Below are positions 1 to 64,000 of a stretch of 64,000 nt of DNA, in pieces. The DNA comes from Actinomycetales bacterium (GTDB lineage: Bacteria > Actinomycetota > Actinomycetes > Actinomycetales > Cellulomonadaceae): NCBI GenBank assembly GCA_020444245.1, contig JAHLLI010000002.1, forward strand, positions 1 through 64,000, given 5' to 3'. The first letter of the stretch is position 1. Each line of letters opens with the position of its first letter. A program made the translations under genes and the position numbers. The notes under the pieces are model-generated. The model made no database searches. It had not been told where the DNA came from and saw nothing but the letters and a program-made list of their open reading frames with translations.

Positions 1-2286
1 CATAACTCCGATCCTTCCAAGGTTCGGAGTCTCCGGACACGCCGGGACGGCTCAGTCAGCTTCGTGGCCCCCGAGCCGGTCACCGAGACGGTCGACGAAG
101 CTCACCCGACCCTGCTCGCGCTCTCGACATCGAACCTGCAGCCAACCAACGGTGCCCGGTCCGCCACGATCGTGGACGTGCCCTACCCGTTCCCGTTCCT
201 GCTGGCGGCGGTGGACCCGGCGGCCGAGGCCGCGCTGACCGGCGTGGACCAGGCGATGGTCTCCGGGACCTGGCTGACCCCCGGCGTCGCCGACCGGCGC
301 ACCTTCCACTTCTCCGACGGGACCGTCGACTTGGGGCGACCGGTTCCGGTGGCGGTGGCCGACCGCCCCTATCTGCAGCTGGACGCGAGCTCCGACGTCG
401 ACGTGTTCGACGGACCCGCGGTCGCCCAGCTCGCCACCCACGGCTACGACGGCACCGTGCCCCAGGCGTTCCTCGGACCGGCTGATCGCACGCTCGGCAC
501 GCTGAACGCCGACGCGGAGACCGCCTACACCCGGTTGCTGTCCTCCCTGGCGACGCCCACCGACGACGGGGACGCGCAGACCCGCACGGTCCTGCGGGTC
601 CTGCGCACCTCGCCGTTGACGATCACCGCCGCCCCCGACGGAACGCTGGTGCCCGCGAAAGCCTCCACGTTCACCTTCGGCTGGGGGTACGGCACCGGGC
701 TGCCCGGGGCGGAGGGATCGGCCGTCCCGCCCGGCGGGGACGACACACCGTTCCGCAGCATGGACGGCTACTACGCCGCCCCCGACCACGCACCCCCGGC
801 CCTGGTCAAGGTCGGCGTCTTCGACCCGTCACGCCTGCCCAACGCCGACTCCTTGGCCGCCCTGCCGCTGGGGACGTTCGCCTACTCCCCACCCACCGGC
901 GCCGACCAGGCGAGCGCCACGGCCCTGGACGAGCAGGGCTGGTACCCGTCGGCGAACATCCGCGGCTACACCCAGCCACCACCCCTGATGCTCACCAACC
1001 TCGACGCCCTGGCAGCGTTCTCCGACCCCGCACTGTGGAGCCAGGCGTCCTCGGCCGGCCTGGTCATCCCCGGCACCACCCCGGTGAGCGCCGACCCGAT
1101 CTCCGCGGTCCGGGTCAAGGTCGCCGGCGTCACCGGGATCAGCGACCTGGACCGCGAACGCGTCCGCTCGGTCGCCGAGGCCATCGCCCAGCAGACCGGC
1201 CTGGACGTCGACATCACCATGGGCGCCTCCACCGGCGACCAGCACGTGAGCGTCGCAGCCGGAACCCACGGACGACCCGCCCTCGACCTGCAACAACCCT
1301 GGGTCGTCAAGGGGGTGGCCACCCACCTGGTCACCGGCATCGACCAGGCCTCGGCCGCGCTGGCGCTGATCGTGCTGGTCGCGGCGGCCCTCGTGGTCCT
1401 GGACGCCGTGTTCGCCACGGTGCGGGCCAGACGCCGCGAGGTCGCCACCGTCCTGGCTCTAGGCTGGCGCGCCCGTGACGTCGCCTGGGGCATCCTCGCC
1501 CCGGTGCTCGCCGCCGCCGCACTGGCCGGCACCGTCGGCGCGGTCGCGGCCCTGATGATTCGACAGGCGCTCGGCTTGACCGCGGCGACGGGCACCGGCC
1601 TCGTGGCGGTCCCAGCGGCGCTGGTCGTGGCGCTGCTCGCCGCGTCCTGGCCCGCCATGGCCGCCACGCGGACCCCGCCGGCCAGTGCCATGAGACCACT
1701 CGCCTCGAGCAGGGGCCTGCGCCTGGCACCCCGAGTCACCTCTGTCAGCGGCGGCGTCTGGCGCTCGCTGACCTCCGCCCCCGGGCGGGCCGCGGCGTCG
1801 ATCCTCGGCGCCGCCACCGCCACCGCAGCGCTGGGCACCCTACGTACCATCCAGGACACCTTCACCGGTCGCGCCGTAGGAACCGTCCTCGGCGACGCCA
1901 TCACCGTCCAGGTCCGCACCCCCGACCTGGTCGCCGCAGCACTCACCGCGCTCCTGGCCGGGATCGGGATCTACCACGTCGTGACCACCGAAGCCCGCGA
2001 GCGCCGCACCGAGCTCGGCACCCTCGCCGCGCTCGGATGGCGGCCCAGCACCATCGCCCGACTCCTGGCCACCCAGGCGCTTGTCGGGACCGCCCTGGGC
2101 GTGCTCCTCGGCACAGCTGCCGTCATCCTCATTGCCCACGGCGCGTTCGCGGCACCGCTCACCGCCGCAGTTCGCGGCAGCGCCCTCGCCGGTGCCATCA
2201 CCCTCGGCATCACCGCCCTCGCCAGCACCCCAGCACTCCTCCGCGTCCGGCGATGGGTACCCTCCCGGCTCCTGCGCGGCGAGTAG
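1..2286 (+). CDS. MacB/FtsX-type ABC transporter permease, 5' end outside window
   Basis: The reading frame is open to the first base of the window, so the first ATG-like codon (GTG at 64) is probably not the real start and the N-terminus is missing. About 760 residues are visible. They contain a long extracytoplasmic region, then two blocks of membrane segments of the FtsX type (roughly nt 1330-1660 and 1920-2250). Both blocks hold the typical cytoplasmic RARRREVATVLALGWR / ARERRTELGTLAALGWR loop that contacts the ATPase. No ATPase partner gene is present to the right, so it must lie upstream. Its position inside the tRNA-bounded element suggests cargo of a mobile region. Substrate unknown. 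Confidence 0.85.
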   Translation, partial: HNSDPSKVRSLRTRRDGSVSFVAPEPVTETVDEAHPTLLALSTSNLQPTNGARSATIVDVPYPFPFLLAAVDPAAEAALTGVDQAMVSGTWLTPGVADRRTFHFSDGTVDLGRPVPVAVADRPYLQLDASSDVDVFDGPAVAQLATHGYDGTVPQAFLGPADRTLGTLNADAETAYTRLLSSLATPTDDGDAQTRTVLRVLRTSPLTITAAPDGTLVPAKASTFTFGWGYGTGLPGAEGSAVPPGGDDTPFRSMDGYYAAPDHAPPALVKVGVFDPSRLPNADSLAALPLGTFAYSPPTGADQASATALDEQGWYPSANIRGYTQPPPLMLTNLDALAAFSDPALWSQASSAGLVIPGTTPVSADPISAVRVKVAGVTGISDLDRERVRSVAEAIAQQTGLDVDITMGASTGDQHVSVAAGTHGRPALDLQQPWVVKGVATHLVTGIDQASAALALIVLVAAALVVLDAVFATVRARRREVATVLALGWRARDVAWGILAPVLAAAALAGTVGAVAALMIRQALGLTAATGTGLVAVPAALVVALLAASWPAMAATRTPPASAMRPLASSRGLRLAPRVTSVSGGVWRSLTSAPGRAAASILGAATATAALGTLRTIQDTFTGRAVGTVLGDAITVQVRTPDLVAAALTALLAGIGIYHVVTTEARERRTELGTLAALGWRPSTIARLLATQALVGTALGVLLGTAAVILIAHGAFAAPLTAAVRGSALAGAITLGITALASTPALLRVRRWVPSRLLRGE

Positions 2287-2375
2287 CCCCAGCACGGCAC
2301 GGCGCGCCCGGACACGCGCGCTCATCGGCGTGTGCCTGCGTGCTGGATGGGCCGTGCGCGACGCATGGTGCCGCT

Positions 2376-2393
2376 TGATACCTGCGGGTATCA
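2376..2393. promoter_or_regulatory. Palindromic operator/promoter of the toxin-antitoxin pair
   Basis: Perfect 7-bp inverted repeat TGATACC-TGCG-GGTATCA ending 7 nt before the antitoxin ATG. The right arm contains a -10-like hexamer TATCAT (2389-2394), which would give a leaderless transcript starting at the ATG. Ribbon-helix-helix antitoxins usually bind such palindromes to repress their own operon, so autoregulation is inferred. Confidence 0.6.
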
Positions 2394-2400
2394 TCAGGTC

Positions 2401-2598
2401 ATGGCCCAGACCCTTCGACTGCCCGACGACGTGAAGGAAGCGCTGCGCGAGACTGCGGCGCGCGAGGGCCGGTCCGAGCACGAGGTCATCGTTACAGCGG
2501 TGCAGCGCTACACCGCGGACCGTACGGGCCGCCGGGATGCGTTGATCGAGACCGTCATGGAGCGGGACGCCCGGCTGCTCGAGCGCCTCGCGCAGTGA
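2401..2598 (+). CDS. Ribbon-helix-helix antitoxin
   Basis: 65 residues, with an N-terminal Arc/CopG-like beta strand and two helices (MAQTLRLPDDVKEALRETAA, then REGRSEHEVIVTAVQRY). This is the usual DNA-binding fold of type II antitoxins. The C-terminal part (about residues 40-65) should wrap the toxin. An in-frame start 69 nt further up would run through the palindromic operator, so the ATG at 2401 is preferred. It overlaps the toxin gene by 4 bp (GTGA), a sign of translational coupling. The pair lies 0.5 kb from the end of the integrated element, a common place for stabilising modules. Confidence 0.8.
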   Translation: MAQTLRLPDDVKEALRETAAREGRSEHEVIVTAVQRYTADRTGRRDALIETVMERDARLLERLAQ

Positions 2599-2981
2599 CG
2601 GACTACCTCGATGTCGCCGACCTCCTGGTGATCGCCGATCGGATCGCCGGCGGAACGGCGGCGGTGCGCGACATGGGACTGCTCGCCGGTGCGGCCGGGC
2701 GGCCGGCGGCGACCTGGGACGGCGTGGAGGTCTACCCGACGCTCGACGACAAGGCTGCAGCACTGCTGCTGTCCCTGGTGGGTGACCATGCCCTGGTCGA
2801 CGGCAACAAGCGGTTGGGGTGGGTCTCGGTGAACGTCTTCTACGGGCTCAATGGGGCTGAGCTCCGGCCGGCGGAGGACGACGCCTTCGACCTTGTCATG
2901 GCCATCGCGAGGGGCGTGGTCACCGATGTGTCCGAGGTCGCCGCGGTCCTCGCGTCCTGGCGCGAGGCGGCCGGGACGTAG
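2595..2981 (+). CDS. doc: Doc/Fic-type toxin
   Basis: 128 residues, GTG start overlapping the antitoxin stop. The motif HALVDGNKRLGW (about residues 64-75) matches the Doc/Fic catalytic loop HxFxx(D/G)NKR. In the P1 Doc family this loop transfers phosphate to EF-Tu and stops translation. The length fits P1-Doc (126 aa) and not the longer AMPylating Fic proteins. The second motif position carries Leu where Phe is usual, a mild deviation. Activity should be held in check by the upstream ribbon-helix-helix protein. Confidence 0.85.
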   Translation: MTDYLDVADLLVIADRIAGGTAAVRDMGLLAGAAGRPAATWDGVEVYPTLDDKAAALLLSLVGDHALVDGNKRLGWVSVNVFYGLNGAELRPAEDDAFDLVMAIARGVVTDVSEVAAVLASWREAAGT

Positions 2982-3362
2982 GAGGACGCCTCGGCGTTCC
3001 GACCTGTGGAGCCAGACCGGGAGCCAAGACGTGCGTGCTGCTGTGGACCGCCACGAACGGCAGGGGAGCCGCGCCGGGAGCTGACCTGCGGTGATCGAGG
3101 GTCGTCGACACCCCACCCCCCGCTCGTTCCACCTACGGATCAGAAGGTTGGGGGTTCGAATCCCTTCGGGCGCGCTTCAGGCCCTCGCTCGGTTCGTCCG
3201 GGTGGGGGCCTTCGACATCGGCGCGGGTGCTCACGCCGGGCCGGCCTCGCCGCGCGCACGGCGCGAGCTCGCCCGGGGTCGGATCCCGCGTCACGGTGGT
3301 GAGCTCCGGGCCTCCCCGACGCTCCGCGCCGCCCCGGGCAGTCGTCGGCCGGCGGTGCCACG
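2982..3362. other. Non-coding junction containing the element end
   Basis: No open frame here looks like a gene. The stretch contains the displaced tRNA-Arg 3' half at 3133-3174 and otherwise unremarkable GC-rich sequence leading to the glycosyltransferase start. Frames crossing the tRNA fragment give the familiar spurious peptides of tRNA genes. Confidence 0.7.
3133..3174 (+). other. tRNA-Arg(ACG) 3' half: integration attachment site
   Basis: The sequence has the anticodon loop CTACGGA (anticodon ACG), the 3' anticodon-stem strand TCAGA, a variable loop, a T-arm with TTCGAAT loop, and the acceptor 3' strand CGGGCGC plus discriminator G. The 5' anticodon strand, D-arm and 5' acceptor strand are absent: the five bases before the loop (TCCAC) cannot pair with TCAGA. 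A tRNA cut exactly at its anticodon is what tyrosine recombinases leave when an element integrates into a tRNA gene. The intact tRNA and the integrase should therefore lie to the left, outside this window. Confidence 0.8.
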
Positions 3363-4655
3363 ATGACCGACATGGCGTCGCCGAGCCTCGCACCCGCGGG
3401 CGAGCCGACCCGGACCCTGCCCGCGGCCCCGGCAACCGGCCGGGCCCGGGTCGCGGTCTGGGCGGCGCTGCTCGCGGTCGCCGTGGTGGTGCGCCTGCCG
3501 TTCCTCGGCGTGGTCAGCGCGGACTTCACCACCTTCCTGTCCGGCTGGTACGACCATCTCGCGCAGCAGGGGTTCGCCGGGCTCGGCGACCACGTGGGCA
3601 ACTACGAGCCGCTCTACCTGTACCTCCTGCTCGGCGCGACGACTCTCCCGGTGGAACCGTTGCTCGCCGTCAAGCTCGTCTCGATGACGTTCGACCTGGC
3701 ACTGATGCTCGTGGCCTACCGGATCGTGTCGTACCTGCGGCCCGGGACGTGGTGGCCCTACGTGGCCGCGGTGGCGATCGCCGTCACCCCGACGGTGGTG
3801 CTCAACTCGGCGGCCTGGGCGCAGTGCGACGCGATCTTCGCCACCTTCACGCTCCTCGCGCTGGACGCGCTGCTGCGGCAGCGCACGCTCGCGGCCGCAG
3901 CCTGGTGGGGGCTGGCCCTGGCCACCAAGCCGCAGGCCGTCTTCCTCCTCCCGGTCGCGTTGATCGTGCTGCTGGTCAGGCGCGAGCCGCTGCGGCGGGC
4001 GCTCGCTGCGGCCGCGATCGCCCCGGCGGTGTTCGTGCTCACCCTGCTGCCGGCCGTGGCGGGCGGCGAGTCCATGCCCTACCTCCTGGGTCTCTACCCG
4101 GACCAGGTCGCCGGCGGGGGTGTCTCGTGGGGGGCGGTGCACGCCGACCCCTCGGCAGAGCAGTCCCGCGCCGCGTCCGACCAGGGCGCCCGCGCCGCGT
4201 CGGACCAGCGATTCCGCGGTGGCCTGACCTACAACGCGGCGAACTTCTACCAGTGGCTTCCCGGCACCGCGCCGCGGTGGTGGGGGACCGTCGGCTACCT
4301 GCTCGCCGGCGGCGCCGCCGTCGCGGCGGCCGCGTGGGCGCTACGCCGGCCGGACGCGTTGGACGGCGGCACGATCCTCGTGCTCGCGGCGGCCCTGGCG
4401 ATCTCGACGCCGTTCTTCCTGCCGAGCATGCACGACAGGTACTTCTACCTGGCCGAGGTGCTCACCTTCATCGCGGCCTGCGTGCGCCCCCGGCTGTGGC
4501 CCGCCGCCGCGGCGGTCCAGATCGGGTCCCTCCTGGCGTATCTCAGGTACCTGTGGGGGATCGCGGTGCCGTTGTGGCTCGGAACCACCGTCGTCGCGGC
4601 AGGGCTGGTCTGGCTCGTGTGGCAGGTGCGTCGTTCTGACCGGGTCGAAGCCTGA
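3363..4655 (+). CDS. GT-C fold membrane glycosyltransferase
   Basis: 430 residues with about ten hydrophobic segments spread along the whole chain. After the first membrane helix comes an acidic luminal-type loop (SADFTTFLSGWYDHL, about residues 52-66). A D-containing loop after TM1 and the GNYEPLYLY segment are typical of polyprenyl-phosphate-sugar-dependent GT-C enzymes such as mannosyltransferases. A hydrophilic loop around residue 265 contains a short internal repeat (RAASDQGARAASDQR). It probably adds a sugar to a cell-envelope glycan or protein on the outer face of the membrane. Donor and acceptor cannot be told from sequence. First chromosomal gene to the right of the attachment site. 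Confidence 0.75.
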   Translation: MTDMASPSLAPAGEPTRTLPAAPATGRARVAVWAALLAVAVVVRLPFLGVVSADFTTFLSGWYDHLAQQGFAGLGDHVGNYEPLYLYLLLGATTLPVEPLLAVKLVSMTFDLALMLVAYRIVSYLRPGTWWPYVAAVAIAVTPTVVLNSAAWAQCDAIFATFTLLALDALLRQRTLAAAAWWGLALATKPQAVFLLPVALIVLLVRREPLRRALAAAAIAPAVFVLTLLPAVAGGESMPYLLGLYPDQVAGGGVSWGAVHADPSAEQSRAASDQGARAASDQRFRGGLTYNAANFYQWLPGTAPRWWGTVGYLLAGGAAVAAAAWALRRPDALDGGTILVLAAALAISTPFFLPSMHDRYFYLAEVLTFIAACVRPRLWPAAAAVQIGSLLAYLRYLWGIAVPLWLGTTVVAAGLVWLVWQVRRSDRVEA

Positions 4656-4681
4656 GATTCCCGTCCGTCGCAAGATCAATC

Positions 4682-4849
4682 ATGCCGGTGGGCAAGAGCG
4701 CCCTGCAGGCGATCGCCGTGGCGTGGGCCAGGTCGCAGGGGTACACCGTGCTCGGCGCATGTGGCAGCGAGTCGGAGTCGCGCCTCCCGTTCGCCAGCCT
4801 GCACCAGCTGCTGCGGCCGGTCCTCGCTCGTGCGCGGTCGGGATCCGTC
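4682..4849 (+). pseudogene. Remnant of a LuxR-family (LAL) ATPase regulator
   Basis: About 55 codons read GKSAL...ARSQGYTVL...GSESESRLPFASLHQLL. This matches the Walker A end and the following ESEA-LPFAGLHQLL block of large ATP-binding LuxR regulators. The rest of such a protein (about 850 residues, ending in a LuxR helix-turn-helix) is missing. The fragment runs in frame into the oxidoreductase gene behind it, so automatic annotation would give that enzyme a false 70-residue N-terminus. Confidence 0.6.
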
Positions 4850-4888
4850 ATGATGATCACGTCCGTCCCGAGGGAGGCCGTGAGCGGC

Positions 4889-5839
4889 GTGGCGACACCG
4901 ACGATGAAGGCAGCGGTCTGTGCCCGGTACGGGCCACCGGAGAACCTGCGCGTGCGCGAGGTCCCCAGGCCGTCGCCGAAGCCCGACGAGGTGTGCGTGC
5001 GGATCCGTGCCAGCGCCGTCACGGCGAGCGACATCTTCATCCGGTCCGCGCGTGTGACGGCCCGGCTCCAGGTCCCGTTCCGGCTGATGATGGGGCTGCT
5101 CGGCCCGCGCCATCCGATCATCGGGTTCGTCTTCTCCGGCGTCGTGGACGAGGTCGGGGCCGCGGCGACGAGGTTCCGCGTCGGCGACGAGGTCTACGGC
5201 TGCACCGGGTTCCGGCTCGGCGCATACGCGGAGTACCGATGCATGGTCGAGTCGGACTCGCGGCTGCACGGCTGCCTGGCGCTCAAGCCGCGGACCCTGA
5301 GCCACGAGCAGGCCACCGCCGCCGCGTACGGGGGCCTGCTGGCCCTGCAGTACGTCGACAAGGGTGCGATCGGGCCCGGCGACGAGGTCCTGGTCTACGG
5401 CGCCTCGGGGACCTCCGGGACGCTCGCCGTGCAGTACGCGAGGAGCCTCGGCGCACGTGTCACCGGGGTGTGCAGCGCGAAGAACGTCGACCTGGTCCGC
5501 TCGCTCGGCGCGGACGAGGTGCTGGACTACACAGCCGTCGACGCGCCCCCGGCCGGCGTGCGGTACGCGCTCGTGCTGGACTCCGTCGGCGGGCTGAAGT
5601 CGTCGCGTCTCAAGGTCGCGTGTCGGCGGGCCGTGGCCCCCGGGGGCAGGTACGTCTCGATCGACGACGGCGACCTGGAGCTCAGCTCGAGACGGCTGGA
5701 GCAGGTCGCCCGGCTGGTGGATGCCGGCACCCTCTCGCCGGTCCTGGGCGCGACGTTCGCGCTCGACGACATCGTCAGCGCCCACCGCGCCGTCCAGGAC
5801 GGGCACAAGCGCGGCGGGGTCGCCGTCACGATCGGGTAG
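4889..5839 (+). CDS. Zinc-independent MDR oxidoreductase (quinone reductase-like)
   Basis: About 316 residues from a GTG at 4889, preceded by AGGGAGG (4871-4877). An ATG at 4904 is the alternative start. The GroES-like domain begins MKAAVCARYGPPENL. The nucleotide-binding motif GASGTSGTLAVQYARSLGA lies near residue 170. Structural and catalytic zinc cysteines are absent, which places it with NAD(P)H-dependent quinone/enone reductases of the MDR family and not with true zinc alcohol dehydrogenases. It stands alone between a regulator remnant and a convergent operon. Substrate unknown. Confidence 0.8.
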   Translation: MATPTMKAAVCARYGPPENLRVREVPRPSPKPDEVCVRIRASAVTASDIFIRSARVTARLQVPFRLMMGLLGPRHPIIGFVFSGVVDEVGAAATRFRVGDEVYGCTGFRLGAYAEYRCMVESDSRLHGCLALKPRTLSHEQATAAAYGGLLALQYVDKGAIGPGDEVLVYGASGTSGTLAVQYARSLGARVTGVCSAKNVDLVRSLGADEVLDYTAVDAPPAGVRYALVLDSVGGLKSSRLKVACRRAVAPGGRYVSIDDGDLELSSRRLEQVARLVDAGTLSPVLGATFALDDIVSAHRAVQDGHKRGGVAVTIG

Positions 5840-5979
5840 CCGGGCGCGGTCGCGGTCGGCGCGCAGGAGGCCGCGTAGCTGGAGCCCGTGGTGCGGGCCC
5901 GCACCGTGGGTCCTCACGTGCGGGTCCGCGGCGACCGTCTCGGCGAGCCCGGGGTCGGGCCGGTCGAGCCCCCGGACCC

Positions 5980-6330
5980 CTACGGCATCCGGCACGCGTC
6001 GGACACCGTGACGAAGTGCAGGTTCTCCCCGGCCCCGAGCGAGAAGTCCTCCGCCTCGCCCTCGGCGACGTCGAGCACGAAGACGTCCTGGTGCCAGGCC
6101 TCGTCCAGGCGCTTGTCGATGTAGAACGGGCAGCCGTCGATGTCGCCCAGGAGGACGTCGACGTCGCCGACGATGAACTCCCCGAGCGGGAAGCACATGG
6201 GGACGCTGCCGGCGCAGCAGCCCCCGGACTGGACGAACATCACGGGCTCCCCGCGGGCGGCGCGCAGGCGAGCGATCGCCTCGCGCGCCGCCGGGGTGGC
6301 CGTGATGCGTGACTCGGCCGGTTCGGACAT
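5980..6330 (-). CDS. DUF779 family protein
   Basis: 116 residues with the conserved block FVQSGGCCAGSVPMCFPLGEF (split here as FVQSGGCCAG and PMCFPLGEF), typical of DUF779. Members of this family are usually encoded directly after an acetaldehyde-type aldehyde dehydrogenase, as here (3-nt gap). The conserved Gly-Cys-Cys suggests metal or thiol chemistry, but no biochemical role is established. Probably acts with, or is induced with, the dehydrogenase. Confidence 0.85.
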   Translation of the reverse strand: MSEPAESRITATPAAREAIARLRAARGEPVMFVQSGGCCAGSVPMCFPLGEFIVGDVDVLLGDIDGCPFYIDKRLDEAWHQDVFVLDVAEGEAEDFSLGAGENLHFVTVSDACRMP

Positions 6331-6333
6331 GGC

Positions 6334-7854
<1,521 letters not shown>

Positions 7855-7913
7855 TGCTGCTCCCTAGAGACGTCGTTGTCGCTTGCCCGGCCGACGTTAG
7901 GTAGGCCTTGGTT

Positions 7914-7926
7914 GCAACGACGTTGC
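7914..7926. promoter_or_regulatory. Inverted repeat upstream of the aldehyde dehydrogenase
   Basis: GCAACG-A-CGTTGC, perfect 6-bp arms, centred 66 bp upstream of the dehydrogenase ATG, in the only gap between regulator and enzyme. A possible -10 (TACCTA on the minus strand, 7899-7904) lies just downstream. It is a candidate binding site for the GAF-domain regulator encoded next door. Confidence 0.4.
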
Positions 7927-7944
7927 GCCCCAGGTCAAAGGTCC

Positions 7945-9186
7945 CTAGGCGGGGCTCCGGCGGCCGGTTGCCGCCCCCGGCAGGCCGAGCTCGCGGTCCA
8001 GCCGCGCGAGCTGCCCCGCGGCGAGCGGCCGCAGCGGTGAGGACGGGCCGAGCGCGCCGAGCTGGGCCTGCCACATCTCGTAGTCGTCGGCGCCCCAGGC
8101 CGAGCGCGTCCAGGTCGACATCAGGTCCGGCTCGCGGGAGCTGAGGACGGCCTGGCGCAGCGACGCCTCCAGCCCTTCGCGCAGCCGCACCACCCCGGGG
8201 GCGACCGACTCCGGCAGCAACGGCCCGCGGTACCGGCGCAGCGCCGCCCCGACGTCGCCGAGCGCCAGGTGGGCCTCGACGGCCAGCCAGTCGCCGTTGA
8301 GCTCGGCCGTCAGACGGTAGGGCCGCGAGTCGAGCAGCTCGTCCCCGAGCAGGTGCCGGAGCCGGTTGAGCTCGGCGCGCAGGGTCGAGGTGCGGGAGTC
8401 CTCCTCGTAGAGCAGCACGCCCAGCTCGTCCCCCGACAGCCCGCGTGGCGCGGAGGCCAGCAGCAGGAGGATCTCGCTGTGCCGGGGGCTCAGGGTCAGC
8501 CGGTGCGGCCGCGCGTGCCCGTCGGCGATCGTCAGCAGGGAGTGCGACCGGCCGAGGGACTCCAGGAGCACCCTCAGCGAGCCACTCGACGGCTCGTGGT
8601 CGAGCCCGCGGCGGGTGAGCCCCTCGCGGGCGAGCTCGGATTCGGCCAGCCGGGCAGCGGCGCGCACCAGGGCGTTGGTCTGCGGGACCACGATGTCGGC
8701 GCCCCCGGTGATGTCGAGCACGCCGAGCAACGACTGGGTGGCCGGGTCGTGGATCGGCGTCGCGGCGCAGCTCCACCGGTGCATCGAGCGGCGGAAGTGC
8801 TCCGCGCCGATCACCTCGACCGAGGCGTCCAGGGCCAGCGCCATGCCGGGGGCGTTGGTGCCGGCCATCCGCTCGTCCCAGTTGCTGCCCTCGATGAAGC
8901 CGACCTTCTCGGCCCGGCGCAGGACGCTCGGCGACCCGCAGACCCACAGGAGCTGACCGGCCGCGTCGGAGACGGCCATGATCGCGTCGCAGTCCCGCGC
9001 GGCCTGACCGAGCACGTCCTCCAGGAGCGGGAACACCTGGGCCAAGGGGTGCGCCTCGCGGTAGTCGCGCAGGGCCCCGGTGGGCAGCGTGATGGGGGCG
9101 TCGACGGTCTCGGCCTGCACGCCCGCGGCGGCCGAGCGGAACCACGACTCGACCACCTGAGCACGGACCCGCCGCTCCGAGGGCAC
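7945..9186 (-). CDS. GAF-domain transcriptional regulator (AcoR-like N-terminus, winged-helix C-terminus)
   Basis: 413 residues. The first half resembles the sensory part of AcoR-type activators: VESWFRSAAAG near the start, then DCDAIMAVSDAAGQLLW, GSNWDERMAGTNAPGMAL and HRWSCAATPIHDP of the GAF domain. There is no AAA+ ATPase and no Fis helix-turn-helix. The C-terminal half (LTLSPRHSEILLLLAS...STLRAELNRLRHLLG) looks like a winged-helix domain of OmpR/SARP type. This actinobacterial design would activate ordinary sigma-70 promoters. It sits in line with aldehyde dehydrogenase, its probable target. GTG start. Confidence 0.8.
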   Translation of the reverse strand: MPSERRVRAQVVESWFRSAAAGVQAETVDAPITLPTGALRDYREAHPLAQVFPLLEDVLGQAARDCDAIMAVSDAAGQLLWVCGSPSVLRRAEKVGFIEGSNWDERMAGTNAPGMALALDASVEVIGAEHFRRSMHRWSCAATPIHDPATQSLLGVLDITGGADIVVPQTNALVRAAARLAESELAREGLTRRGLDHEPSSGSLRVLLESLGRSHSLLTIADGHARPHRLTLSPRHSEILLLLASAPRGLSGDELGVLLYEEDSRTSTLRAELNRLRHLLGDELLDSRPYRLTAELNGDWLAVEAHLALGDVGAALRRYRGPLLPESVAPGVVRLREGLEASLRQAVLSSREPDLMSTWTRSAWGADDYEMWQAQLGALGPSSPLRPLAAGQLARLDRELGLPGAATGRRSPA

Positions 9187-9256
9187 CCGTCCATTAGAGA
9201 CCTAGTTCGCCGACCCGGCTAGCGCTGGTCGGCCGACGTCGTGCTCGGGGCGCGAC

Positions 9257-10057
9257 TCACGGCGTGCGGCTGGGCATCGCGGGTGGCGGCGCCGGCTCGC
9301 CGGTGCGGGCCAGCCCCGGGACCACGAAGTCGCCGATCCGGGTGGTCCCGTCGCTGGCGTAGACGCCGATGGTGTGGCTCTTCCCGACGTCCTCGGCCTG
9401 CCACTGCACGGCCTGCGCGGGCGAGGTCGGCATCGGGCCTTCGAGCTCGGCGCGGTAGGCGTAGCCCTCCTCGCCGTTGGTGGCCGTCACCGCGATGAGG
9501 TCGGGTGCGCCGCGGTCGTTCTCGACCCCGTAGGTGTCGCCGTTGGCGTTCGTGCCCCAGTCGGTGGGCACGTGCTGGGAGTAGCCGGCGGTGAGGGTCC
9601 AGCGGGCGTCGGGGGTGTCGGTGGTGATGGTCGTGGTGTGCCGGCCCGGATCGAGCGGCATCGTGTAGGTGGCGACGCCGGCCCCGGCGCTGGTGTCTCG
9701 GTCGGAGCAGACCATGGACGCGCCGTCGTTGAACCGGAAGGTCCCGGCCGTCAGGCACGTGAGCATCAGCTCCACACTGGTCGCGCCGTCCGGCGGGTCA
9801 CCGAGGTCGACGGTCGCAGTCCCGGTCCGCGTGACGGTCACCGTGGCGCCGAGGTCGGCCACCCGGTCGAGGCCCGGCAGCGTCAGCACGCCCTGGGCGA
9901 CGGCGACCCCGCCGCCGACCAGCGCGAGCCCGATCCCGGCACCTGCGGCTCCGCGCCAGCGGCGACGGCGCCGCGCCGCCGGGGCAGCGGCGACGTGGTC
10001 GACCAGGGCGGCGCGCATGGCCGTCGCGACCACGGGATCCATCAGCGTGGTGGTCAT
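9257..10057 (-). CDS. Membrane-anchored partner of the ECF sigma factor (hypothetical)
   Basis: 266 residues. A short cytoplasmic stretch (MTTTLMDPVVATAMRAALVD...) is followed by one membrane helix (about residues 38-58, GAAGAGIGLALVGGGVAVA). A large secreted part of beta-rich character follows, with two cysteines near residues 98-110. The start codon overlaps the sigma-factor stop (ATGA), so the two are translationally coupled. Layout and position are those of a sigma-factor regulator or anti-sigma, but I see no zinc-binding ZAS motif, so that role is inferred from context only. Confidence 0.65.
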   Translation of the reverse strand: MTTTLMDPVVATAMRAALVDHVAAAPAARRRRRWRGAAGAGIGLALVGGGVAVAQGVLTLPGLDRVADLGATVTVTRTGTATVDLGDPPDGATSVELMLTCLTAGTFRFNDGASMVCSDRDTSAGAGVATYTMPLDPGRHTTTITTDTPDARWTLTAGYSQHVPTDWGTNANGDTYGVENDRGAPDLIAVTATNGEEGYAYRAELEGPMPTSPAQAVQWQAEDVGKSHTIGVYASDGTTRIGDFVVPGLARTGEPAPPPAMPSRTP

Positions 10058-10638
10058 GGTTCTGCCCTCGAGGTCGGGCCGGCGGGAAGCGTGCCGGCGA
10101 GCTGGCCGCGCAGCCGGGTGCGGATGCGGTGCAGGCGGGTCTTGGCGGCTCCCTCGCCGATCCCGAGCACCGCGGCGGCGTCGGCGATCGTGCAGTCCTC
10201 GAGAGCGACCAGGGTGAGCAGGTGCAGGTCCGGTGCGGGGAGGGTGCGCAGCGCCTCGCGCAGGTCGGGGTCCATCCCGAGGGCGCCGGCCAGGGCAGGC
10301 TCCGCGGCGTCCGGCGCCTCGCCGGGGCGGGGCAGGGCGGCGAGGAAGCGCCGGTAGCGCCGGGTGGCCCGGCGCTGGTTGCGGGCCACGTTGCCCGCCG
10401 TGACCAGCAGCCACGGCAGCACCGAGCCGTCGACCAGCCGCACGTGGTCGCGCCTGCGCCACAGCTCGAGGAACGCGACGGCGGTGACGTCCTCGGCCTC
10501 GTGCGCGGTGCCGACCAGCCGCAGCGCGTGTCGGTACACGCGCTCGCGGTGGGCGTCGAACACCCGACCGAACGCCTCACCGTCTCCCGCCCGGGCGCGC
10601 GACCACAGGGCGTCGCCGCCGTCCGTGCGCCCGGTCAC
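10054..10638 (-). CDS. ECF-family RNA polymerase sigma factor
   Basis: 194 residues from a GTG at 10638 (a longer frame to 10719 exists but has no better start). Region 2 is seen as DALWSRARAGDGEAFGRVFDAH...VYRHALRLVGTAHEAEDVTAVAFLELWRRR. Region 4 follows as LRTLPAPDLHLLTLVALEDCTIADAAAVLGIGEGAAKTRLHRIRTRLR. It directs polymerase to promoters not recognised by the housekeeping sigma. The coupled downstream membrane protein suggests an envelope-linked signal. Confidence 0.9.
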   Translation of the reverse strand: MTGRTDGGDALWSRARAGDGEAFGRVFDAHRERVYRHALRLVGTAHEAEDVTAVAFLELWRRRDHVRLVDGSVLPWLLVTAGNVARNQRRATRRYRRFLAALPRPGEAPDAAEPALAGALGMDPDLREALRTLPAPDLHLLTLVALEDCTIADAAAVLGIGEGAAKTRLHRIRTRLRGQLAGTLPAGPTSRAEP

Positions 10639-10709
10639 GCTCCGTAGTGTCCGTGGTGCGTCGGGAGGTTTCACGCCGCCGGGCGGCGTACCCGGTGCGT
10701 TCGCCCGGC

Positions 10710-11942
10710 TCACCGCCACTCGACGTGCGCCTGCCGCTCCCGGTGCGCCACGAGCAGCCGCCGCACCAGCTCCTCGGCCGCGAGGGACGGCCGCGCTCCG
10801 GTATCCGGGTCGGTGACCTGCACGGTCCCAGCCGCCACCTCACGCTCGCCGAGCACGGCGAGCAAGGCGTCGCGTCGGGTCCGTGCGGCCCGGATCCGCC
10901 CGCCGAGCGAGCCGTCATGGTCTACGCGCACGCGCAGGCCCTCGGCCCTGGCCCGGTCGGCGAGTGCGCGCCCGGCGTCGTCGTGCTCCGGCCCGACGGG
11001 CAGCACGGTGAGCTGGGTCGGCGCCAGCCAGAACGGCAGCCGGCCCTGGTAGCGCTCGAGCAGCGCGGCCACCACTCGCTCCATCGCGCCCACGGTCCCG
11101 CGGTGGATCATCACGACGCGGTGCCGCCGGCCGTCCGAGCCGTCATAGGTCAGGTTGAACCGCTCCGGCTGGTTCAGGTCGAGCTGGACGGTCGCGATGG
11201 TCTCCTCATGACCGCGGCCGTCGCAGACCTGGAGGTCGAGCTTGGGTCCGTAGAAGGCCGCCTCGCCCTCGGCCTCGACCAGCGGCAGGTCGCCGCCGTC
11301 GAGCACCCCGCGGGCCGCGACCCGCAGGGCGGCCTCGGACCGTGCCCACTGCTCGGTCGAGCCCAGGTAGGAGGTCGAGCCGTCCCGGCGCGACAGCCGG
11401 ACGTGGTCGACCGGCAGGCCGAGGATGCGCTGCGCCTTCAGCGCGGTCCGCAGCGCCCGCTCCGCCTCGTCGGCGACCTGGTCGCCCCGGCAGAACACGT
11501 GGGTGTCGTCGAGGCTGATCTGCCGGACCCGGGTCAGCCCGGCGAGCACGCCGGAGCGCTCGGCCCGGAGCATCGACCCCAGCTCGTTGAGCCGGATCGG
11601 CAGCTCGCGGTAGGAGTGCCGCGCCGAGGCGTACACCAACGCGTGGTGCGGGCAGTTCGCCGGGCGCAGCACCACGTCGTCCTCGCCGACGCGCATCGGC
11701 GGGAACATGTCGCCGGCGAACTTGGCGAGGTGGCCGGAGCGCTCGAACAGCGCCCGCTTGCCCAGCACGGGGGTGTACACGTCCTGGCAGCCGTCGGCGT
11801 GCGCCAGGTCCTTGGCGAGCAGCTCGAGCTCGTGGCGGATGGCGGCGCCGGCGGGCAGCCACAGCGGCAGTCCGGCGCCGGCCAGCGGGTCGCCGGCGAA
11901 CACGTCGAGGTCGCGGTTGAGGTCGCGGTGGTCGAGAGGCAT
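10710..11942 (-). CDS. thrS: Minimal threonyl-tRNA synthetase without TGS and editing domains
   Basis: 410 residues, against about 640-680 for full ThrRS. The N-terminal TGS and the editing (N2) domain are absent. The class II core is intact: zinc ligands in ANCPHH, in DDTHVFC and in MIHRGTVGAMER; motif 2 near RVRQISLDDTHVF; motif 3 in HRGTVGAMERVV. A C-terminal anticodon-binding domain follows. The ATG at 11942 has a strong RBS (AAGGAG, 6 nt spacing). It should charge tRNA-Thr but cannot clear Ser-tRNA-Thr in cis. Upstream lie an attenuator-like hairpin and a Thr-rich leader peptide. The divergent neighbour is a free-standing aminoacyl-tRNA deacylase. Probably a second, specialised ThrRS. 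Confidence 0.88.
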   Translation of the reverse strand: MPLDHRDLNRDLDVFAGDPLAGAGLPLWLPAGAAIRHELELLAKDLAHADGCQDVYTPVLGKRALFERSGHLAKFAGDMFPPMRVGEDDVVLRPANCPHHALVYASARHSYRELPIRLNELGSMLRAERSGVLAGLTRVRQISLDDTHVFCRGDQVADEAERALRTALKAQRILGLPVDHVRLSRRDGSTSYLGSTEQWARSEAALRVAARGVLDGGDLPLVEAEGEAAFYGPKLDLQVCDGRGHEETIATVQLDLNQPERFNLTYDGSDGRRHRVVMIHRGTVGAMERVVAALLERYQGRLPFWLAPTQLTVLPVGPEHDDAGRALADRARAEGLRVRVDHDGSLGGRIRAARTRRDALLAVLGEREVAAGTVQVTDPDTGARPSLAAEELVRRLLVAHRERQAHVEWR

Positions 11943-11992
11943 GAGGAGCTCCTTGCGGTGGTGGCCGCGGAGCCCGGTCCCCGGAGACGGCA

Positions 11993-12021
11993 CGAGCCCC
12001 GGAGTCGTGCTCCGGGGCTCG
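11993..12021 (-). terminator. Attenuator-like hairpin before thrS
   Basis: Perfect 12-bp stem CGAGCCCCGGAG / CTCCGGGGCTCG with a 5-nt loop, between the leader peptide stop (12041) and the thrS start. A further CCCCGGAG copy around 11979-11986 (plus strand) can pair with the same CTCCGGGG arm, giving two mutually exclusive hairpins. No T-run follows, as is usual in very GC-rich actinobacteria. Confidence 0.55.
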
Positions 12022-12040
12022 GTCTGTGGGCTGGGTCAGC

Positions 12041-12094
12041 TCAGGTGGCGGCGCCGGAGGTGTCCGGCGTCGTCGTGACCTGGGCGTGGTGCAT
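12041..12094 (-). CDS. Threonine-rich leader peptide of thrS
   Basis: 17 codons reading MHHAQVTTTPDTSGAAT, with five Thr including three consecutive ACG codons. It lies directly upstream of a strong hairpin and the ThrRS gene. A -10-like hexamer TACCCT (minus strand, 12107-12102) ends 7 nt before the ATG, so the transcript would start at the leader codon. A GCCGGA/TCCGGC hairpin (12052-12067) covers the region after the Thr codons. This is the arrangement of ribosome-mediated attenuation: shortage of Thr-tRNA stalls the ribosome at ACG-ACG-ACG and favours thrS read-through. Too short for standard gene finders. Confidence 0.6.
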   Translation of the reverse strand: MHHAQVTTTPDTSGAAT

Positions 12095-12101
12095 GGTGAC
12101 C

Positions 12102-12124
12102 AGGGTAGGGCCCGTGCCTAGGCT
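12102..12124. promoter_or_regulatory. Back-to-back leaderless promoters of thrS leader and ybaK-like gene
   Basis: On the minus strand TACCCT (12107-12102) lies 7 nt before the leader-peptide ATG. On the plus strand TAGGCT (12119-12124) lies 6 nt before the GTG of the deacylase. Only 36 nt separate the two start codons, so the two promoters must overlap and transcription of the genes is likely linked. No convincing -35 boxes are seen. Confidence 0.45.
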
Positions 12125-12130
12125 CCTCAC

Positions 12131-12619
12131 GTGATTACCCCCACCGAGGGCGAGACGCGTGCCGTCGCGGCCCTGGACGCCACCGGCATCGCCTACACGC
12201 TCACCCGCCACGGTCGGGTCTCCTCGCTCGAGGAGGCGGCCGCCGCGCGCGGGCTCGACCCGGCGCAGGTGATCAAGACGATCGTCGTGCGACGCGGCGA
12301 GGACGACCACGTCATGGTGCTCGTCCCGGGGGACCGGGCGATCGCCTGGCCTCGGCTGCGCGCGCTCCTGGGGGTCAGCCGCCTGTCGTTGCCGGACGCG
12401 GACGCGGCCCGGGACGCGACGGGCTACGAGCGCGGCACGATCACGCCGTTCGGCTCGCTGGTCGCCTGGCCGGTGGTCGCCGACGAGCGGGTGCTCGGGC
12501 GCACCGTGTCCATCGGGGCGGGAGCCCACGGCGTCGCCGCCACCGTCGAGGGCGACGACCTGGTGGCGGCGCTCGGCGCGACGGTGGCCGACGTCACGGA
12601 CGCCGGGGGGACGGCATGA
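12131..12619 (+). CDS. YbaK/ProX-type aminoacyl-tRNA deacylase
   Basis: 162 residues. It has the YbaK/EbsC signature: YTLTRHGRVSSLEEAAAARGLDPAQVIKTIVVR (catalytic-site Lys in VIKT), then GDRAIAWPRLRALLGVSRLSLPDADAARDATGYERGTITPFG. Family members hydrolyse mischarged tRNAs in trans (Cys-tRNA-Pro for YbaK; Ser- or Thr-charged tRNAs for the ProXp-ST groups). Divergent to a ThrRS that lacks its own editing domain, it could supply the missing proofreading, which is inference. It overlaps the next gene by 4 bp. Confidence 0.85.
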   Translation: MITPTEGETRAVAALDATGIAYTLTRHGRVSSLEEAAAARGLDPAQVIKTIVVRRGEDDHVMVLVPGDRAIAWPRLRALLGVSRLSLPDADAARDATGYERGTITPFGSLVAWPVVADERVLGRTVSIGAGAHGVAATVEGDDLVAALGATVADVTDAGGTA

Positions 12620-13584
12620 GCGACAGCTCCGCGCTGCCGGTGCTGCGGGCGGGCAACGGCGAGGTCGAGCTCGCCTTCCTGCCGACGGTCGGCGGCCGGC
12701 TGATCTCGCTGCGGGCCGGCGGGGTCGAGCTGCTCTGGCGCAACCCGGAGTACCTGGACGACGAGCTCGGCACCGTGCTGCCCCGCGACCGGTGGGCGCC
12801 GCTGGACGGCACCATGGGCTCCTGGGCGAACCTCGGCGGGTCGAAGACCTGGCCGGCGCCGCAGGGGTGGTCCGGCGAGGACGAGTGGCCCGGGCCGCCG
12901 GACCCGGTGATCGACTCGGGCGACTGGTCGGCCGACGTCGAGCGCGCCCCCGACGGCGCGACCGTCGTGACGCTGACCAGTCCCGACGACCCGTGGACCG
13001 GCCTGCGGGTCGAGCGCCGCTTCGAGATCCCCGCGTCGGGGACCACGTTCACGCAGCGCATCACGTTCCGGTGCGTGGCCGACCGCACCGTGCGGTGGTC
13101 GCCGTGGGAGGTGTGCCAGCTCGACACCGCGGTGTTCGCCGGCGATCCGGAGGGACACGGCGCCGCGGACGGGGGCGTCCGGGTGGGCGTGACCGGCGCG
13201 CACGAGCCCCTGGCCCTGGTGCGGCTGGACGGCGAGATCGCTGTCGACCCGCCGAGCGGCGGCCGGCGGAGGGTCCGGGTGGACGACGTGGTCGCCAAGG
13301 TCGGGTTCACCGACGCGGACGGCACGTTCGAGGTACGCCGTCCGGACGGCGCCGGGCTGCGCTGGAGCTACGCCGTCGACCCCGACGGGGCATACCCCGA
13401 CGGCGGCTGCGCGGCGGAGATCTGGATGCAGTACCCGACCGGCGCGCCGGTGCCCGGCGGGCTGTGGCCCACCGCCCGGCTGCTCGAGATCGAGGCGCTC
13501 GGACCCCTGACCACGCTCGAGCCCGGACAGCAGGTCGAGCTCGAGATCGCATGGGTAGCGTGGGGTCCGGAGGTGCGGCGATGA
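12616..13584 (+). CDS. Aldose-epimerase-like (DUF4380 type) protein
   Basis: 322 residues forming a predicted beta-sandwich of galactose-mutarotase type: LPTVGGRLISLRAGGVELLW near the N-terminus, LGGSKTWPAPQGW (about residues 75-87), then RRFEIP...FTQRITF and WSPWEVCQLD. The GG(S/D)KTWPAPQ block is typical of DUF4380 proteins, which lack firm functions. It probably binds a sugar. Translationally coupled to both neighbours (ATGA overlaps on each side). Confidence 0.65.
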   Translation: MSDSSALPVLRAGNGEVELAFLPTVGGRLISLRAGGVELLWRNPEYLDDELGTVLPRDRWAPLDGTMGSWANLGGSKTWPAPQGWSGEDEWPGPPDPVIDSGDWSADVERAPDGATVVTLTSPDDPWTGLRVERRFEIPASGTTFTQRITFRCVADRTVRWSPWEVCQLDTAVFAGDPEGHGAADGGVRVGVTGAHEPLALVRLDGEIAVDPPSGGRRRVRVDDVVAKVGFTDADGTFEVRRPDGAGLRWSYAVDPDGAYPDGGCAAEIWMQYPTGAPVPGGLWPTARLLEIEALGPLTTLEPGQQVELEIAWVAWGPEVRR

Positions 13585-14555
13585 CGTCCGAGACGATGCA
13601 CGCGGTGGTGACGGTGGGTGGCGAGCCGGTCGACCGGACGGTCCCCGCCCCGAGCCCCGAGCCTCGCGACCTGCTGGTCCGGATCGAGGCCGTCTCGGTC
13701 AACCCGGTCGATGTGAAGACCGCGCGCAACGCCGTGGACGGCCGGATCCTCGGGTTCGACGCGGCCGGCACGGTGGTGGCCGTCGGCGCAGAGGTCACCC
13801 GGTTCGCGGTCGGCGACGAGGTCTACTACTGCGGCGACTACACCCGCCCGGGCGCGAACGCCGACCTGCACGCGGTCGACGAGCGCCTGGCCGGGCACAA
13901 GCCCACGAGCCTGTCCTTCGCCGAGGCCGCGGCGATGCCGCTGACCACGCTCACCGCCGCCGAGGCGCTCTTCGACCACCTCCACGCCGACGCGAGCACC
14001 ACCGGCACGTTGCTCGTGGTCGGGGCCTCGGGCGGGGTCGGGTCGATCTTGGTCCAGCTGGCCCGGCAGCTGACGGGTCTGCGGGTGATCGGCACCGCGT
14101 CCCGCCCGGAGACCCGCGAGTGGGTCGCAGGCCTCGGGGCGCACGAGGTGGTCGACCACCGCGACCTGGTCGCGGCGGTGCGCGCGGTGGCACCCGAGGG
14201 CGTGGACGTGATCGTCTCCGCCTACACCCCGGACGACCTGCAGGTGTTCGCCGACGTGCTGCGCCCCTGGGGGCACGTGGTCGCGATCGACGGCGCCCAC
14301 CACGACGTCGCACCGCTCAAGCCCGGCTCGCAGACCTTCCACTGGGAGTACGTGTTCGCGCGCGCCGCGCGCCGCACGGCCGACATGGGCCGCCAGGGTG
14401 AGCTGCTCGAGCAGGTCGCCGGCGAGCTGGACGCCGCCCGGCTGCGCGGCACGGCCACCCGGTTCATCGAGGGGCTGACCGCGAGCGGGCTGCGCGAGGC
14501 GTACGAGCTGGTGGGCTCGAGCCGGATGATCGGCAAGCTCGTCGTCCACCGATAG
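13581..14555 (+). CDS. Zinc-free alcohol dehydrogenase/quinone reductase (ZADH1-like)
   Basis: 324 residues from ATG at 13581, overlapping the previous stop. MDR architecture: AVSVNPVDVKTARN, then GFDAAGTVVAVG, the cofactor motif GASGGVGSILVQLARQL near residue 150, and GAHEVVDHRD. It lacks the four structural-zinc cysteines. Typical for NADPH-dependent reduction of quinones or enones. Last gene of the ybaK-like operon and convergent with mmsA, with a hairpin between them. Confidence 0.85.
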   Translation: MTSETMHAVVTVGGEPVDRTVPAPSPEPRDLLVRIEAVSVNPVDVKTARNAVDGRILGFDAAGTVVAVGAEVTRFAVGDEVYYCGDYTRPGANADLHAVDERLAGHKPTSLSFAEAAAMPLTTLTAAEALFDHLHADASTTGTLLVVGASGGVGSILVQLARQLTGLRVIGTASRPETREWVAGLGAHEVVDHRDLVAAVRAVAPEGVDVIVSAYTPDDLQVFADVLRPWGHVVAIDGAHHDVAPLKPGSQTFHWEYVFARAARRTADMGRQGELLEQVAGELDAARLRGTATRFIEGLTASGLREAYELVGSSRMIGKLVVHR

Positions 14556-14586
14556 CCGCGCCGTCCACCGACGGTCGCGCGCGAGT

Positions 14587-14628
14587 GAGGGCGGGCGCCG
14601 CCGGGAGGCCTCGGCAGCACCCGCCCTC
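14587..14628. terminator. Bidirectional hairpin between convergent genes
   Basis: GAGGGCGGG ... CCCGCCCTC with most of the intervening bases also paired (about 16 of 20 positions). It lies in the 83-bp space between the oxidoreductase and mmsA, which read towards each other. No poly-T tract. Confidence 0.55.
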
Positions 14629-14638
14629 GGTCCAGGGG

Positions 14639-16153
14639 CTACTTGCTCGCGTCGCCGGAGAAGTGGAACGAGACCGGCCCGCTGCCCTCACGGTGCGGCC
14701 AGCGCTGCGTGACGACCTTGGCGCGGGTGTAGAACTTCACGCCCTCGGGGCCGTAGATGTGGCTCTCGCCGACCAGCGACTCCTTCCAGCCGCCGAACGA
14801 GTGCCACGCGACCGGCACCGGGATCGGCACGTTGACGCCGATCATCCCGGCGGTGCCCTGCGCCCGGACGAAGGTGCGGGCGGCCTCGCCGGACGAGGTG
14901 AAGATCGCCGCGCCGTTGCCGTACGGGTTGGCCTGGATCGTCTTGATCCCGGTGGCGAGGTCGGGGATCCGGATGATCTCCAGGGTCGGCCCGAAGACCT
15001 CCTCCTTGTTGATCGTCATGTCGGGCGTCACCCCGTCGATCAGGGTCGGGCCCACCCAGTACCCGTTCTCGTAGCCCTCCGGGGCGAAGCCGCGGCCGTC
15101 GACGAGGATGCGTGCGCCCTCGTCCTCCGCGGAGGTGATGAGCGAGACGATCCGGTCGCGTGCCTCGGCGCTGATGATCGCGCCCATGTCGGCGTCGGCC
15201 GTCATGCCCTCGGCGACCTTGACCTTCGCGGCCTTCTCGGTCAGCCGTGCGACCAGGTCGTCGGCGATCGAGTCCTGGACCAGGGCGACCGGCAGGGCCA
15301 TGCAGCGCTCGCCCGCCGCGCCGTAGGCCGCCGCGATGAGGTTGTTCGCCGCGTGCTCGAGGTCCGCGTCCTCGAGCACGATGGCGTGGTTCTTCGCCGC
15401 GCCGAGGGCCTGGACCCGCTTGCCGTGCTCGGACGCGACGGCGTGGATGTGCTTGGCGGTGGTCGTCGAACCGACGAACGACACCGCGGCGATGTCGGGG
15501 TGGGTGAGCAGCCGGCCGATGACGTCCCGGTTGCCGTGCACCACGGTGAACGCGCCGTCGGGCAGGCCGGCCTCCTTCCACAGCTCGGCGAGGAACATGC
15601 CGGCGCCCGGGTCGCGGGTCGGCGGCTTGAGCACGAAGGTGTTGCCGGCCGCGAGCGCGACGGGCGACATCCACAGCGGGATCATCACCGGGAAGTTGAA
15701 GGGTGTGATGCCCGCGACCACGCCGACCGGCTGGCGGAAGGAGTAGACGTCGATCCCGGTCGCGGCCTGGTCGGAGTACTCGCCCTTGAGCAGGGTCGGG
15801 ATGCTGCACGCGAACTCGGCGACCTCCAGGCCGCGGCTGATCTCGCCCTTGGCGTCGGAGAACACCTTGCCGTGCTCGCGGGTGACGATCGCGGCGAGCT
15901 CGTCGGTGTGCTGGACCAGCAGCTCGCGGAACCGGAACATCACGGCGGTGCGCTTGGCGAGGGAGTACTCCGACCAGACCTCGAACGCCGCCGCCGCACT
16001 CGCGATCGCGGTCTCGACCTCGGCCGGGGTGGCGGAGGCCACCTGCGCGACGACCTCGCCGGTCGCGGGGTTGTCGACGGGGACGACCACGTCGTCCGCG
16101 CCGACGTACGGCTTGCCGTCGATCCAGTGCGGGATGGTGGGGATGGTGCTCAC
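14639..16153 (-). CDS. mmsA: CoA-acylating (methyl)malonate-semialdehyde dehydrogenase
   Basis: 504 residues from a GTG at 16153, chosen because AAGGAG lies 6 nt before it. A longer frame from 16186 has no such site. MmsA-family marks: IPHWIDGKPY at the N-terminus, ITPFNFPVMIPLW (about 150-162), and the nucleophile in GERCMALPVALV (about 285). The CoA-dependent subgroup lacks the usual general-base Glu, here replaced in ALGAAKNHAIV. It turns (methyl)malonate semialdehyde into acetyl- or propionyl-CoA plus CO2. Divergent from the molybdenum-hydroxylase operon and probably the end step feeding its product into central metabolism. Confidence 0.92.
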   Translation of the reverse strand: MSTIPTIPHWIDGKPYVGADDVVVPVDNPATGEVVAQVASATPAEVETAIASAAAAFEVWSEYSLAKRTAVMFRFRELLVQHTDELAAIVTREHGKVFSDAKGEISRGLEVAEFACSIPTLLKGEYSDQAATGIDVYSFRQPVGVVAGITPFNFPVMIPLWMSPVALAAGNTFVLKPPTRDPGAGMFLAELWKEAGLPDGAFTVVHGNRDVIGRLLTHPDIAAVSFVGSTTTAKHIHAVASEHGKRVQALGAAKNHAIVLEDADLEHAANNLIAAAYGAAGERCMALPVALVQDSIADDLVARLTEKAAKVKVAEGMTADADMGAIISAEARDRIVSLITSAEDEGARILVDGRGFAPEGYENGYWVGPTLIDGVTPDMTINKEEVFGPTLEIIRIPDLATGIKTIQANPYGNGAAIFTSSGEAARTFVRAQGTAGMIGVNVPIPVPVAWHSFGGWKESLVGESHIYGPEGVKFYTRAKVVTQRWPHREGSGPVSFHFSGDASK

Positions 16154-16258
16154 GACTGTCTCCTTCGATGTGTCTGTGCTGCTCATCCGCCCGGACCACC
16201 GTGCGGATCGACGATGGTCCGGCCATCGAGCTGGGCTTTGAGGGCGTCTCGACGTCAG

Positions 16259-16270
16259 TTCATCGATTGT
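16259..16270. promoter_or_regulatory. Weak GntR-type operator copy upstream of mmsA
   Basis: TTCATCGATTGT, 9 of 12 positions equal to the best operator form ATCATCGATGAT, with the central ATCGAT intact. It lies 106 bp before the mmsA start codon. The TTG/TGT half also occurs in the copy at 35681. Confidence 0.4.
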
Positions 16271-16495
16271 TCATCGGTGTGCGTGCCGACCTGCGCCCGG
16301 CATCGCCGCGAGCCGTCCGGGTGAGGGGCCGTCGTTGCCGCCCTCGCGGCCCGCACCGCTCGCTGAAGATCATCCCATCACAGGTCAGACGCCCTTTTCT
16401 GCGGCCCGACGGTGGTGAAACCGCCGCCGAACGACGGAGGGTCGAGGGCCGCAGCCTCTGGCGATGCCCGGCCGCACCACCTCCTCGCGAACTCC

Positions 16496-16540
16496 TTGAC
16501 AACGCCTCACGGCCGTACACTACAGTGAATTATCGATGAT
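16496..16540 (+). promoter_or_regulatory. Promoter with operator for the molybdenum-hydroxylase operon
   Basis: A consensus -35 TTGACA (16496-16501) is followed after 19 nt by TACAGT (16521-16526). The operator ATTATCGATGAT (16529-16540) overlaps the expected transcription start. A bound repressor there would block initiation. The same -10/operator order is found, mirrored, at 32851-32894. Confidence 0.65.
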
Positions 16541-16694
16541 CTGCGAAGCGGCGGACAAGAGCTGCCGTGCGAAGGGGCCGGCGGGTAGCACGACGGTTCG
16601 GGACGGTGGGCGGGACGCGAGGACGCGGCCGCCGGACGCCCCGGACGGCTGTGGGACCGCGACCGGTGTCCGTGAACCAGGAAGGGACACTCGG

Positions 16695-17588
16695 ATGACC
16701 AGCAAGCTGCAGCTGAGGGAACAGTTCTCGGCGTGCGGAGCGCCGCTGCGCGTGGACGTCTACGGCAGCCAGCCGCGCGAGCACGTGCTCGACGACCTGA
16801 CGTTCCTCAACTACCGGCTCGCCGAGGTGGTCATCTCGCCCGAGATCACGGTGGACACCCCCGACATCGTCTGGCAGATGGACGGTGAGAAGGGTGTGAG
16901 CTACGACGGCCACACCATGACGTTCACGGGCGACTGGCCGGCCGGACCGCTGCAGAAGGCGATCGTCACGATGCTGACCCTCCGGATGGAGGAGATCGGC
17001 CTGCACCCCTTCCACTCCGCGGCGGTCAACTACCGCGGCAAGACGGTCCTGGTCCTCGGCGGCGAGTCGAACCACGGCAAGTCCATGGCACTGATCGAGG
17101 CCGGCGTCCGCGGCGGTGTGCAGGTCGCCTCCGAGACCTCCGTGATCGACGAGCAGGGCGTGGTGGTCAAGGGCTCGGTGGAGCCGTTCCTGATCAAGCG
17201 CACCGAGGGCACCGAGCGTGCCGACAAGGCGGCCCCCAACAAGGGCGTCGAGAAGTTCTGGGGCGCCATGCCCACCTGGGAGATCACCGACCAGCCCGCC
17301 GAGATCGACGTGGTGCTGGTCCCGGCGATCGACGGGAACTTCGACCCGAGCACCACCGAGCTCATCCCGTTCGAGAAGCAGTTCCAGTCGCTGCACTCGC
17401 TGCAGAACTACCTGCTCACCAACGAGCTCCTCGCGCCCGGGCACCCGATGCCCGTGGTCGACACCGACGAGCGCCGCCAGGCCAGGGCCGACTTCCTGCA
17501 GTCGTTCTGCACCCGGCCGTTCTTCTTCATCCGTGCGGCGACGCCGCAGGTCCTGCTCGACGAGTTCGACAAGACCTACGACGCCTAG
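16695..17588 (+). CDS. HPr-kinase-like P-loop protein, function unknown
   Basis: 297 residues. A nucleotide-binding loop GGESNHGKSM (about residues 121-130) is followed by RGGVQVASETSVIDEQG. This pairing of P-loop and an acidic strand resembles the HprK/PEP-carboxykinase fold, but the rest does not look like HprK of the sugar phosphotransferase system. The aromatic YDGHTMTFTGDW block and the C-terminal QSFCTRPFFFIRA have no meaning to me. ATG preceded by GGAAGGG. First gene of the operon with cyclase, dehydrogenase and molybdenum hydroxylase. Possibly a small-molecule kinase of the same pathway, which is inferred from position only. Confidence 0.6.
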   Translation: MTSKLQLREQFSACGAPLRVDVYGSQPREHVLDDLTFLNYRLAEVVISPEITVDTPDIVWQMDGEKGVSYDGHTMTFTGDWPAGPLQKAIVTMLTLRMEEIGLHPFHSAAVNYRGKTVLVLGGESNHGKSMALIEAGVRGGVQVASETSVIDEQGVVVKGSVEPFLIKRTEGTERADKAAPNKGVEKFWGAMPTWEITDQPAEIDVVLVPAIDGNFDPSTTELIPFEKQFQSLHSLQNYLLTNELLAPGHPMPVVDTDERRQARADFLQSFCTRPFFFIRAATPQVLLDEFDKTYDA

Positions 17589-17655
17589 GGCCGATCTGGG
17601 CACGTCGGCCCAGACACGGACCCCGAACGACCACCACGCTGCAGGAGATGAACCG

Positions 17656-18546
17656 ATGAGCACCTACGACGAGCTCGGCCGGATGGCCGACTTCCCGGCC
17701 GACCAGGTCGTGAAGGCCGCCTCGATGATCCGCACCGGGACCATGGTGTCGCTCGCCGGCGTGCGGTTCCCCGGCATGCCGCTGTTCCCCGGTCATCCCC
17801 CGTTCCAGGTGCTCAACTACCGCACCCCCCGGGGCATCCGGGCGACCGGAGCCGAGCCGTGGGGTCCGGTCAACGACGTCGGGCTCGGCTACATGGCCGA
17901 GTACCTGATGGCGTCGTCGCACTCGGGTGCGCACGTCGACGCCCTCGCCCACATGACGGTCGGCGAGGACATGCACTGGTACGGCGGGGGCAACCCCGAC
18001 GAGCACCTGAGCGACTTCGGGCCGATGGTCGGGGACGCGTCCCACCTGCCGCCGTTCTTCACCCGCGGCGTCCTGGTGGACGTGCCCGGGCACCGCGGCG
18101 TGCGGTCCCTGGAGGCCGGCGAGCCGGTCGGCGTCGACGAGGTGAAGCAGATCCTCGACGACCAGGGCGTCGAGGTCCGGCCCTGGGACGTGGTGCTGTT
18201 CCGGACCGGGTACCTGAGCTGGTGGCCGGACGCCGAGCAGCTCGCGGCGCACCGCACCGCGGGCCCGGACGTCTCCGTGGCGCACTGGCTGCTCGAGAAG
18301 GGCGTGGTCGCGGCCGGGTCGGACACCGAGACGTTCGAGGTCCAGCCCGCCCCGGACCCCGGCCCGGAGGGCAACCCGCAGCCCGTCCACACCGCGCTGC
18401 TCATCGAGAACGGTGTCTACATCCTCGAGAGCGTCGACCTCGAGGAGATCGCGCGCCGCAAGGTCTACGAGTTCTGCTTCGTCGCGCTCCCGCTGAAGAT
18501 CCGCGGCGCGACGGGCTCGATGGTCGACCCCGTCGCCATCTACTGA
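17656..18546 (+). CDS. Cyclase-family metal-dependent hydrolase
   Basis: 296 residues. Metal-binding signature of the cyclase/kynurenine-formamidase superfamily: SSHSGAHVDALAHM (about residues 93-106, HxGTHxDxxxH type), followed by GVLVDVPGHRG and DVVLFRTGY. Relatives include kynurenine formamidase and isatin hydrolase, which open amide or lactam rings using Mn or Zn. In this operon it probably hydrolyses the product of the molybdenum hydroxylase or an upstream lactone/lactam. Substrate not known. RBS-like GGAG about 10 nt before the ATG. Confidence 0.8.
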   Translation: MSTYDELGRMADFPADQVVKAASMIRTGTMVSLAGVRFPGMPLFPGHPPFQVLNYRTPRGIRATGAEPWGPVNDVGLGYMAEYLMASSHSGAHVDALAHMTVGEDMHWYGGGNPDEHLSDFGPMVGDASHLPPFFTRGVLVDVPGHRGVRSLEAGEPVGVDEVKQILDDQGVEVRPWDVVLFRTGYLSWWPDAEQLAAHRTAGPDVSVAHWLLEKGVVAAGSDTETFEVQPAPDPGPEGNPQPVHTALLIENGVYILESVDLEEIARRKVYEFCFVALPLKIRGATGSMVDPVAIY

Positions 18547-18571
18547 CACCCCGAACAGGAGAGACGCAGGC

Positions 18572-19627
18572 ATGACTGAGACGATGGAAGCCCTGGTGGT
18601 CCTCGAGCCCTCGGTGCTGGAGATCCAGCAGATCCCGGTGCCCGAGCCGGGCCCGAACGAGGTCCTGGCGCGGGTGCGCTCGGTGTCGATCTGCGGCACC
18701 GACGCCCACCTGATCCACGGCGACTACCCGGGCTTCTGGCCGCCCGCGTTCCCGTTCACCCCCGGCCACGAGTGGGCCGGGGAGATCGTGGCGCTCGGCG
18801 AGGGTGCGGACAAGCTCGGCTGGAAGGTCGGCGACCGGGTGGCCGGCACGAGCCACAACGCCTGCGGCGTGTGCCAGAAGTGCGTCGAGGGCCGGTACAA
18901 CCTCTGCGAGAACTACGGCAAGCCGGGGCTCCACAAGCAGTACGGCCACAGCTACCAGGGTGTCGACGCCACCTACGCGGTGCACAACGTCAAGTGCATC
19001 TTCAAGCTGCCCGACTCGATCTCGTTCGACGAGGGCGCGGTGGTCGACCCGGCGAGCATCGCCCTGCACGTGGCCCGGCGCGGCAACATCCAGCCCGGTG
19101 ACACGGTGGTCGTCACCGGCGCCGGCTCGGTGGGCCTGCTCGCCGGCGACAGCGCATTGGTCTGCGGTGCCGCCCGGGTGATCGTGGTCGGGCGCGGCTA
19201 CCGCCTCGCGAAGGCCGCCGAGATGGGCTTCGAGACCGTCGACACCAAGGACGGCGACCCGGTCGCCACGGTCCGGGCGCTCACCGACGGGCTCGGCGCG
19301 GACGTGGTGCTCGAGTGCGCCGGCGTGCCCGAGACCCTCCAGTGGGCGATGGCCATGCTGCGGCGCGGCGGGCGGTGCGCCATGGTCGGCATCCCCACCG
19401 AGGCGGTGGCTCTGAACGTCCAGCCGCTCGTGCTCGACGAGCTCGAGCTGGTCGGCTCGCGCGCCTCGGCCGGAGAGATGCGGCGGGTCATGCCGTTCGT
19501 GGCCGACGGTCGGGTGCGGGTCGGCGAGCTCATCACGCACCACTTCGCGCTGACGGACTACCAGCAGGCGCTCGACACCTTCAACGACCGCACCTCCGGT
19601 GCGATCAAGATCATCGTTCATCCCTGA
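18572..19627 (+). CDS. Zinc-dependent alcohol/polyol dehydrogenase (MDR)
   Basis: 351 residues with all zinc ligands of the MDR polyol-dehydrogenase type: catalytic Cys in SICGTDAH (about 40), His-Glu in GHEWAGE (about 66), and the structural-zinc cysteines in ACGVCQKCVEGRYNLC. The Rossmann motif GAGSVGLLAG lies near residue 175. It oxidises a secondary alcohol or polyol with NAD(P). Only 25 nt behind the cyclase gene and before the hydroxylase subunits, so part of one pathway. Confidence 0.88.
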   Translation: MTETMEALVVLEPSVLEIQQIPVPEPGPNEVLARVRSVSICGTDAHLIHGDYPGFWPPAFPFTPGHEWAGEIVALGEGADKLGWKVGDRVAGTSHNACGVCQKCVEGRYNLCENYGKPGLHKQYGHSYQGVDATYAVHNVKCIFKLPDSISFDEGAVVDPASIALHVARRGNIQPGDTVVVTGAGSVGLLAGDSALVCGAARVIVVGRGYRLAKAAEMGFETVDTKDGDPVATVRALTDGLGADVVLECAGVPETLQWAMAMLRRGGRCAMVGIPTEAVALNVQPLVLDELELVGSRASAGEMRRVMPFVADGRVRVGELITHHFALTDYQQALDTFNDRTSGAIKIIVHP

Positions 19628-19696
19628 CAGCTCCGACCGACGCCGGGCACGGCGCCGGGCGGCTCGTGACAGTCGCTCGAGGAAAGGTCTACGTCG

Positions 19697-20545
19697 ATGG
19701 TGACGTACTACAAGGCACACGCCGTGGCCGACGCCCTGGAGGTTCTGGGGCGCAAGGACGTCGACGCCAGGGCCCTGCTCGGAGGCACCGACCTCCTGGT
19801 GGGGCTGGACGATCGGCTCGACAGCGCACCGGGCGTCGTGGTGGACCTCAAAGGTCTCGCCGACGAGACCCCGCTCGCCGTCGAGGACAGCGGGGTACGG
19901 ATCGGCCTGACCGTGACGATGGCCGACCTCGTGGCGAACCCGACGGTCGCCGCCTGGTACCCGGCCCTCGTCCAGGCCGCGGGCGTGGTCGGCTCGGTGG
20001 CGATCCGCAACCGCGCCACCGTGGTCGGCAACATCTGCAACGCCTCGCCGGCGAGCGACACGGCCCCCGCGCTCCTCGTGCACGGCGCGAACGTGCGGAT
20101 CGCCTCGGCCGACGGCGAGCGCGTGGTCCCGATCTCGGAGTTCTTCGTGGCCCCGCGGGTCACCACGTGCGGCCGCGGCGAGCTCGTCACCGCCGTCGAG
20201 CTCCCCCGCCCGGTCCCGGGCACCGGCAGCGCGTTCCAACGGCTGACGAGGCGCTGGGGCGTGGACCTGGCGACCGTGAGCGTCGCGGCCGCGGTGCACG
20301 GCGACGGCCGGATCCAGCTCGGGCTCGGGGCGGTGGCGCCCACCCCGCTGCTGGTCGACCTGCCTGCCGGGACCGACCTGGCCGACCGCGCGGTGCTCGA
20401 CCCGGTGCTCGACGAGGCGCTGGCCGTGGCCACGCCGATCTCGGACATCCGCGCGGCCGCCGACTACCGCACGGCGATGGTGCGTGAGCTGGCCGCCCGC
20501 GCACTCCAGGCGGCACTCGACTCGACGAGGAGGACCCAGGCATGA
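19697..20545 (+). CDS. Molybdenum hydroxylase, FAD-binding medium subunit
   Basis: 282 residues, the normal length for the CoxM/XdhB-type subunit. FAD-binding motifs: LLGGTDLLVGL (about residues 27-37) and IRNRATVVGNICNASPASD (about 102-120). It passes electrons from the [2Fe-2S] subunit to NAD or another acceptor. Gene order is medium-small-large, and its last codons overlap the small-subunit start by 4 bp. Confidence 0.92.
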   Translation: MVTYYKAHAVADALEVLGRKDVDARALLGGTDLLVGLDDRLDSAPGVVVDLKGLADETPLAVEDSGVRIGLTVTMADLVANPTVAAWYPALVQAAGVVGSVAIRNRATVVGNICNASPASDTAPALLVHGANVRIASADGERVVPISEFFVAPRVTTCGRGELVTAVELPRPVPGTGSAFQRLTRRWGVDLATVSVAAAVHGDGRIQLGLGAVAPTPLLVDLPAGTDLADRAVLDPVLDEALAVATPISDIRAAADYRTAMVRELAARALQAALDSTRRTQA

Positions 20546-21036
20546 GCGTCGGTACCGGGTCGCTGGTGACGGTCACCGCGACGATCAACGGCGAGACCCG
20601 CACGTTCACCGTGCCGGGCCACCGCACCCTGCTGGACGCGCTGCGCTCGGAGCTGGGCCTGACCGGCACCAAGAGCAGCTGCACCGAGGGTGAGTGCGGG
20701 GCGTGCACCGTCATGCTCGACGGCCACGCGGTCAACTCCTGCCTGGTGCTCGCCGCCGAGGTCGACGGCCACGAGGTCGTCACCATCGAGGGCCTCTCCG
20801 TCGACGGCGGGACCGACCTGCAGCAGGCGTTCCTGGAGCACGGCGCCGTGCAGTGCGGGTTCTGCATCCCCGGCCAGGTGATGTCCGCCGAGTACCTGCT
20901 GTCGCACAACCCGGACCCCAGCGTCGAGGAGATCCGGGACGCGCTGTCCGGGAACCTCTGCCGCTGCGCCAGCTACAACCGGATCGTCGAGGCGGTCCGC
21001 CAGACCGCGGAGAAGAGGGTGAGCACCCGTGGGTGA
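20542..21036 (+). CDS. Molybdenum hydroxylase, [2Fe-2S] small subunit
   Basis: 164 residues carrying two iron-sulfur clusters. The plant-ferredoxin-type cluster is bound by CTEGECGACTVMLDG...SC. The second cluster uses QCGFCIPGQ and NLCRCASYNRI in the C-terminal helical domain. It conducts electrons from the molybdenum centre to FAD. Overlaps the genes on both sides, so the three subunits are made in fixed ratio. Confidence 0.94.
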   Translation: MSVGTGSLVTVTATINGETRTFTVPGHRTLLDALRSELGLTGTKSSCTEGECGACTVMLDGHAVNSCLVLAAEVDGHEVVTIEGLSVDGGTDLQQAFLEHGAVQCGFCIPGQVMSAEYLLSHNPDPSVEEIRDALSGNLCRCASYNRIVEAVRQTAEKRVSTRG

Positions 21037-23347
21037 CGCACTGAGGTCACAGGAGGTCGGAACCCTGCGGCCGGACGGGAACGTCGGCACCAGGACCAAG
21101 CGCTACGGCGGGCTCGAGCGGGCCAGCGGCGCGCAGAAGTACGTCGCCGACCTCGAGTTCCCCGAGGCCCTCCAGGTCGCGATCGTCACGATCCCGGTGG
21201 GCTGCGCCGACATCCTCGGCGTCGACACCGCCGAGGCCGAGGCCATGCCCGGCGTCGTCGGCGTGCTCACCGCCGCTGATCTGCCCAGCCCGATGCCGCG
21301 GTTCGGCGTCTCGCACAAGGACCGTCCGGTGATGGCCGACGGCCGGGTCAACTTCTACGGCGAGCCGGTCGCGGCCGTCGCCGCCCTGACCCAGGAGCAG
21401 GCCGACGCGGCCGCGCGAGTGGTGAAGGTGGACTACCGCGAGCTGCCTGGCGTCTACACGCTCGACGCCGCGCTGGCGCCCGGCGCCCACCTCGTGCAGG
21501 ACCCGAGCGACCCGACCAAGCGGGCCGGCGACGCGCTGCGCGAGACCAACGTGATCGAGGAGCAGACGATCGCGTGGGGCGACCTCGCCGAGCAGGAGGC
21601 CAAGGCGGCCCTGGTGGTCGAGGACTCCTACAGCTACCCGATGATGACCCAGTTCCCGATCGAGCCGCTCGCGGTGATCGCGGAGCCCACCGACGTGGGC
21701 GGGCTGACCCTGTACACCCCCGTCCAGCACCCCTACCTCATGCAGCGGATCGTCGCCGGCCTGGTCGGCAAGACGCTGGGCCAGGTCCACGTCATCGCGC
21801 CCGACCCCGGCGGCGGCTTCGGCGGCAAGCAGATCCCCAAGTACGAGCCGCTGATGGCGTTCCTCGCGCTCAAGCTCGGCCGGACCGTCCGGCTCACGCT
21901 GAACCTGGCGGAGACCACCACGGCGATCCGCCGGGCCGGCGCCACGGTGCACGCCAGGACGGGCTTCACGTCCGAGGGCGACATCGTGTTCCACCACGTG
22001 AGGATCGACTACCAGATCGGTGCGTACGCCGACGTCGCCCCGCGCGTGATGACCAAGGGCAGCTACGTCGGCGGCGGCCCCTACCGCCTGCCGGCGTGCC
22101 TGATCGAGGCGCGTGCGGTGCTGACCAACACCCCGGTCAGCACGGCCATGCGCGGCTACGGCGCACCGCAGATCAGCTGGGCGACCGAGTCCCAGATCAC
22201 CGACGGCGCCCGGCGCCTCGGTCTGGACCCGGCGCGCGTCCGGCTGCGCAACCTGGTCGAGAACGGCGAGGAGTTCGTCAAGGGCGAGTTCGCCGGCAAG
22301 GCCGACGGGGAGTGGAAGCAGGCCGTCGAGAAGGCGATGGAGCTGGCCGGCTGGGATGACCCGCTGCCCCCGAACCGGGGTCGCGGCATCGCGGTGGGCA
22401 TCAAGTCCAGCGCGACGTCCGGGCTGTCCCAGAGCCTGGTCCGGCTGCTGTACGACGGCAGCGCGATCGTCTACGCGGGCACGTCCGACATGGGACAGGG
22501 CGCCAGGACCATCTGGGCCCAGACCGTGGCCGACGAGCTCGGCGTCCCGCTCGAGAAGGTCACCGTGATCAGCGGTGACACCGACCTGGTGCCGTTCGAC
22601 CTGCAGACGTCGGCGAGCCGCTCGACGGTGTTCATGGGCACCGCGGTGCTCCGGGCCTGCCGGGACGTGCGCCGGCAGGTGCGTGAGATGTACGCCGAGC
22701 GCGTCGGCGTGGAGCCCGGTGAGCTCGACGACGAGCCCGGCGCGGTGCTCACCGCCGAGGGCGCCGTGGCGCTGGACGAGGCGGCCCGGATCGGGCTCGG
22801 CGCGCTGCGCGGCGAGGTCCTCGGTCAGGGCACCTGCCGGCTCGAGGGGCGCAAGGGCCACCCGCTGGGCGGCGACGCGTCGTTCTACGAGTTCAACTGC
22901 TCGATCAGCGAGGTGGAGCTGGACGCCGGCACGGGTCAGTTCGTCATCACCCGCCACGTGTCGGTCAGCGACGTGGGTACCGAGCTCAACCCCATCCAGG
23001 TCACCGCCCAGGAGGAGGGCGGCGCGATCATGGGGATCGGCCAGGCCGACATGGAGCAGCTCGTCTTCGACGAGCACGGTCGACTGCTCAACCCGAGCGC
23101 GATCGACTACCGGGTGCCCACCTACAAGGACGTGCCGTTGGAGCTCTTCACGAGCGCCGTCGAGAACCACGACGGACCAGGCCCGTACGGCTCCAAGGGC
23201 ATGAGCGAAGGCCCGATCCTGTGCACGGGGGCTGCCCTCGGGGCGGCCGTCACGGCGGCGGCAGGGGTCAAGATCACCGACCTCCCGCTCACCGCCGAGC
23301 GCATCTGGAGAGCGACCCGAGCCGCGGCGGAGGGCGCCATCGCCTGA
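21029..23347 (+). CDS. Molybdenum hydroxylase, molybdopterin-binding large subunit
   Basis: 772 residues, GTG start. Xanthine-dehydrogenase superfamily marks: DPGGGFGGKQIPKYEP (about 268-283), STAMRGYGAPQ (about 370-380, equivalent to FRGFGGPQ), MGQGARTIW, and the catalytic Glu of KGMSEGP near residue 720. It lacks the AYxCSFR loop of carbon-monoxide dehydrogenase. It therefore belongs with xanthine/aldehyde/N-heterocycle oxidising enzymes. The active-site segments do not identify the substrate. It needs the cytosine-dinucleotide Moco supplied by the neighbouring mocA/xdhC genes. Confidence 0.93.
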   Translation: MGDALRSQEVGTLRPDGNVGTRTKRYGGLERASGAQKYVADLEFPEALQVAIVTIPVGCADILGVDTAEAEAMPGVVGVLTAADLPSPMPRFGVSHKDRPVMADGRVNFYGEPVAAVAALTQEQADAAARVVKVDYRELPGVYTLDAALAPGAHLVQDPSDPTKRAGDALRETNVIEEQTIAWGDLAEQEAKAALVVEDSYSYPMMTQFPIEPLAVIAEPTDVGGLTLYTPVQHPYLMQRIVAGLVGKTLGQVHVIAPDPGGGFGGKQIPKYEPLMAFLALKLGRTVRLTLNLAETTTAIRRAGATVHARTGFTSEGDIVFHHVRIDYQIGAYADVAPRVMTKGSYVGGGPYRLPACLIEARAVLTNTPVSTAMRGYGAPQISWATESQITDGARRLGLDPARVRLRNLVENGEEFVKGEFAGKADGEWKQAVEKAMELAGWDDPLPPNRGRGIAVGIKSSATSGLSQSLVRLLYDGSAIVYAGTSDMGQGARTIWAQTVADELGVPLEKVTVISGDTDLVPFDLQTSASRSTVFMGTAVLRACRDVRRQVREMYAERVGVEPGELDDEPGAVLTAEGAVALDEAARIGLGALRGEVLGQGTCRLEGRKGHPLGGDASFYEFNCSISEVELDAGTGQFVITRHVSVSDVGTELNPIQVTAQEEGGAIMGIGQADMEQLVFDEHGRLLNPSAIDYRVPTYKDVPLELFTSAVENHDGPGPYGSKGMSEGPILCTGAALGAAVTAAAGVKITDLPLTAERIWRATRAAAEGAIA

Positions 23348-23491
23348 GCCGTACGCATCACCGGTCCGTCGACCGCTCGGCCACGCCGCGGCACGCCACG
23401 GCGTGATCCGGTCGCGCCGTCGAGCCGCACATACCGCCCACAGCGCAGTGGAGACGGTGCCTCGGCACCGTGGTAGCGAAGGAGGAGTTGC

Positions 23492-24748
23492 GTGACCAGG
23501 AATCCGACCGTCTGTCTTGCTGGCACCCTCGACACCAAGGGCGTCGAGTACAAGTACGTCAAGGAGTGCATCGAGAACCAGGGCGTCGACGTCCTCATGG
23601 TCGACTGCGGGGTGATCGGCGAGCCGTACTTCACGCCGGACATCCCGTCGAGCGAGGTGGCCGCCGCGGCGGGCGTCGACCTGGCCGAGTTCGCCGAGCG
23701 CAAGGAAGGCGCCGAGGGCCGGACCAAGGCGGTCCTGTCGATGGGCCGTGGCCTGGGCGTCGTGCTCCAGAAGCTCTACGACGAGGGCCGCATCGACGCG
23801 GTCTTCGGCATGGGTGGCACCGGTGGTACCGACCTGCTCAGCCCGGCGTTCCGCGAGCTGCCGATCGGCTTCCCGAAGATGATCGTGTCGACGATGGGCT
23901 CGGGCAACACCAAGCCGTACGTCGGCCCGTCCGACCTGATCATGGCGAACGCCGTGACCGACATCGCCGGCCTGAACCGGATCTCGCTGCTGGTGCTCGG
24001 CAACGCCGCGCACGCCATCGCGGGCATGGCCAAGGGCTACAGCTACGCGCAGAGCCAGGCGAGCGGCAGCAAGCCGCTCGTCGCGATGACGATGTGGGGC
24101 GTCACCACGCCCGGTGTCATGCGCATCCGCGAGCAGCTGGAGCGGGACGGCTTCGAGGTCATCATCTTCCACGCGGTGGGCGAGGGCGCGGGGATGGAGG
24201 CCCTCATCGACAGCGGTGTCATCGACGGCCTGATCGACTACTCGCTGCCGGAGATCCTCAACCACTGGCACAAGGGTCTGTTCGACCCGGGCATCGAGCG
24301 CATGGAGGCTGCGATCCGCACCGGTATCCCGGTGGTCGTGGCGCCCGGCGCGCTCGAGGCGTTCAACTTCGGTGCGCTCACCACGATCCCGCCGGAGTTC
24401 AACGTCCCGGAGCGGTACGTCATCGAGCACAACCCGAACGTCAGCTCGCTGCGTGCGACCGAGGACGAGATGGCCAAGCTCGGCGAGTACGTGGCCGACC
24501 ACGTCAACCGGGCGCCGGGGCCGAAGGCCGTGGCGCTCCCGTGGAAGGCGACCTGCAACTACGCGCGTGAGGGCAGCCCGTGGGAGGGCCTGGACCTCCA
24601 CCCGATGTTCGACCCGCTGCTGAAGACCCTCGACCCGGACGTCGAGGTCGTGCAGATGGACGCGAACATCAACGACCCCGAGTTCGCGGACGCGGTGTAT
24701 GCGCTGTTCCAGGCACGCTGGGAGCAGGCCAAGGCGGCCAAGGAGTAG
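23492..24748 (+). CDS. UPF0261 / Tm-1-like ATP-binding protein
   Basis: 418 residues. It begins TVCLAGTLDTKGVEYKYVKE, the family signature, and has GMGGTGGTDLLSPAF (about residues 107-121) and KMIVSTMGSGNTKPYVGPSDL. The family shares a fold with the ATP-binding half of the plant antiviral protein Tm-1, and no enzymatic role is established. It is often found with a TIM-barrel partner, which is absent here. It follows the hydroxylase large subunit after 144 nt and ends before a strong terminator, so it closes the first transcription unit. Confidence 0.8.
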   Translation: MTRNPTVCLAGTLDTKGVEYKYVKECIENQGVDVLMVDCGVIGEPYFTPDIPSSEVAAAAGVDLAEFAERKEGAEGRTKAVLSMGRGLGVVLQKLYDEGRIDAVFGMGGTGGTDLLSPAFRELPIGFPKMIVSTMGSGNTKPYVGPSDLIMANAVTDIAGLNRISLLVLGNAAHAIAGMAKGYSYAQSQASGSKPLVAMTMWGVTTPGVMRIREQLERDGFEVIIFHAVGEGAGMEALIDSGVIDGLIDYSLPEILNHWHKGLFDPGIERMEAAIRTGIPVVVAPGALEAFNFGALTTIPPEFNVPERYVIEHNPNVSSLRATEDEMAKLGEYVADHVNRAPGPKAVALPWKATCNYAREGSPWEGLDLHPMFDPLLKTLDPDVEVVQMDANINDPEFADAVYALFQARWEQAKAAKE

Positions 24749-24768
24749 GCCGCTGAGGAGATGACCGG

Positions 24769-24820
24769 CCCGGGAGGCCCCGGCGTCCACACCCCACGCG
24801 TGGACGCCGGGCCCCCCGGG
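24769..24820 (+). terminator. Strong hairpin after the UPF0261 gene
   Basis: Arms CCCCGGCGTCCAC and GTGGACGCCGGGC with additional outer pairing CCCGGG/CCCGGG, and a loop of about 9 nt. It separates the hydroxylase operon from xdhC and mocA and may act as a full terminator or reduce read-through. Confidence 0.6.
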
Positions 24821-24898
24821 TCTGCACGGCGGGCCGGTCGCGACCCGCCACACTCGAGACACCGCCGCGGGGCGGTCCGGACGGGAAGGGATGGGCCA

Positions 24899-25984
24899 GT
24901 GCGCGAGATCCTGGAGGCCCTCGGGTCGCCGGCTCCGTGCGCGCTCGTGACGGTGACGCGCACGATGCGCTCGTCGCCGCGCCCGGTCGGGTCCTCGATG
25001 GTGGTCCACGCCGACGGCTCGATCGTGGGCAACATCTCCGCCGGGTGCGTGGACGGCGACGCGGTGCTCACGGCCGAGGACGTCCTGGCCGCCGGCCGGG
25101 CCGTGGTCTCGCGGTACGGCGTGAGCGACGAGACCGCCATGTCGGTCGGCCTGGCCTGCGGCGGCGAGATCGACGTCGTCGTGTCACCCGGACCGGCCGC
25201 GGACCTGGTGGACCTGCTGCGCGGGCTCGAGCGCGACGGGGTCGGGTGCGCGCTGGTCACGGTGGTCTCGCCGGACGTGCTGCGCGGTCGCCACCTGGCC
25301 GTCGGTCCCGACGAGGTGCGCGGCACCACGGGGCGGGCGGCGCTGGACTCGGCGCTGGCCGAGCAGGCTCGTGAGCTGGTCGCGCGCGGGCGCAGCGGTG
25401 CCGTGACCGTGCCGGGCGCCGGTGCGCCCGACGAGCAGTCGGCGACCGCGGTGGTGCAGGTCGCCGTGCCCGCGCCGCGCATGCTGGTCTTCGGCGCCGG
25501 GTCCTTCGCGGGGCCCCTGGTCGCCGCCGGCCGGCTGGTCGGCTACCGGGTCACGCTGTGCGACGCCCGTGCGGCGTTCGCGACCGCCGAGCGGTTCCCC
25601 GACGCCGACGAGGTGGTCGTGGACTGGCCGCACCGCTACCTGGCGGGGACCACCGTGGACGCCCGGACGGTGATCTGCTCGCTGGTGCACGACCCCAAGT
25701 TCGAGATCCCGCTGCTGGTCGCCGCGCTGCGCAGCCCGGCGGGGTACGTGGGCGCGCTGGGCTCGCGGCGCACGCACGCCAAGCGGGTCGAGGCGCTGCG
25801 CCGCGAGGGCCTGGGCGAGGGCGAGATCGCGCGGCTGCGTGCGCCGATCGGCCTGGACCTGGGGGCGACCACCCCCGAGGAGACCGCGATCTCGGTGGTC
25901 GCCGAGGTGGTCGCGGTGCGCGCCGGTGGCAGCGGGCAGGAGCTGCGCGGCACCACGGGTCGGATCCACCGGGAGTCGCCGTGA
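24899..25984 (+). CDS. xdhC: XdhC-type molybdenum-hydroxylase maturation factor
   Basis: 361 residues from GTG at 24899 with GGGAAGGG in front. The N-terminal XdhC/CoxI domain shows SSPRPVGSSMVVHADGS and ISAGCVDGD. The C-terminal Rossmann-like domain shows VFGAGSFAGPLVAAGRLVGY and GYVGALGSRRTHAKRVEAL. XdhC proteins bind Moco, protect its sulfurated form and insert it into the large subunit. Coupled to mocA by a GTGA overlap. Dedicated to the hydroxylase encoded just upstream. Confidence 0.9.
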   Translation: MREILEALGSPAPCALVTVTRTMRSSPRPVGSSMVVHADGSIVGNISAGCVDGDAVLTAEDVLAAGRAVVSRYGVSDETAMSVGLACGGEIDVVVSPGPAADLVDLLRGLERDGVGCALVTVVSPDVLRGRHLAVGPDEVRGTTGRAALDSALAEQARELVARGRSGAVTVPGAGAPDEQSATAVVQVAVPAPRMLVFGAGSFAGPLVAAGRLVGYRVTLCDARAAFATAERFPDADEVVVDWPHRYLAGTTVDARTVICSLVHDPKFEIPLLVAALRSPAGYVGALGSRRTHAKRVEALRREGLGEGEIARLRAPIGLDLGATTPEETAISVVAEVVAVRAGGSGQELRGTTGRIHRESP

Positions 25985-26580
25985 CCGGCGGGCCGCTCGG
26001 GCTGCTCCTGGCCGCCGGTGCCGGTCGCCGGATGGGCACGCCCAAGGCGCTGATGACCACAGCCGACGGCGGCACGTGGGTCGCGCGGGCGGCGCAGGTG
26101 CTGGCCGACGGCGGGTGCGCGGACGTGCTCGTCGTGCTCGGGGCGCAGGCCGCTGAGGCGGTCGCGGCGCTACCGGTGGGCGTCGAGGCCGTCTGGGCGG
26201 AGCGCTGGCGCGACGGCATGGGCGCATCGCTGGTCGCGGGGCTGACCGCGGCCGCGGAGCACGCGTCGCGGCCCGCCGTCGCGGTCGTCCACCTGGTCGA
26301 CCTGCCGGACGTGCCCGCCGCGGCGGTGCGCCGGGTGCTCGACCGGGCGGAGGGGCGTTCGGACGCCCTGGTCCGGGCGACCTACCACGGCCGACCCGGT
26401 CACCCGGTGGTCCTCGGCCGTGACCACTGGGACGCGGTGGCGGCCCAGGCGGGTGGGGAGCGGGGGGCGAACCGGTACCTCACCGCGCACGACGCGCTCG
26501 CGGTGGAGTGCGGGGACCTGGCCGAGGGCCGGGACATGGACACGCCTGAGGCGCTGCGGCGCCCGGCGGCCGGGCTCTGA
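25981..26580 (+). CDS. mocA: MocA-like molybdenum cofactor nucleotidyltransferase
   Basis: 199 residues, GTG start. The N-terminal NTP-binding motif LLLAAGAGRRMGTPKAL is characteristic of MobA/MocA-type transferases. HLVDLPDVPAAAV and GHPVVLGRDHW support MocA. It would join CMP to molybdopterin to make the cytosine-dinucleotide cofactor used by xanthine-dehydrogenase-family enzymes. Its presence beside xdhC and the hydroxylase gives this locus a private cofactor-finishing line. Confidence 0.85.
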   Translation: MTGGPLGLLLAAGAGRRMGTPKALMTTADGGTWVARAAQVLADGGCADVLVVLGAQAAEAVAALPVGVEAVWAERWRDGMGASLVAGLTAAAEHASRPAVAVVHLVDLPDVPAAAVRRVLDRAEGRSDALVRATYHGRPGHPVVLGRDHWDAVAAQAGGERGANRYLTAHDALAVECGDLAEGRDMDTPEALRRPAAGL

Positions 26581-26636
26581 CCCCGGCGAGCGGAGCGACA
26601 TGACGAGTCCACACGGGGGTGAGGCCGATCTCAGCG

Positions 26637-26648
26637 ATCATCGATGAT
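26637..26648. promoter_or_regulatory. Operator copy before the DUF1097 gene
   Basis: Perfect palindrome ATCATCGATGAT, followed by TT, in the 163-bp gap after mocA. It shows that the membrane protein has its own control point although it reads the same way as the upstream operon. No clear -35/-10 pair is seen next to it. Confidence 0.6.
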
Positions 26649-26743
26649 TTCTCGGTGCGCTCAGGCGCCGTCTGAGCACTCCCTCCCGACATCCCCCACA
26701 GCGGGCGCCGACGCCCGCGTCGAACAAAGGAGTTCTGGGTCCA

Positions 26744-27334
26744 ATGGAGAAGAAGGAACGCATGCCCCTGTGGCTGGCGGTCGCGATCACCGTGGTGATC
26801 GCCCTCCCGCTCGGCCTCTGGCTGAAGGAGTTCAGCCTCCCCCTGTGGATCGTGTTCGCGGTCTGGGCGGAGTACTTCGCGTTCGGCGGGACGCTCAAGG
26901 GTGCGAGGACCCTCGCGCCGGCCTTCCTCACCGGTGCCGCGGTCGCTCTGGTGGTCCAGTCGTTCGCCGTGCTGCTCATCGACCTGTTCGGCAGCGTCCA
27001 GCTCGTGGTGCCGGGCGACGTCGCGATCCTCGTGGCGTACTTCATCGGGTTCTGCGTGTTCGTGTGGATGATGAAGTTCTTCCAGGTGCTCCAGGGCGGC
27101 TCCCTGGCGTACTTCCAGGGCATCGCGCTGACCCTCGGTTCGATCTTCACCGGCCAGGGCGCCGCGTGGGTCGGTCACTCGACCAACAGCTACGTCCTGC
27201 TCATCGGCGCGGCGATCGTCGCGATCGTGTCCTGCTTCGCCGGCATCCTGATCGGCTGGATCAACATCTGGCTCAACGGCGCCAAGGACGTCCCGGAGGC
27301 GGCCCCGGCCGCCGAGGCTGCGGCGACGGCCTGA
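26744..27334 (+). CDS. DUF1097 family membrane protein
   Basis: 196 residues with five to six membrane helices (about residues 8-26, 28-46, 52-72, 80-100, 118-135, 145-170) and an Ala-rich hydrophilic tail. The block PLWIVFAVWAEYFAFGG is typical of DUF1097 (E. coli YcdZ group), whose function is unknown. It is preceded by its own operator copy. A transport or channel role for the pathway substrate would fit, since no other transporter for it lies in the locus, but this is a guess. An RBS-like AAAGGAG lies about 17 nt before the ATG. Confidence 0.7.
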   Translation: MEKKERMPLWLAVAITVVIALPLGLWLKEFSLPLWIVFAVWAEYFAFGGTLKGARTLAPAFLTGAAVALVVQSFAVLLIDLFGSVQLVVPGDVAILVAYFIGFCVFVWMMKFFQVLQGGSLAYFQGIALTLGSIFTGQGAAWVGHSTNSYVLLIGAAIVAIVSCFAGILIGWINIWLNGAKDVPEAAPAAEAAATA

Positions 27335-27372
27335 CCCAGGCGTCGCGGTCCTTCGCCCGGCTCGCGGGCAAC

Positions 27373-27414
27373 CAGCGGGCCGGCCACGCCCCACGAGGGC
27401 GGGCCGGCCCGCTG
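27373..27414 (+). terminator. Hairpin after the DUF1097 gene
   Basis: CAGCGGGCCGGCC / GGCCGGCCCGCTG, 13-bp perfect arms with a 16-nt loop, 38 nt behind the stop codon. Likely end of the transcript. Confidence 0.6.
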
Positions 27415-27441
27415 CGCGTGCCCGGCCCGGCGCCAACCGCG

Positions 27442-27511
27442 CCGAGTCCGGGCGTCCGGTGCGAGTACGGGCCTCCGGCTGCCCGGACTCGGGCCGCAGG
27501 CCCGTAGTCGC
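27442..27511. repeat. Interleaved inverted repeats with pseudoknot topology
   Basis: CCGAGTCCGGGC (27442-27453) is the exact complement of 27481-27492. GCGAGTACGGGCC (27461-27473) pairs with 27499-27511 at 12 of 13 positions. The order A-B-A'-B' means both stems can form together only as a pseudoknot, otherwise they compete. No gene overlaps this stretch. Confidence 0.5.
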
Positions 27512-27555
27512 GCCGACGGCGGTGGGCGGCGGGCGGCGTGCCGGAGAATCGGGGC

Positions 27556-28356
27556 GTGGACGACGAGGAGGTCCCGCTCGTCGGCGGGGACGTGACCGAG
27601 GGTCTGGTCCGGGTCGGCGGCACGGTCCGGCGCCCGCTCGGCGAGCAGGCCGACAGGGTGCACGCGGTCCTGCGCCACCTGGAGTCGGTGGGCTTCGACG
27701 GCGCGCCGCGGTTCCTCGGGATCGACGAGCGGGGCCGGGAGACGCTGACGTTCGTCGAGGGCGAGGTCGCCGGGCGGCCGTGGCCGGCGTGGGTCGGCGA
27801 CGACGACCGAGCCGTGTCGGTCGCCCGGCTGCTGCGCCGGCTGGACGACGCCCTGGTGCCGCTCGGCCTGCCGGCCGGCGCGTCGTGGCCCGAGCCCCCT
27901 CCCGGTGCGCCCGGGCCGCACTTCCTGGGCCACCTGGACGTGACCCCGGAGAACACCGTGTTCCGCGACGGCACCGCCCACGCGCTGATCGACTTCGACC
28001 TGGTCCGGCCCGCCTCGCGGGTGGACGAGGTGGCGAACCTGCTGATCTGGTGGGGGGCGTGGATGCCGGCCGGGGATCGCGAGGCTGCGATGCGTGCCGT
28101 CGACGCGGCCGGGCGCGGTCGGCTCCTCGCCGATGCCTACGGCCTGGACGTCGGGCTGCGGCCCCACCTCGTGCCCACGTCGATCCTGACCGCGCAGCGC
28201 TCCTGGCCGCGGATGAAGGAGCGGGCCGAGCGGCTCGGCGGCGGCTGGGCCCGGATGTGGGACGAGGGCGTCGGCGACAGGATCTTGCGGCGGGAGCGCT
28301 GGCTGCGCGAGAACGCCGACGCGCTGACGGACGCCCTGGTCGCCCGCGCGACCTGA
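27556..28356 (+). CDS. Aminoglycoside-phosphotransferase-fold kinase
   Basis: 266 residues from GTG at 27556 (an in-frame GTG at 27538 is possible). Kinase features of the APH/choline-kinase fold: catalytic loop GHLDVTPENTVF (HxDxxxxN, about residue 130) and metal-binding LIDFDLV. It phosphorylates a small hydroxylated molecule. Whether that is an antibiotic, choline or a sugar cannot be told. It stands between two hairpins and moeA on the other strand, and no operator copy lies before it, so it may not belong to the surrounding pathway. Confidence 0.8.
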   Translation: MDDEEVPLVGGDVTEGLVRVGGTVRRPLGEQADRVHAVLRHLESVGFDGAPRFLGIDERGRETLTFVEGEVAGRPWPAWVGDDDRAVSVARLLRRLDDALVPLGLPAGASWPEPPPGAPGPHFLGHLDVTPENTVFRDGTAHALIDFDLVRPASRVDEVANLLIWWGAWMPAGDREAAMRAVDAAGRGRLLADAYGLDVGLRPHLVPTSILTAQRSWPRMKERAERLGGGWARMWDEGVGDRILRRERWLRENADALTDALVARAT

Positions 28357-28392
28357 CGTGCGCCGCGCGACGAGCCTGCTGACCGGGACCTC

Positions 28393-29709
28393 TCAGCGCG
28401 GTGCGGGCACGACCTGGTCGGGGAGCTCGGGCGACCACGGCGGCAGCGGGACCGCCGGCAGCGCCTGACCGGCCTCGACCTGCGTGACCTCGGCCGGGAC
28501 CACCGCCAGCGCGTGCGCGAGGTGCAGCGACCCGACCAGGTGCGAGGCGGAGCCGAGCCGGTGGGTGGGCCGCGCGAGGTACGGCTCGCCGGGTCGCTCC
28601 GGGGCCTCCAGGCGCACCGGGGCGTACTGCCGTCGCCCGCTGGGCGACCGCCACGCCTCGGCCGCCCTGACCTGCACCGTGAGCGTCTCGCCGAGCGGGT
28701 CGCGGCCGGCGAGCCTCGCCAGGGCGGGCCGGACGTACACGCGGAACCCGACGAACGAGCTCACCGGGTTGCCGGGCAGCGCGACCACCGGTACCGGACG
28801 GTGCGGACCGCCGGTCAGCACGCCGAGGCCCTGGGGCTTGCCCGGCTGCATCGCCACCTGGACGAACCGCACCTCGGGCGACTCCAGCGCCTGGCGCACC
28901 ACCTCGAACGCCCCCGCCGAGATACCGCCGCACGTCACCACCAGGTCGGCGACCTCGGCCGCGCGGGAGAGCACGGCGTCCAGCACCTCGGGGTCGTCCC
29001 CGACCCGCTCGGCGAGCGGCACGTCGGCGCCCCACTCGGTCGCGAGCGCGACCAGCATCGCCAGGTTGGAGTCCGGGATCGTGCCACCGCCGAGTGCGTC
29101 GCCCGGCGCCGCCAGCTCGTCGCCGGTCGAGACCACGGCCAGCCGCGGCCTGCGGACCACGGACAGCTCGCCGTAGCCCACCGCCCCCGCGGCGGCGAGC
29201 GCGGCGGGCCCGAGGCGGGTCCCGGCGGGCATCACCGGGGCGCCGACCGGGACGCCCTCGCCGCGGTGGCGCACGTAGGCGCCGGCGGCGACGGGCTCCA
29301 CGACGCGCACCGCAGGCGGCAGCGGCGCGGCGCCGCGCGGCTGGTCGGTCTGCTCGACGGGCACCACCGCGTCCGCGCCGTCGGGCAGCGGCGCGCCGGT
29401 CATGATCCGGATCGCGGTGCCCGGTGCCAGTGCCGATGCCGCGGCCGGACCGGCGGGCTGGTCGCCGGTGACCGGCAGCTCCACCGGCCGCTCGGCGGAC
29501 GCGCCGGCGACGTCGGCGGCGCGGACCGCGAACCCGTCCATCGAGGAGTTGGTGAACGGGGGAGCCGGGAGCCTGGCGACGAGGTCCTCGTGGAGGGTCA
29601 GACCGAGGCACCGGGCCAGCGGCAGCGTCACGGCCGGCAGGGTGCTCACCAGCGCCAGGATCTCGTCGCGGTGCTCCTCGACCGTCCTGGTGGGCGATGC
29701 GTGCGCCAT
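28393..29709 (-). CDS. moeA: Molybdopterin molybdenumtransferase MoeA
   Basis: 438 residues of standard MoeA layout: PPFTNSSMDGFAVRAADV near residue 50, GTAIRIMTGAPLPDGADAVV (about 98-117), VVSTGDEL, the catalytic subdomain TCGGISAGAFEVV, and LPGNPVSSFVGFRVYVRP. It inserts molybdate into adenylated molybdopterin. An operator copy of the ATGATCGATCAT form lies 32 bp upstream of its start, so Moco completion would rise with the pathway enzymes. Confidence 0.94.
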   Translation of the reverse strand: MAHASPTRTVEEHRDEILALVSTLPAVTLPLARCLGLTLHEDLVARLPAPPFTNSSMDGFAVRAADVAGASAERPVELPVTGDQPAGPAAASALAPGTAIRIMTGAPLPDGADAVVPVEQTDQPRGAAPLPPAVRVVEPVAAGAYVRHRGEGVPVGAPVMPAGTRLGPAALAAAGAVGYGELSVVRRPRLAVVSTGDELAAPGDALGGGTIPDSNLAMLVALATEWGADVPLAERVGDDPEVLDAVLSRAAEVADLVVTCGGISAGAFEVVRQALESPEVRFVQVAMQPGKPQGLGVLTGGPHRPVPVVALPGNPVSSFVGFRVYVRPALARLAGRDPLGETLTVQVRAAEAWRSPSGRRQYAPVRLEAPERPGEPYLARPTHRLGSASHLVGSLHLAHALAVVPAEVTQVEAGQALPAVPLPPWSPELPDQVVPAPR

Positions 29710-29741
29710 CCTCAGTCCCTTCTCGGCAGCGGCGCTGCCCG

Positions 29742-29753
29742 ATGATCGATCAT
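29742..29753. promoter_or_regulatory. Operator copy between moeA and the GntR regulator gene
   Basis: ATGATCGATCAT, a perfect palindrome (14 bp with flanking G and C). It differs from ATCATCGATGAT only at the two symmetric positions +/-4. In the shared upstream space it could control moeA and the regulator together. Confidence 0.55.
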
Positions 29754-29795
29754 CCGAAACGTCCGACGTTCCCGCCCGTGTACTCTCGCCCGCGA

Positions 29796-29842
29796 CCTGC
29801 CGGTGGCATTCCGGCAGGTGAGCACGGCCTTCTCAGTAGACT
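29796..29842 (+). promoter_or_regulatory. Regulator promoter with inverted repeat
   Basis: CCTGCCGG-7 nt-CCGGCAGG (29796-29818, perfect arms) followed by a -10-like TAGACT (29837-29842), 30 nt before the GntR ATG. The repeat would cover the -35 region. It differs from the ATCGAT palindromes and might be an autoregulatory site or a terminator of incoming transcription. Confidence 0.4.
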
Positions 29843-29872
29843 GGACCAACGGCTCGGAAGAGAGGTGCGGGG

Positions 29873-30607
29873 ATGGTCAGCCGCTCGGCAGGGCCGCTCT
29901 GGGAGCAGGTGAAGGAGATCCTGCTCAAGCGGATCATCGCCGGTGAGCTGCTGCCCGACGCCCGCATCGTCGAGGTCCAGGTCGCCCGCGAGCTCGGCGT
30001 CAGCCAGGCCCCGGTCCGCGAGGCACTGAAGTCGCTCGAGGCGCTCGGCATGGTCGACATCCTGCCGTTCAGCGGGGCGCGGGTGCACCGCCAGACCGCC
30101 AAGGAGCTCCTGGACGCCTACTCCGTGCGCGCCGAGCTCGAGGTGCTCGCGATCCGCTTCGCCGCCGCCCGCGGTGCGGACTTCTCGTCCCTGACGGCGC
30201 GGATGGGGGACATGTACCACGCGGCCGCCGAGGGCGACATGATGCGGCTGTCGATCGCGGACACGGCCTTCCACGAGGAGATCATCAAGGCGTCGGACAA
30301 CGCCGAGCTCCTGCGGCTGTGGCACAACCTGCAGCCGAGCACGCGCGCGTACATCACCCTGATCAGCCCCGGTGCGGACCCGAACTGGACCGTCGGCCTG
30401 CACCCGCCGATCCTCAACACGCTGCTCGCCGGCGACGTCGAGGGCGCGACCGAGGCGATGCGTCAGCACTTCGCGCTCGCGCGGGCGCGCCTGGAGGCCA
30501 GCATCGCTCACCGCGGCGAGGACGAGCCGCCCGCCGAGATCAAGGCAGCGGTCGAGGCGGAGGCGGCCAAGGCTGCATCCGAGGCCGGCGGCGCGCTCAT
30601 CGCCTGA
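29873..30607 (+). CDS. GntR-family regulator with FCD ligand-binding domain
   Basis: 244 residues. The N-terminal winged helix reads LWEQVKEILLKRIIAGELLPDARIVEVQVARELGVSQAPVREALKSLEALGMV (a GntR signature). The C-terminal all-helical FCD domain has metal-site residues in YSVRAELEVLAIRF, DTAFHEEIIKASDN and HPPILNTLLAGD. Such repressors release DNA when they bind a small acid or sugar acid of the pathway they control. Its central place among operator copies spread over 20 kb makes it the obvious master regulator of this locus. The 3' end overlaps the convergent transketolase gene by 11 bp. Confidence 0.9.
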   Translation: MVSRSAGPLWEQVKEILLKRIIAGELLPDARIVEVQVARELGVSQAPVREALKSLEALGMVDILPFSGARVHRQTAKELLDAYSVRAELEVLAIRFAAARGADFSSLTARMGDMYHAAAEGDMMRLSIADTAFHEEIIKASDNAELLRLWHNLQPSTRAYITLISPGADPNWTVGLHPPILNTLLAGDVEGATEAMRQHFALARARLEASIAHRGEDEPPAEIKAAVEAEAAKAASEAGGALIA

Positions 30608-31538
30608 GGCGGTCGGCCACCTGCTCGGCCACCTTCTGCGGGGTGAGGCCGTACAGGTCCAGCAGGTCGTCGTTGGTCCCGGACTCGGGGTAGACGTCCT
30701 GGAAGCCGAGCCGGTCCAGCCTGGTCGGACGGTGCTCCGAGAGCACCTCCGCCACGGCGCCGCCGAGCCCGCCGAGCACCGAGTGCTCCTCGACGGTGAT
30801 GACCCGGCCGGTCGAGGCGGCCTCGACGATGCCGTCCACGTCCAGCGGCTTGAGCGTGGGCACGTGCACCACCCGCGCGTCGACGCCCTGCTCGGCGAGC
30901 AGGTCCGCGGCCTGCAGGACGCGCGGCGTCTGCGTGCCGGTGGACAGCAGCGACACGTCCGAGCCGTCCCGCAGCACGGCGACCTTGCCGATCTCGAACG
31001 GGCGGCCCGGCTCGAAGACGCGCGCGGTGACGTCGCGAACGAGGCGCACGTACACCGGGCCGTCGTACTGCGCGGCCCAGCGCAGCGCACCCTCGGCCTC
31101 GACGTCGTCGGCCGGTGCGATGACCACCATGCCCGGCATGTCGCGCATGATCGCCAGGTCGTCGACGATGATGTGGCTCATCCCGGTCGACCCGGTGAAC
31201 AGGCCCGCGTAGCTCGGCGTGATCTTGACGTTGGCGCCGGTCTGGGCGATGAGCACGCGCACCTGGTCCAGCGGCCGCACCACGGCGAAGGCGACGAACG
31301 TCGACACGAACGGGATGAGCCCGGTGGTGGCCAGGCCGGCGGCGACGCCGAGCATGTTCTGCTCGGCGATGCCCATCTCGAGGAACTTGTCGGGGTGGGC
31401 CTTCTCGAAGATGTCGGCCTTGGTCGAGCTGGCGACGTCGCCGTCCACGACCACGATCCGCGGGTCCTCGTCGGCGAGCGCCGAGACCACCCGGCCGAAC
31501 ACCTCGCGCTGGGCCAGGCCCATGGGGAGCGTCATCAT
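30597..31538 (-). CDS. Transketolase, C-terminal (pyrimidine-binding) subunit
   Basis: 313 residues of a split transketolase. The pyrimidine-domain Glu is seen in EMGIAEQNMLGVAAGLA (about residue 55), followed by YAGLFTGSTGMSHIIVDDLAIMRDMPGMVV and the C-terminal transketolase domain. With the adjacent N-terminal subunit it makes a thiamine-diphosphate enzyme that moves a two-carbon ketol unit. Start ATG overlaps the partner's stop (TGATG). In a regulated catabolic locus a split enzyme usually serves an unusual ketose, not the pentose phosphate pathway. Confidence 0.9.
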   Translation of the reverse strand: MMTLPMGLAQREVFGRVVSALADEDPRIVVVDGDVASSTKADIFEKAHPDKFLEMGIAEQNMLGVAAGLATTGLIPFVSTFVAFAVVRPLDQVRVLIAQTGANVKITPSYAGLFTGSTGMSHIIVDDLAIMRDMPGMVVIAPADDVEAEGALRWAAQYDGPVYVRLVRDVTARVFEPGRPFEIGKVAVLRDGSDVSLLSTGTQTPRVLQAADLLAEQGVDARVVHVPTLKPLDVDGIVEAASTGRVITVEEHSVLGGLGGAVAEVLSEHRPTRLDRLGFQDVYPESGTNDDLLDLYGLTPQKVAEQVADRLRR

Positions 31539-32443
31539 CACTGCCTCACCGCCCCGGTCCCGGCGCCGAGGTCGGCGAGGGCCGTCGCGTAGTCCTGGGG
31601 GCTCAGCGGCTTGCTGTGCCACGTGTAGTCGTTCTCCATGTACGACACGCCCTTGCCCTTGACGGTCTGGGCGATGATCACGGTCGGGCCGGCGCCCTGG
31701 CGGGACTCGATCGCGTCGCGCAGGGTGGTCAGGATGTCGCGCATGTCGTGCCCGTCCATCCCGAGCACGCGCCAGCCGAACGCCCGCCACTTGTCGGCGA
31801 GCTGGCCGGGGGCGTGCGGCGGCTCGACCAGCCGGGTGGACCCCTCGCGGTCGACGAGCCAGCCGAACTGCTGCAGGTGGTTCTCGTCGACGATCACGAA
31901 GAGGTTGTCCAGGCGGGCGCGGTGGCGGCTGGCGGCCATCGCCGCCTCCCAGACCTCGCCCTCCTGGCACTCGCCGTCGCCGAGCATGACGAACGCCAGG
32001 TAGTCCTTGCCCTGCACGCTCGCGCCCAGGGCCATGCCCATCGCGGCGGAGATGCCCATGCCCAGGGATCCGGTCGACATGTCGACGCCCGGCAGCCGGG
32101 TCATCTCGGGGTGGCCCTGCAGGCGCGAGTGCACGGCGTCGAACGTGAGCAGCTCGTCCACCGGCAGGTACCCGCGGTGGGCCATCGTCGAGTAGAGGCC
32201 GATCGCCGAGTGGCCCTTGGAGAGCACGAACCGGTCGCGGTCGGGCCAGGTGGGCTCCTCCGGCCGGATGCGCATGATCTTGAAGTACAGGGCGGTGAGG
32301 ATGTCCGCGGCGGACAGTGGCCCGCCCAGGTGCCCGGCCTTGGCGACGTTGATCGCCTCGATCACCGAGATCCGGATCTGCCGGGCGGTCTCCTCGAGCG
32401 CGGCGATCTCCGCGTCGTCGAAGGAGAGGTCGGGTCGTGCCAT
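31538..32443 (-). CDS. Transketolase, N-terminal (diphosphate-binding) subunit
   Basis: 301 residues. The thiamine-diphosphate motif GDGECQEGEVWEA...NHLQQFG lies around residues 155-190, and substrate-loop histidines occur in GHLGGPLSAADI and SKGHSAIGLY. It forms the active enzyme with the downstream subunit. It follows the cupin gene after 1 nt, so the three are one transcript under the promoter at 32851-32894. Confidence 0.9.
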   Translation of the reverse strand: MARPDLSFDDAEIAALEETARQIRISVIEAINVAKAGHLGGPLSAADILTALYFKIMRIRPEEPTWPDRDRFVLSKGHSAIGLYSTMAHRGYLPVDELLTFDAVHSRLQGHPEMTRLPGVDMSTGSLGMGISAAMGMALGASVQGKDYLAFVMLGDGECQEGEVWEAAMAASRHRARLDNLFVIVDENHLQQFGWLVDREGSTRLVEPPHAPGQLADKWRAFGWRVLGMDGHDMRDILTTLRDAIESRQGAGPTVIIAQTVKGKGVSYMENDYTWHSKPLSPQDYATALADLGAGTGAVRQ

Positions 32444-32444
32444 G

Positions 32445-32807
32445 TCAGCTCTCCTTCTCGTAGGAGCCCGCGCGCACCGACGGCGTGAACACGCACAGCA
32501 GCTCCAGGTCCTCGGGCCCGTCGGACTCGGTGGCGTGGAAGGTGCCCGGGGGCACGTGGACGAGCACGCCGGGCGTCATCTCTGCCGTGGCGTCAGGGGA
32601 GACGATGCGGCCGCGGCCCTTGACGCAGAAGATCGTCTCCTCCTCGGCCGGGTGGATGTGGCCCTCGGGGCGCGAGCCCGCCGGGTACACCGAGAGGCCG
32701 ATGGACAGGTGCTCGGCGTCGGAGTTCCACGGCCCGAAGTAGGTGTGGAACGTGCGGCCAGGGAGCTCGATGGACTGCGCGTCCTCGAGGACGTAGCGCG
32801 TGATCAC
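32445..32807 (-). CDS. Small cupin protein
   Basis: 120 residues forming a single cupin barrel. Metal ligands appear in GHIHPAEEETIFCVKGRG (two His and a Glu, about residues 52-69) and HVPPGTFHATES (about 90-101). Small cupins of this form are isomerases, dioxygenases or ligand sensors. First gene of the transketolase operon, so likely a sugar- or keto-acid-modifying step in the same pathway. Function unknown. Confidence 0.75.
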   Translation of the reverse strand: MITRYVLEDAQSIELPGRTFHTYFGPWNSDAEHLSIGLSVYPAGSRPEGHIHPAEEETIFCVKGRGRIVSPDATAEMTPGVLVHVPPGTFHATESDGPEDLELLCVFTPSVRAGSYEKES

Positions 32808-32850
32808 GGCACCGTCACTCCTTCCCCGGCGCCAGCGCCGGCTCAGACGG

Positions 32851-32894
32851 ATTATCGATGATTTACACTAGTGACGGCCGCGACGTGGCGTCAA
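32851..32894 (-). promoter_or_regulatory. Promoter with operator for the cupin-transketolase operon
   Basis: On the minus strand: -35 TTGACG (32894-32889), 18-nt spacer, -10 TAGTGT (32870-32865), then the operator ATCATCGATAAT (32862-32851) across the start point. Architecture and operator placement mirror the promoter at 16496-16540. Confidence 0.7.
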
Positions 32895-32985
32895 GGCGGC
32901 GTCGGGTGACCTCGAACGGGAGCGTGTGGTGCACATGCGTGCAGGTAGGAGCCCCGAACCGGGTCGAGCTACGGTTCAGGGTTCG

Positions 32986-32997
32986 ATCATCGATGAG
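32986..32997. promoter_or_regulatory. Upstream operator copy, 135 bp from the transketolase promoter site
   Basis: ATCATCGATGAG, 11 of 12 positions of the best form. It lies between the end of moaC and the cupin promoter, not in front of any other gene start. It could be a secondary site that helps repression by looping. Confidence 0.45.
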
Positions 32998-33012
32998 GCG
33001 TGCGCAGCGCCC

Positions 33013-33510
33013 TCACCGCTCGCCCGGATCGCCCTCCGGCCGGCGCCAGTCGCCCGATCGGCCGCCGGACTTGGCGACCACGCGGACGTCGGTCAGCACG
33101 GCCGAGCGGTCCACGGCCTTGACCATGTCGATCAGCGCCAGCCCGGCTACCGCGACGCTGGTCAGCGCCTCCATCTCCACGCCCGTGCGGTCCGCGGTAC
33201 GCACCGTCGCGGTGATCTCGACCGCGTCGTCGGTGACCTCCAGGTCGACCACCACGCCGTGGATGGCGATCGGGTGGCACAGCGGCACGAGGTCCGGGGT
33301 GCGCTTGGCCGCCGCGATCCCGGCGATCCGGGCGACGGCGAGCGCGTCGCCCTTGGGCAGCCCGCCCTCGCGCAGCAGCCCCGGCACGTGCGGGGCCACG
33401 AGGACCCGGCCGGCCGCGGTCGCCGTGCGGACCGTGACCTGCTTGTCCGCGACGTCCACCATGCGCGCTGCGCCGTGGGAGTCGACGTGGGTCAGCCTGG
33501 GCTCGCTCAT
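33013..33510 (-). CDS. moaC: Cyclic pyranopterin monophosphate synthase MoaC
   Basis: 165 residues. MoaC signature: LTHVDSHGAARMVDV at the start, KGDALAVARIAGIAAAKRTPDLVPLCHPI (about residues 52-80), EMEALTSVAVAGLALIDMVKA. It converts the MoaA product into cyclic pyranopterin. A -10-like TACTCT lies 7 nt before the ATG (leaderless). Divergent from moaA with 20 bp between starts. Confidence 0.94.
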   Translation of the reverse strand: MSEPRLTHVDSHGAARMVDVADKQVTVRTATAAGRVLVAPHVPGLLREGGLPKGDALAVARIAGIAAAKRTPDLVPLCHPIAIHGVVVDLEVTDDAVEITATVRTADRTGVEMEALTSVAVAGLALIDMVKAVDRSAVLTDVRVVAKSGGRSGDWRRPEGDPGER

Positions 33511-33530
33511 GGCACCGAGAGTAGGCGGCC

Positions 33531-34553
33531 GTGACGGGCCCGGGCGCGCCGGCCGCGCTGTCCGACTCCTTCGGCCGGGTGGCGCGGACCCTGCGGGTGT
33601 CGCTGACGGACCGGTGCACCCTGCGGTGCCGGTACTGCCTGCCGGCCGAGGGCGTGGCATGGCTGCCCACCGACGAGGTGCTCACCGACGACGAGGTGGT
33701 CCGCCTGGTCCGGATCGCCGTCGAGCGGCTGGGCGTGCGGCGGGTGCGGCTGACCGGGGGAGAGCCGCTGCTGCGCCGGGGCCTGGAGGAGATCGTGGGG
33801 CGGATCGCCGGGATGCGGACCGCCGAGGGTGCGCGTCCGCGGGTCGCGCTGACCACCAACGGCGTGAGCCTGGCGCGCAAGGCCGACGCGCTCGTCGACG
33901 CCGGGCTCGACCGGGTGAACGTCTCGCTGGACACCCTGGACCGCGAGCGGTACGCCGCCCTGACCCGGCGCGACCGGTTGCCCGACGTGCTGGCCGGGCT
34001 CGCGGCGGCGCGCCGTGCTGGCCTGACACCGATCAAGGTCAACACCGTGCTGATGCGCGGGATCAACGACGACGAGGCCGTACCGCTGCTGCGCTGGGCC
34101 GTCGCGGAGGGCTACCGGCTGCGGTTCATCGAGCAGATGCCCCTCGGCCCGGCGGACGAGTGGGACCGCGCGCAGCTGGTGACCGCGCAGGAGATCCTCG
34201 ACCGGCTCGCTGCCGAGGTCGAGCTGGTCCCCGTGCCGGCGTCGCAGCGGGGTTCGGCCCCGGCGGAGATGTGGCGGGTGGCCGGTACCGACGCCGAGGT
34301 CGGGGTGATCGCGTCGGTCAGCAGGCCGTTCTGCGGGGCCTGCGACCGGGTGCGGCTGACCGCTGAGGGCCACGTGCGACACTGTCTGTTCGCGGCCACC
34401 GAGACCGACCTGCGCACCCCGATGCGGGCCGGTGCGGACGACGACGAGCTCGTCCGGCTCTGGGTCGCTGCCGTGGCGGGCAAGCCCGCGTCGGGGATCG
34501 GCGACGGGCTGCACGTCCCGCCGGACCGGTTGATGAGCGCGATCGGAGGCTGA
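33531..34553 (+). CDS. moaA: GTP 3',8-cyclase MoaA
   Basis: 340 residues, GTG start. The radical-SAM motif CTLRCRYC (about residues 28-35) and the second cluster motif CGACDRVRLTAEGHVRHC (about 265-282) are complete, as is LTGGEPLLRRGL. The protein ends in GG as MoaA should (IGG), the segment needed for catalysis. First committed step of Moco synthesis. Followed 2 nt later by moaD. Confidence 0.95.
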   Translation: MTGPGAPAALSDSFGRVARTLRVSLTDRCTLRCRYCLPAEGVAWLPTDEVLTDDEVVRLVRIAVERLGVRRVRLTGGEPLLRRGLEEIVGRIAGMRTAEGARPRVALTTNGVSLARKADALVDAGLDRVNVSLDTLDRERYAALTRRDRLPDVLAGLAAARRAGLTPIKVNTVLMRGINDDEAVPLLRWAVAEGYRLRFIEQMPLGPADEWDRAQLVTAQEILDRLAAEVELVPVPASQRGSAPAEMWRVAGTDAEVGVIASVSRPFCGACDRVRLTAEGHVRHCLFAATETDLRTPMRAGADDDELVRLWVAAVAGKPASGIGDGLHVPPDRLMSAIGG

Positions 34554-34555
34554 GC

Positions 34556-34813
34556 GTGACCGCACAGGTGACCGTCCGGTGGTTCGCGGCGGCCGGGGAG
34601 GCCGCGGGGCGCGCCGAGGAGGTCGTCGAGCTCGACGGCGCCACCACCACGGGCGAGCTGCTGGCCCGCGCGGTCGCCGAGCGCGGCGAACGGCTGGGCC
34701 GGGTGGTCGCGGCGTGCAGCGTGCTGGTCGACGGCACGGTGGACCGGGACCGCACGCGGGTGCTGGAGCCCGGCGGCACGGTCGACGTGCTCCCGCCGTT
34801 CGCGGGAGGCTGA
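34556..34813 (+). CDS. moaD: Molybdopterin synthase sulfur carrier MoaD
   Basis: 85 residues of ubiquitin-like fold ending in PPFAGG, the GG tail that becomes the thiocarboxylate donating sulfur to molybdopterin. It begins VRWFAAAGEAAG. Co-transcribed with moaA and convergent with moaE, its enzyme partner, which is separated by only 22 bp. Confidence 0.92.
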   Translation: MTAQVTVRWFAAAGEAAGRAEEVVELDGATTTGELLARAVAERGERLGRVVAACSVLVDGTVDRDRTRVLEPGGTVDVLPPFAGG

Positions 34814-34835
34814 CCGGCGCGGCCGGACCGGGGCG

Positions 34836-35378
34836 CTAGGGGCTGTTGACCCACTGGGCGGTGCCGTCGGTGAGGACCTGCCGCTTCCACACCGGCAGGC
34901 GCTTCTTGACCTGCTCCACGAGGGCGGACGTCGCGGCGAACGCCTCGGCGCGGTGCGCGGAGGAGACCGCGGCGGCCAGCGCGCAGTCGCCGACCTCCAG
35001 CCGTCCGACGCGGTGCGTGACGGCCACGGCGTCCACGTCGAAGCTCGTCGCGACCTCGCGGGCGATCTCGTGCATGAGCACGTCGGCCGAGGGGTGGGCG
35101 GTGTACTCGAGCCACGACACCGCCGCGCCGCGGTCGTGGTCGCGGATCACGCCGGCGAAGGTGATCACGGCGCCTGCGGTGTCGCGTGCGACGAGCCGGG
35201 CGTGCGCCTCGGCGTCGATCGGGCGTTCCGTGACGCCGGCGATGACGACCTCATGGGCGGCAGGGACGCGCCTAGAATCATCGATTTGCGGGCTGACGCA
35301 GCCCTGTGGCGCGTGGGGGGCGGGCCGGTCGGAGGCAGCCGCCAGGGCCGGTCCGGGCTCCCGCGCCACCGTCGTCAC
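34836..35378 (-). CDS. moaE: Molybdopterin synthase catalytic subunit MoaE
   Basis: About 180 residues from GTG at 35378. MoaE marks: GAVITFAGVIRDHDRGAAVSWLEYTAHPSA, RVGRLEVGDCALAAAVSSAHRAEAF (active-site region), EQVKKRLPVWKRQ. The N-terminus carries about 45 residues more than usual before VIAGVTERPI, and an operator copy lies inside this extra stretch. No ATG, GTG or TTG exists in frame between the operator and the conserved part. Either the extension is real or initiation is unusual. Confidence 0.88.
   Translation of the reverse strand: MTTVAREPGPALAAASDRPAPHAPQGCVSPQIDDSRRVPAAHEVVIAGVTERPIDAEAHARLVARDTAGAVITFAGVIRDHDRGAAVSWLEYTAHPSADVLMHEIAREVATSFDVDAVAVTHRVGRLEVGDCALAAAVSSAHRAEAFAATSALVEQVKKRLPVWKRQVLTDGTAQWVNSP
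35277..35288. promoter_or_regulatory. Operator copy within the moaE 5' region
   Basis: ATCATCGATTTG, 9 of 12 positions of the best form with an intact left half. It sits about 30 codons into the moaE frame as drawn. A TAGAAT hexamer directly abuts it on the plus strand. Confidence 0.4.
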
Positions 35379-35533
35379 GCGGACCAGCGTACGGCCAGCG
35401 CCCCGTGACCCCGCAAGTCCCAGGCGCGCAGCTGCCCCCGGGCCACGATTGATCATCTACCGCAGATGCGAGCCGACTCGACTCATGCGATAGGCACATG
35501 CCAGGATGATCGGGACAGAAGGCCCGCATCTGC

Positions 35534-35545
35534 ATCATCGATGAT
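35534..35545. promoter_or_regulatory. Operator copy between moaE and modA
   Basis: Perfect ATCATCGATGAT. It is placed between the divergent moaE and modA genes, 209 bp before the modA ATG. A TTGACA overlaps its right end (35545-35550), but no matching -10 is obvious. Confidence 0.55.
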
Positions 35546-35680
35546 TGACAGCATGTCGTCATGTTCGAGCCCCACGCCCGCCCCGGCCCCGCAGGCCCCG
35601 GCACTCCCGGAGCCTGCGCGCGTCGGCCCGCGTGGTCGCCCGACGAAGGCGCCGCCCCTCGACGCGTCGGTGTGGTCCGG

Positions 35681-35692
35681 ATGATCGATTGT
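35681..35692. promoter_or_regulatory. Operator copy before modA
   Basis: ATGATCGATTGT, sharing its left half with the moeA copy and its right half with the mmsA copy. It is 62 bp before the modA ATG. The interval 35541-35684 is also an open frame of 47 codons without known similarity, which I do not call as a gene. Confidence 0.45.
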
Positions 35693-35754
35693 TGGCACGA
35701 CTGCCTGCCGCCCACGTCGTCGGCCACGCCGGCGGCCTCGAGAAGGAGACCCGC

Positions 35755-36564
35755 ATGAGCCCGATCCGACGCCTCGCCCCCCTGGCACTGGTCGGGCCCC
35801 TGCTCGCCGGCTGCGCGGCCGGCACCGCTGCCGACGCGAGCCCGGACCCTGCGTCGTCGGCCGCGAGCACCGGCACGACGGCCGCCACGCACGACCTGTC
35901 CGGCGAGCTGGTCGTGCTGGCCGCGGCCTCCCTGCAGGACACCTTCGCCGAGCTCGGCGACATGATGATGGCCCGGCATCCCGGCCTCACGGTGACGTTC
36001 AGCTTCGGGGCCTCCTCGACGCTGGCTCAGCAGGCGCTGGCCGGTGCGCCCGCCGACGTGTTCGCCGCCGCGAACACCACGACCATGCAGACCGCCGCCG
36101 AGGTCGCCGGGACCCCCGTGCTGTTCGCGCACAACTCCCTGGAGATCGCAGTGCCGCCCGGCAACCCCGCCGGTGTGAAGGGCCTGGCCGACCTGGCGAA
36201 CCCCGACCTGACGATCGCGCTGTGCGCGCCCGAGGTCCCGTGCGGCGCCGCGGCCGTCAAGGCCTTCCAGGCGGCGGGCCTCACCCCCGCGCCGGACACC
36301 TACGAGCCGGACGTGAAGGCGACGCTCACCGCCGTCGTCCTGGGCGAGGTCGACGCCGGCCTGGTGTACCGCACCGACGTGGCCGCAGCGGGCGACACGG
36401 CCCAGGGCATCGAGTTCCCCGAGGCGTCCGCAGCCGTCAACGACTACCCGATCGCCGTGCTCACCGACGCCAAGAACCCCGCGGCAGCGCGGGCGTTCGT
36501 CGACCTCGTGCTCTCGCCGCAGGGGCAGAAGGTGCTCACCGATGCGGGGTTCGACCCGGCCTGA
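35755..36564 (+). CDS. modA: Molybdate ABC transporter substrate-binding lipoprotein
   Basis: 269 residues from the ATG at 35755, with AGAAGGAG in front. Lipobox LLAGC near residue 20, a Ser/Thr/Ala-rich linker, then the ModA fold: LVVLAAASLQDTFAELG, FGASSTLAQQALAGAPADVFAAAN, LVYRTDV. It captures molybdate outside the membrane. The permease (modB) and ATPase (modC) are not next to it, so the binding protein must work with a transporter encoded elsewhere. Operator copies upstream place it in the molybdenum regulon. Confidence 0.92.
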   Translation: MSPIRRLAPLALVGPLLAGCAAGTAADASPDPASSAASTGTTAATHDLSGELVVLAAASLQDTFAELGDMMMARHPGLTVTFSFGASSTLAQQALAGAPADVFAAANTTTMQTAAEVAGTPVLFAHNSLEIAVPPGNPAGVKGLADLANPDLTIALCAPEVPCGAAAVKAFQAAGLTPAPDTYEPDVKATLTAVVLGEVDAGLVYRTDVAAAGDTAQGIEFPEASAAVNDYPIAVLTDAKNPAAARAFVDLVLSPQGQKVLTDAGFDPA

Positions 36565-36663
36565 GCGACGCTCGGCGGCAGTCGGCGCGAGGTCGCGCGC
36601 AGATACCCTCGGGCGTGCGCGGCCCCATCTCCGGAGGCTGCGCTCCGGACCGTGAGGAGCTCG

Positions 36664-37689
36664 ATGTCGGCGCGTTCAGGCACACAGCTGGTGCTGCTCG
36701 GCACGGCGGGCGGCGCCGCGACCTATCCGGTGCGTGGGGCGGGGGCGGTGGCGCGCAGCGGGATCGCGTCGGCGCTGGTGGTCGGCGGCCGGGTGCACCT
36801 GGTCGACGCCGGACAGGGCGTCACGCGCCAGCTCACGTTCGCCGACGTCGGACGTCAGGGTCCGGCCCACGCGCTGAGCCCGCTGCGCGCGGTGTACCTG
36901 ACCCACCTGCACTCCGACCACACGATGGACCTGGTCAACCTGCTGCACTGCGGGTACGTGCAGGGCTGGCCGGACGACGGCCCGGTCGACATCTACGGGC
37001 CCGGGCCGCGCAGCGCCTTGCCCGGGGTGCCGCCGCCGGGGCCGGACGAGCGCCGGGTCGGCGCCGACCTGGGGACGACGGGCTTCGTCGGCCGGCTGAT
37101 CGACGCGTTCGCGGCGGACTTCGACGACCGGGTGTCCGCGTCCCACCGGGCCGAGCCGTCGACCCTGGTCGCGGCGCACGACGTGCTGCCGCCGGCCGGC
37201 ACGCCGGACCTGTCCGAGGGCGTGCCGTCGGTCGAGCCGTGGCTCGTCGCCGAGAGCGACGACGTGCGCGTCACCGCCACCCTCGTGGACCACGGCGAGA
37301 TGCTGCCCGCGCTGGGCTACCGGTTCGACACCGCGGAGGGCTCGGTGGTGTTCTCCGGCGACACCTCGCCCTCGCCGAACCTCGTCCGCCTGGCGCAGGG
37401 TGCCGACGTCCTGGTGCACGAGGTGATCGCGGCGCGGTACGCCGAGTGGCAGTTCGGCCCGCGACCACTGACCGACCGTCAGGAGCGCGCCGCCGCCACT
37501 GTGATGGCCAAGCACACCGCGTCGGACCAGGTGGGCGCGATCGCTGCGGCCGCCGGGGTGCGCACGCTCGTCCTGACCCATCTGGTGCCCGCGTCGGTGC
37601 CGTCCGAGCACTGGCGCGAGGCGGTGCGCGGGTTCGACGGCGAGATCGTGGTGGGCGAGGACCTGCTGGCGATCGACCTCGGCCGCTGA
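36664..37689 (+). CDS. Metallo-beta-lactamase fold hydrolase (RNase Z-like)
   Basis: 341 residues from ATG at 36664 (GAGGAGC before it). It has the metal motif YLTHLHSDHTMDL (HxHxDH, about residues 80-92), a further ligand in VVFSGDTSPS, and a C-terminal LTHLVPAS. RNase Z/arylsulfatase-like branch of the superfamily. An N-terminal twin-domain or exosite typical of true tRNase Z is not obvious, so the substrate is uncertain. Located just outside the last operator copy. Confidence 0.75.
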   Translation: MSARSGTQLVLLGTAGGAATYPVRGAGAVARSGIASALVVGGRVHLVDAGQGVTRQLTFADVGRQGPAHALSPLRAVYLTHLHSDHTMDLVNLLHCGYVQGWPDDGPVDIYGPGPRSALPGVPPPGPDERRVGADLGTTGFVGRLIDAFAADFDDRVSASHRAEPSTLVAAHDVLPPAGTPDLSEGVPSVEPWLVAESDDVRVTATLVDHGEMLPALGYRFDTAEGSVVFSGDTSPSPNLVRLAQGADVLVHEVIAARYAEWQFGPRPLTDRQERAAATVMAKHTASDQVGAIAAAAGVRTLVLTHLVPASVPSEHWREAVRGFDGEIVVGEDLLAIDLGR

Positions 37690-37728
37690 GGGGCAGGGCG
37701 GGGGGGAGGCGCGAGGTGGCCCGGCGTG

Positions 37729-38205
37729 CTACGCCCGGTGGTCCCCGCCGTCGACCTGGTCGAGCAGGTGCCCGAGCAGGGGCAGCAGCACCGCGAGGCC
37801 GTCGCGCACCCCGCCGGTGGAACCCGGCAGGTTGACCAGGACGGCGCCGCCCTCGGTCACGCCTGCGAGCCCACGGGACAGCACGGCGGTCGCGGGACCG
37901 CCCGAGCGCCGGATCGCCTCGGCGAGGCCGGGCAGCTCCAGCGCGAGGAGCGGGCGGGTCGCCTCCGGGGTGCGGTCCCGCGGTGACACCCCGGTCCCGC
38001 CGGAGGTGAGCACCACGCGGGCGCCGGCGTCGAGCGCCGCCGCGATCGCGCCACCGACGCTGGTGACGCCGTCCGGCACCACCACCGGGTCCGGGGTGTC
38101 GTAGCCGGCCGCGCGCAGCGCCTCGACGGCGATCGGCCCGGAGCGGTCCTCGGCGAGCCCGGCGGCGCACCGGTCCGAGGCGATGACGACGACGGCTGAG
38201 GTCAC
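37729..38205 (-). CDS. mogA: Molybdopterin adenylyltransferase (MogA/MoaB type)
   Basis: 158 residues from GTG at 38205, which lies 7 nt behind a -10-like TAGGGT (leaderless). Longer frames exist. Family motif LTSGGTGVSPRDRTPEATRPLL (about residues 62-83) and LPGSTGGVRDGLAVLLPLL. It adenylates molybdopterin before MoeA inserts the metal. No operator copy precedes it, so it is probably expressed independently of the regulon. Confidence 0.88.
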   Translation of the reverse strand: MTSAVVVIASDRCAAGLAEDRSGPIAVEALRAAGYDTPDPVVVPDGVTSVGGAIAAALDAGARVVLTSGGTGVSPRDRTPEATRPLLALELPGLAEAIRRSGGPATAVLSRGLAGVTEGGAVLVNLPGSTGGVRDGLAVLLPLLGHLLDQVDGGDHRA

Positions 38206-38279
38206 GGCCGTCACCCTAGCCACGGGACGGTGCGGGCGACGGGTTTGCCCCGAGCGGCGCGGCACGTTGCGATGGGTGC

Positions 38280-38789
38280 ATGGAGCACCTGGTGGTGATG
38301 GGCGTGTCCGGGTCGGGCAAGTCGACGGTGGCGATCCGGCTCGCGGAGCGGCTCGGCCGGCCGATGGCGGAGGGTGACGACTTCCACCCGCCCGCCAACG
38401 TCGCGGCGATGGCGGCCGGGCGTCCGCTCACCGACGCCGACCGGGCGCCGTGGCTCGCCGCGATCCGCGACTGGATCACCGCGCGGGACCGGGCGGGCGA
38501 GTCGACGGTGGTGACCTGCTCGGCGCTGCGCCGGGCCTACCGGGACCGGCTGCGCGAGGGCCCGGGCCGGGTCAGGTTCGTGCACCTCGACGTGCCGGAA
38601 CCGGTGCTCGAGCAGCGGTTGGAGGAGCGTCGCGGCCACTTCATGCCGGCGTCGTTGCTCGACTCGCAGCTGGACACCCTCGAGCCGCTCGAGCCGGACG
38701 AGGACGGCGTCGTGGTCGGGGTCGCCGACACTCCCGACGCCACAGTTGCTGCGGTGCTCGACGCGCTCGACGCGTCCCGATCAGCCTGA
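38280..38789 (+). CDS. gntK: Gluconokinase
   Basis: 169 residues. P-loop MGVSGSGKST at residues 7-16, then GRPMAEGDDFHPPANVAAMAAGRPLTDADRAPWL, the gluconokinase signature, and CSALRRAYRDRLR. Phosphorylates gluconate to 6-phosphogluconate. Convergent with the methyltransferase gene, whose stop codon adjoins its own. Confidence 0.93.
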   Translation: MEHLVVMGVSGSGKSTVAIRLAERLGRPMAEGDDFHPPANVAAMAAGRPLTDADRAPWLAAIRDWITARDRAGESTVVTCSALRRAYRDRLREGPGRVRFVHLDVPEPVLEQRLEERRGHFMPASLLDSQLDTLEPLEPDEDGVVVGVADTPDATVAAVLDALDASRSA

Positions 38790-39668
38790 TCAGGCCCGGC
38801 GGGCCACCACGGCGAACCAGCCCGGGTCGTCGCCCGGCGCGCCGCCGTCGAGCCCGCCCCAGAGCGCCTCGACCCTGAAGCCGGCCCGCTCGAGCACGGG
38901 CGTGAGCGTGTCGGGTGTGTAGTCGTGGAACCACATCCGGTACGTGGCCACGCCGCCGGCGTCGATCACGACGTACCGGTCGCACACCACGTCGCCGGGG
39001 TATCGCAGCCGCGCCCAGAGCTCGAGATGCGCACCGGCGCGCCAGAAGCCGCCCTGAGAGCGGTACCAGGACGGTGGCTCGTCCGGATGGCACTCGGGCG
39101 TCGACACGTCGAACACCAGCGCGCCGCCGGGACGCAGCGCGGCGTGCACCCGCGCGAGGATCGCGTCACGCGTCGCGTCGTCGAACGTGGACAGCTCCCC
39201 GTAGGACTGCAGGGCGAGGTCGTAGCGCGACACGGCGTCGATCGTGCGGAAGTCCTGGCGCAGGTAGGTGACGTCCAGCCCCTGCTCCCGCGCGGTGGCC
39301 TCCGCGTACGCCAGCGAGTGCTCGTTGAGGTCGACGCCGGTGACCCGGGCCCCCGCGCGGGCTAGGCCCGTGGCCAGCAGACCGGGCCCGCAGCCCAGGT
39401 CGAGCACGTCGACGCCGGGTCCGGCCAGGCCCTGCGCGACCAGGTGCGCCTCGGTGCGCTCTCGGGTGGCGGCCGGCCGGCTCGCCGCGAGGGTCCGCTC
39501 GTCCAGGTGTGCGGCGAGCAGCTGCTCGCCGATCCACGGGTCGTCCCAGAAGAGGCCGTCGCTGGGGGTGAACGGCTCGGGGCGCTCGGTCGCGACGAGC
39601 AGGTCACGCCAGGCGTCCGCGGACGGACTCGCGGCGGCCGCGGGCGGCAGTGCTTCCGGCTGGGTCAC
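38790..39668 (-). CDS. SAM-dependent class I methyltransferase
   Basis: 292 residues from GTG at 39668. The much longer frame to 40235 is a shadow. SAM motif I is VLDLGCGPGLLATGLARAGARVTGVD (about residues 88-113), and LRPGGALVFDV is the post-III strand. Small-molecule acceptor not identifiable. Divergent from a MarR regulator across a 69-bp spacer with a palindrome, so it is probably that regulator's target. Confidence 0.85.
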   Translation of the reverse strand: MTQPEALPPAAAASPSADAWRDLLVATERPEPFTPSDGLFWDDPWIGEQLLAAHLDERTLAASRPAATRERTEAHLVAQGLAGPGVDVLDLGCGPGLLATGLARAGARVTGVDLNEHSLAYAEATAREQGLDVTYLRQDFRTIDAVSRYDLALQSYGELSTFDDATRDAILARVHAALRPGGALVFDVSTPECHPDEPPSWYRSQGGFWRAGAHLELWARLRYPGDVVCDRYVVIDAGGVATYRMWFHDYTPDTLTPVLERAGFRVEALWGGLDGGAPGDDPGWFAVVARRA

Positions 39669-39721
39669 GACGTCTCCCGTGCGGGATCGGGCCGGAGGTC
39701 CCCTCCGGCAGGGCCAAGTAG

Positions 39722-39733
39722 GTAATACATTAC
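39722..39733. promoter_or_regulatory. Probable MarR operator
   Basis: GTAAT-AC-ATTAC inverted repeat, 4 nt before the MarR ATG. It overlaps a -10-like TACATT (39726-39731) that would start a leaderless transcript, and sits in the shared upstream region of the methyltransferase. AT-rich against its surroundings. Confidence 0.5.
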
Positions 39734-39737
39734 GCAT

Positions 39738-40256
39738 ATGCCAGAACCGACATCGGCCCGATCGTCCCACCCGGCATCCCAGGGTGCGCCAGGGGAATTG
39801 CCGCCGCAGCAGCCCCGTGAGGAGCTGTTCGGCCGGGTCTTCGTGCTGTTCCAACAGCTCACCCGCCGGGTGGACGAGGTCCTCGCGCCGCTCGGCCTCA
39901 CCAGCCGGCAGTGGCTGCTGCTCGTCGTGCTGGTCCGCGGCTTCCCCGGCGTCTCGCCGACGCTCAGCGAGGCGGCGGCCGTGTTCGGCACCTCGCGCCA
40001 GAACGTCCGGCAGATCGCCGGCCAGCTGGCCGCGCGCGGCTACCTCACCCTGGAGGCCGACCCGGCGGACGCCCGCGCGACCCGCCTCGCCCTCACCGAC
40101 CGGGTCGCCGTCTTCGACGAGCCCGACACCGTCGCCGACCAGCAGGCGGTGCTCGACGACCTGTTCGCCTGCTTCAGCGCCGACGAGGTCGCCACGCTCG
40201 CCGCCCTGGTCGGGCGCTGGGTCGAGCACCTGCACGCCCAGGACGCGGCACGATGA
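39738..40256 (+). CDS. MarR-family transcriptional regulator
   Basis: 172 residues. A winged-helix core runs from LFQQLTRRVDEVLAPLGLTSRQWLLLVVL to TLSEAAAVFGTSRQNVRQIAGQLAARGYLTLEADPADARATRLALT (recognition helix and wing). An N-terminal 25-residue disordered tail is extra. Likely represses itself and the divergent methyltransferase. Its stop overlaps the following gene (ATGA). Confidence 0.88.
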   Translation: MPEPTSARSSHPASQGAPGELPPQQPREELFGRVFVLFQQLTRRVDEVLAPLGLTSRQWLLLVVLVRGFPGVSPTLSEAAAVFGTSRQNVRQIAGQLAARGYLTLEADPADARATRLALTDRVAVFDEPDTVADQQAVLDDLFACFSADEVATLAALVGRWVEHLHAQDAAR

Positions 40257-41437
40257 CCCCCGTCCCGCGCCGCCCCCGCCGAGCCGGCGACCTGGTGCGC
40301 GTGCTGGTCGGCCTCGTGGTGGTGGGGCACGGTCTCGTGCACCTCATCGGCGTCGTGCCGCAGGCCGCGGAGGCGCCGATCCCGGACCCCGGGACCGCGG
40401 GCAGGGCGCTGTGGCTGCTCGCCGCGCTCGCGGTGGTGGCCGCCGGCGTCGGGCTGGTCGCCGGCCGCCGTCGCTGGTGGTACGTCGGGGCGCCGGCCGT
40501 GGTGGTCTCGCTGGCCGCGGTCCTCACGGCCTGGCCGGCAGCGGCCGCCGGCACGGTCGCGAACGCGGTGCTGGCGGTGGCCGTGGTGCACGGGTGGCTC
40601 GCCGAAGGACCGCGCAGCCGTCGTGAGCGCTACCGACGGCACCAGTCCGCGGTGATCGCCGAGGCTCCAGACCCCGCGGAGCCGATCGCCGAGGCCGACC
40701 TGGCGCTCCTGCCGCCACTGGTCGCCGGCTACCTGCGCCGTGCAGGCGCCGTGGGGCGCCCGCGGGCGGCCGCGTTCCGCGCGGTGCTCAGCGGTCGGAT
40801 CCGCAGCGCGCCGGGCGCACCCTGGATGGCGTTCGTCGCGGAGCAGGTCAACACCGTCGGCGCACACGTCACCCGGTGGTTCCGGATGGACGCCACCATG
40901 CTCGGGCTCCCGGTCGACGTGCTCCACGTGTACGACGACGGCGTGGCGACGATGAGCGCCGCGGCCTGCTCGGCGATCCGGGTCGCGCGGATGTCCGGCG
41001 CCGAGGCGGGACACGCGGAGACGGTCACCGTGCTCAACGACGTGTGCGTGCTGGCGCCGTGGGCCCTGGTCGGCCTCCCGGTGGACTGGGAGCCGGTGGA
41101 CGACCACCGGGTCCGCGCCCGGTACACCTGTGGTCAGCACCAGGTGTCGGCCGTCCTGGTCTTCGACGACGCGGGTGACCTGGTGGACTTCGTCTCCGAC
41201 GACCGCGCACGGATCGACGGGGCGTCCAGCGAGCGGCTCACCTGGTCCACGCCGGTGGGCGAGCGGCGCGAGCTCGGCGCCGGTCGGGTGCCGACCGTCG
41301 GGTCGGCGTGGTGGCACGCCCAGGAGGGCGCCTACCCGTACATCGAGATGCGGATCCACGATGTGGCGGCGATCGGTGCGGGGGAGGGTTCGGGTGACCG
41401 GCCCGGCAGTCGCCTCTCGGCGCGTGGCCGCTCGTAG
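40253..41437 (+). CDS. Membrane protein with DUF6544-like soluble domain
   Basis: 394 residues. Four hydrophobic segments in the first 130 residues (LVGLVVVGHGLVHLIGVV; LWLLAALAVVAAGVGLVAG; VGAPAVVVSLAAVLTAWPA; VANAVLAVAVVHGWL) precede a soluble domain of about 250 residues with PPLVAGYLRRAGAVGRPRAAAFRAVLSGRIRS. The soluble part resembles a family of uncharacterised proteins. Coupled to the MarR gene, so regulated with it. Confidence 0.6.
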   Translation: MTPVPRRPRRAGDLVRVLVGLVVVGHGLVHLIGVVPQAAEAPIPDPGTAGRALWLLAALAVVAAGVGLVAGRRRWWYVGAPAVVVSLAAVLTAWPAAAAGTVANAVLAVAVVHGWLAEGPRSRRERYRRHQSAVIAEAPDPAEPIAEADLALLPPLVAGYLRRAGAVGRPRAAAFRAVLSGRIRSAPGAPWMAFVAEQVNTVGAHVTRWFRMDATMLGLPVDVLHVYDDGVATMSAAACSAIRVARMSGAEAGHAETVTVLNDVCVLAPWALVGLPVDWEPVDDHRVRARYTCGQHQVSAVLVFDDAGDLVDFVSDDRARIDGASSERLTWSTPVGERRELGAGRVPTVGSAWWHAQEGAYPYIEMRIHDVAAIGAGEGSGDRPGSRLSARGRS

Positions 41438-41640
41438 CGGCTGAAGGTGAGGCCCGGGGGATCTGGACCGGGCCGGCCACAGGCACGTCAAGGCTCCCGC
41501 GGCCCGGAACATTCCCGTCCGCCATGGCTCGTGACGGCGCGGGCCGGGACGGTCGAGATGCCCGGCTTGCGGCCGCCGGATCCGCCCCGCCACTGCCCTG
41601 GGCCTGGCGCTGCACCCCCGTCTCGGGTGAGGATCGGGGT

Positions 41641-41832
41641 ATGACCCTCTCTCAGCGCACCGCGATCTGCCAGGACTGCGACTGGCAGGTGAGCGGCAGC
41701 TCGGCCTGGAACGCGGCCGACGTGCACGAGAGCGACACGGGCCACACGGTCAAGCGCATCGGGCCCGGCAGTCTCTCGACGCGGCCCGACCCGTTCACCG
41801 AGCCGCACGGCGACCAGCCGCCGGCGCAGTAG
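41641..41832 (+). CDS. Small zinc-finger-like protein
   Basis: 63 residues: CQDCDW near the N-terminus followed by two histidines (HESDTGH) about 20 residues on, a possible C2H2 metal site. The Pro-rich tail is disordered. Third codon positions are almost all G/C. Function unknown. The preceding 200 bp (41438-41640) hold no convincing gene. Confidence 0.6.
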   Translation: MTLSQRTAICQDCDWQVSGSSAWNAADVHESDTGHTVKRIGPGSLSTRPDPFTEPHGDQPPAQ

Positions 41833-41855
41833 CGGTCCGCGCCCGTCGCGAGGCC

Positions 41856-42053
41856 TCAGGCCGCCGGTGAGAGGCCCGAGAAGGACGGGTGGGGCCGCGC
41901 CGCCTCGGGCTGCTCGACGGCCGGGAACTCCGGTGGCGGGCCGCCCACGAAGCAGCGGCACGGCCCGTCGAGGTGCACGAAGCCGGTCGACGGGCGAGCG
42001 ACGCAGGGGAACGGGGCCCGCGGGGCCACCGGGAGGGGTGCGTCGTGCTCCAT
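41856..42053 (-). CDS. Small cysteine-containing protein, hypothetical
   Basis: 65 codons reading MEHDAPLPVAPRAPFPCVAR...LDGPCRCFVGGPPPEFP. Third-position G+C is about 90 percent, as in neighbouring real genes, and the frame fills the gap between two plus-strand genes. Three cysteines (PC, CRC) could bind a metal. No similarity recognised, no clear ribosome binding site. Confidence 0.4.
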   Translation of the reverse strand: MEHDAPLPVAPRAPFPCVARPSTGFVHLDGPCRCFVGGPPPEFPAVEQPEAARPHPSFSGLSPAA

Positions 42054-42171
42054 ACCTGAAGAGAGTCGCCGGCGCCACGATCATGACGCTCCGGGGCCGC
42101 TCAACCCGAGCCGCCGCCCTCCGCGCGCCGGTGCGACGTTTCCCAGGACGTTTCCAGTCCGGGAGGGCACG

Positions 42172-42612
42172 ATGGTGGCGACCATCACCGCACCGTGGGG
42201 AGCCTCGATGATCGACCGCCGCACCTTCCTCGCCGGGACCGCGACCCTGAGCGCCGTGGGCGTCGTCGCGGCCTGCGCGCCTTCGTCCTCCGGTGGCCAG
42301 GGCGGCGCGGCGTCGCCCGGGGCGCCCCTCGTGGCCGTGTCCGACGTCCCGGTGGGCGGTGCGGTCCTGGCGACCACGTCGTCCGGCGACGCGATCGTGG
42401 TCGCCCAGCCCACGTCGGGCGACGTCGTGGCGTTCAGCGCCATCTGCACGCACGCCGGGTGCCAGGTGGTGCCCAACGGGGGCGAGCTGGACTGCCCGTG
42501 CCACGGCTCGGTGTTCGCCGCCGGCACCGGCGCGGTGGTCCAGGGGCCGGCCGGCCGGCCGCTGCCACCGGTCGCGGTGGAGGTCAAGGACGGCGAGGTC
42601 GTCGAGGCCTGA
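42172..42612 (+). CDS. Tat-exported Rieske [2Fe-2S] protein
   Basis: 146 residues from ATG at 42172 (GGGAGG in front); ATG at 42208 is a good alternative. Tat signal IDRRTFLAGTATLSAVGVVAAC, possibly with lipid attachment at the Cys. Rieske cluster ligands are in CTHAGC (about 99-104) and CPCHGSVF (about 115-122). A small soluble Rieske protein of this form serves as an extracytoplasmic electron carrier. No partner enzyme is adjacent. Confidence 0.88.
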   Translation: MVATITAPWGASMIDRRTFLAGTATLSAVGVVAACAPSSSGGQGGAASPGAPLVAVSDVPVGGAVLATTSSGDAIVVAQPTSGDVVAFSAICTHAGCQVVPNGGELDCPCHGSVFAAGTGAVVQGPAGRPLPPVAVEVKDGEVVEA

Positions 42613-42721
42613 CGCCAGGACTTCGGACACCCCCGGGGGTTCCCGCCGACCGCTACCGTGTCGTCGCGGGCCGGTCCGGGCCCGCCGACCAGCGGTCGTT
42701 CCGCTGCTGCAGGGGGAGATC

Positions 42722-43189
42722 ATGCGCCGTCGCGTCGCCCTGTCCATCGCCGTCTCGGTCGCGCTGCTGGGCGCGTGCGCACCGGACGGCCCCGCCCGGG
42801 ACGAGTCGGGCGCCGTCACCGAGGCCGCGACCCAGGGCGTCACCGCCCTCAAGGTCGGCGACTGCCTCAACGCGATGGAGCTCGACGAGGTCATCTCGGA
42901 CGTGCCCTTCATCCCGTGCGACCAGGAGCACGACTCCGAGGTGTTCGCGTCGAAGCAGCTCGACGGCGACACGTATCCCGGGGACGACGCGATCGGCGCG
43001 ACGGCGGACGAGTTCTGCTACGGCGAGTTCGAGCCGTTCGTCGGGGTCTCCTACGAGGACTCGGCGCTCGACTACGTGCCGCTGTACCCGCTCGAGGAGG
43101 GGTGGACGACGGGCGGCGACCGCGAGGTCCTGTGCCTGGTCATCGACCCCGACGGCGTCACGGGAACGCTGGCCGGCGCAGGGCGCTAG
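42722..43189 (+). CDS. Septum-formation family lipoprotein
   Basis: 155 residues with lipobox LLGAC (about residue 19). The mature part has four cysteines in the septum-formation pattern: VGDCLNAM, FIPCDQEHDSEVFA, FCYGEFEPFVG, VLCLVIDPDG. Thought to act at the cell surface in actinobacteria. The exact role is unsettled. A GGGGGAG site precedes the ATG. Confidence 0.8.
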   Translation: MRRRVALSIAVSVALLGACAPDGPARDESGAVTEAATQGVTALKVGDCLNAMELDEVISDVPFIPCDQEHDSEVFASKQLDGDTYPGDDAIGATADEFCYGEFEPFVGVSYEDSALDYVPLYPLEEGWTTGGDREVLCLVIDPDGVTGTLAGAGR

Positions 43190-43249
43190 GGCGCCTCGGC
43201 CGCGTCGCGTCGCGTCGCTTCGTGACGCCTCGTGACGCGACGACCGTGG

Positions 43250-43798
43250 TCAGCCGGCGGGCACCTCGTGGACCGTCGGGCGCGCGCCCCACGGCGTGCG
43301 ACGGCGACGCGCGGGCCGCTGGTCGACCTCTGACCTGACCGTCGCGGGCCGCTCGCCGGAGGCGTGGCGCTCGGTGGCCAGTGCCGCCAACGCCGCCTCG
43401 GCCTCGGCGGCGTGCGCCTCCGCGCGTGCCTCGGCCTCCGCCGCGCGCCGCTCGGCGGCCGTGGCGCGTGCCTCGGCGTCTGCGGCGCGGGCCTCGGCCT
43501 CCGTGGCGCGGGCCTCGGCCTCCGCCGCCCGGGCGTCGGCGCCCTCGATCCGGGCCTCGGCCCGCTCGGCGCGCGTGATGGCGCGGCTCGCGGCGGCCTC
43601 GCCCGCTGCGGCGTGCTCGGCGAGGGACGCGAGCTCCGCGCTGACGCCGCTGCGTTCGAGCGCCTCGAGCGCGACCTCGATCCGCTTGGCCCGCTCTGCG
43701 TCGCGCAGGCCGTCCCAGGTGCCTTGGCGCAGGAGCTCGAGCCGGGCTCGCTCGATCGCCTCGGCGGCCTCGGCGGGGGACATCGTGTGGGGGGTCAC
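43250..43798 (-). CDS. Alanine-rich coiled-coil protein
   Basis: 182 residues from GTG at 43798, preceded by a -10-like TACCGT with 6 nt spacing. A folded N-terminal part (MSPAEAAEAIERARLELLRQ) is followed by about 75 residues of seven-residue repeats such as EARATEA-EARAADA-EARATAA. This predicts one long coiled coil. A basic tail (RPARRRRTPWG) closes it. Scaffold or DNA-associated function possible, nothing specific known. Confidence 0.6.
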   Translation of the reverse strand: MTPHTMSPAEAAEAIERARLELLRQGTWDGLRDAERAKRIEVALEALERSGVSAELASLAEHAAAGEAAASRAITRAERAEARIEGADARAAEAEARATEAEARAADAEARATAAERRAAEAEARAEAHAAEAEAALAALATERHASGERPATVRSEVDQRPARRRRTPWGARPTVHEVPAG

Positions 43799-43930
43799 GG
43801 ATCGACGGTATGTCCGTTTCGTCGGAGTCGGACCGCCGGCAGCGCGGATGTCACCCGCACGGTCCAGCGGTTTCACCCGGAGCGGCTCGGCCGGGGCCGC
43901 GAGTGGTCCGCCGACGTCCGGACGGGGGCC

Positions 43931-44683
43931 TCAGCGGGCGCGCACCGCCACGACGTCCGTGACCCGGCGCCCGGCGGCGAGCCCGCGGCGCTCGAACGGG
44001 GTGACCGGGCGGTGCGCGGGGCGTGGCGCGGGCCCTCGGTGCGGGTTGTCCAGGCCGGGGTCGGTGCCGATCACCTCGAGCATCACCTGCGCGTACGGCT
44101 CCCAGTCCGTCGCGCAGTGCAGCGTCCCGCCCACCCGCAGGCGGGAGCGCAGCAGCGCCACGCGCTCGGGCGCGACGATGCGCCGCTTGTGGTGCCGGGC
44201 CTTGGGCCACGGGTCGGGGAAGAACAGGTGCACGGCGTCGAGGCTGTCGGGGGCGAGGCGCTCGGCCAGGGTGAGGCCGTCGCCGTGCGCGATCCGCACG
44301 TTCGTCAGCCCCGACCTGGCGAGCAGGACGAGCAGGTTCGCCACCCCCGGCAGGTGCGCCTCGACGGCGAGGTAGTCGCGCGCCGGGTCGGCCCCGGCCA
44401 TCGCCAGGGTCGCCTCGCCCATCCCGGAGCCGATCTCGAGCACGACGGGCGCCCGGCGGCCGAAGAGCGCAGCGGTGTCCAGCAGGCCGGCGGCGTCCGC
44501 GGGGCCGGTGCCCAGGCGCTCGTCGTGGACCGAGAACCCGTAGCGCGGCCACAGCTCGGCCAGCGCACGGGTGCGCTCCGGGCCCAGGACGCTGCGGCGC
44601 GGATGGAACGTTCGCACCGGCCCGCCACGGTGCCCGTGGACGTGCTCGAACCGCGCGGCGACCTCGTGCGGGTCGGGCGTCAC
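43931..44683 (-). CDS. trmB: tRNA (guanine-N7)-methyltransferase TrmB
   Basis: 250 residues. SAM-binding VVLEIGSGMGEATLAMA (about residues 79-95), then the TrmB signature VHLFFPDPWPKARHHKRRIV (split here: LFFPDPWPK and RHHKRRIV, about 150-170). Methylates G46 of tRNA. Coupled by a 4-bp overlap with the upstream alpha/beta hydrolase gene. Confidence 0.93.
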   Translation of the reverse strand: MTPDPHEVAARFEHVHGHRGGPVRTFHPRRSVLGPERTRALAELWPRYGFSVHDERLGTGPADAAGLLDTAALFGRRAPVVLEIGSGMGEATLAMAGADPARDYLAVEAHLPGVANLLVLLARSGLTNVRIAHGDGLTLAERLAPDSLDAVHLFFPDPWPKARHHKRRIVAPERVALLRSRLRVGGTLHCATDWEPYAQVMLEVIGTDPGLDNPHRGPAPRPAHRPVTPFERRGLAAGRRVTDVVAVRAR

Positions 44684-45633
44684 CCGCCCGTGCCCAGGCG
44701 TTCGGTGACCCAGGAGCTGACGGCGTCGAGGTAGGCCGTGCGGGCCGGCTCGGGAGACAGCGCGAGGTCATGGATGCCGCCGGGCACCTGGACCACCGTC
44801 ACGTCCGGGCCGAGCCGGGGTGCGAGCCGGACCATCTGCTCGACCGAGAGCACCGAGTCGGTGCGGTCGAGTGCCTCGTGCCAGCGGTCGAACGGTCCCG
44901 ACGCGTCGGAGGTGCACACCAGCACCGGCACGTCGACGGCCAGCCCGGCGGCGACCGCGGCGTGCGCGCGGCGCACCGACGAGAACCACCGCGCGCGGAC
45001 GTCGAAGCCCTCGTCGGGCTTCCAGGCCTGGTCGAAGTCCCAGCCGCCCTCGGTGTGCAGCCACTCGCCGTAGTGCCGGCCGAGGTGCCCGACCACCATG
45101 TCGGGTGCGAAGCGGGCCAGGACGTGCGCCACGCGGGTGGTGACCTCGCGGTCGAACCAGCCCCGGTTCAGCTCGAGCCACGGGCTGTTGAGCACGAGGG
45201 CCTCCGCCATCGGGCCGGCGGGTCGCGCAGCGCGTGCGTCGGCCCACATCGCGGCGATCAGACCGCCGGTCGAGTGGCCCATCACGACGACCTCGTCGTG
45301 GTCGGCGCGGATCTGGTGGACCGCGGCGTCCAGGTCCTCCGCGTGGACGGCGAGGTCCGCCACGACGTTGGGCGGGCGACCCGGTCGGATCGACCGGCCG
45401 TAGCCGCGCGGGTCGATCGCGTAGAAGTCACGGCCCAGCGAGCGCCACAGCGTCGCCAGGTGCGGGTGGAAGAAGTAGTCCACGAAGCCCGGCACGTACA
45501 GCGCGGCGCCGCGCCGGGCGGTGCCGTCCGGGACGGGACGCACCAGCGTGGCGACGGCCTCGCCGTACGCGTCAGGGGGCAGCGCCAGGTCGCGGGCCTG
45601 CCAGCCCTCGCCCAGCACGTCCTGTCGCCACAT
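44680..45633 (-). CDS. Alpha/beta hydrolase (lysophospholipase-like)
   Basis: 317 residues. Oxyanion-hole segment ALYVPGFVDYFFH, nucleophile elbow VVMGHSTGGLIAAMWA (Ser near residue 122), aspartate in VCTSDASGPFDRW and the catalytic His in PGGIHDLALS. It resembles serine hydrolases of lipid metabolism. Co-transcribed with trmB and the universal stress protein. Confidence 0.82.
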   Translation of the reverse strand: MWRQDVLGEGWQARDLALPPDAYGEAVATLVRPVPDGTARRGAALYVPGFVDYFFHPHLATLWRSLGRDFYAIDPRGYGRSIRPGRPPNVVADLAVHAEDLDAAVHQIRADHDEVVVMGHSTGGLIAAMWADARAARPAGPMAEALVLNSPWLELNRGWFDREVTTRVAHVLARFAPDMVVGHLGRHYGEWLHTEGGWDFDQAWKPDEGFDVRARWFSSVRRAHAAVAAGLAVDVPVLVCTSDASGPFDRWHEALDRTDSVLSVEQMVRLAPRLGPDVTVVQVPGGIHDLALSPEPARTAYLDAVSSWVTERLGTGG

Positions 45634-45634
45634 G

Positions 45635-46030
45635 TCAGCGCGGGGCCTTGACGGAGATCACCGGGCTGGTCGCCTCGAGCAGGATGCGCTGGGCGGTCGA
45701 CCCGAGGATCAGCTTGCCGACCGGCGAGCGGTGCCGGATGCCGATGACGATGCCGCGGACGTGCTGGTCCTTCTCGAGGGCGAGGATCTCCTCGGCCGGG
45801 GCGCGACCGCGGACCAGCTGGCGGATCGTGAACCGCAGGCCCTCCGCGCGCAGCCGGTCCTCGAGGTCCTTGATCTCGGTGTCCGTGGCGAAGGTCTCCT
45901 TGGGCGGGTCGCTGTGGCCGGAGACGTTGACGACCAGCAGGTCGTCCCCGTGGTGGTGGGCCTCCTCGACCGCGTGGTCGATCGCGGCCTCGCCTGCGGG
46001 CGTCGGTGTGTAGCCGACGATGATGACCAT
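45635..46030 (-). CDS. Universal stress protein (UspA family)
   Basis: 131 residues. It begins MVIIVGYTPTPAGEAAIDHAVEEA and ends with the ATP-binding pattern GIRHRSPVGKLILGSTAQRILLEA (G-2x-G-9x-G-S/T). Single-domain type that probably binds ATP under stress or growth arrest. One nucleotide separates it from the hydrolase gene. Confidence 0.9.
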   Translation of the reverse strand: MVIIVGYTPTPAGEAAIDHAVEEAHHHGDDLLVVNVSGHSDPPKETFATDTEIKDLEDRLRAEGLRFTIRQLVRGRAPAEEILALEKDQHVRGIVIGIRHRSPVGKLILGSTAQRILLEATSPVISVKAPR

Positions 46031-46146
46031 CGGACCCCCTCTCCCGGGCGCGGCCGAGCACGGGCCGCACCCCGATCATGCCAGCGCACCCCGCCCCGCA
46101 CACGACCGCGCCCGACGCGCGGGGCGTCGGGCGCGGTCGGATCCGA

Positions 46147-47307
46147 TCAGGCGGGCGGGTTCTGACCCGGCTGCTGGCCGTCGGCCGGCGGCTCCTGGGG
46201 TGGCAGCTGCACGGTCGGCTCGCCGTCTGCCGGCGGGGCCTGCGGCGGCGGCGGGGTCTGCGGCTGCTGCCACTGCGGCGGCGGCGGGGTCTGCGGGGCA
46301 GGCGGCATCTGCTGGGTCGGCTGGCCCTGCCACTGGGGCGGCTGCGCCTGGCCCGGCTGGCCCTGCCACTGCGGCGGCTGCGCCTGGCCCGGCTGGCCCT
46401 GCCACTGCGGCGGCTGCGCCTGGCCCGGCTGCCCCTGCCACTGCGGCTGGCCCTCGGCGTACGCGGCTGCCGGGCTGGGCTGCTTGCGGCCGCGGTTGGC
46501 CAGCAGCACGATCCCGACAACGGCCGCGACGAGCACCGCGCCGACCACGCCGAGCAGCCACCACGGGAAGCCGGAGGACGCCGATCCCTCGTCGGACGCG
46601 GTCACGTCGGCGGTGGCCTCGTCGGTCGGCTCGGTGACGTCCGCGGGCTCGTCGGTGGCGGTGGCCTCGTCGCTCGGCTCGGTGGTGGGCTGGGCCGCCC
46701 CGCCGGCGATCGCGGAGCCGGTGGCGCTCATCTCAGCGATCTCGCCGAGCTTCGGGGACCAGGTGACGGTGTTCCCGTCGAGCTCGCCGTTGTGGTCGCT
46801 GACCGCACCGGGGAACGTGACCGAGACCGCGACGATGAACGTGTCCATCATCGCCTGCGTCATCGGGTCGGTGGTGTCGGTGGTGTCGGTCGTCTCATCG
46901 GTGAGGTCCATGGTGCCGGTGAACACGTAGTTGTCGCCGACCCGTTCGATCGTCATGTCCTGGGTGGACAGCTGGTCGATCGGTGCCTCGGCGAGCGTGT
47001 ACTTCACGCCCGTGTAGCCGTCCTCGGCGTACGGGGCCTGGTCGGCGCCCTCGGGGGCGTCGGTGGCCATGTCCCCGGACATCGAGTCCCACATCTCCTG
47101 GGGGTCCATGCCCATCTGCTCGGCGAAGTCGTCCGAGATCGCCATGATCATGGACATCGAGCCCGTGTTGTCCGGGTTCAGGGTGAGGTCGGTCTGGATC
47201 TTCATGCAGCCGGTGAGCGTCAGTGCGGCCGCGGCGACGATGGCGAAGCCGCGGGCCCACCTGGCGGTGCGGCGAGCAGGGGTCTGGTGGCGCGTCATGA
47301 CGGACAT
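46147..47307 (-). CDS. LppM-like lipoprotein with membrane anchor and repeat tail
   Basis: 386 residues. Signal peptide with lipobox LTLTGC (about residue 34), then a domain starting MKIQTDLTLNPDNTGSMSMIMAIS, typical of the LppM/DUF3153 family. An acidic Thr-rich linker follows, then one membrane helix (WWLLGVVGAVLVAAVVGIVLL, about 255-275). The cytoplasmic tail has three exact copies of QPPQWQGQPGQA and further proline/glutamine runs. In mycobacteria LppM affects phagosome maturation. A cell-envelope role is likely here. Start could be 47297. Confidence 0.78.
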   Translation of the reverse strand: MSVMTRHQTPARRTARWARGFAIVAAAALTLTGCMKIQTDLTLNPDNTGSMSMIMAISDDFAEQMGMDPQEMWDSMSGDMATDAPEGADQAPYAEDGYTGVKYTLAEAPIDQLSTQDMTIERVGDNYVFTGTMDLTDETTDTTDTTDPMTQAMMDTFIVAVSVTFPGAVSDHNGELDGNTVTWSPKLGEIAEMSATGSAIAGGAAQPTTEPSDEATATDEPADVTEPTDEATADVTASDEGSASSGFPWWLLGVVGAVLVAAVVGIVLLANRGRKQPSPAAAYAEGQPQWQGQPGQAQPPQWQGQPGQAQPPQWQGQPGQAQPPQWQGQPTQQMPPAPQTPPPPQWQQPQTPPPPQAPPADGEPTVQLPPQEPPADGQQPGQNPPA

Positions 47308-47434
47308 CCTGCCGGTGCCCCCAGCAGTGCGTGAGGGGCTTTCGCGGGTGAAAGTCGATCGTTACCGAGGCGACATCAGTCCGGCCCGTCCGCGGGCCAT
47401 GGTGCGAGGCAGCCGGGGTGCGGTGGTCGGCCAG

Positions 47435-47457
47435 AGTTGAGCGGAATAGACTCAACT
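47435..47457 (+). promoter_or_regulatory. HAIR element (HspR operator) of clpB
   Basis: AGTTGAG-9 nt-CTCAACT with perfect 7-bp arms, close to the HAIR consensus CTTGAGT-N7-ACTCAAG. It lies 48 bp before the clpB ATG. HspR should repress clpB here until heat shock. Confidence 0.75.
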
Positions 47458-47504
47458 TCGCATCGCGTTGCCTGGGCAGGACCCGCACAGGAGGCACTCA
47501 CCAG

Positions 47505-50129
<2,625 letters not shown>

Positions 50130-50557
50130 CCTCGGCAGCGACGCGCGATGGGCGGGCCGGACCCGCCGGTGCCGACCCAGGCGCGCGGGTTTCGCATCCG
50201 GGTAGGGGTGTGCCGGCGGGGAAGGCGTCGTGGGCGCTACGCGCGTGGTCGTCGACGTGGGTCGGCCATCGCGGCGCGCCCCGGCCCAGGTTGCTCAGAC
50301 GCGGCTCGCTCGTGGGACCGGTCGTACGCACGATCTGCGGCGGGCAGGCAATGGGACGCCCCGCCGGAGGCGTGCGTGGAACTTCCGGCGCGTTATTCGC
50401 GCCGGAAGTTCCACGTTGGTGGGTGGAGGGCCCGGTCATCGGCTATGAGCGTGCACATCGAGCGTGTGTGCCAAGTCTCAATCGCAGTGAGCGCCGCGCG
50501 GGGTTCGGCTCGGCGGAGCACGCCCCGCTGCCGTCCTCGGCCCCCTGGACCCGAGGC
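50130..50557. other. Non-coding stretch after clpB with a long hairpin
   Basis: 428 bp without a supported gene. Frames here have no conserved features. The main structure is the perfect 18-bp hairpin at 50375-50415. Confidence 0.6.
50375..50415. repeat. Dispersed palindromic element, copy 1
   Basis: CGTGGAACTTCCGGCGCG / CGCGCCGGAAGTTCCACG: perfect 18-bp arms around the loop TTATT. The right arm occurs again, base for base, at 59183-59200. Confidence 0.75.
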
Positions 50558-50983
50558 TCACCGGCCGGGCGGTCGCCCCGTCACGATCGCGTCCGCGTGG
50601 TCGGCGATCCAGCCCATCAGCGGGAGCAGGTGGTCGACCAGCTCGCGGCCGAGCGGTGTGAGGGCGTAGTCGACGCGCGGCGGGACGGTCGCCGTGACCG
50701 TCCGGTCGACGAGCCCGTCGGCCTCGAGCGTGCGCAGGGTCTGGGCGAGCATCTTCTCGCTGATCCCCTCGACGGTGCGGCGCAGCTCGCCCCAACGCAG
50801 GTCGCCCTCCGAGAGCGCGAGGAGCAGCAGCACGCCCCACCTGCTGGTCACGTGGTCGAGCACGACGCGCGACGGGCATGCGGCGGGAAGGCGTCCGTCG
50901 GTGAGCAGATCGGCGAGTCGCACGGTCGCGGTGCTGGGCATCTCGGCGCGCTCAAGGGCGTTGACCTCGTTACTTACTGTCAC
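50558..50983 (-). CDS. HxlR-family transcriptional regulator
   Basis: 141 residues as drawn from GTG at 50983. An ATG at 50941 is the better start, because the longer form begins inside the operator region. HxlR features: CPSRVVLDHVTSRWGVLLLLALSEGDLRWGELRRTVEGISEKMLAQTLRTLEADGLV and the wing DYALTPLGREL. The leading Cys (residue 22 from the short start) is the redox or quinone-sensing site in this family. Divergent from a quinone reductase-like gene, the usual target. Confidence 0.88.
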   Translation of the reverse strand: MTVSNEVNALERAEMPSTATVRLADLLTDGRLPAACPSRVVLDHVTSRWGVLLLLALSEGDLRWGELRRTVEGISEKMLAQTLRTLEADGLVDRTVTATVPPRVDYALTPLGRELVDHLLPLMGWIADHADAIVTGRPPGR

Positions 50984-51012
50984 GTAGGTACCCTACGCGA
51001 AAGTGGGTACCC
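50984..51012. promoter_or_regulatory. Tandem palindromes between the HxlR regulator and the reductase
   Basis: GTAGG-TAC-CCTAC (50984-50996) and GGGTACCC (51005-51012) share the core GGTACCC, spaced about two helical turns apart. Probable HxlR operators controlling both divergent genes. Confidence 0.6.
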
Positions 51013-51093
51013 ATCGGACGGAAGGTTAGGCTCCCCGACGAGGTTGGGCACGGCGGGTCCGCGGAGCGCGGTCCTCGTCGCGAAGGAGGAACC

Positions 51094-51945
51094 ATGTTCG
51101 TCGTCACCGGTGCCACGGGGCACCTCGGCCGTCTGATCGTCCGCGAGCTGCTGACCGGCGGGGCGCAGCCCGACCAGGTGGTGGCGGGCGGGCGCGATGT
51201 GGGGCGGCTCGGTGACCTCGCGGGCCTCGGGGTGCGGACCGCGACCGTGGACTACGACGACCCCGCCGGGATGCGGGAGGCGTTCGCCGGCGCGCAGACC
51301 CTGGTGCTCGTGTCCGGGAGCGAGATCGGCCGACGGACCGCCCAGCACGGCGCCGCGATCGACGCGGCGAAGGCGGCGGGTGTGCGGCACATCGTCTACA
51401 CCTCCGGACCGCACGCGGACACCTCTCCGCTGATCGTCAACCCCGAGCACAAGGCGACGGAGGAGCTGCTTGCGGCGTCCGGGCTGCCCTACACCGCGGC
51501 GCGCGACAACTGGTACACCGAGAACTACGAGCAGACGTTCGCCCAGGCTGCGGCCACGGGCGTCGTGCTCACCAGTGCGGGCGACGGCCGGGTGGCCAGT
51601 GCGCCGCGTGCGGACTACGCAGCGGCGATCGCCGCGCTGGCGCTGCGCGCCGGGGACGAGACGTCGGTGCACGAGCTGACCGGCGACGTCGCATGGTCCT
51701 TCGACGAGTTCGCGGCGGCGGCGTCGCAGGCCCTCGGTCGGCCCGTCGAGCACCGGGCCGTGAGCCCGGAGGAGCACCGCACGGCGCTGCTGGCCGCCGG
51801 GCTCGACGAGGGCACGGTCGGGTTCGTGCTCGCGATGGATGCGAACATCGCCGACGGGCTGCTCGCGAACGCGACCGACGAGGTCCGCTCCCTGATCGGG
51901 CGGCCGACCACCCCGCTGCTGGAGACCCTGCGGACCTGGGCCTGA
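51094..51945 (+). CDS. NAD(P)H-binding quinone reductase (QorB/NmrA-like)
   Basis: 283 residues. An N-terminal Rossmann fold MFVVTGATGHLGRLIVREL is followed by VDYDDPAGMREAFAGAQTLVLVSGSE, as in QOR2/YtfG. The atypical SDR branch lacks the YxxxK pair. GAAGGAGGAACC precedes the ATG. Divergent to an HxlR regulator, as ytfG/ytfH in other bacteria, which points to quinone or electrophile detoxification. Confidence 0.85.
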   Translation: MFVVTGATGHLGRLIVRELLTGGAQPDQVVAGGRDVGRLGDLAGLGVRTATVDYDDPAGMREAFAGAQTLVLVSGSEIGRRTAQHGAAIDAAKAAGVRHIVYTSGPHADTSPLIVNPEHKATEELLAASGLPYTAARDNWYTENYEQTFAQAAATGVVLTSAGDGRVASAPRADYAAAIAALALRAGDETSVHELTGDVAWSFDEFAAAASQALGRPVEHRAVSPEEHRTALLAAGLDEGTVGFVLAMDANIADGLLANATDEVRSLIGRPTTPLLETLRTWA

Positions 51946-52031
51946 GCCGCCCGGACACGGGCTGGTCTCCGTTGGGCGACAGGCCGGTCTTCACCCTGGG
52001 CACGGTCCCAGCCGGGCGCTAGCGTCTAAGG

Positions 52032-52781
52032 ATGGCCGACTCCCCCATGGCGGACCAACCCGACGTGAGCTTCGACCCGGACCGGTACGACGCCGTCCTG
52101 TTCGACCTCGACGGGGTGCTGACGCCCACGGTCGAGGTCCACAAGAAGGCGTGGCGCCAGCTGTTCACCGGCTACTTCGCCGAGCACGGGATCACGCCGC
52201 CGTACTCCGACGCGGACTACTTCGCGCACGTCGACGGTCGGCCGCGCTACGAGGGCGTGCGCGAGTGCCTCGCGTCTCGCGACGTGCACCTGCCGGAGGG
52301 CGACCCGACCGACGAGCCCGGCACGCCCACCGTCTGCGGGCTGGGCAACCTCAAGGACGCCGAGGTCAACCGGATCCTGGCGACCGAGGGGGTGCAGCCC
52401 TACCTGGGCTCGGTGGCCTGGCTGGACGCGCTGATCGCGGGCGGCACCAAGGTCGCCGTGGTCTCCAGCTCGCGGAACACCCGCACGGTGCTGGCGGCTG
52501 CGAGGCTCGCCGACCGGTTCGAGGTGGTGGTCGACGGCGTGCGCGCGGCCGCCGAGCAGCTGCCCGGCAAGCCCCGGCCGGACACCTACGTCCAGGCCGC
52601 GCGCGACCTCGGCGTGCCCGTCGAGCGCGCCGTGGTGGTCGAGGACGCCGTGTCCGGGGCCGCGGCGGGCCGGGCGGGTGGGTTCGGCCTCGTCGTCGGC
52701 GTGGATCGCGGGGTGGGGCGGGACGCCCTGCTCGAAGCCGGTGCGGACCTCGTGGTCTCCGACCTCGCGGAGCTGATGTGA
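52032..52781 (+). CDS. Beta-phosphoglucomutase-like HAD hydrolase
   Basis: 249 residues. HAD motif I DAVLFDLDGVLTPT (nucleophile Asp near residue 20), motif II VVSSSRNT, Lys in PGKPRPDTY, motif IV VVEDAVSGAAAGRAG. It probably turns beta-glucose 1-phosphate into glucose 6-phosphate, because the next gene (4-bp overlap) is a GH65 phosphorylase that produces that sugar phosphate. A -10-like TAGCGT lies 6 nt before the ATG, so leaderless. Confidence 0.88.
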   Translation: MADSPMADQPDVSFDPDRYDAVLFDLDGVLTPTVEVHKKAWRQLFTGYFAEHGITPPYSDADYFAHVDGRPRYEGVRECLASRDVHLPEGDPTDEPGTPTVCGLGNLKDAEVNRILATEGVQPYLGSVAWLDALIAGGTKVAVVSSSRNTRTVLAAARLADRFEVVVDGVRAAAEQLPGKPRPDTYVQAARDLGVPVERAVVVEDAVSGAAAGRAGGFGLVVGVDRGVGRDALLEAGADLVVSDLAELM

Positions 52782-55279
52782 GACACCGGGGCGCGCACGT
52801 CGCGGGCGGCTCGCTGCCCAGCTACCTGGACCGGACGCGGTTCCCGGTCGACGAGTGGCGCCTCACCGAGGAGTTCTTCAGCGACGAGGACCTGGGGACC
52901 ACCGAGACGCTCTTCGCGGTGGGCAACGGCTACCTGGGCATGCGCGGCACCTACGAGGAGGGCCGCGATGCCGCGCACCACGGCACGTTCCTCAACGGGG
53001 TGCACGAGACCTGGCGGATCCGGCACGCCGAGCAGGCCTACGGGTTCGCGCAGGTGGGCCAGACCATCGTCAGCGCCCCGGACGCGACGATCTTCGAGCT
53101 GTACGTCGACGACGAGCCGATGGTGCTCTCGGTCGCGGACCTGATGTCCTACCAGCGCACGCTGGACTTCACCGAGGGCGTGCTCCGGCGCGAGCTGCTG
53201 TGGCGCACCCCCAGCGGCAACCGCGTGCTGGTGCGCACCCGCCGGATGGTGTCGTTCGCCCAGCGCCACCTCGCGGTCCTCACCTACGAGGTCACCGCGC
53301 TGGACCAGCAGGTGCCGATCACGATCGCCGCGAAGGTGGTCAACCGGGCCAACGGCGAGGCGTACCACGAGGGCGGCGACGGCGACGGCATCCGCGACCC
53401 CCGCCGGGCCGAGGAGTTCACCGGGCGCGTCCTGCACCCCGAGGCGCACTGGGGCGACGAGGAGCGCGTGCTGCTCGGGTACCGCTGCGAGGACTCGGGC
53501 ATGACGCTCGCGGTCGGCGCGGACCACCTCATCGAGACCGGCAACGCCTACGAGATCAAGTACGAGGTCACCCCCGACCTGTCCCGCCACGTGTTCCGGG
53601 TCCACGCCGAGCCGGGCATGCCGATCCTGGTGAGCAAGGTCGTCAGCTACCACACCTCGCGCAGCGAGTCGCCCGCCGAGCTCGTCACGAGGGTGCGCCG
53701 GACGCTCGACCGGGTGCGGGCCGAGGGCGTGGACCAGCAGCTCATCGACCAGCAGGGCTGGCTGGGCGACTACTGGGCACGCTCGGACGTCGAGATCGAG
53801 GACCAGCCCGAGCTCCAGCAGGCCATCCGGTGGTGCCTGTTCCAGCTCGCGCAGGCCGCCGCGCGCGCCGAGGGCCAGGGCATCGCGGCCAAGGGCGTGA
53901 CGGGCTCCGGCTACGGCGGGCACTACTTCTGGGACACCGAGATCTACGTGGTGCCCTACCTCGTGTACACCTCGCCCTCGTACGCCAGGAACGCGCTGCG
54001 CTTCCGGCGCACGATGCTGCCGGCCGCCCGGCGGCGGGCCGCCGAGCTGACCACGCGGGGCGCGCTGTACCCGTGGCGCACGATCAACGGCGAGGAGGCG
54101 TCGGCGTACTACGCCGCCGGCACCGCGCAGTACCACATCAACGCGGACATCTCCTTCGCCCTGAGCACGTACGTCAAGGCCACCGGCGACGAGGAGTTCC
54201 TGGCCCGCGAGGGCATCGACGTGCTGGTAGAGACCGCACGGATGTGGGCGGACCTGGGCTTCTGGCGGGGCAACGGTGAGGACTCGTTCCACATCCACGG
54301 CGTCACCGGCCCGGACGAGTACACCACCGTGGTCAACGACAACCTGTTCACCAACGTCATGGCGCGGTTCAACCTGTGGCGCGCCGCCGACGCGGTGGGC
54401 GAGGTCGCCGCGCGCTGGCCGGTGCACTACGAGCGCATGGTCCAGCGGCTCGGACTGACCGCGGACGAGGTGCTCGAGTGGCGCCGCTCGGCGGACGCCA
54501 TGGCGATCCCGTTCGACGAGCGCCTGGGCATCCACCCGCAGGACTCGCTGTTCCTCGAGCGCGAGGTCTGGGACCTGCCGGCCACGCCGCCGGAGCACCT
54601 GCCGCTGCTGCTGCACTACCACCCGCTGGTGATCTACCGGTTCCAGGTGCTCAAGCAGGCCGACGTGGTGCTGGCGCTGTTCCTCCAGGGCGAGCACTTC
54701 ACGCTCGAGCAGAAGCGCGCCGACTTCGACTACTACGACGGCATCACCACGGGCGACTCGACGCTGTCCGGCGTGGTCCAGTCGATCATCGCCGCCGAGG
54801 TGGGGTACCACGACCTCGCGCTGCGCTACTTCTACGACGCGCTCTTCGTCGACCTCGCCGACCTGCACGACAACACCGCCGACGGCGTGCACGTGGCGTC
54901 CGCGGGCGGGATCTGGAGCGCGCTGGTCCACGGCTTCGGTGGCATGCGCCATCACGGCGAGGAGCTGACCTTCGCGCCGCGGCTGCCGATGACGTGGCCC
55001 TCGCTGACGTTCCGGGTGACGCTGCGCGGCACCCGCCTGAAGGTCACGATCCGCCAGGAGACCATGGACCTGGCGGTGGAGGAGGGCGAGGAGATCACCG
55101 TGGCCGTCCTGGGCAGCCGGGTGACCGTGACGTCCGTCCACCCGGTCACGGTCGCGTTGTCGGACCAGGGGCCGCGGATCGGCGGGGTGCCCGAGGCGAC
55201 CGCGCTGCGCGGCACGCTGCGGGCCGACGGGACCGTCATCACCGCGTCGGTACCGCACCACTCCGGACGGAACCGGTAG
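52778..55279 (+). CDS. Glycoside hydrolase family 65 phosphorylase
   Basis: 833 residues, GTG start. Typical GH65 layout: an N-terminal beta-sandwich with ETLFAVGNGYLGMRGTYEEG, an (alpha/alpha)6 barrel with SGYGGHYFWDTEIYVVPY, and the general acid Glu in HGVTGPDEYT (about residue 510). The family phosphorolyses maltose, trehalose or kojibiose to beta-glucose 1-phosphate and glucose. Which disaccharide is used cannot be decided here. Works with the upstream mutase. Confidence 0.92.
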   Translation: MRHRGAHVAGGSLPSYLDRTRFPVDEWRLTEEFFSDEDLGTTETLFAVGNGYLGMRGTYEEGRDAAHHGTFLNGVHETWRIRHAEQAYGFAQVGQTIVSAPDATIFELYVDDEPMVLSVADLMSYQRTLDFTEGVLRRELLWRTPSGNRVLVRTRRMVSFAQRHLAVLTYEVTALDQQVPITIAAKVVNRANGEAYHEGGDGDGIRDPRRAEEFTGRVLHPEAHWGDEERVLLGYRCEDSGMTLAVGADHLIETGNAYEIKYEVTPDLSRHVFRVHAEPGMPILVSKVVSYHTSRSESPAELVTRVRRTLDRVRAEGVDQQLIDQQGWLGDYWARSDVEIEDQPELQQAIRWCLFQLAQAAARAEGQGIAAKGVTGSGYGGHYFWDTEIYVVPYLVYTSPSYARNALRFRRTMLPAARRRAAELTTRGALYPWRTINGEEASAYYAAGTAQYHINADISFALSTYVKATGDEEFLAREGIDVLVETARMWADLGFWRGNGEDSFHIHGVTGPDEYTTVVNDNLFTNVMARFNLWRAADAVGEVAARWPVHYERMVQRLGLTADEVLEWRRSADAMAIPFDERLGIHPQDSLFLEREVWDLPATPPEHLPLLLHYHPLVIYRFQVLKQADVVLALFLQGEHFTLEQKRADFDYYDGITTGDSTLSGVVQSIIAAEVGYHDLALRYFYDALFVDLADLHDNTADGVHVASAGGIWSALVHGFGGMRHHGEELTFAPRLPMTWPSLTFRVTLRGTRLKVTIRQETMDLAVEEGEEITVAVLGSRVTVTSVHPVTVALSDQGPRIGGVPEATALRGTLRADGTVITASVPHHSGRNR

Positions 55280-55303
55280 CGGGCGACGCCGTCCCGGCCC
55301 CGG

Positions 55304-56434
55304 TCAGGGCACCGTGACCTTGTCGTTCGCCGTGAAGGACCCCAGCATCGTGCCGCTCGGCAGCCAGGCCAGGCACAGACCGGTGCGGTCGCCCTGGTTC
55401 CAGCCTTGCTCGGTGGGCGCCCAGACCACCGGCCGGAGCCCGAGGTCGTGCTCGGCGGTGTCCATCTCGCACCACTTCTCGAGCTCCGTCGTGACCTGCT
55501 GGGCCCCGGGCCACGACGTGCCCGACAGCGGTCGGGAGCCGACGACCTCGGCCACGTGCGGGTCACTGCACGGCACCACGCGTACCGAGCGCACCGTCCC
55601 GTCGGCGGGCAGGGAGGCCAGGCAGTGCCCGGTGCTCAGCCGGCCGGCGTGCACGGTCATCGGCTTGGTGACCTCGCCGAGCGGGCGGGTCTCGAGCCAG
55701 TAGCGCCCGCCGATCACGCCGCCGACCACGAGGGCGACCGCGGCGATCCCGGCGATCACGCCTAGGACGATCCGCGTGCCGCGGTTGCCGGTCGCAGGCG
55801 GCGGGCCGACCGGGGCCTGCCAACCGGGGGCGTAGTGGGGTTGCTGCGGGTACCACCCCTCGCCGGGTGCGGCCGGGCCGCCCTGCCGGGTCGGTGGTCC
55901 CTGGGCGTAGCCGGGCTGCGGGGGCCGGCCGTACTGGGGCGGGTACCCCGGGGGTGGGGTCTGGCCGTACTGGGGCGGGTACCCCGGGGGTGGGGTCTGG
56001 CCTTGCTGGGGCGGGTACCCCGGAGGTGGGGTCTGGCCGTACTGGGGCGGGTACCCCGGGGGTGGGGTCTGGCCGTACTGGGGCGGGTACCCCGGGGGTG
56101 GGGTCTGGCCTTGCTGGGGCGGGTACCCCGGGGGTGGGGTCTGTGCGGGTGGCGGGTAGCCGGGTCCGGCCTGCGGCGCGAGGGCCGGCGCTGCAGGTTG
56201 CGGGGCCCCGCCCGGCGGGTAGCCGGGTCCGGCCTGCGGCGCGAGGGCCGGCGCTGCAGGTTGCGGGGCCCCGCCCGGCGGGGACCACCCGGGCGAGGTC
56301 CACGCCTGCGTCGCGGGGGCTGCCGGTGCCTGCTCGGCCGCCGGCTCCGTTGCGGGCTGCTCGGGCTGGTCGAGCGTGGCGGGCTCGCCGTTCGCCGTCG
56401 CGTCCGTGCCCTCGGGGCGGGGCTCCTCGCTCAT
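55304..56434 (-). CDS. Septum-formation family protein with Pro/Gly/Tyr-rich repeat tail
   Basis: 376 residues. The cytoplasmic N-terminus (about 230 residues) consists of six near-exact PPPGYPPQYGQT-type 12-mers and a duplicated 21-residue block. One membrane helix (IVLGVIAGIAAVALVVGGVIGG) follows. The outer domain has the cysteine pattern of septum-formation proteins (GHCLASL, VVPCSDPH, KWCEMD, GLCLAWLP). Repeats of this kind occur in actinobacterial membrane proteins that gather at the pole or septum. Coupled (ATGA) to exonuclease III. Confidence 0.75.
   Translation of the reverse strand: MSEEPRPEGTDATANGEPATLDQPEQPATEPAAEQAPAAPATQAWTSPGWSPPGGAPQPAAPALAPQAGPGYPPGGAPQPAAPALAPQAGPGYPPPAQTPPPGYPPQQGQTPPPGYPPQYGQTPPPGYPPQYGQTPPPGYPPQQGQTPPPGYPPQYGQTPPPGYPPQYGRPPQPGYAQGPPTRQGGPAAPGEGWYPQQPHYAPGWQAPVGPPPATGNRGTRIVLGVIAGIAAVALVVGGVIGGRYWLETRPLGEVTKPMTVHAGRLSTGHCLASLPADGTVRSVRVVPCSDPHVAEVVGSRPLSGTSWPGAQQVTTELEKWCEMDTAEHDLGLRPVVWAPTEQGWNQGDRTGLCLAWLPSGTMLGSFTANDKVTVP
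55930..56283 (-). repeat. Tandem coding repeats in the septum-formation protein
   Basis: Six copies of a 36-bp unit (55930-56150, GGGGCGGGTACCCCGGGGGT type), and a 63-bp unit at 56158-56220 copied almost exactly at 56221-56283. The near identity of the copies points to recent expansion, and repeat number may vary between strains. Confidence 0.7.
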
Positions 56435-57225
56435 CGATCCTCCAGGTCGAGCACCACGGGGACGTGGTCGGACGGGCCCTTGCCCTTGCGCTCGTCGCGG
56501 TCGATCCGCACGCCGGTGACCCGGTCGGCGAGCGGTGCGCTGGCGTAGGCGAAGTCGATGCGCAGCCCGCGGTTCTTGGGGAAGGCGAGCTGCTGGTAGT
56601 CCCAGTACGTGTAGGTGTGCTCCGCCGGGACGTGCACGCGCGAGACCTCGGTGTACCCGGCCTGCTCGAAGGCGAAGAACGCCTCGCGCTCCGCCGGCGT
56701 GACGTGCGTGTGTCCCTCGAAGTCGGCGACGTCGTACACGTCGGAGTCGAACGGGATGACGTTCCAGTCGCCGACCAGCGCGATCTGTGCGGCGGGGTCG
56801 TCCCGCACCCAGCCGGCCGCCACGGTGCGGAGCTGCTCGAGCCAGCGCAGCTTGTACGCGTAGTGCGGGTTGTCGGGCGAGCGCCCGTGCGGCACGTACA
56901 GGCTCCACACCCGCACCCCGGCGCAGGTCGCGCCGATCGCCCGCGCCTCGGTCGCCTCGTCCTCGCCGAACCCGGGCTGGCCCGGGAAGCTCGTCTCGAC
57001 GTCCTCGAGGCCCACCCGCGAGACGATCGCGACGCCGTTCCACTGGTTGAGGCCGGTGTGCGCGACCTCGTACCCGGCGGCCTCGAACACGGCGTACGGG
57101 AACGTCGCGTCGGCCGTCTTGGTCTCCTGGAGCGCGAGCACGTCGGTCCCGGTGCGCTCGAGCCAGGCGACCGCGCGCTCGGCGCGGGCCCGGACCGAGT
57201 TGATGTTCCACGTCGCGATGCGCAT
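56431..57225 (-). CDS. xthA: Exodeoxyribonuclease III
   Basis: 264 residues. Exo/endo/phosphatase fold with MRIATWNINSVRARAERAVAWL, the metal Glu in ALQETKTAD, the GDWNVIP motif and C-terminal GPSDHVPVVLD. Base-excision-repair AP endonuclease and 3' exonuclease. ATG at 57225. Its stop overlaps the start of the septum-formation gene. Confidence 0.94.
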   Translation of the reverse strand: MRIATWNINSVRARAERAVAWLERTGTDVLALQETKTADATFPYAVFEAAGYEVAHTGLNQWNGVAIVSRVGLEDVETSFPGQPGFGEDEATEARAIGATCAGVRVWSLYVPHGRSPDNPHYAYKLRWLEQLRTVAAGWVRDDPAAQIALVGDWNVIPFDSDVYDVADFEGHTHVTPAEREAFFAFEQAGYTEVSRVHVPAEHTYTYWDYQQLAFPKNRGLRIDFAYASAPLADRVTGVRIDRDERKGKGPSDHVPVVLDLEDR

Positions 57226-57296
57226 GAGCCGAACGCTACCCGGACCGCCGGACGGTCCACCCGCGGTCCCGGCCCCGCGCACCGTACGCTTGCGCC

Positions 57297-58085
57297 ATGG
57301 GTACCGCACTCGTCACCGGAGCCAGCGCGGGGCTCGGGCTGGAGTTCGCCTGGCAGCTGGCGACCGCGCGCCACGACGTGGTGCTCGTCGCGCGGGACGT
57401 CGCCCGGCTGGAGCGTCTGGCCGGCCAGCTCAACGCCGCGGCCGGCGTACGTGCCGAGGTGCTCCCGGCGGACCTGTCCGTCCGCGAGGACGTCGAGCGG
57501 GTCGCCGAGCGGCTCCGGCAGGCCGAGCGGCCCGTCGGTCTGCTGGTCAACAACGCCGGGTTCAGCACGGGGGACTCGTTCCTGGGCTCCGACCTCGCCT
57601 TCCAGGAGCGGGCGCTCGACGTGATGGTCCGGACGGTGATGGTGCTGTCGCACGAGGCGGCGACGGCGATGGTCGCGCGCGGCCGCGGGGCGATCCTCAA
57701 CGTCTCGTCCGTGGCGGCGCTGACCACGGCGGGCACGTACTCGGCGCACAAGGCCTGGGTCCGGGTCTTCACCGAGGGCCTGGCCACCGAGCTGCGCGGC
57801 ACCGGCGTGACCGCCACGGCGCTGTGCCCCGGGCTCACGCACACCGAGTTCCACGAGCGAGCGCAGGTGGACCGCAGCCGGTACCCGGACCTCGCCTGGC
57901 TCAACGCCGACACCGTGGTCTCCGCGGCCCTGGCGGACGTGCGGCGCGGTGCGGTGATCTCCACGCCGAGCCTGCGCTACGGCGTGATCTCCGAGGTCGC
58001 GCGGCTGCTGCCGCGGGCGGCGATCCGGAAGTTCTCCGACTCGCCCGCGATGCACACGCTGCCGTCGACCGGCCAGGAGGACTGA
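57297..58085 (+). CDS. Short-chain dehydrogenase/reductase
   Basis: 262 residues, classical SDR: TALVTGASAGLGLEFA at the N-terminus, LVNNAG, the catalytic Ser in ILNVSS, YSAHK (Tyr-Lys pair), and CPGLTHTEFH. NAD(P)-dependent oxidoreductase, substrate unknown. A -10-like TACGCT lies 6 nt before the ATG (leaderless). Divergent from exonuclease III. Confidence 0.9.
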   Translation: MGTALVTGASAGLGLEFAWQLATARHDVVLVARDVARLERLAGQLNAAAGVRAEVLPADLSVREDVERVAERLRQAERPVGLLVNNAGFSTGDSFLGSDLAFQERALDVMVRTVMVLSHEAATAMVARGRGAILNVSSVAALTTAGTYSAHKAWVRVFTEGLATELRGTGVTATALCPGLTHTEFHERAQVDRSRYPDLAWLNADTVVSAALADVRRGAVISTPSLRYGVISEVARLLPRAAIRKFSDSPAMHTLPSTGQED

Positions 58086-58184
58086 GCCGGTCGCCCCGGG
58101 CACGCGCCGGCCGGGCGCGCGCCGGGTCCCGCGCCGCCCTGGTCGGCGAGCCGGCGCCCGCAGCTGCGCCGCTAGCCTGAGCGC

Positions 58185-58745
58185 ATGGCCACCCCTCGTG
58201 AGCAGCTGCGCGCCCTCATCTCCGAGCTCGCCGTGGTGCACGGCCGGGTCACCCTCGCCTCGGGCAAGGAGGCCGACTACTACGTCGACCTGCGCCGGGT
58301 CACGCTGCACCACCGCGCCGCGCCGCTGATCGGCCACCTCATGCTGGACCTGCTCGAGGAGCAGGGGTTCGGGCCCGGTGAGATCGACGCAGTCGGCGGT
58401 CTGACCCTGGGCGCGGACCCGGTCGCCGGCGCCCTGCTGCACGCCGCGGCGGCGCGGGGCATGGACCTGGACGCGTTCGTGGTGCGCAAGGAGGGCAAGG
58501 CGCACGGCATGCAGCGCCGCATCGAGGGCCCGGACGTCGCGGGCCGGCGCGTGGTCGCCGTCGAGGACACCTCGACCACCGGGGGCTCGGTGATGACCGC
58601 GGTCGAGGCGCTGCGCGAGGCGGGGGCCGAGGTGGTCGCGGTCGCGGTGATCGTCGACCGCGCGACCGGGGCCCGCGAGCGGATCGAGGCCGAGGGCCTG
58701 CCCTACCTGCACCTGTACGGCCTGGCCGACCTCGGACTGGCCTGA
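58185..58745 (+). CDS. pyrE: Orotate phosphoribosyltransferase
   Basis: 186 residues. DYYVDLRRVTLHHRA at the substrate site and the PRPP-binding motif RVVAVEDTSTTGGSVMTA (about residues 121-138). Pyrimidine synthesis step orotate to OMP. Leaderless start: TAGCCT (58173-58178) then 6 nt to the ATG. Stands apart from other pyr genes. Confidence 0.94.
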   Translation: MATPREQLRALISELAVVHGRVTLASGKEADYYVDLRRVTLHHRAAPLIGHLMLDLLEEQGFGPGEIDAVGGLTLGADPVAGALLHAAAARGMDLDAFVVRKEGKAHGMQRRIEGPDVAGRRVVAVEDTSTTGGSVMTAVEALREAGAEVVAVAVIVDRATGARERIEAEGLPYLHLYGLADLGLA

Positions 58746-59012
58746 GTGCGGCACCGAGGCGTGATCCGCTGAGTCAAACCCTCCGCGCGACCCCCGGTCG
58801 AGGCGTGGGGAGGCGGTAGTGCCGCGGTGCGCGGTCATGCCCGATGTGCACGAGGTAAGGAGCGCCGCCGCCGGCGGGCCCGGCACCCCACGCGGCGAAC
58901 CGGCGCTCGGACGCCGATCCGTGCAGGGCCGTCCACGCTGCGGATGCCGATCCGGGTCTCCGGCACGCTTCGCCGCGTCGGCCGCCGCCCGCACCACCGC
59001 GAACGGCGACTG

Positions 59013-59120
59013 GTGAGCAGCCCCCGCGGTTCATGTGACGCACGACGCAGGTGTGACACACGTGCCACCCCACCGGCACCATCCACCACTCCCGTCACAC
59101 GAACCGCGGGGGCTGCTCAC
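59013..59120. repeat. 28-bp inverted repeat around a 52-nt loop
   Basis: Left arm 59013-59040 begins GTGAGCAGCCCCCGCGGTTC. The right arm 59093-59120 is its complement with one mismatch (27 of 28). The loop has no such symmetry apart from a short GTGTGACAC. Could be a structured RNA or a small transposon-like element. Confidence 0.65.
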
Positions 59121-59159
59121 GAGCGTTCGTCGCCGATGTGCGAGCCCTCCAGCGGCCAA

Positions 59160-59200
59160 CGTGGAGACTTCGGCGCGAACACCGCGCCGGAAGTTCCACG
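59160..59200. repeat. Dispersed palindromic element, copy 2
   Basis: Right arm CGCGCCGGAAGTTCCACG is identical to that of copy 1. The left arm CGTGGAGACTTCGGCGCG differs by one inserted and one deleted base. The loop is AACAC. Confidence 0.7.
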
Positions 59201-59287
59201 CACGACTCCGGCGGCGCGTTCCACCTCACTCATGCCGCGGGCCGAGCGCCCGATCCCGAGAAGCGCTTGACATCCGTCGGCGCACCT

Positions 59288-59316
59288 GGTTGGTTAGTTA
59301 CATCAGTAGATAACCC
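59288..59316 (+). promoter_or_regulatory. Probable GntR/YtrA operator and promoter
   Basis: GGTTGGTTA and TAACCCAACAACC form an imperfect inverted repeat, AT-rich against its surroundings, 20-45 bp before the GntR start codon. CAGGAGGG follows as RBS. Autoregulation of the regulator-transporter operon is likely. Confidence 0.45.
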
Positions 59317-59334
59317 AACAACCCAGGAGGGCCG

Positions 59335-59742
59335 ATGGACGACGAGCGCCCGATCTTCCTCCAGGTCGCCGAGCTGATCGAGAACCAGATCATCGACGGG
59401 ACCATGCCGGAGGGAGCCCAGGTGGCGTCGATCAACGAGCTCGCCGCGTTCCACCGCATCAACCCGGCCACCGCGCTCAAGGGCGTCGCGCGTCTCGTCG
59501 ACGCGGGCCTGCTGTACAAGCAGCGCGGGATCGGGATGTTCGTCGCAGACGGCGCACGCGCCCGGCTGCTCGCCCACCGCCGCGAGGCGTTCAGCGAGCA
59601 GTACGTGCGCCCGCTCGTCGCCGAGGCCGCGAAGCTCGCCATCGCCCCCGGTGAGCTCGCGGAGATGATCCGCCGCGAGGCCGACCCTGCGAACGACCCG
59701 GCGCGGCTCGCGCACCTGACCCAGAAGGAGGCCGGTCGATGA
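59335..59742 (+). CDS. GntR-family regulator, short YtrA type
   Basis: 135 residues. Winged helix PIFLQVAELIENQIIDGTMPEGAQVASINELAAFHRINPATALKGVARLVDAGLLYKQRGIGMFV, followed by only a short helical tail with no ligand domain, as in YtrA. Such regulators control ABC transporters encoded behind them, as here (4-bp overlap). Confidence 0.88.
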   Translation: MDDERPIFLQVAELIENQIIDGTMPEGAQVASINELAAFHRINPATALKGVARLVDAGLLYKQRGIGMFVADGARARLLAHRREAFSEQYVRPLVAEAAKLAIAPGELAEMIRREADPANDPARLAHLTQKEAGR

Positions 59743-60626
59743 CCGCCATCGTCGAGGTCTCGGACCTCACCAAGCGTTTCGGCTCGTTGGCAGCCGTGGA
59801 CGACGTCTCGTTCGTCGTCCGTGAGCACGCCATCACGGGCCTGCTGGGCCGCAACGGCGCCGGCAAGACCACCCTCATGCAGCTCATCACCGGCCAGGAG
59901 TTCGTCACGGCCGGCGCGATCCGGCTGTTCGGCCAGCCCCCGCTGGAGAACGCCGCCGTCCTGAGCCGGACGTGCTTCATCAAGGAGTCCCAGACCTACC
60001 CCGACGGGTTCAAGGGCGAGCACGTGCTGCGCGTCGCGTCGTGGGTGTTCCCGCACTGGGACTCCGAGCTCGCCCGCGACCTCGTCGCCGAGTTCCGGGT
60101 GCCGCTGGACCGCCGGATGAAGAAGATGTCCCGCGGCCAGGCCTCGGCGATCGGCGTCGTCGTCGGCATCGCGTCACGGGCCGAGCTGACGATCTTCGAC
60201 GAGCCGTACGCCGGCCTGGACGCCGTCGCACGCCAGGCGTTCTACGACCGTCTGCTCGCGGACTACGCCGAGCACCCGCGCACGATCATCATGTCCACCC
60301 ACCTGATCGACGAGGTGTCGGACCTGCTCGAGCACGTCCTCGTGATCGACGAGGGCCGGCTCATCATCGACGCCGCCGCCGAGGACCTGCGCGGCTCCGC
60401 CACCACGGTGTCCGGCCGGCAGGCCGACGTCGAGCACTTCGCGCGTGGTCGCGACGTGCTCCAGACCGACACCGTCGGCGCGTTCGCGTCGGTCACCGTC
60501 TCCGGGCTCACCCCCGCCGAGCGGGCCGCCGCCGCGGCGGCCGGGCTTGAGGTCGGACCCGTCTCCCTGCAACAGCTCGTCATCGGCCGCACCCGCGGCT
60601 CCGCCCGTCAGGAGGTCGCATCGTGA
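59739..60626 (+). CDS. ABC transporter ATP-binding protein
   Basis: 295 residues. Walker A GRNGAGKTTL (about residues 37-46), a signature variant MSRGQASAIGVVVG (RGQ in place of the usual LSGGQ core, about 130), Walker B LTIFDEPYAGLD and H-loop MSTHL. The C-terminal domain of about 80 residues is beyond the usual. The relaxed signature is common in YtrB-type exporters. Partner permease follows with overlap. Confidence 0.9.
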   Translation: MTAIVEVSDLTKRFGSLAAVDDVSFVVREHAITGLLGRNGAGKTTLMQLITGQEFVTAGAIRLFGQPPLENAAVLSRTCFIKESQTYPDGFKGEHVLRVASWVFPHWDSELARDLVAEFRVPLDRRMKKMSRGQASAIGVVVGIASRAELTIFDEPYAGLDAVARQAFYDRLLADYAEHPRTIIMSTHLIDEVSDLLEHVLVIDEGRLIIDAAAEDLRGSATTVSGRQADVEHFARGRDVLQTDTVGAFASVTVSGLTPAERAAAAAAGLEVGPVSLQQLVIGRTRGSARQEVAS

Positions 60627-61390
60627 CCGTCGTCGCCCTTCCCGCCGCTGTCCCGGCGCCGCCCCTGTCCCGGCGGGTGTGGAACGCGATCCGGCTGCAC
60701 GCGGCCAACCCGTGGCCCACGCTCATCACGCCGTGGCTCGTGTTCGCCGGGGTCTTCGGCCTGAACCTGGCGATCTGGTACATCGTCACGATCGCCGCGG
60801 GCGGCAGCCAGAACCTGGACGCCGACGCCTTCGACTACAACGGCGGCGTCACGTGGGTGCTGGTCTTTCTCCTGGTGATGGCCGTCCAGGCGATGAGCCT
60901 GACCTTCCGATTCGCGCTGGGCCTGGGCATGACCCGCCGGGACTACTACCTCGGGACCGTCGCATACCTGGTGCTGCTCGCCGCGATGTACGCCGCTGGG
61001 ATCGCCGTCCTGGCGCAGGTCGAGCGTCTGACGGACGGCTGGGGCCTGGGTGGCAGGTTCTTCGCGCCATGGTTCCTGGCCGACCTGCCGGCATGGCAGC
61101 TCTGGTACCTCAACGCGGCCGTCGGGCTGCTGATGGCGATGATCGGCGTCGCGGCCGCTGCGGTCTGGGTGCGGTGGCGGGCCACGGGGCTCTACGTGTT
61201 CTTCTTCCTGGCCGCCCTGCTGCTGATCGGGGCCGCGTGGCTGATGGGTGTGACCGAGTCCTGGGCGCCGCTGGGTCGGTACCTGTCGACGCACGAGCCC
61301 GCGCTCATCGTCACATGGACGCTGCCCGTCTCCGCGCTGTGCGCCGGCGTCGGCTACCTCCTCCTGCGCCGCGCGACCCCGCGCGCCTGA
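60623..61390 (+). CDS. ABC transporter permease
   Basis: 255 residues, GTG start, six hydrophobic segments (about residues 35-55, 75-95, 115-135, 160-185, 190-210, 230-250). No conserved family motif recognised beyond the ABC-2-like layout. Together with the preceding ATPase it would export a lipid, peptide or antibiotic. YtrA-controlled systems respond to cell-wall antibiotics. Confidence 0.8.
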   Translation: MTVVALPAAVPAPPLSRRVWNAIRLHAANPWPTLITPWLVFAGVFGLNLAIWYIVTIAAGGSQNLDADAFDYNGGVTWVLVFLLVMAVQAMSLTFRFALGLGMTRRDYYLGTVAYLVLLAAMYAAGIAVLAQVERLTDGWGLGGRFFAPWFLADLPAWQLWYLNAAVGLLMAMIGVAAAAVWVRWRATGLYVFFFLAALLLIGAAWLMGVTESWAPLGRYLSTHEPALIVTWTLPVSALCAGVGYLLLRRATPRA

Positions 61391-61414
61391 CCCCCGGGGG
61401 CTCTGCCCCACCCT

Positions 61415-61472
61415 TGCGAACACGTGCGCGCGCTCGAACCCCGACCGGTTCGAGCGCGCGCACTCGTTCGCA
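61415..61472. repeat. 26-bp hairpin after the ABC permease
   Basis: Arms 61415-61440 (beginning TGCGAACACGTGCGCGCGCT) and 61447-61472 are complementary at 24 of 26 positions around the loop CCGACC, 24 bp after the permease stop. Probably the operon terminator. A further TGCGAACA follows at once. Confidence 0.6.
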
Positions 61473-61562
61473 TGCGAACAGGTCGACGGTGGCGGGCCGG
61501 CGGGCGCCGCCTGCCGTGATCCGCGACTCAGGCTCGCGGCGAGACGTGCCGATGTCCCCTGG

Positions 61563-62366
61563 GTGCCTGATCGTCGACTCGCTGCCGTCGTGCCCGTCGT
61601 CGTCATGGTCGCCGGCGGCCTGGTGAGCATGGGCGGGACGATGAGCGGCTCGGGCGGCGGCGGCGGGCTGATGTTCGCCGTGATGGCCGTGCTGGTGATC
61701 GGCTCGCTGGTGTTCGGCTGGTGGTACGCCCAGGCGCGCGAGAAGGCGCTCAAGGCGTGGGCGGCCACGATCGGCTGGACCTACTACGGCACGGACCCGA
61801 GCCTGGTGCACCGCTGGCAGCGCCCCCCGTTCGGGGTGGGCAGCTCGCGGCGGGTGAGCGAGCTGGTGGCCGGCACGTTCGGCCAGTTCCAGGCGATGTC
61901 GTTCGCCTACCGGTACACCACCGGGTCGGGCAAGAACCGCACGACCCACCACTACTGGGTGTGCGCGATGACGATGCCCACCTGGCTTCCCGGGCTCCAA
62001 CTCACCCCGCAGGGCCTGGGCGCCCGCCTCGCGATGGCGTTCGGCGGGCAGGACCTGGAGTTCGAGTCCGAGGACTTCAACCGCGCCTGGCGGGTCGAGG
62101 CCCGCGACGCGAAGTTCGCCCACGACGTGCTGCACCCGCGGATGCTCGAGCGCCTGGTCCGCGCGGACGCCACAGGGCTGCAGCTGCGCATCGAGGGTGC
62201 GGACGTGCTGTGCTGGAGCCAGGGGCTGCCCGACCACGACCGGCTAGCCTCCCGACTGGGCGTCATGCGGGCCCTGATCGCGGGAATCCCCCGGTACGTC
62301 TGGCTCGACCACGGCTACGATCCAGCATCGATCCGCACCGACCTCGGAGAGACATGGAACCCCTAG
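61563..62366 (+). CDS. Membrane protein of unknown function, linked to LemA
   Basis: 267 residues from GTG at 61563. Two membrane helices in the first 55 residues (AAVVPVVVMVAGGLVSMG and LMFAVMAVLVIGSLVFGWWY) with a glycine-rich loop between. A soluble domain of about 200 residues follows with AWAATIGWTYYGTDPSL and SFAYRYTTGSGKNRTTHHYWV. Its 3' end overlaps the lemA start by 13 bp, so the two are made together. No function recognised. Confidence 0.65.
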   Translation: MPDRRLAAVVPVVVMVAGGLVSMGGTMSGSGGGGGLMFAVMAVLVIGSLVFGWWYAQAREKALKAWAATIGWTYYGTDPSLVHRWQRPPFGVGSSRRVSELVAGTFGQFQAMSFAYRYTTGSGKNRTTHHYWVCAMTMPTWLPGLQLTPQGLGARLAMAFGGQDLEFESEDFNRAWRVEARDAKFAHDVLHPRMLERLVRADATGLQLRIEGADVLCWSQGLPDHDRLASRLGVMRALIAGIPRYVWLDHGYDPASIRTDLGETWNP

Positions 62367-62929
62367 GCATCGTCCTCATCGTCCTGCTCGTCCTCGTCGT
62401 GATCGTCGGGCTGTGGGCGGTGGGCACCTACAACGGCTTCGTCCGGCTGCGGAACCTGGTGCAGGAGTCCTGGCGCCAGATCGACGTTGAGCTGCACCGG
62501 CGGCACGACCTGATCCCCAACCTGGTCGAGACGGTCAAGGGGTACGCGGCGCACGAGCGCGGCGTGTTCGACGAGGTCACCAAGGCTCGTGCGCTCGCCG
62601 CCGCGCCGGGCTCCGGCGTGGCCGAGCAGGCCGCCCAGGAGAACGCCCTGACCTCGGCGCTCGGCCGGTTGTTCGCCGTCGCCGAGAACTACCCGGTGCT
62701 GCGGGCCAGCGAGAACTTCTCCCAGCTCCAGACCGAGCTGTCCACCACCGAGGACCGGATCGCCGCCGGCCGCCGCTTCTACAACGCGAACGTGCGGGCG
62801 CTGAACACCAAGGTCGAGAGCTTCCCGGCGAACGTCATCGCGGGCGTGTTCTCCTTCACCCGCGCCGAGTACTTCGAGGTCACCGACCCCGAGGTCCGCC
62901 AGGCCCCGCAGGTCGACTTCGGCGGCTGA
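62354..62929 (+). CDS. lemA: LemA family protein
   Basis: 191 residues. One N-terminal membrane helix (GIVLIVLLVLVVIVGLWAVGTYN), then the LemA helical bundle: LVQESWRQIDVELHRRHDLIPNLVETVKGYAAHERGVFDEVTKAR and ENYPVLRASENFSQLQTELSTTEDRIAAGRRFYN. Membrane-anchored, role unclear. Coupled to the preceding membrane protein. Confidence 0.92.
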   Translation: MEPLGIVLIVLLVLVVIVGLWAVGTYNGFVRLRNLVQESWRQIDVELHRRHDLIPNLVETVKGYAAHERGVFDEVTKARALAAAPGSGVAEQAAQENALTSALGRLFAVAENYPVLRASENFSQLQTELSTTEDRIAAGRRFYNANVRALNTKVESFPANVIAGVFSFTRAEYFEVTDPEVRQAPQVDFGG

Positions 62930-62982
62930 CCCCCGCCGGACGGCGCCCGCCGCGCCGCTGCCGGCCCACACCGGCACCCGCC

Positions 62983-63051
62983 CGAGTTCGGTGGCAGGAG
63001 CCGAGTTCGGTGGTCGCGACCACCGAACTCGAGCGCCGACCACCGAACTCG
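62983..63051. repeat. Nested palindromes between lemA and the YwiC-like gene
   Basis: A perfect 30-bp palindrome (63002-63031, CGAGTTCGGTGGTCG and its complement) is flanked by one further copy of the unit in each orientation (CGAGTTCGGTGG at 62983-62994; GACCACCGAACTCG at 63038-63051). It lies between convergent genes, so a two-way terminator is likely. Confidence 0.65.
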
Positions 63052-63066
63052 ACGACCGGGGGAGGG

Positions 63067-63927
63067 TCAGGAGGCGGCGATCAGGAGCAGTGCGAGGGTG
63101 GTGCTCGCGGCGACCTCGCCCAGGCCGACCGCCTTGGGGGTCGCGTGCGGCCAGCGTCGCGGGACCGCCGCGGCGCGCGCCGCGAGGAGGACGAACAGGC
63201 CGGTCAGCGGCCCGGACGCCCATGGTTCGAGCCGGCCCGGCCCCTGGGCCATGAGCACGAGGGGAACCAGCGCGGCGGCCAGGACGTGCCACGCGAGCGA
63301 GACTCCCAGCACCGCTCGGTTGCCGCGCTCGCGGATCAGTGTCTTGACGTACGCCACGGTGCCGAGGAAGTACAGCGCCAGCACCCCGACCACCTGCCAC
63401 GCCCCCACCGAGCCGCCCACCAGCGCCGCGGGCGAGGGCGGCACCGGCACCGACGCGGGGGTGTGCGCGACGGTGGCGAGCAGGCAGGCCGCGACCACCG
63501 TGGTCGCGCCGCCCAGCCACGAGCGCTCGGCCCGCCGCCACGCGGCGATCAGCGCCACGCCCAGCAGCGGGGCGTAGGCCACGGCCCACCAGGCGAGCGT
63601 CGGGCGGACCGCCAGCAGCGAGGCCCCGAGCGCCAACGCCGCCGCGCCGTACACCAGCGCCGGGCGGCGGTAGCGGGCCCGGCCGTGTGCCTTGAGCAGC
63701 AACGCGCCCGCCGAGAACGCGAGATAGCCCACCAGCCACGTCGCGGCGAGCAGGCCGTGCCAGGGCTGCGGCCCGGCGTGCACGACGCCGACCAGCAGCG
63801 GCACCACGAGCATCGCCCACGCGCCGTGCTGCTGGGGCACCCAGCCGGGCGTTCGCCTCGGGTGCGACCGTCGGGCCGCGCCGGCTCCGGAGCGCGAACG
63901 CGGCGGGGACGCGGCTCCGGGGCTCAC
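63067..63927 (-). CDS. YwiC-like membrane protein
   Basis: 286 residues, GTG start. A basic N-terminus is followed by VPQQHGAWAMLVVPLLVGV, the YwiC signature, and about eight membrane helices. Unknown function. In bacilli it sits near nitrate respiration genes, which are not seen here. Overlaps the stop of the gene upstream by 4 bp. Confidence 0.8.
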   Translation of the reverse strand: MSPGAASPPRSRSGAGAARRSHPRRTPGWVPQQHGAWAMLVVPLLVGVVHAGPQPWHGLLAATWLVGYLAFSAGALLLKAHGRARYRRPALVYGAAALALGASLLAVRPTLAWWAVAYAPLLGVALIAAWRRAERSWLGGATTVVAACLLATVAHTPASVPVPPSPAALVGGSVGAWQVVGVLALYFLGTVAYVKTLIRERGNRAVLGVSLAWHVLAAALVPLVLMAQGPGRLEPWASGPLTGLFVLLAARAAAVPRRWPHATPKAVGLGEVAASTTLALLLIAAS

Positions 63928-64000
63928 GGACGGACCAGGTCCACCAGATCGGCGATCGAGTCCGTCACGCGGCCGGGGTGGAACGGGTAGCGGTCCAGGT
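63924..64000 (-). CDS. C-terminal end of an unidentified gene
   Basis: The last 24 codons of a minus-strand frame (LDRYPFHPGRVTDSIADLVDLVRP, broken here as LDRYPFHPGRVTDS and IADLVDLVRP) enter the window from the right. They end in a TGA that overlaps the YwiC-like start. Too short to name. Confidence 0.5.
   Translation of the reverse strand, partial: LDRYPFHPGRVTDSIADLVDLVRP

Follow-up and report, generated by a model that had tools for sequence, protein, structure and literature searches.

Synthesis of Moco is usually a service shared by the whole cell. Could a single catabolic pathway own part of that supply and switch it together with the enzyme that uses it? The question is raised by a stretch of 64,000 nucleotides from an Actinomycetales bacterium of the Cellulomonadaceae (contig JAHLLI010000002.1, positions 1 to 64,000), hereafter the window, in which genes of a molybdenum hydroxylase pathway, Moco genes and a GntR regulator gene lie together. 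The earlier note had read nine palindromes as tying these genes into one regulon under that regulator. Our analysis makes a local regulon likely, in which the GntR/FCD protein would control ATNATCGATNAT operators of both pathway and Moco units.

A hydroxylase cluster with additional Moco genes

The cluster has the following gene content.

14639..16186, minus strand: mmsA, CoA-acylating (methyl)malonate-semialdehyde dehydrogenase (TIGR01722 above cut-off)
16695..17588, plus strand: presumed HPrK-like protein, without Pfam or NCBIfam match
17656..18546, plus strand: cyclase-family hydrolase (PF04199)
18572..19627, plus strand: zinc alcohol dehydrogenase (top NCBIfam model inosose dehydrogenase IolM, below cut-off)
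19697..20545, plus strand: hydroxylase FAD subunit, coxM type (tblastn to an L044 ORF with FAD_binding_5)
20542..21036, plus strand: hydroxylase 2Fe-2S subunit, coxS type (tblastn to an L044 ORF with Fer2)
21029..23347, plus strand: molybdenum hydroxylase large subunit (PF20256)
23492..24748, plus strand: UPF0261 / Tm-1-like protein
24899..25984, plus strand: XdhC-like maturation factor (below model cut-offs)
25981..26580, plus strand: MobA/MocA-like nucleotidyltransferase (below NCBIfam cut-offs)
26744..27334, plus strand: DUF1097 membrane protein (PF06496 above cut-off)
28393..29709, minus strand: MoeA-like protein (top models below cut-off)
29873..30607, plus strand: GntR/FCD regulator (Pfam GntR and FCD above cut-off)
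30597..31541, minus strand: transketolase C-terminal half (profile search)
31538..32443, minus strand: transketolase N-terminal half (profile search)
32445..32807, minus strand: cupin (profile search)
33013..33510, minus strand: moaC (PF01967)
33531..34553, plus strand: moaA (Radical_SAM and Mob_synth_C)
34556..34813, plus strand: moaD-like candidate (position and GG end)
34836..35246, minus strand: moaE (PF02391)
35755..36564, plus strand: ModA-like solute-binding protein (SBP_bac_11)

With a Mo-binding large subunit, an FAD subunit and a 2Fe-2S subunit encoded in the cluster, the hydroxylase belongs to the xanthine oxidase family. PF20256 enzymes number one each in the window genome and in Actinotalea lenta. 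The large subunit resembles 4-hydroxybenzoyl-CoA reductase, below NCBIfam cut-offs; we rejected a substrate assignment from this likeness or from the IolM-like dehydrogenase, as the NCBIfam matches are all below cut-off. The label HPrK-like is taken from the look of that protein, which was found in one of 396 genomes of the phylum, its own. A text search of open-access PMC with the odd gene names of the cluster returned nothing related.

As a catabolic cluster, the locus brings Moco genes of its own, which adjoin the hydroxylase genes and are additional to other copies. MoaE is present in three copies in the window genome, two in A. lenta and one in 13 of 19 genomes of the genus, and the moaE of the cluster is an extra copy. 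Further moaA-moaE genes occur at contig C12 and on the small contig C43 of the window genome, and in A. lenta the Moco genes outside the cluster adjoin nitrate reductase. No copy of the cluster was found in the plasmid collection, where the best identity was 37% for the hydroxylase and 39% for the GntR protein.

Palindromes in the window, the genome and A. lenta

All nine palindromes were confirmed at their positions, each with an exact ATCGAT core. They are real and far from random. The sites are listed below with their distances from site centre to start codon.

Site 1, 16259..16270, TTCATCGATTGT: 78 bp upstream of mmsA; weak outer positions; identical in A. lenta
Site 2, 16529..16540, ATTATCGATGAT: 160 bp upstream of the HPrK-like gene, first of the hydroxylase operon; inside a 54-base run identical between window and A. 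lenta
Site 3, 26637..26648, ATCATCGATGAT: 102 bp upstream of the DUF1097 gene; identical in A. lenta
Site 4, 29742..29753, ATGATCGATCAT: common to the divergent moeA (38 bp) and gntR (126 bp); one base changed in A. lenta, where the match to ATNATCGATNAT is still full
Site 5, 32851..32862, ATTATCGATGAT: 50 bp upstream of the cupin-transketolase operon; inside a 33-base run identical between window and A. lenta
Site 6, 32986..32997, ATCATCGATGAG: 184 bp upstream of the cupin gene; its alignment partner in A. lenta is the site immediately upstream of moaA
Site 7, 35277..35288, ATCATCGATTTG: 36 bp upstream of moaE; weak outer positions
Site 8, 35534..35545, ATCATCGATGAT: between moaE and modA, 216 bp upstream of modA
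Site 9, 35681..35692, ATGATCGATTGT: 68 bp upstream of modA

Sites 16259 and 35277, with two mismatches to ATNATCGATNAT, are weak and are tentatively counted, solely because they keep the ATCGAT core and are conserved in A. lenta. Allowing up to three mismatches to ATCATCGATGAT, the window contains 28 matches, well above the shuffled mean of 6.94 and the shuffled maximum of 14; nine of its 11 copies of bare ATCGAT fall inside 16.3-35.7 kb. The claim that similar matches elsewhere in the window number only one was close, the extras at up to two mismatches to ATCATCGATGAT being 19610 and 42201. Matches are not scattered evenly over the genome either. Exact ATNATCGATNAT occurs six times in 4.41 Mb, and five of these sites lie in the cluster (probability about 1e-11 for at least five of six landing in 19.4 kb by chance); the sixth is on contig C28, upstream of a GGDEF gene. 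At up to one mismatch to ATNATCGATNAT, the genome holds 15 matches, eight of them in the cluster, and the reversed-pattern control gives one. One of these eight, the match at 19610, has no ATCGAT core and falls where the alcohol dehydrogenase gene has its 3' end.

Actinotalea lenta, the sole relative found with the cluster, keeps the sites: all four of its exact ATNATCGATNAT sites lie inside the cluster, and seven of the nine window sites align with sites there. Since the two clusters share 85-90% DNA identity over much of their length, conservation in this one relative partly reflects mere relatedness. Some aligned sites sit in poorly conserved spacers, namely cupin-moaA (65% identity) and the region upstream of moaE (49%). 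Across the genus, the 17 remaining genomes have three exact ATNATCGATNAT sites altogether, and this GntR protein was absent from them at E 1e-30 in the sample searched. With the single GntR protein as query, a scan of genome contigs yielded nothing beyond A. lenta and two distant relatives.

Whether the Moco genes belong to the regulon can be answered in part. In the window, moeA, moaE and modA each have a site nearby, as the earlier note proposed, but moaC and moaA-moaD have none immediately upstream; the nearest correctly oriented site to moaA is 540 bp away. This gap would fit an alternative that we consider unlikely, in which the GntR protein controls the catabolic units only, Moco genes are constitutive, and the palindromes at moeA, moaE and modA are by-products of shared divergent spacers or rearrangement. 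The moeA site is indeed common to gntR, the moaE site is weak, and the Moco cassette seems modular, as genome G119 carries a homologous one without this GntR gene and with no palindrome in 19 kb. Yet ATCATCGAT before moaE is retained in A. lenta in a spacer that otherwise shows 49% identity, and modA in the window is preceded by two sites. Furthermore, moaA, moaE and the following gene are each immediately preceded by a site in A. lenta, whose cluster gave no moaC, moaD or modA hit. These observations argue for control of both gene groups.

The GntR/FCD regulator and its predicted operator

PF00392 and PF07729, both above cut-off, place the regulator in the FCD (FadR/VanR) subfamily of the GntR family. 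Its recognition helix reads SQAPVREAL, and Gln45 aligns with Arg45 of FadR. The arginine that contacts G in the recognition helix, a trait of the FCD subfamily, is thus missing; since the domains define the family, Gln45 is a within-family variant. Also characteristic of the subfamily are binding as a dimer and release by a small carboxylic acid. FadR-type GntR operators follow a consensus of TKGT/ACMA boxes with 2-3 nt between GT and AC, to which BioR and NanR are known exceptions. The candidate operator, TNAT-CG-ATNA, fits the rule in its 2-nt spacing but departs from the consensus in having A instead of G.

Residue 45 and the palindrome go together across 90 homologue loci, taken as they come with kinship ignored. 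A palindrome lies within about 1.5 kb in 34 of 47 Gln-type loci (intact ATCGAT core in 32), 0 of 35 Arg, 0 of 5 Lys, 0 of 2 Asp and the single Pro locus; first-order Markov resampling predicts 0.01-0.02 palindromes per Gln or Arg locus. The other 13 Gln-type loci have no site within 3.6 kb, and five of these have one farther off. By genus, an intact-core site falls within the stretch in 11 of the 19 genera represented by the 47 loci, or 14 counting three with a farther site. In all five distant loci, from three genera, the palindrome precedes the leading ORF of an operon that combines gntR, a cyclase gene and coxM-coxL-coxS. In the tree, whose bootstrap had not converged, one group (98/95) contains the window protein together with 41 of the 47 Gln loci and no Arg, Lys or Asp rows; the remaining six fall in a second group. 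With Gln loci in two groups, the residue/palindrome pattern may represent few events.

The GntR/FCD protein at 29873 is therefore very probably the binder of the palindromes. That another, unlinked regulator binds them, with the GntR gene a mere bystander, is very improbable; the deviation of the ATCGAT core from TKGT/ACMA leaves it some room, but the palindrome accompanies GntR homologues across unrelated neighbourhoods and other families, is found in none of the 42 Arg, Lys and Asp loci, and is almost missing from genus genomes without this GntR gene. Clustering by chance or composition is scarcely credible: weakness in two of the nine sites and one intragenic match speak for it, but shuffles, genome-wide counts, the reversed-pattern control and conservation all disfavour it.

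On a broader view, to which we give even chances, a GntR/FCD branch changed its DNA code (Gln for the G-reading Arg; TNGT-ACNA to TNAT-CG-ATNA) and in this genus came to switch a catabolic molybdenum hydroxylase together with a Moco supply private to it. GntR proteins are among the largest bacterial regulator families, and the Gln45/ATCGAT association offers a testable residue-to-base rule for them. If true, this coupling would allow sequence-based prediction of ATCGAT regulons throughout Actinomycetota.

The proposed regulon and its closest known systems

Four computed results underlie the regulon that we infer: how the sites cluster, how far they are conserved, which genes the cluster contains, and that the palindrome goes with this GntR branch. 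The GntR/FCD protein would bind ATNATCGATNAT operators as a dimer and, presumably acting as a repressor rather than an activator, would shut down five transcription units or divergent pairs when no inducer is present: mmsA with the hydroxylase operon; DUF1097; moeA with gntR itself; cupin-transketolase; and moaE with modA. The inducer would probably be one of the pathway's carboxylic acids; its appearance would derepress the catabolic enzymes, the hydroxylase and the extra, pathway-owned part of Moco synthesis jointly. Cofactor supply would then track demand, leaving Moco genes elsewhere in the genome untouched. In consensus scans of three spacers the sole match to a usual promoter was weak, lay on the minus strand and overlapped site 2, so promoter occlusion is argued from position. 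Control by a Moco or other riboswitch was rejected, with 0 Rfam matches at gathering thresholds in positions 10000-42000.

A pathway that owns and switches part of its cofactor supply would make a complete molybdoenzyme unit, carried and regulated together, and such a single piece could be helpful when transferring these enzymes among hosts. The design is unusual, as the earlier note held, but not unheard of, since catabolic clusters with Moco genes are already known from pAO1. What appears to be new is one predicted operator common to pathway and Moco genes, and a predicted operator class in which A replaces the G that is usual for GntR proteins. Judging from search listings of the open-access PMC literature, there is no GntR regulon governing Moco or molybdenum hydroxylase genes there and no GntR/FCD regulon with ATCGAT, nor, from the titles, a GntR operator with these letters.

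The nicotine plasmid pAO1 and the nic segment of Arthrobacter M2012083 likewise hold Moco biosynthesis genes beside catabolic molybdenum hydroxylase genes in one segment, with some Moco steps left to the remaining genome; unlike our proposal, the available part of that account names three separate regulator regions, tr1-tr3, and describes no operator common to Moco and pathway genes (PMC4342571). In Pseudomonas putida S16, a particular moaE is required for the nicotine-catabolic hydroxylase, and nicotine raises the mRNA of this moaE 1.8-fold, a similar tie between one specific moaE and a catabolic hydroxylase, for which the accessible text gives no regulator or operator (PMC4548258). Loss of the GntR protein NupR of Bacillus thuringiensis raises the moaA-moeB-moeA-moaE operon; unlike the window protein, NupR belongs to the HutC subfamily and, in the portion of the paper at hand, does not bind the moa/moe promoter, so that its effect is indirect (PMC9430930). 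AlkR of Pseudomonas aeruginosa (GntR, FCD/VanR) shares the fold family of the window regulator (PDB 9ISW). As far as the source text extends, AlkR needs Arg45 and Arg49 of helix 3 for binding (PMC12042122) and its operator ATTGTCAGACAAT has TTGT half-sites, whereas the window protein has Gln45 at the aligned place and candidate half-sites TNAT. The biotin regulator BioR, also of the GntR family, has in the excerpts available a non-canonical site, TTATMKATAA, with A in place of the G of others (PMC4494728); it resembles the predicted window operator in this A-for-G change and differs in being alphaproteobacterial (PMC4554459).

Palindromes in the cluster and in the genome

The nine palindromes described in the earlier note were each confirmed, with an exact ATCGAT core in 9/9.

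16259, 16529, 26637, 29742, 32851, 32986, 35277, 35534 and 35681: ATCGAT-centred 12-bp palindromes (sites 1 to 9)
29873-30607, forward strand: gene of the GntR/FCD regulator, the proposed binder

One or two sites lie upstream of each of mmsA, the hydroxylase operon, the DUF1097 gene, moeA/gntR, the cupin-transketolase operon, moaE and modA. In the window, moaC and moaA-moaD have no site directly upstream. Consensus promoter scans of three spacers were nearly empty.

The nine-site profile (both strands) is fully informative at its six core positions, and the four outer A/T positions carry 1.2 bits each. With up to three mismatches, ATCATCGATGAT has 28 matches in the window, compared with 6.94 in shuffles. 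Across the genome (4,410,608 bases, 44 contigs), exact copies of ATNATCGATNAT are concentrated in the cluster (five of six) rather than scattered; at one mismatch or fewer there are 15 matches, 8 of them inside the cluster, against 1 for the reversed-pattern control. The sole exact copy outside (G000:C28:72079-72090; positions 1501-1512 of fetched locus L003) lies 24 bp upstream of what looks like a GGDEF-type gene.

Conservation in Actinotalea lenta

At E 1e-30, a sample of 200 genomes of the family yielded GntR orthologues in two, the source genome and A. lenta. The cluster of the latter shows 80 to 90% DNA identity from mmsA through the metallo-beta-lactamase gene, with no matches to moaC, moaD or modA there. 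Its 32 kb contain 11 ATCGAT words, of which 7 align with window sites: upstream of mmsA, the hydroxylase operon, DUF1097, moeA/gntR, cupin and moaE, and at the place of site 6, which in A. lenta is just upstream of moaA. The other four comprise one before the metallo-beta-lactamase gene and three elsewhere, one of these a one-mismatch match. All four exact sites in A. lenta fall in the cluster; the remaining 17 genus genomes hold three in total. The sites are most conspicuous where the spacer is poorly conserved between window and A. lenta (moaE upstream, 49%; cupin-moaA, 65%).

An HPrK-like protein (window 16695-17588) has no Pfam or NCBIfam match; among 396 phylum genomes it occurs only in its own, yet A. 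lenta has a 97% copy.

Residue 45 of GntR homologues and the palindrome

According to the available part of PMC4494728, a recognition-helix Arg makes the chief base-specific contact in FadR and AraR, to G, and operators of the FadR type have the consensus TKGT/ACMA; AlkR requires Arg45 and Arg49 for ATTGTCAGACAAT (PMC12042122, likewise in part). The window protein retains Arg49 but has Gln45 in place of Arg45, and its proposed operator is TNAT-CG-ATNA rather than TKGT/ACMA.

ATCGAT palindromes lie near the gene in all eight loci of the best GntR homologues (36 to 46% identity, other families). In L044-L047 and L049 (fetched loci, three genera), ATAATCGATTAT or ATAATCGATAAT stands ~40 to 75 bp upstream of a 577-residue ORF, followed by gntR, cyclase, coxM, coxL and coxS; Pfam domains in the L044 operon are PEP-utilizers, cyclase, PPDK_N, FAD, Mo-binding, 2Fe-2S and FAA-hydrolase. 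The hydroxylase of these loci is only ~31 to 33% identical to the window's, and no Moco gene was matched in these stretches. At L044:7742-18409, split PEP-synthase-like domains, cyclases, a molybdenum hydroxylase and an FAA hydrolase share one operon with the same palindrome at its head. A double form, TTGATCGATCATCGATCAG, with two ATCGAT words 7 bases apart, is conserved in families f6 and f94, where a related GntR gene starts 0.6 to 0.9 kb away (L017, L019-L022, L096-L098, L102, L104, L106, L109, L110 and L112).

We typed a wider set of 90 homologue loci, mostly 3.2 to 3.7 kb and the last 40 picked before counting, by the residue aligned with FadR Arg45. At one mismatch or fewer, the palindrome occurs in 34 of 47 Gln-type loci (32 with intact core, 12 exact), versus 0/35 Arg, 0/5 Lys, 0/2 Asp and 1/1 Pro; Markov resampling predicts 0.02 per Gln locus and 0.011 per Arg locus. 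The Gln-Arg difference (Fisher 1.5e-12) counts loci as independent and ignores kinship: in the tree, a single group (98/95) takes in the window, the Pro locus and 41 of the 47 Gln loci and has no Arg, Lys or Asp rows, while six Gln rows lie apart, two of them with sites. Gln-A in place of Arg-G is a natural exchange; here it is an association among kin, not proof.

Moco gene copies, proposed control and known systems

The PF20256 profile (Mo-binding large subunit) has a single match in the source genome and a single one in A. lenta, in both cases the cluster's hydroxylase. PF00384 finds three and two, respectively; thus, other molybdenum enzymes are present in both. MoaE likewise has three and two copies; of 19 genus genomes, 13 have one copy and three have none. 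The other source-genome copies, on contig C12 with moaA and on 7-kb contig C43 with moaA, moaD and moeA, are without palindromes; C43 may be a contaminant, since the assembly is 3.34% contaminated. Small contigs C13, C43 and C44, possibly contamination or assembly fragments, carry further molybdenum-enzyme and Moco genes. The second A. lenta moaE is 3 kb from a PF00384 gene. A cassette homologous to the cluster's, moaC-moeA-moaA-moaD-moaE-modA (moaC, 82%; moaE, 74%), lies in genome G119, which has no such GntR at E 1e-30. The 19-kb stretch around this second Moco cassette (L067, G119:C23:300000-319000) contains no palindrome and no hydroxylase match.

The sites cluster, are conserved and accompany the regulator. 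We propose that one GntR protein would repress the pathway units, moeA, moaE and modA, and that a pathway carboxylate would relieve this repression; both steps are modeled on the usual behavior of FCD proteins, as given in the part of PMC4494728 available.

The earlier note said that such a design would be unusual. In the open-access literature on GntR control of Moco or molybdenum hydroxylase genes, we found no case of one operator shared between a pathway and its Moco genes. Moco genes in catabolic segments were already known. According to the accessible portion of PMC4342571, pAO1 and M2012083 carry Moco genes within a catabolic segment, as the window cluster does. A moaE is required for a catabolic hydroxylase in P. 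putida S16 (PMC4548258, in excerpt).
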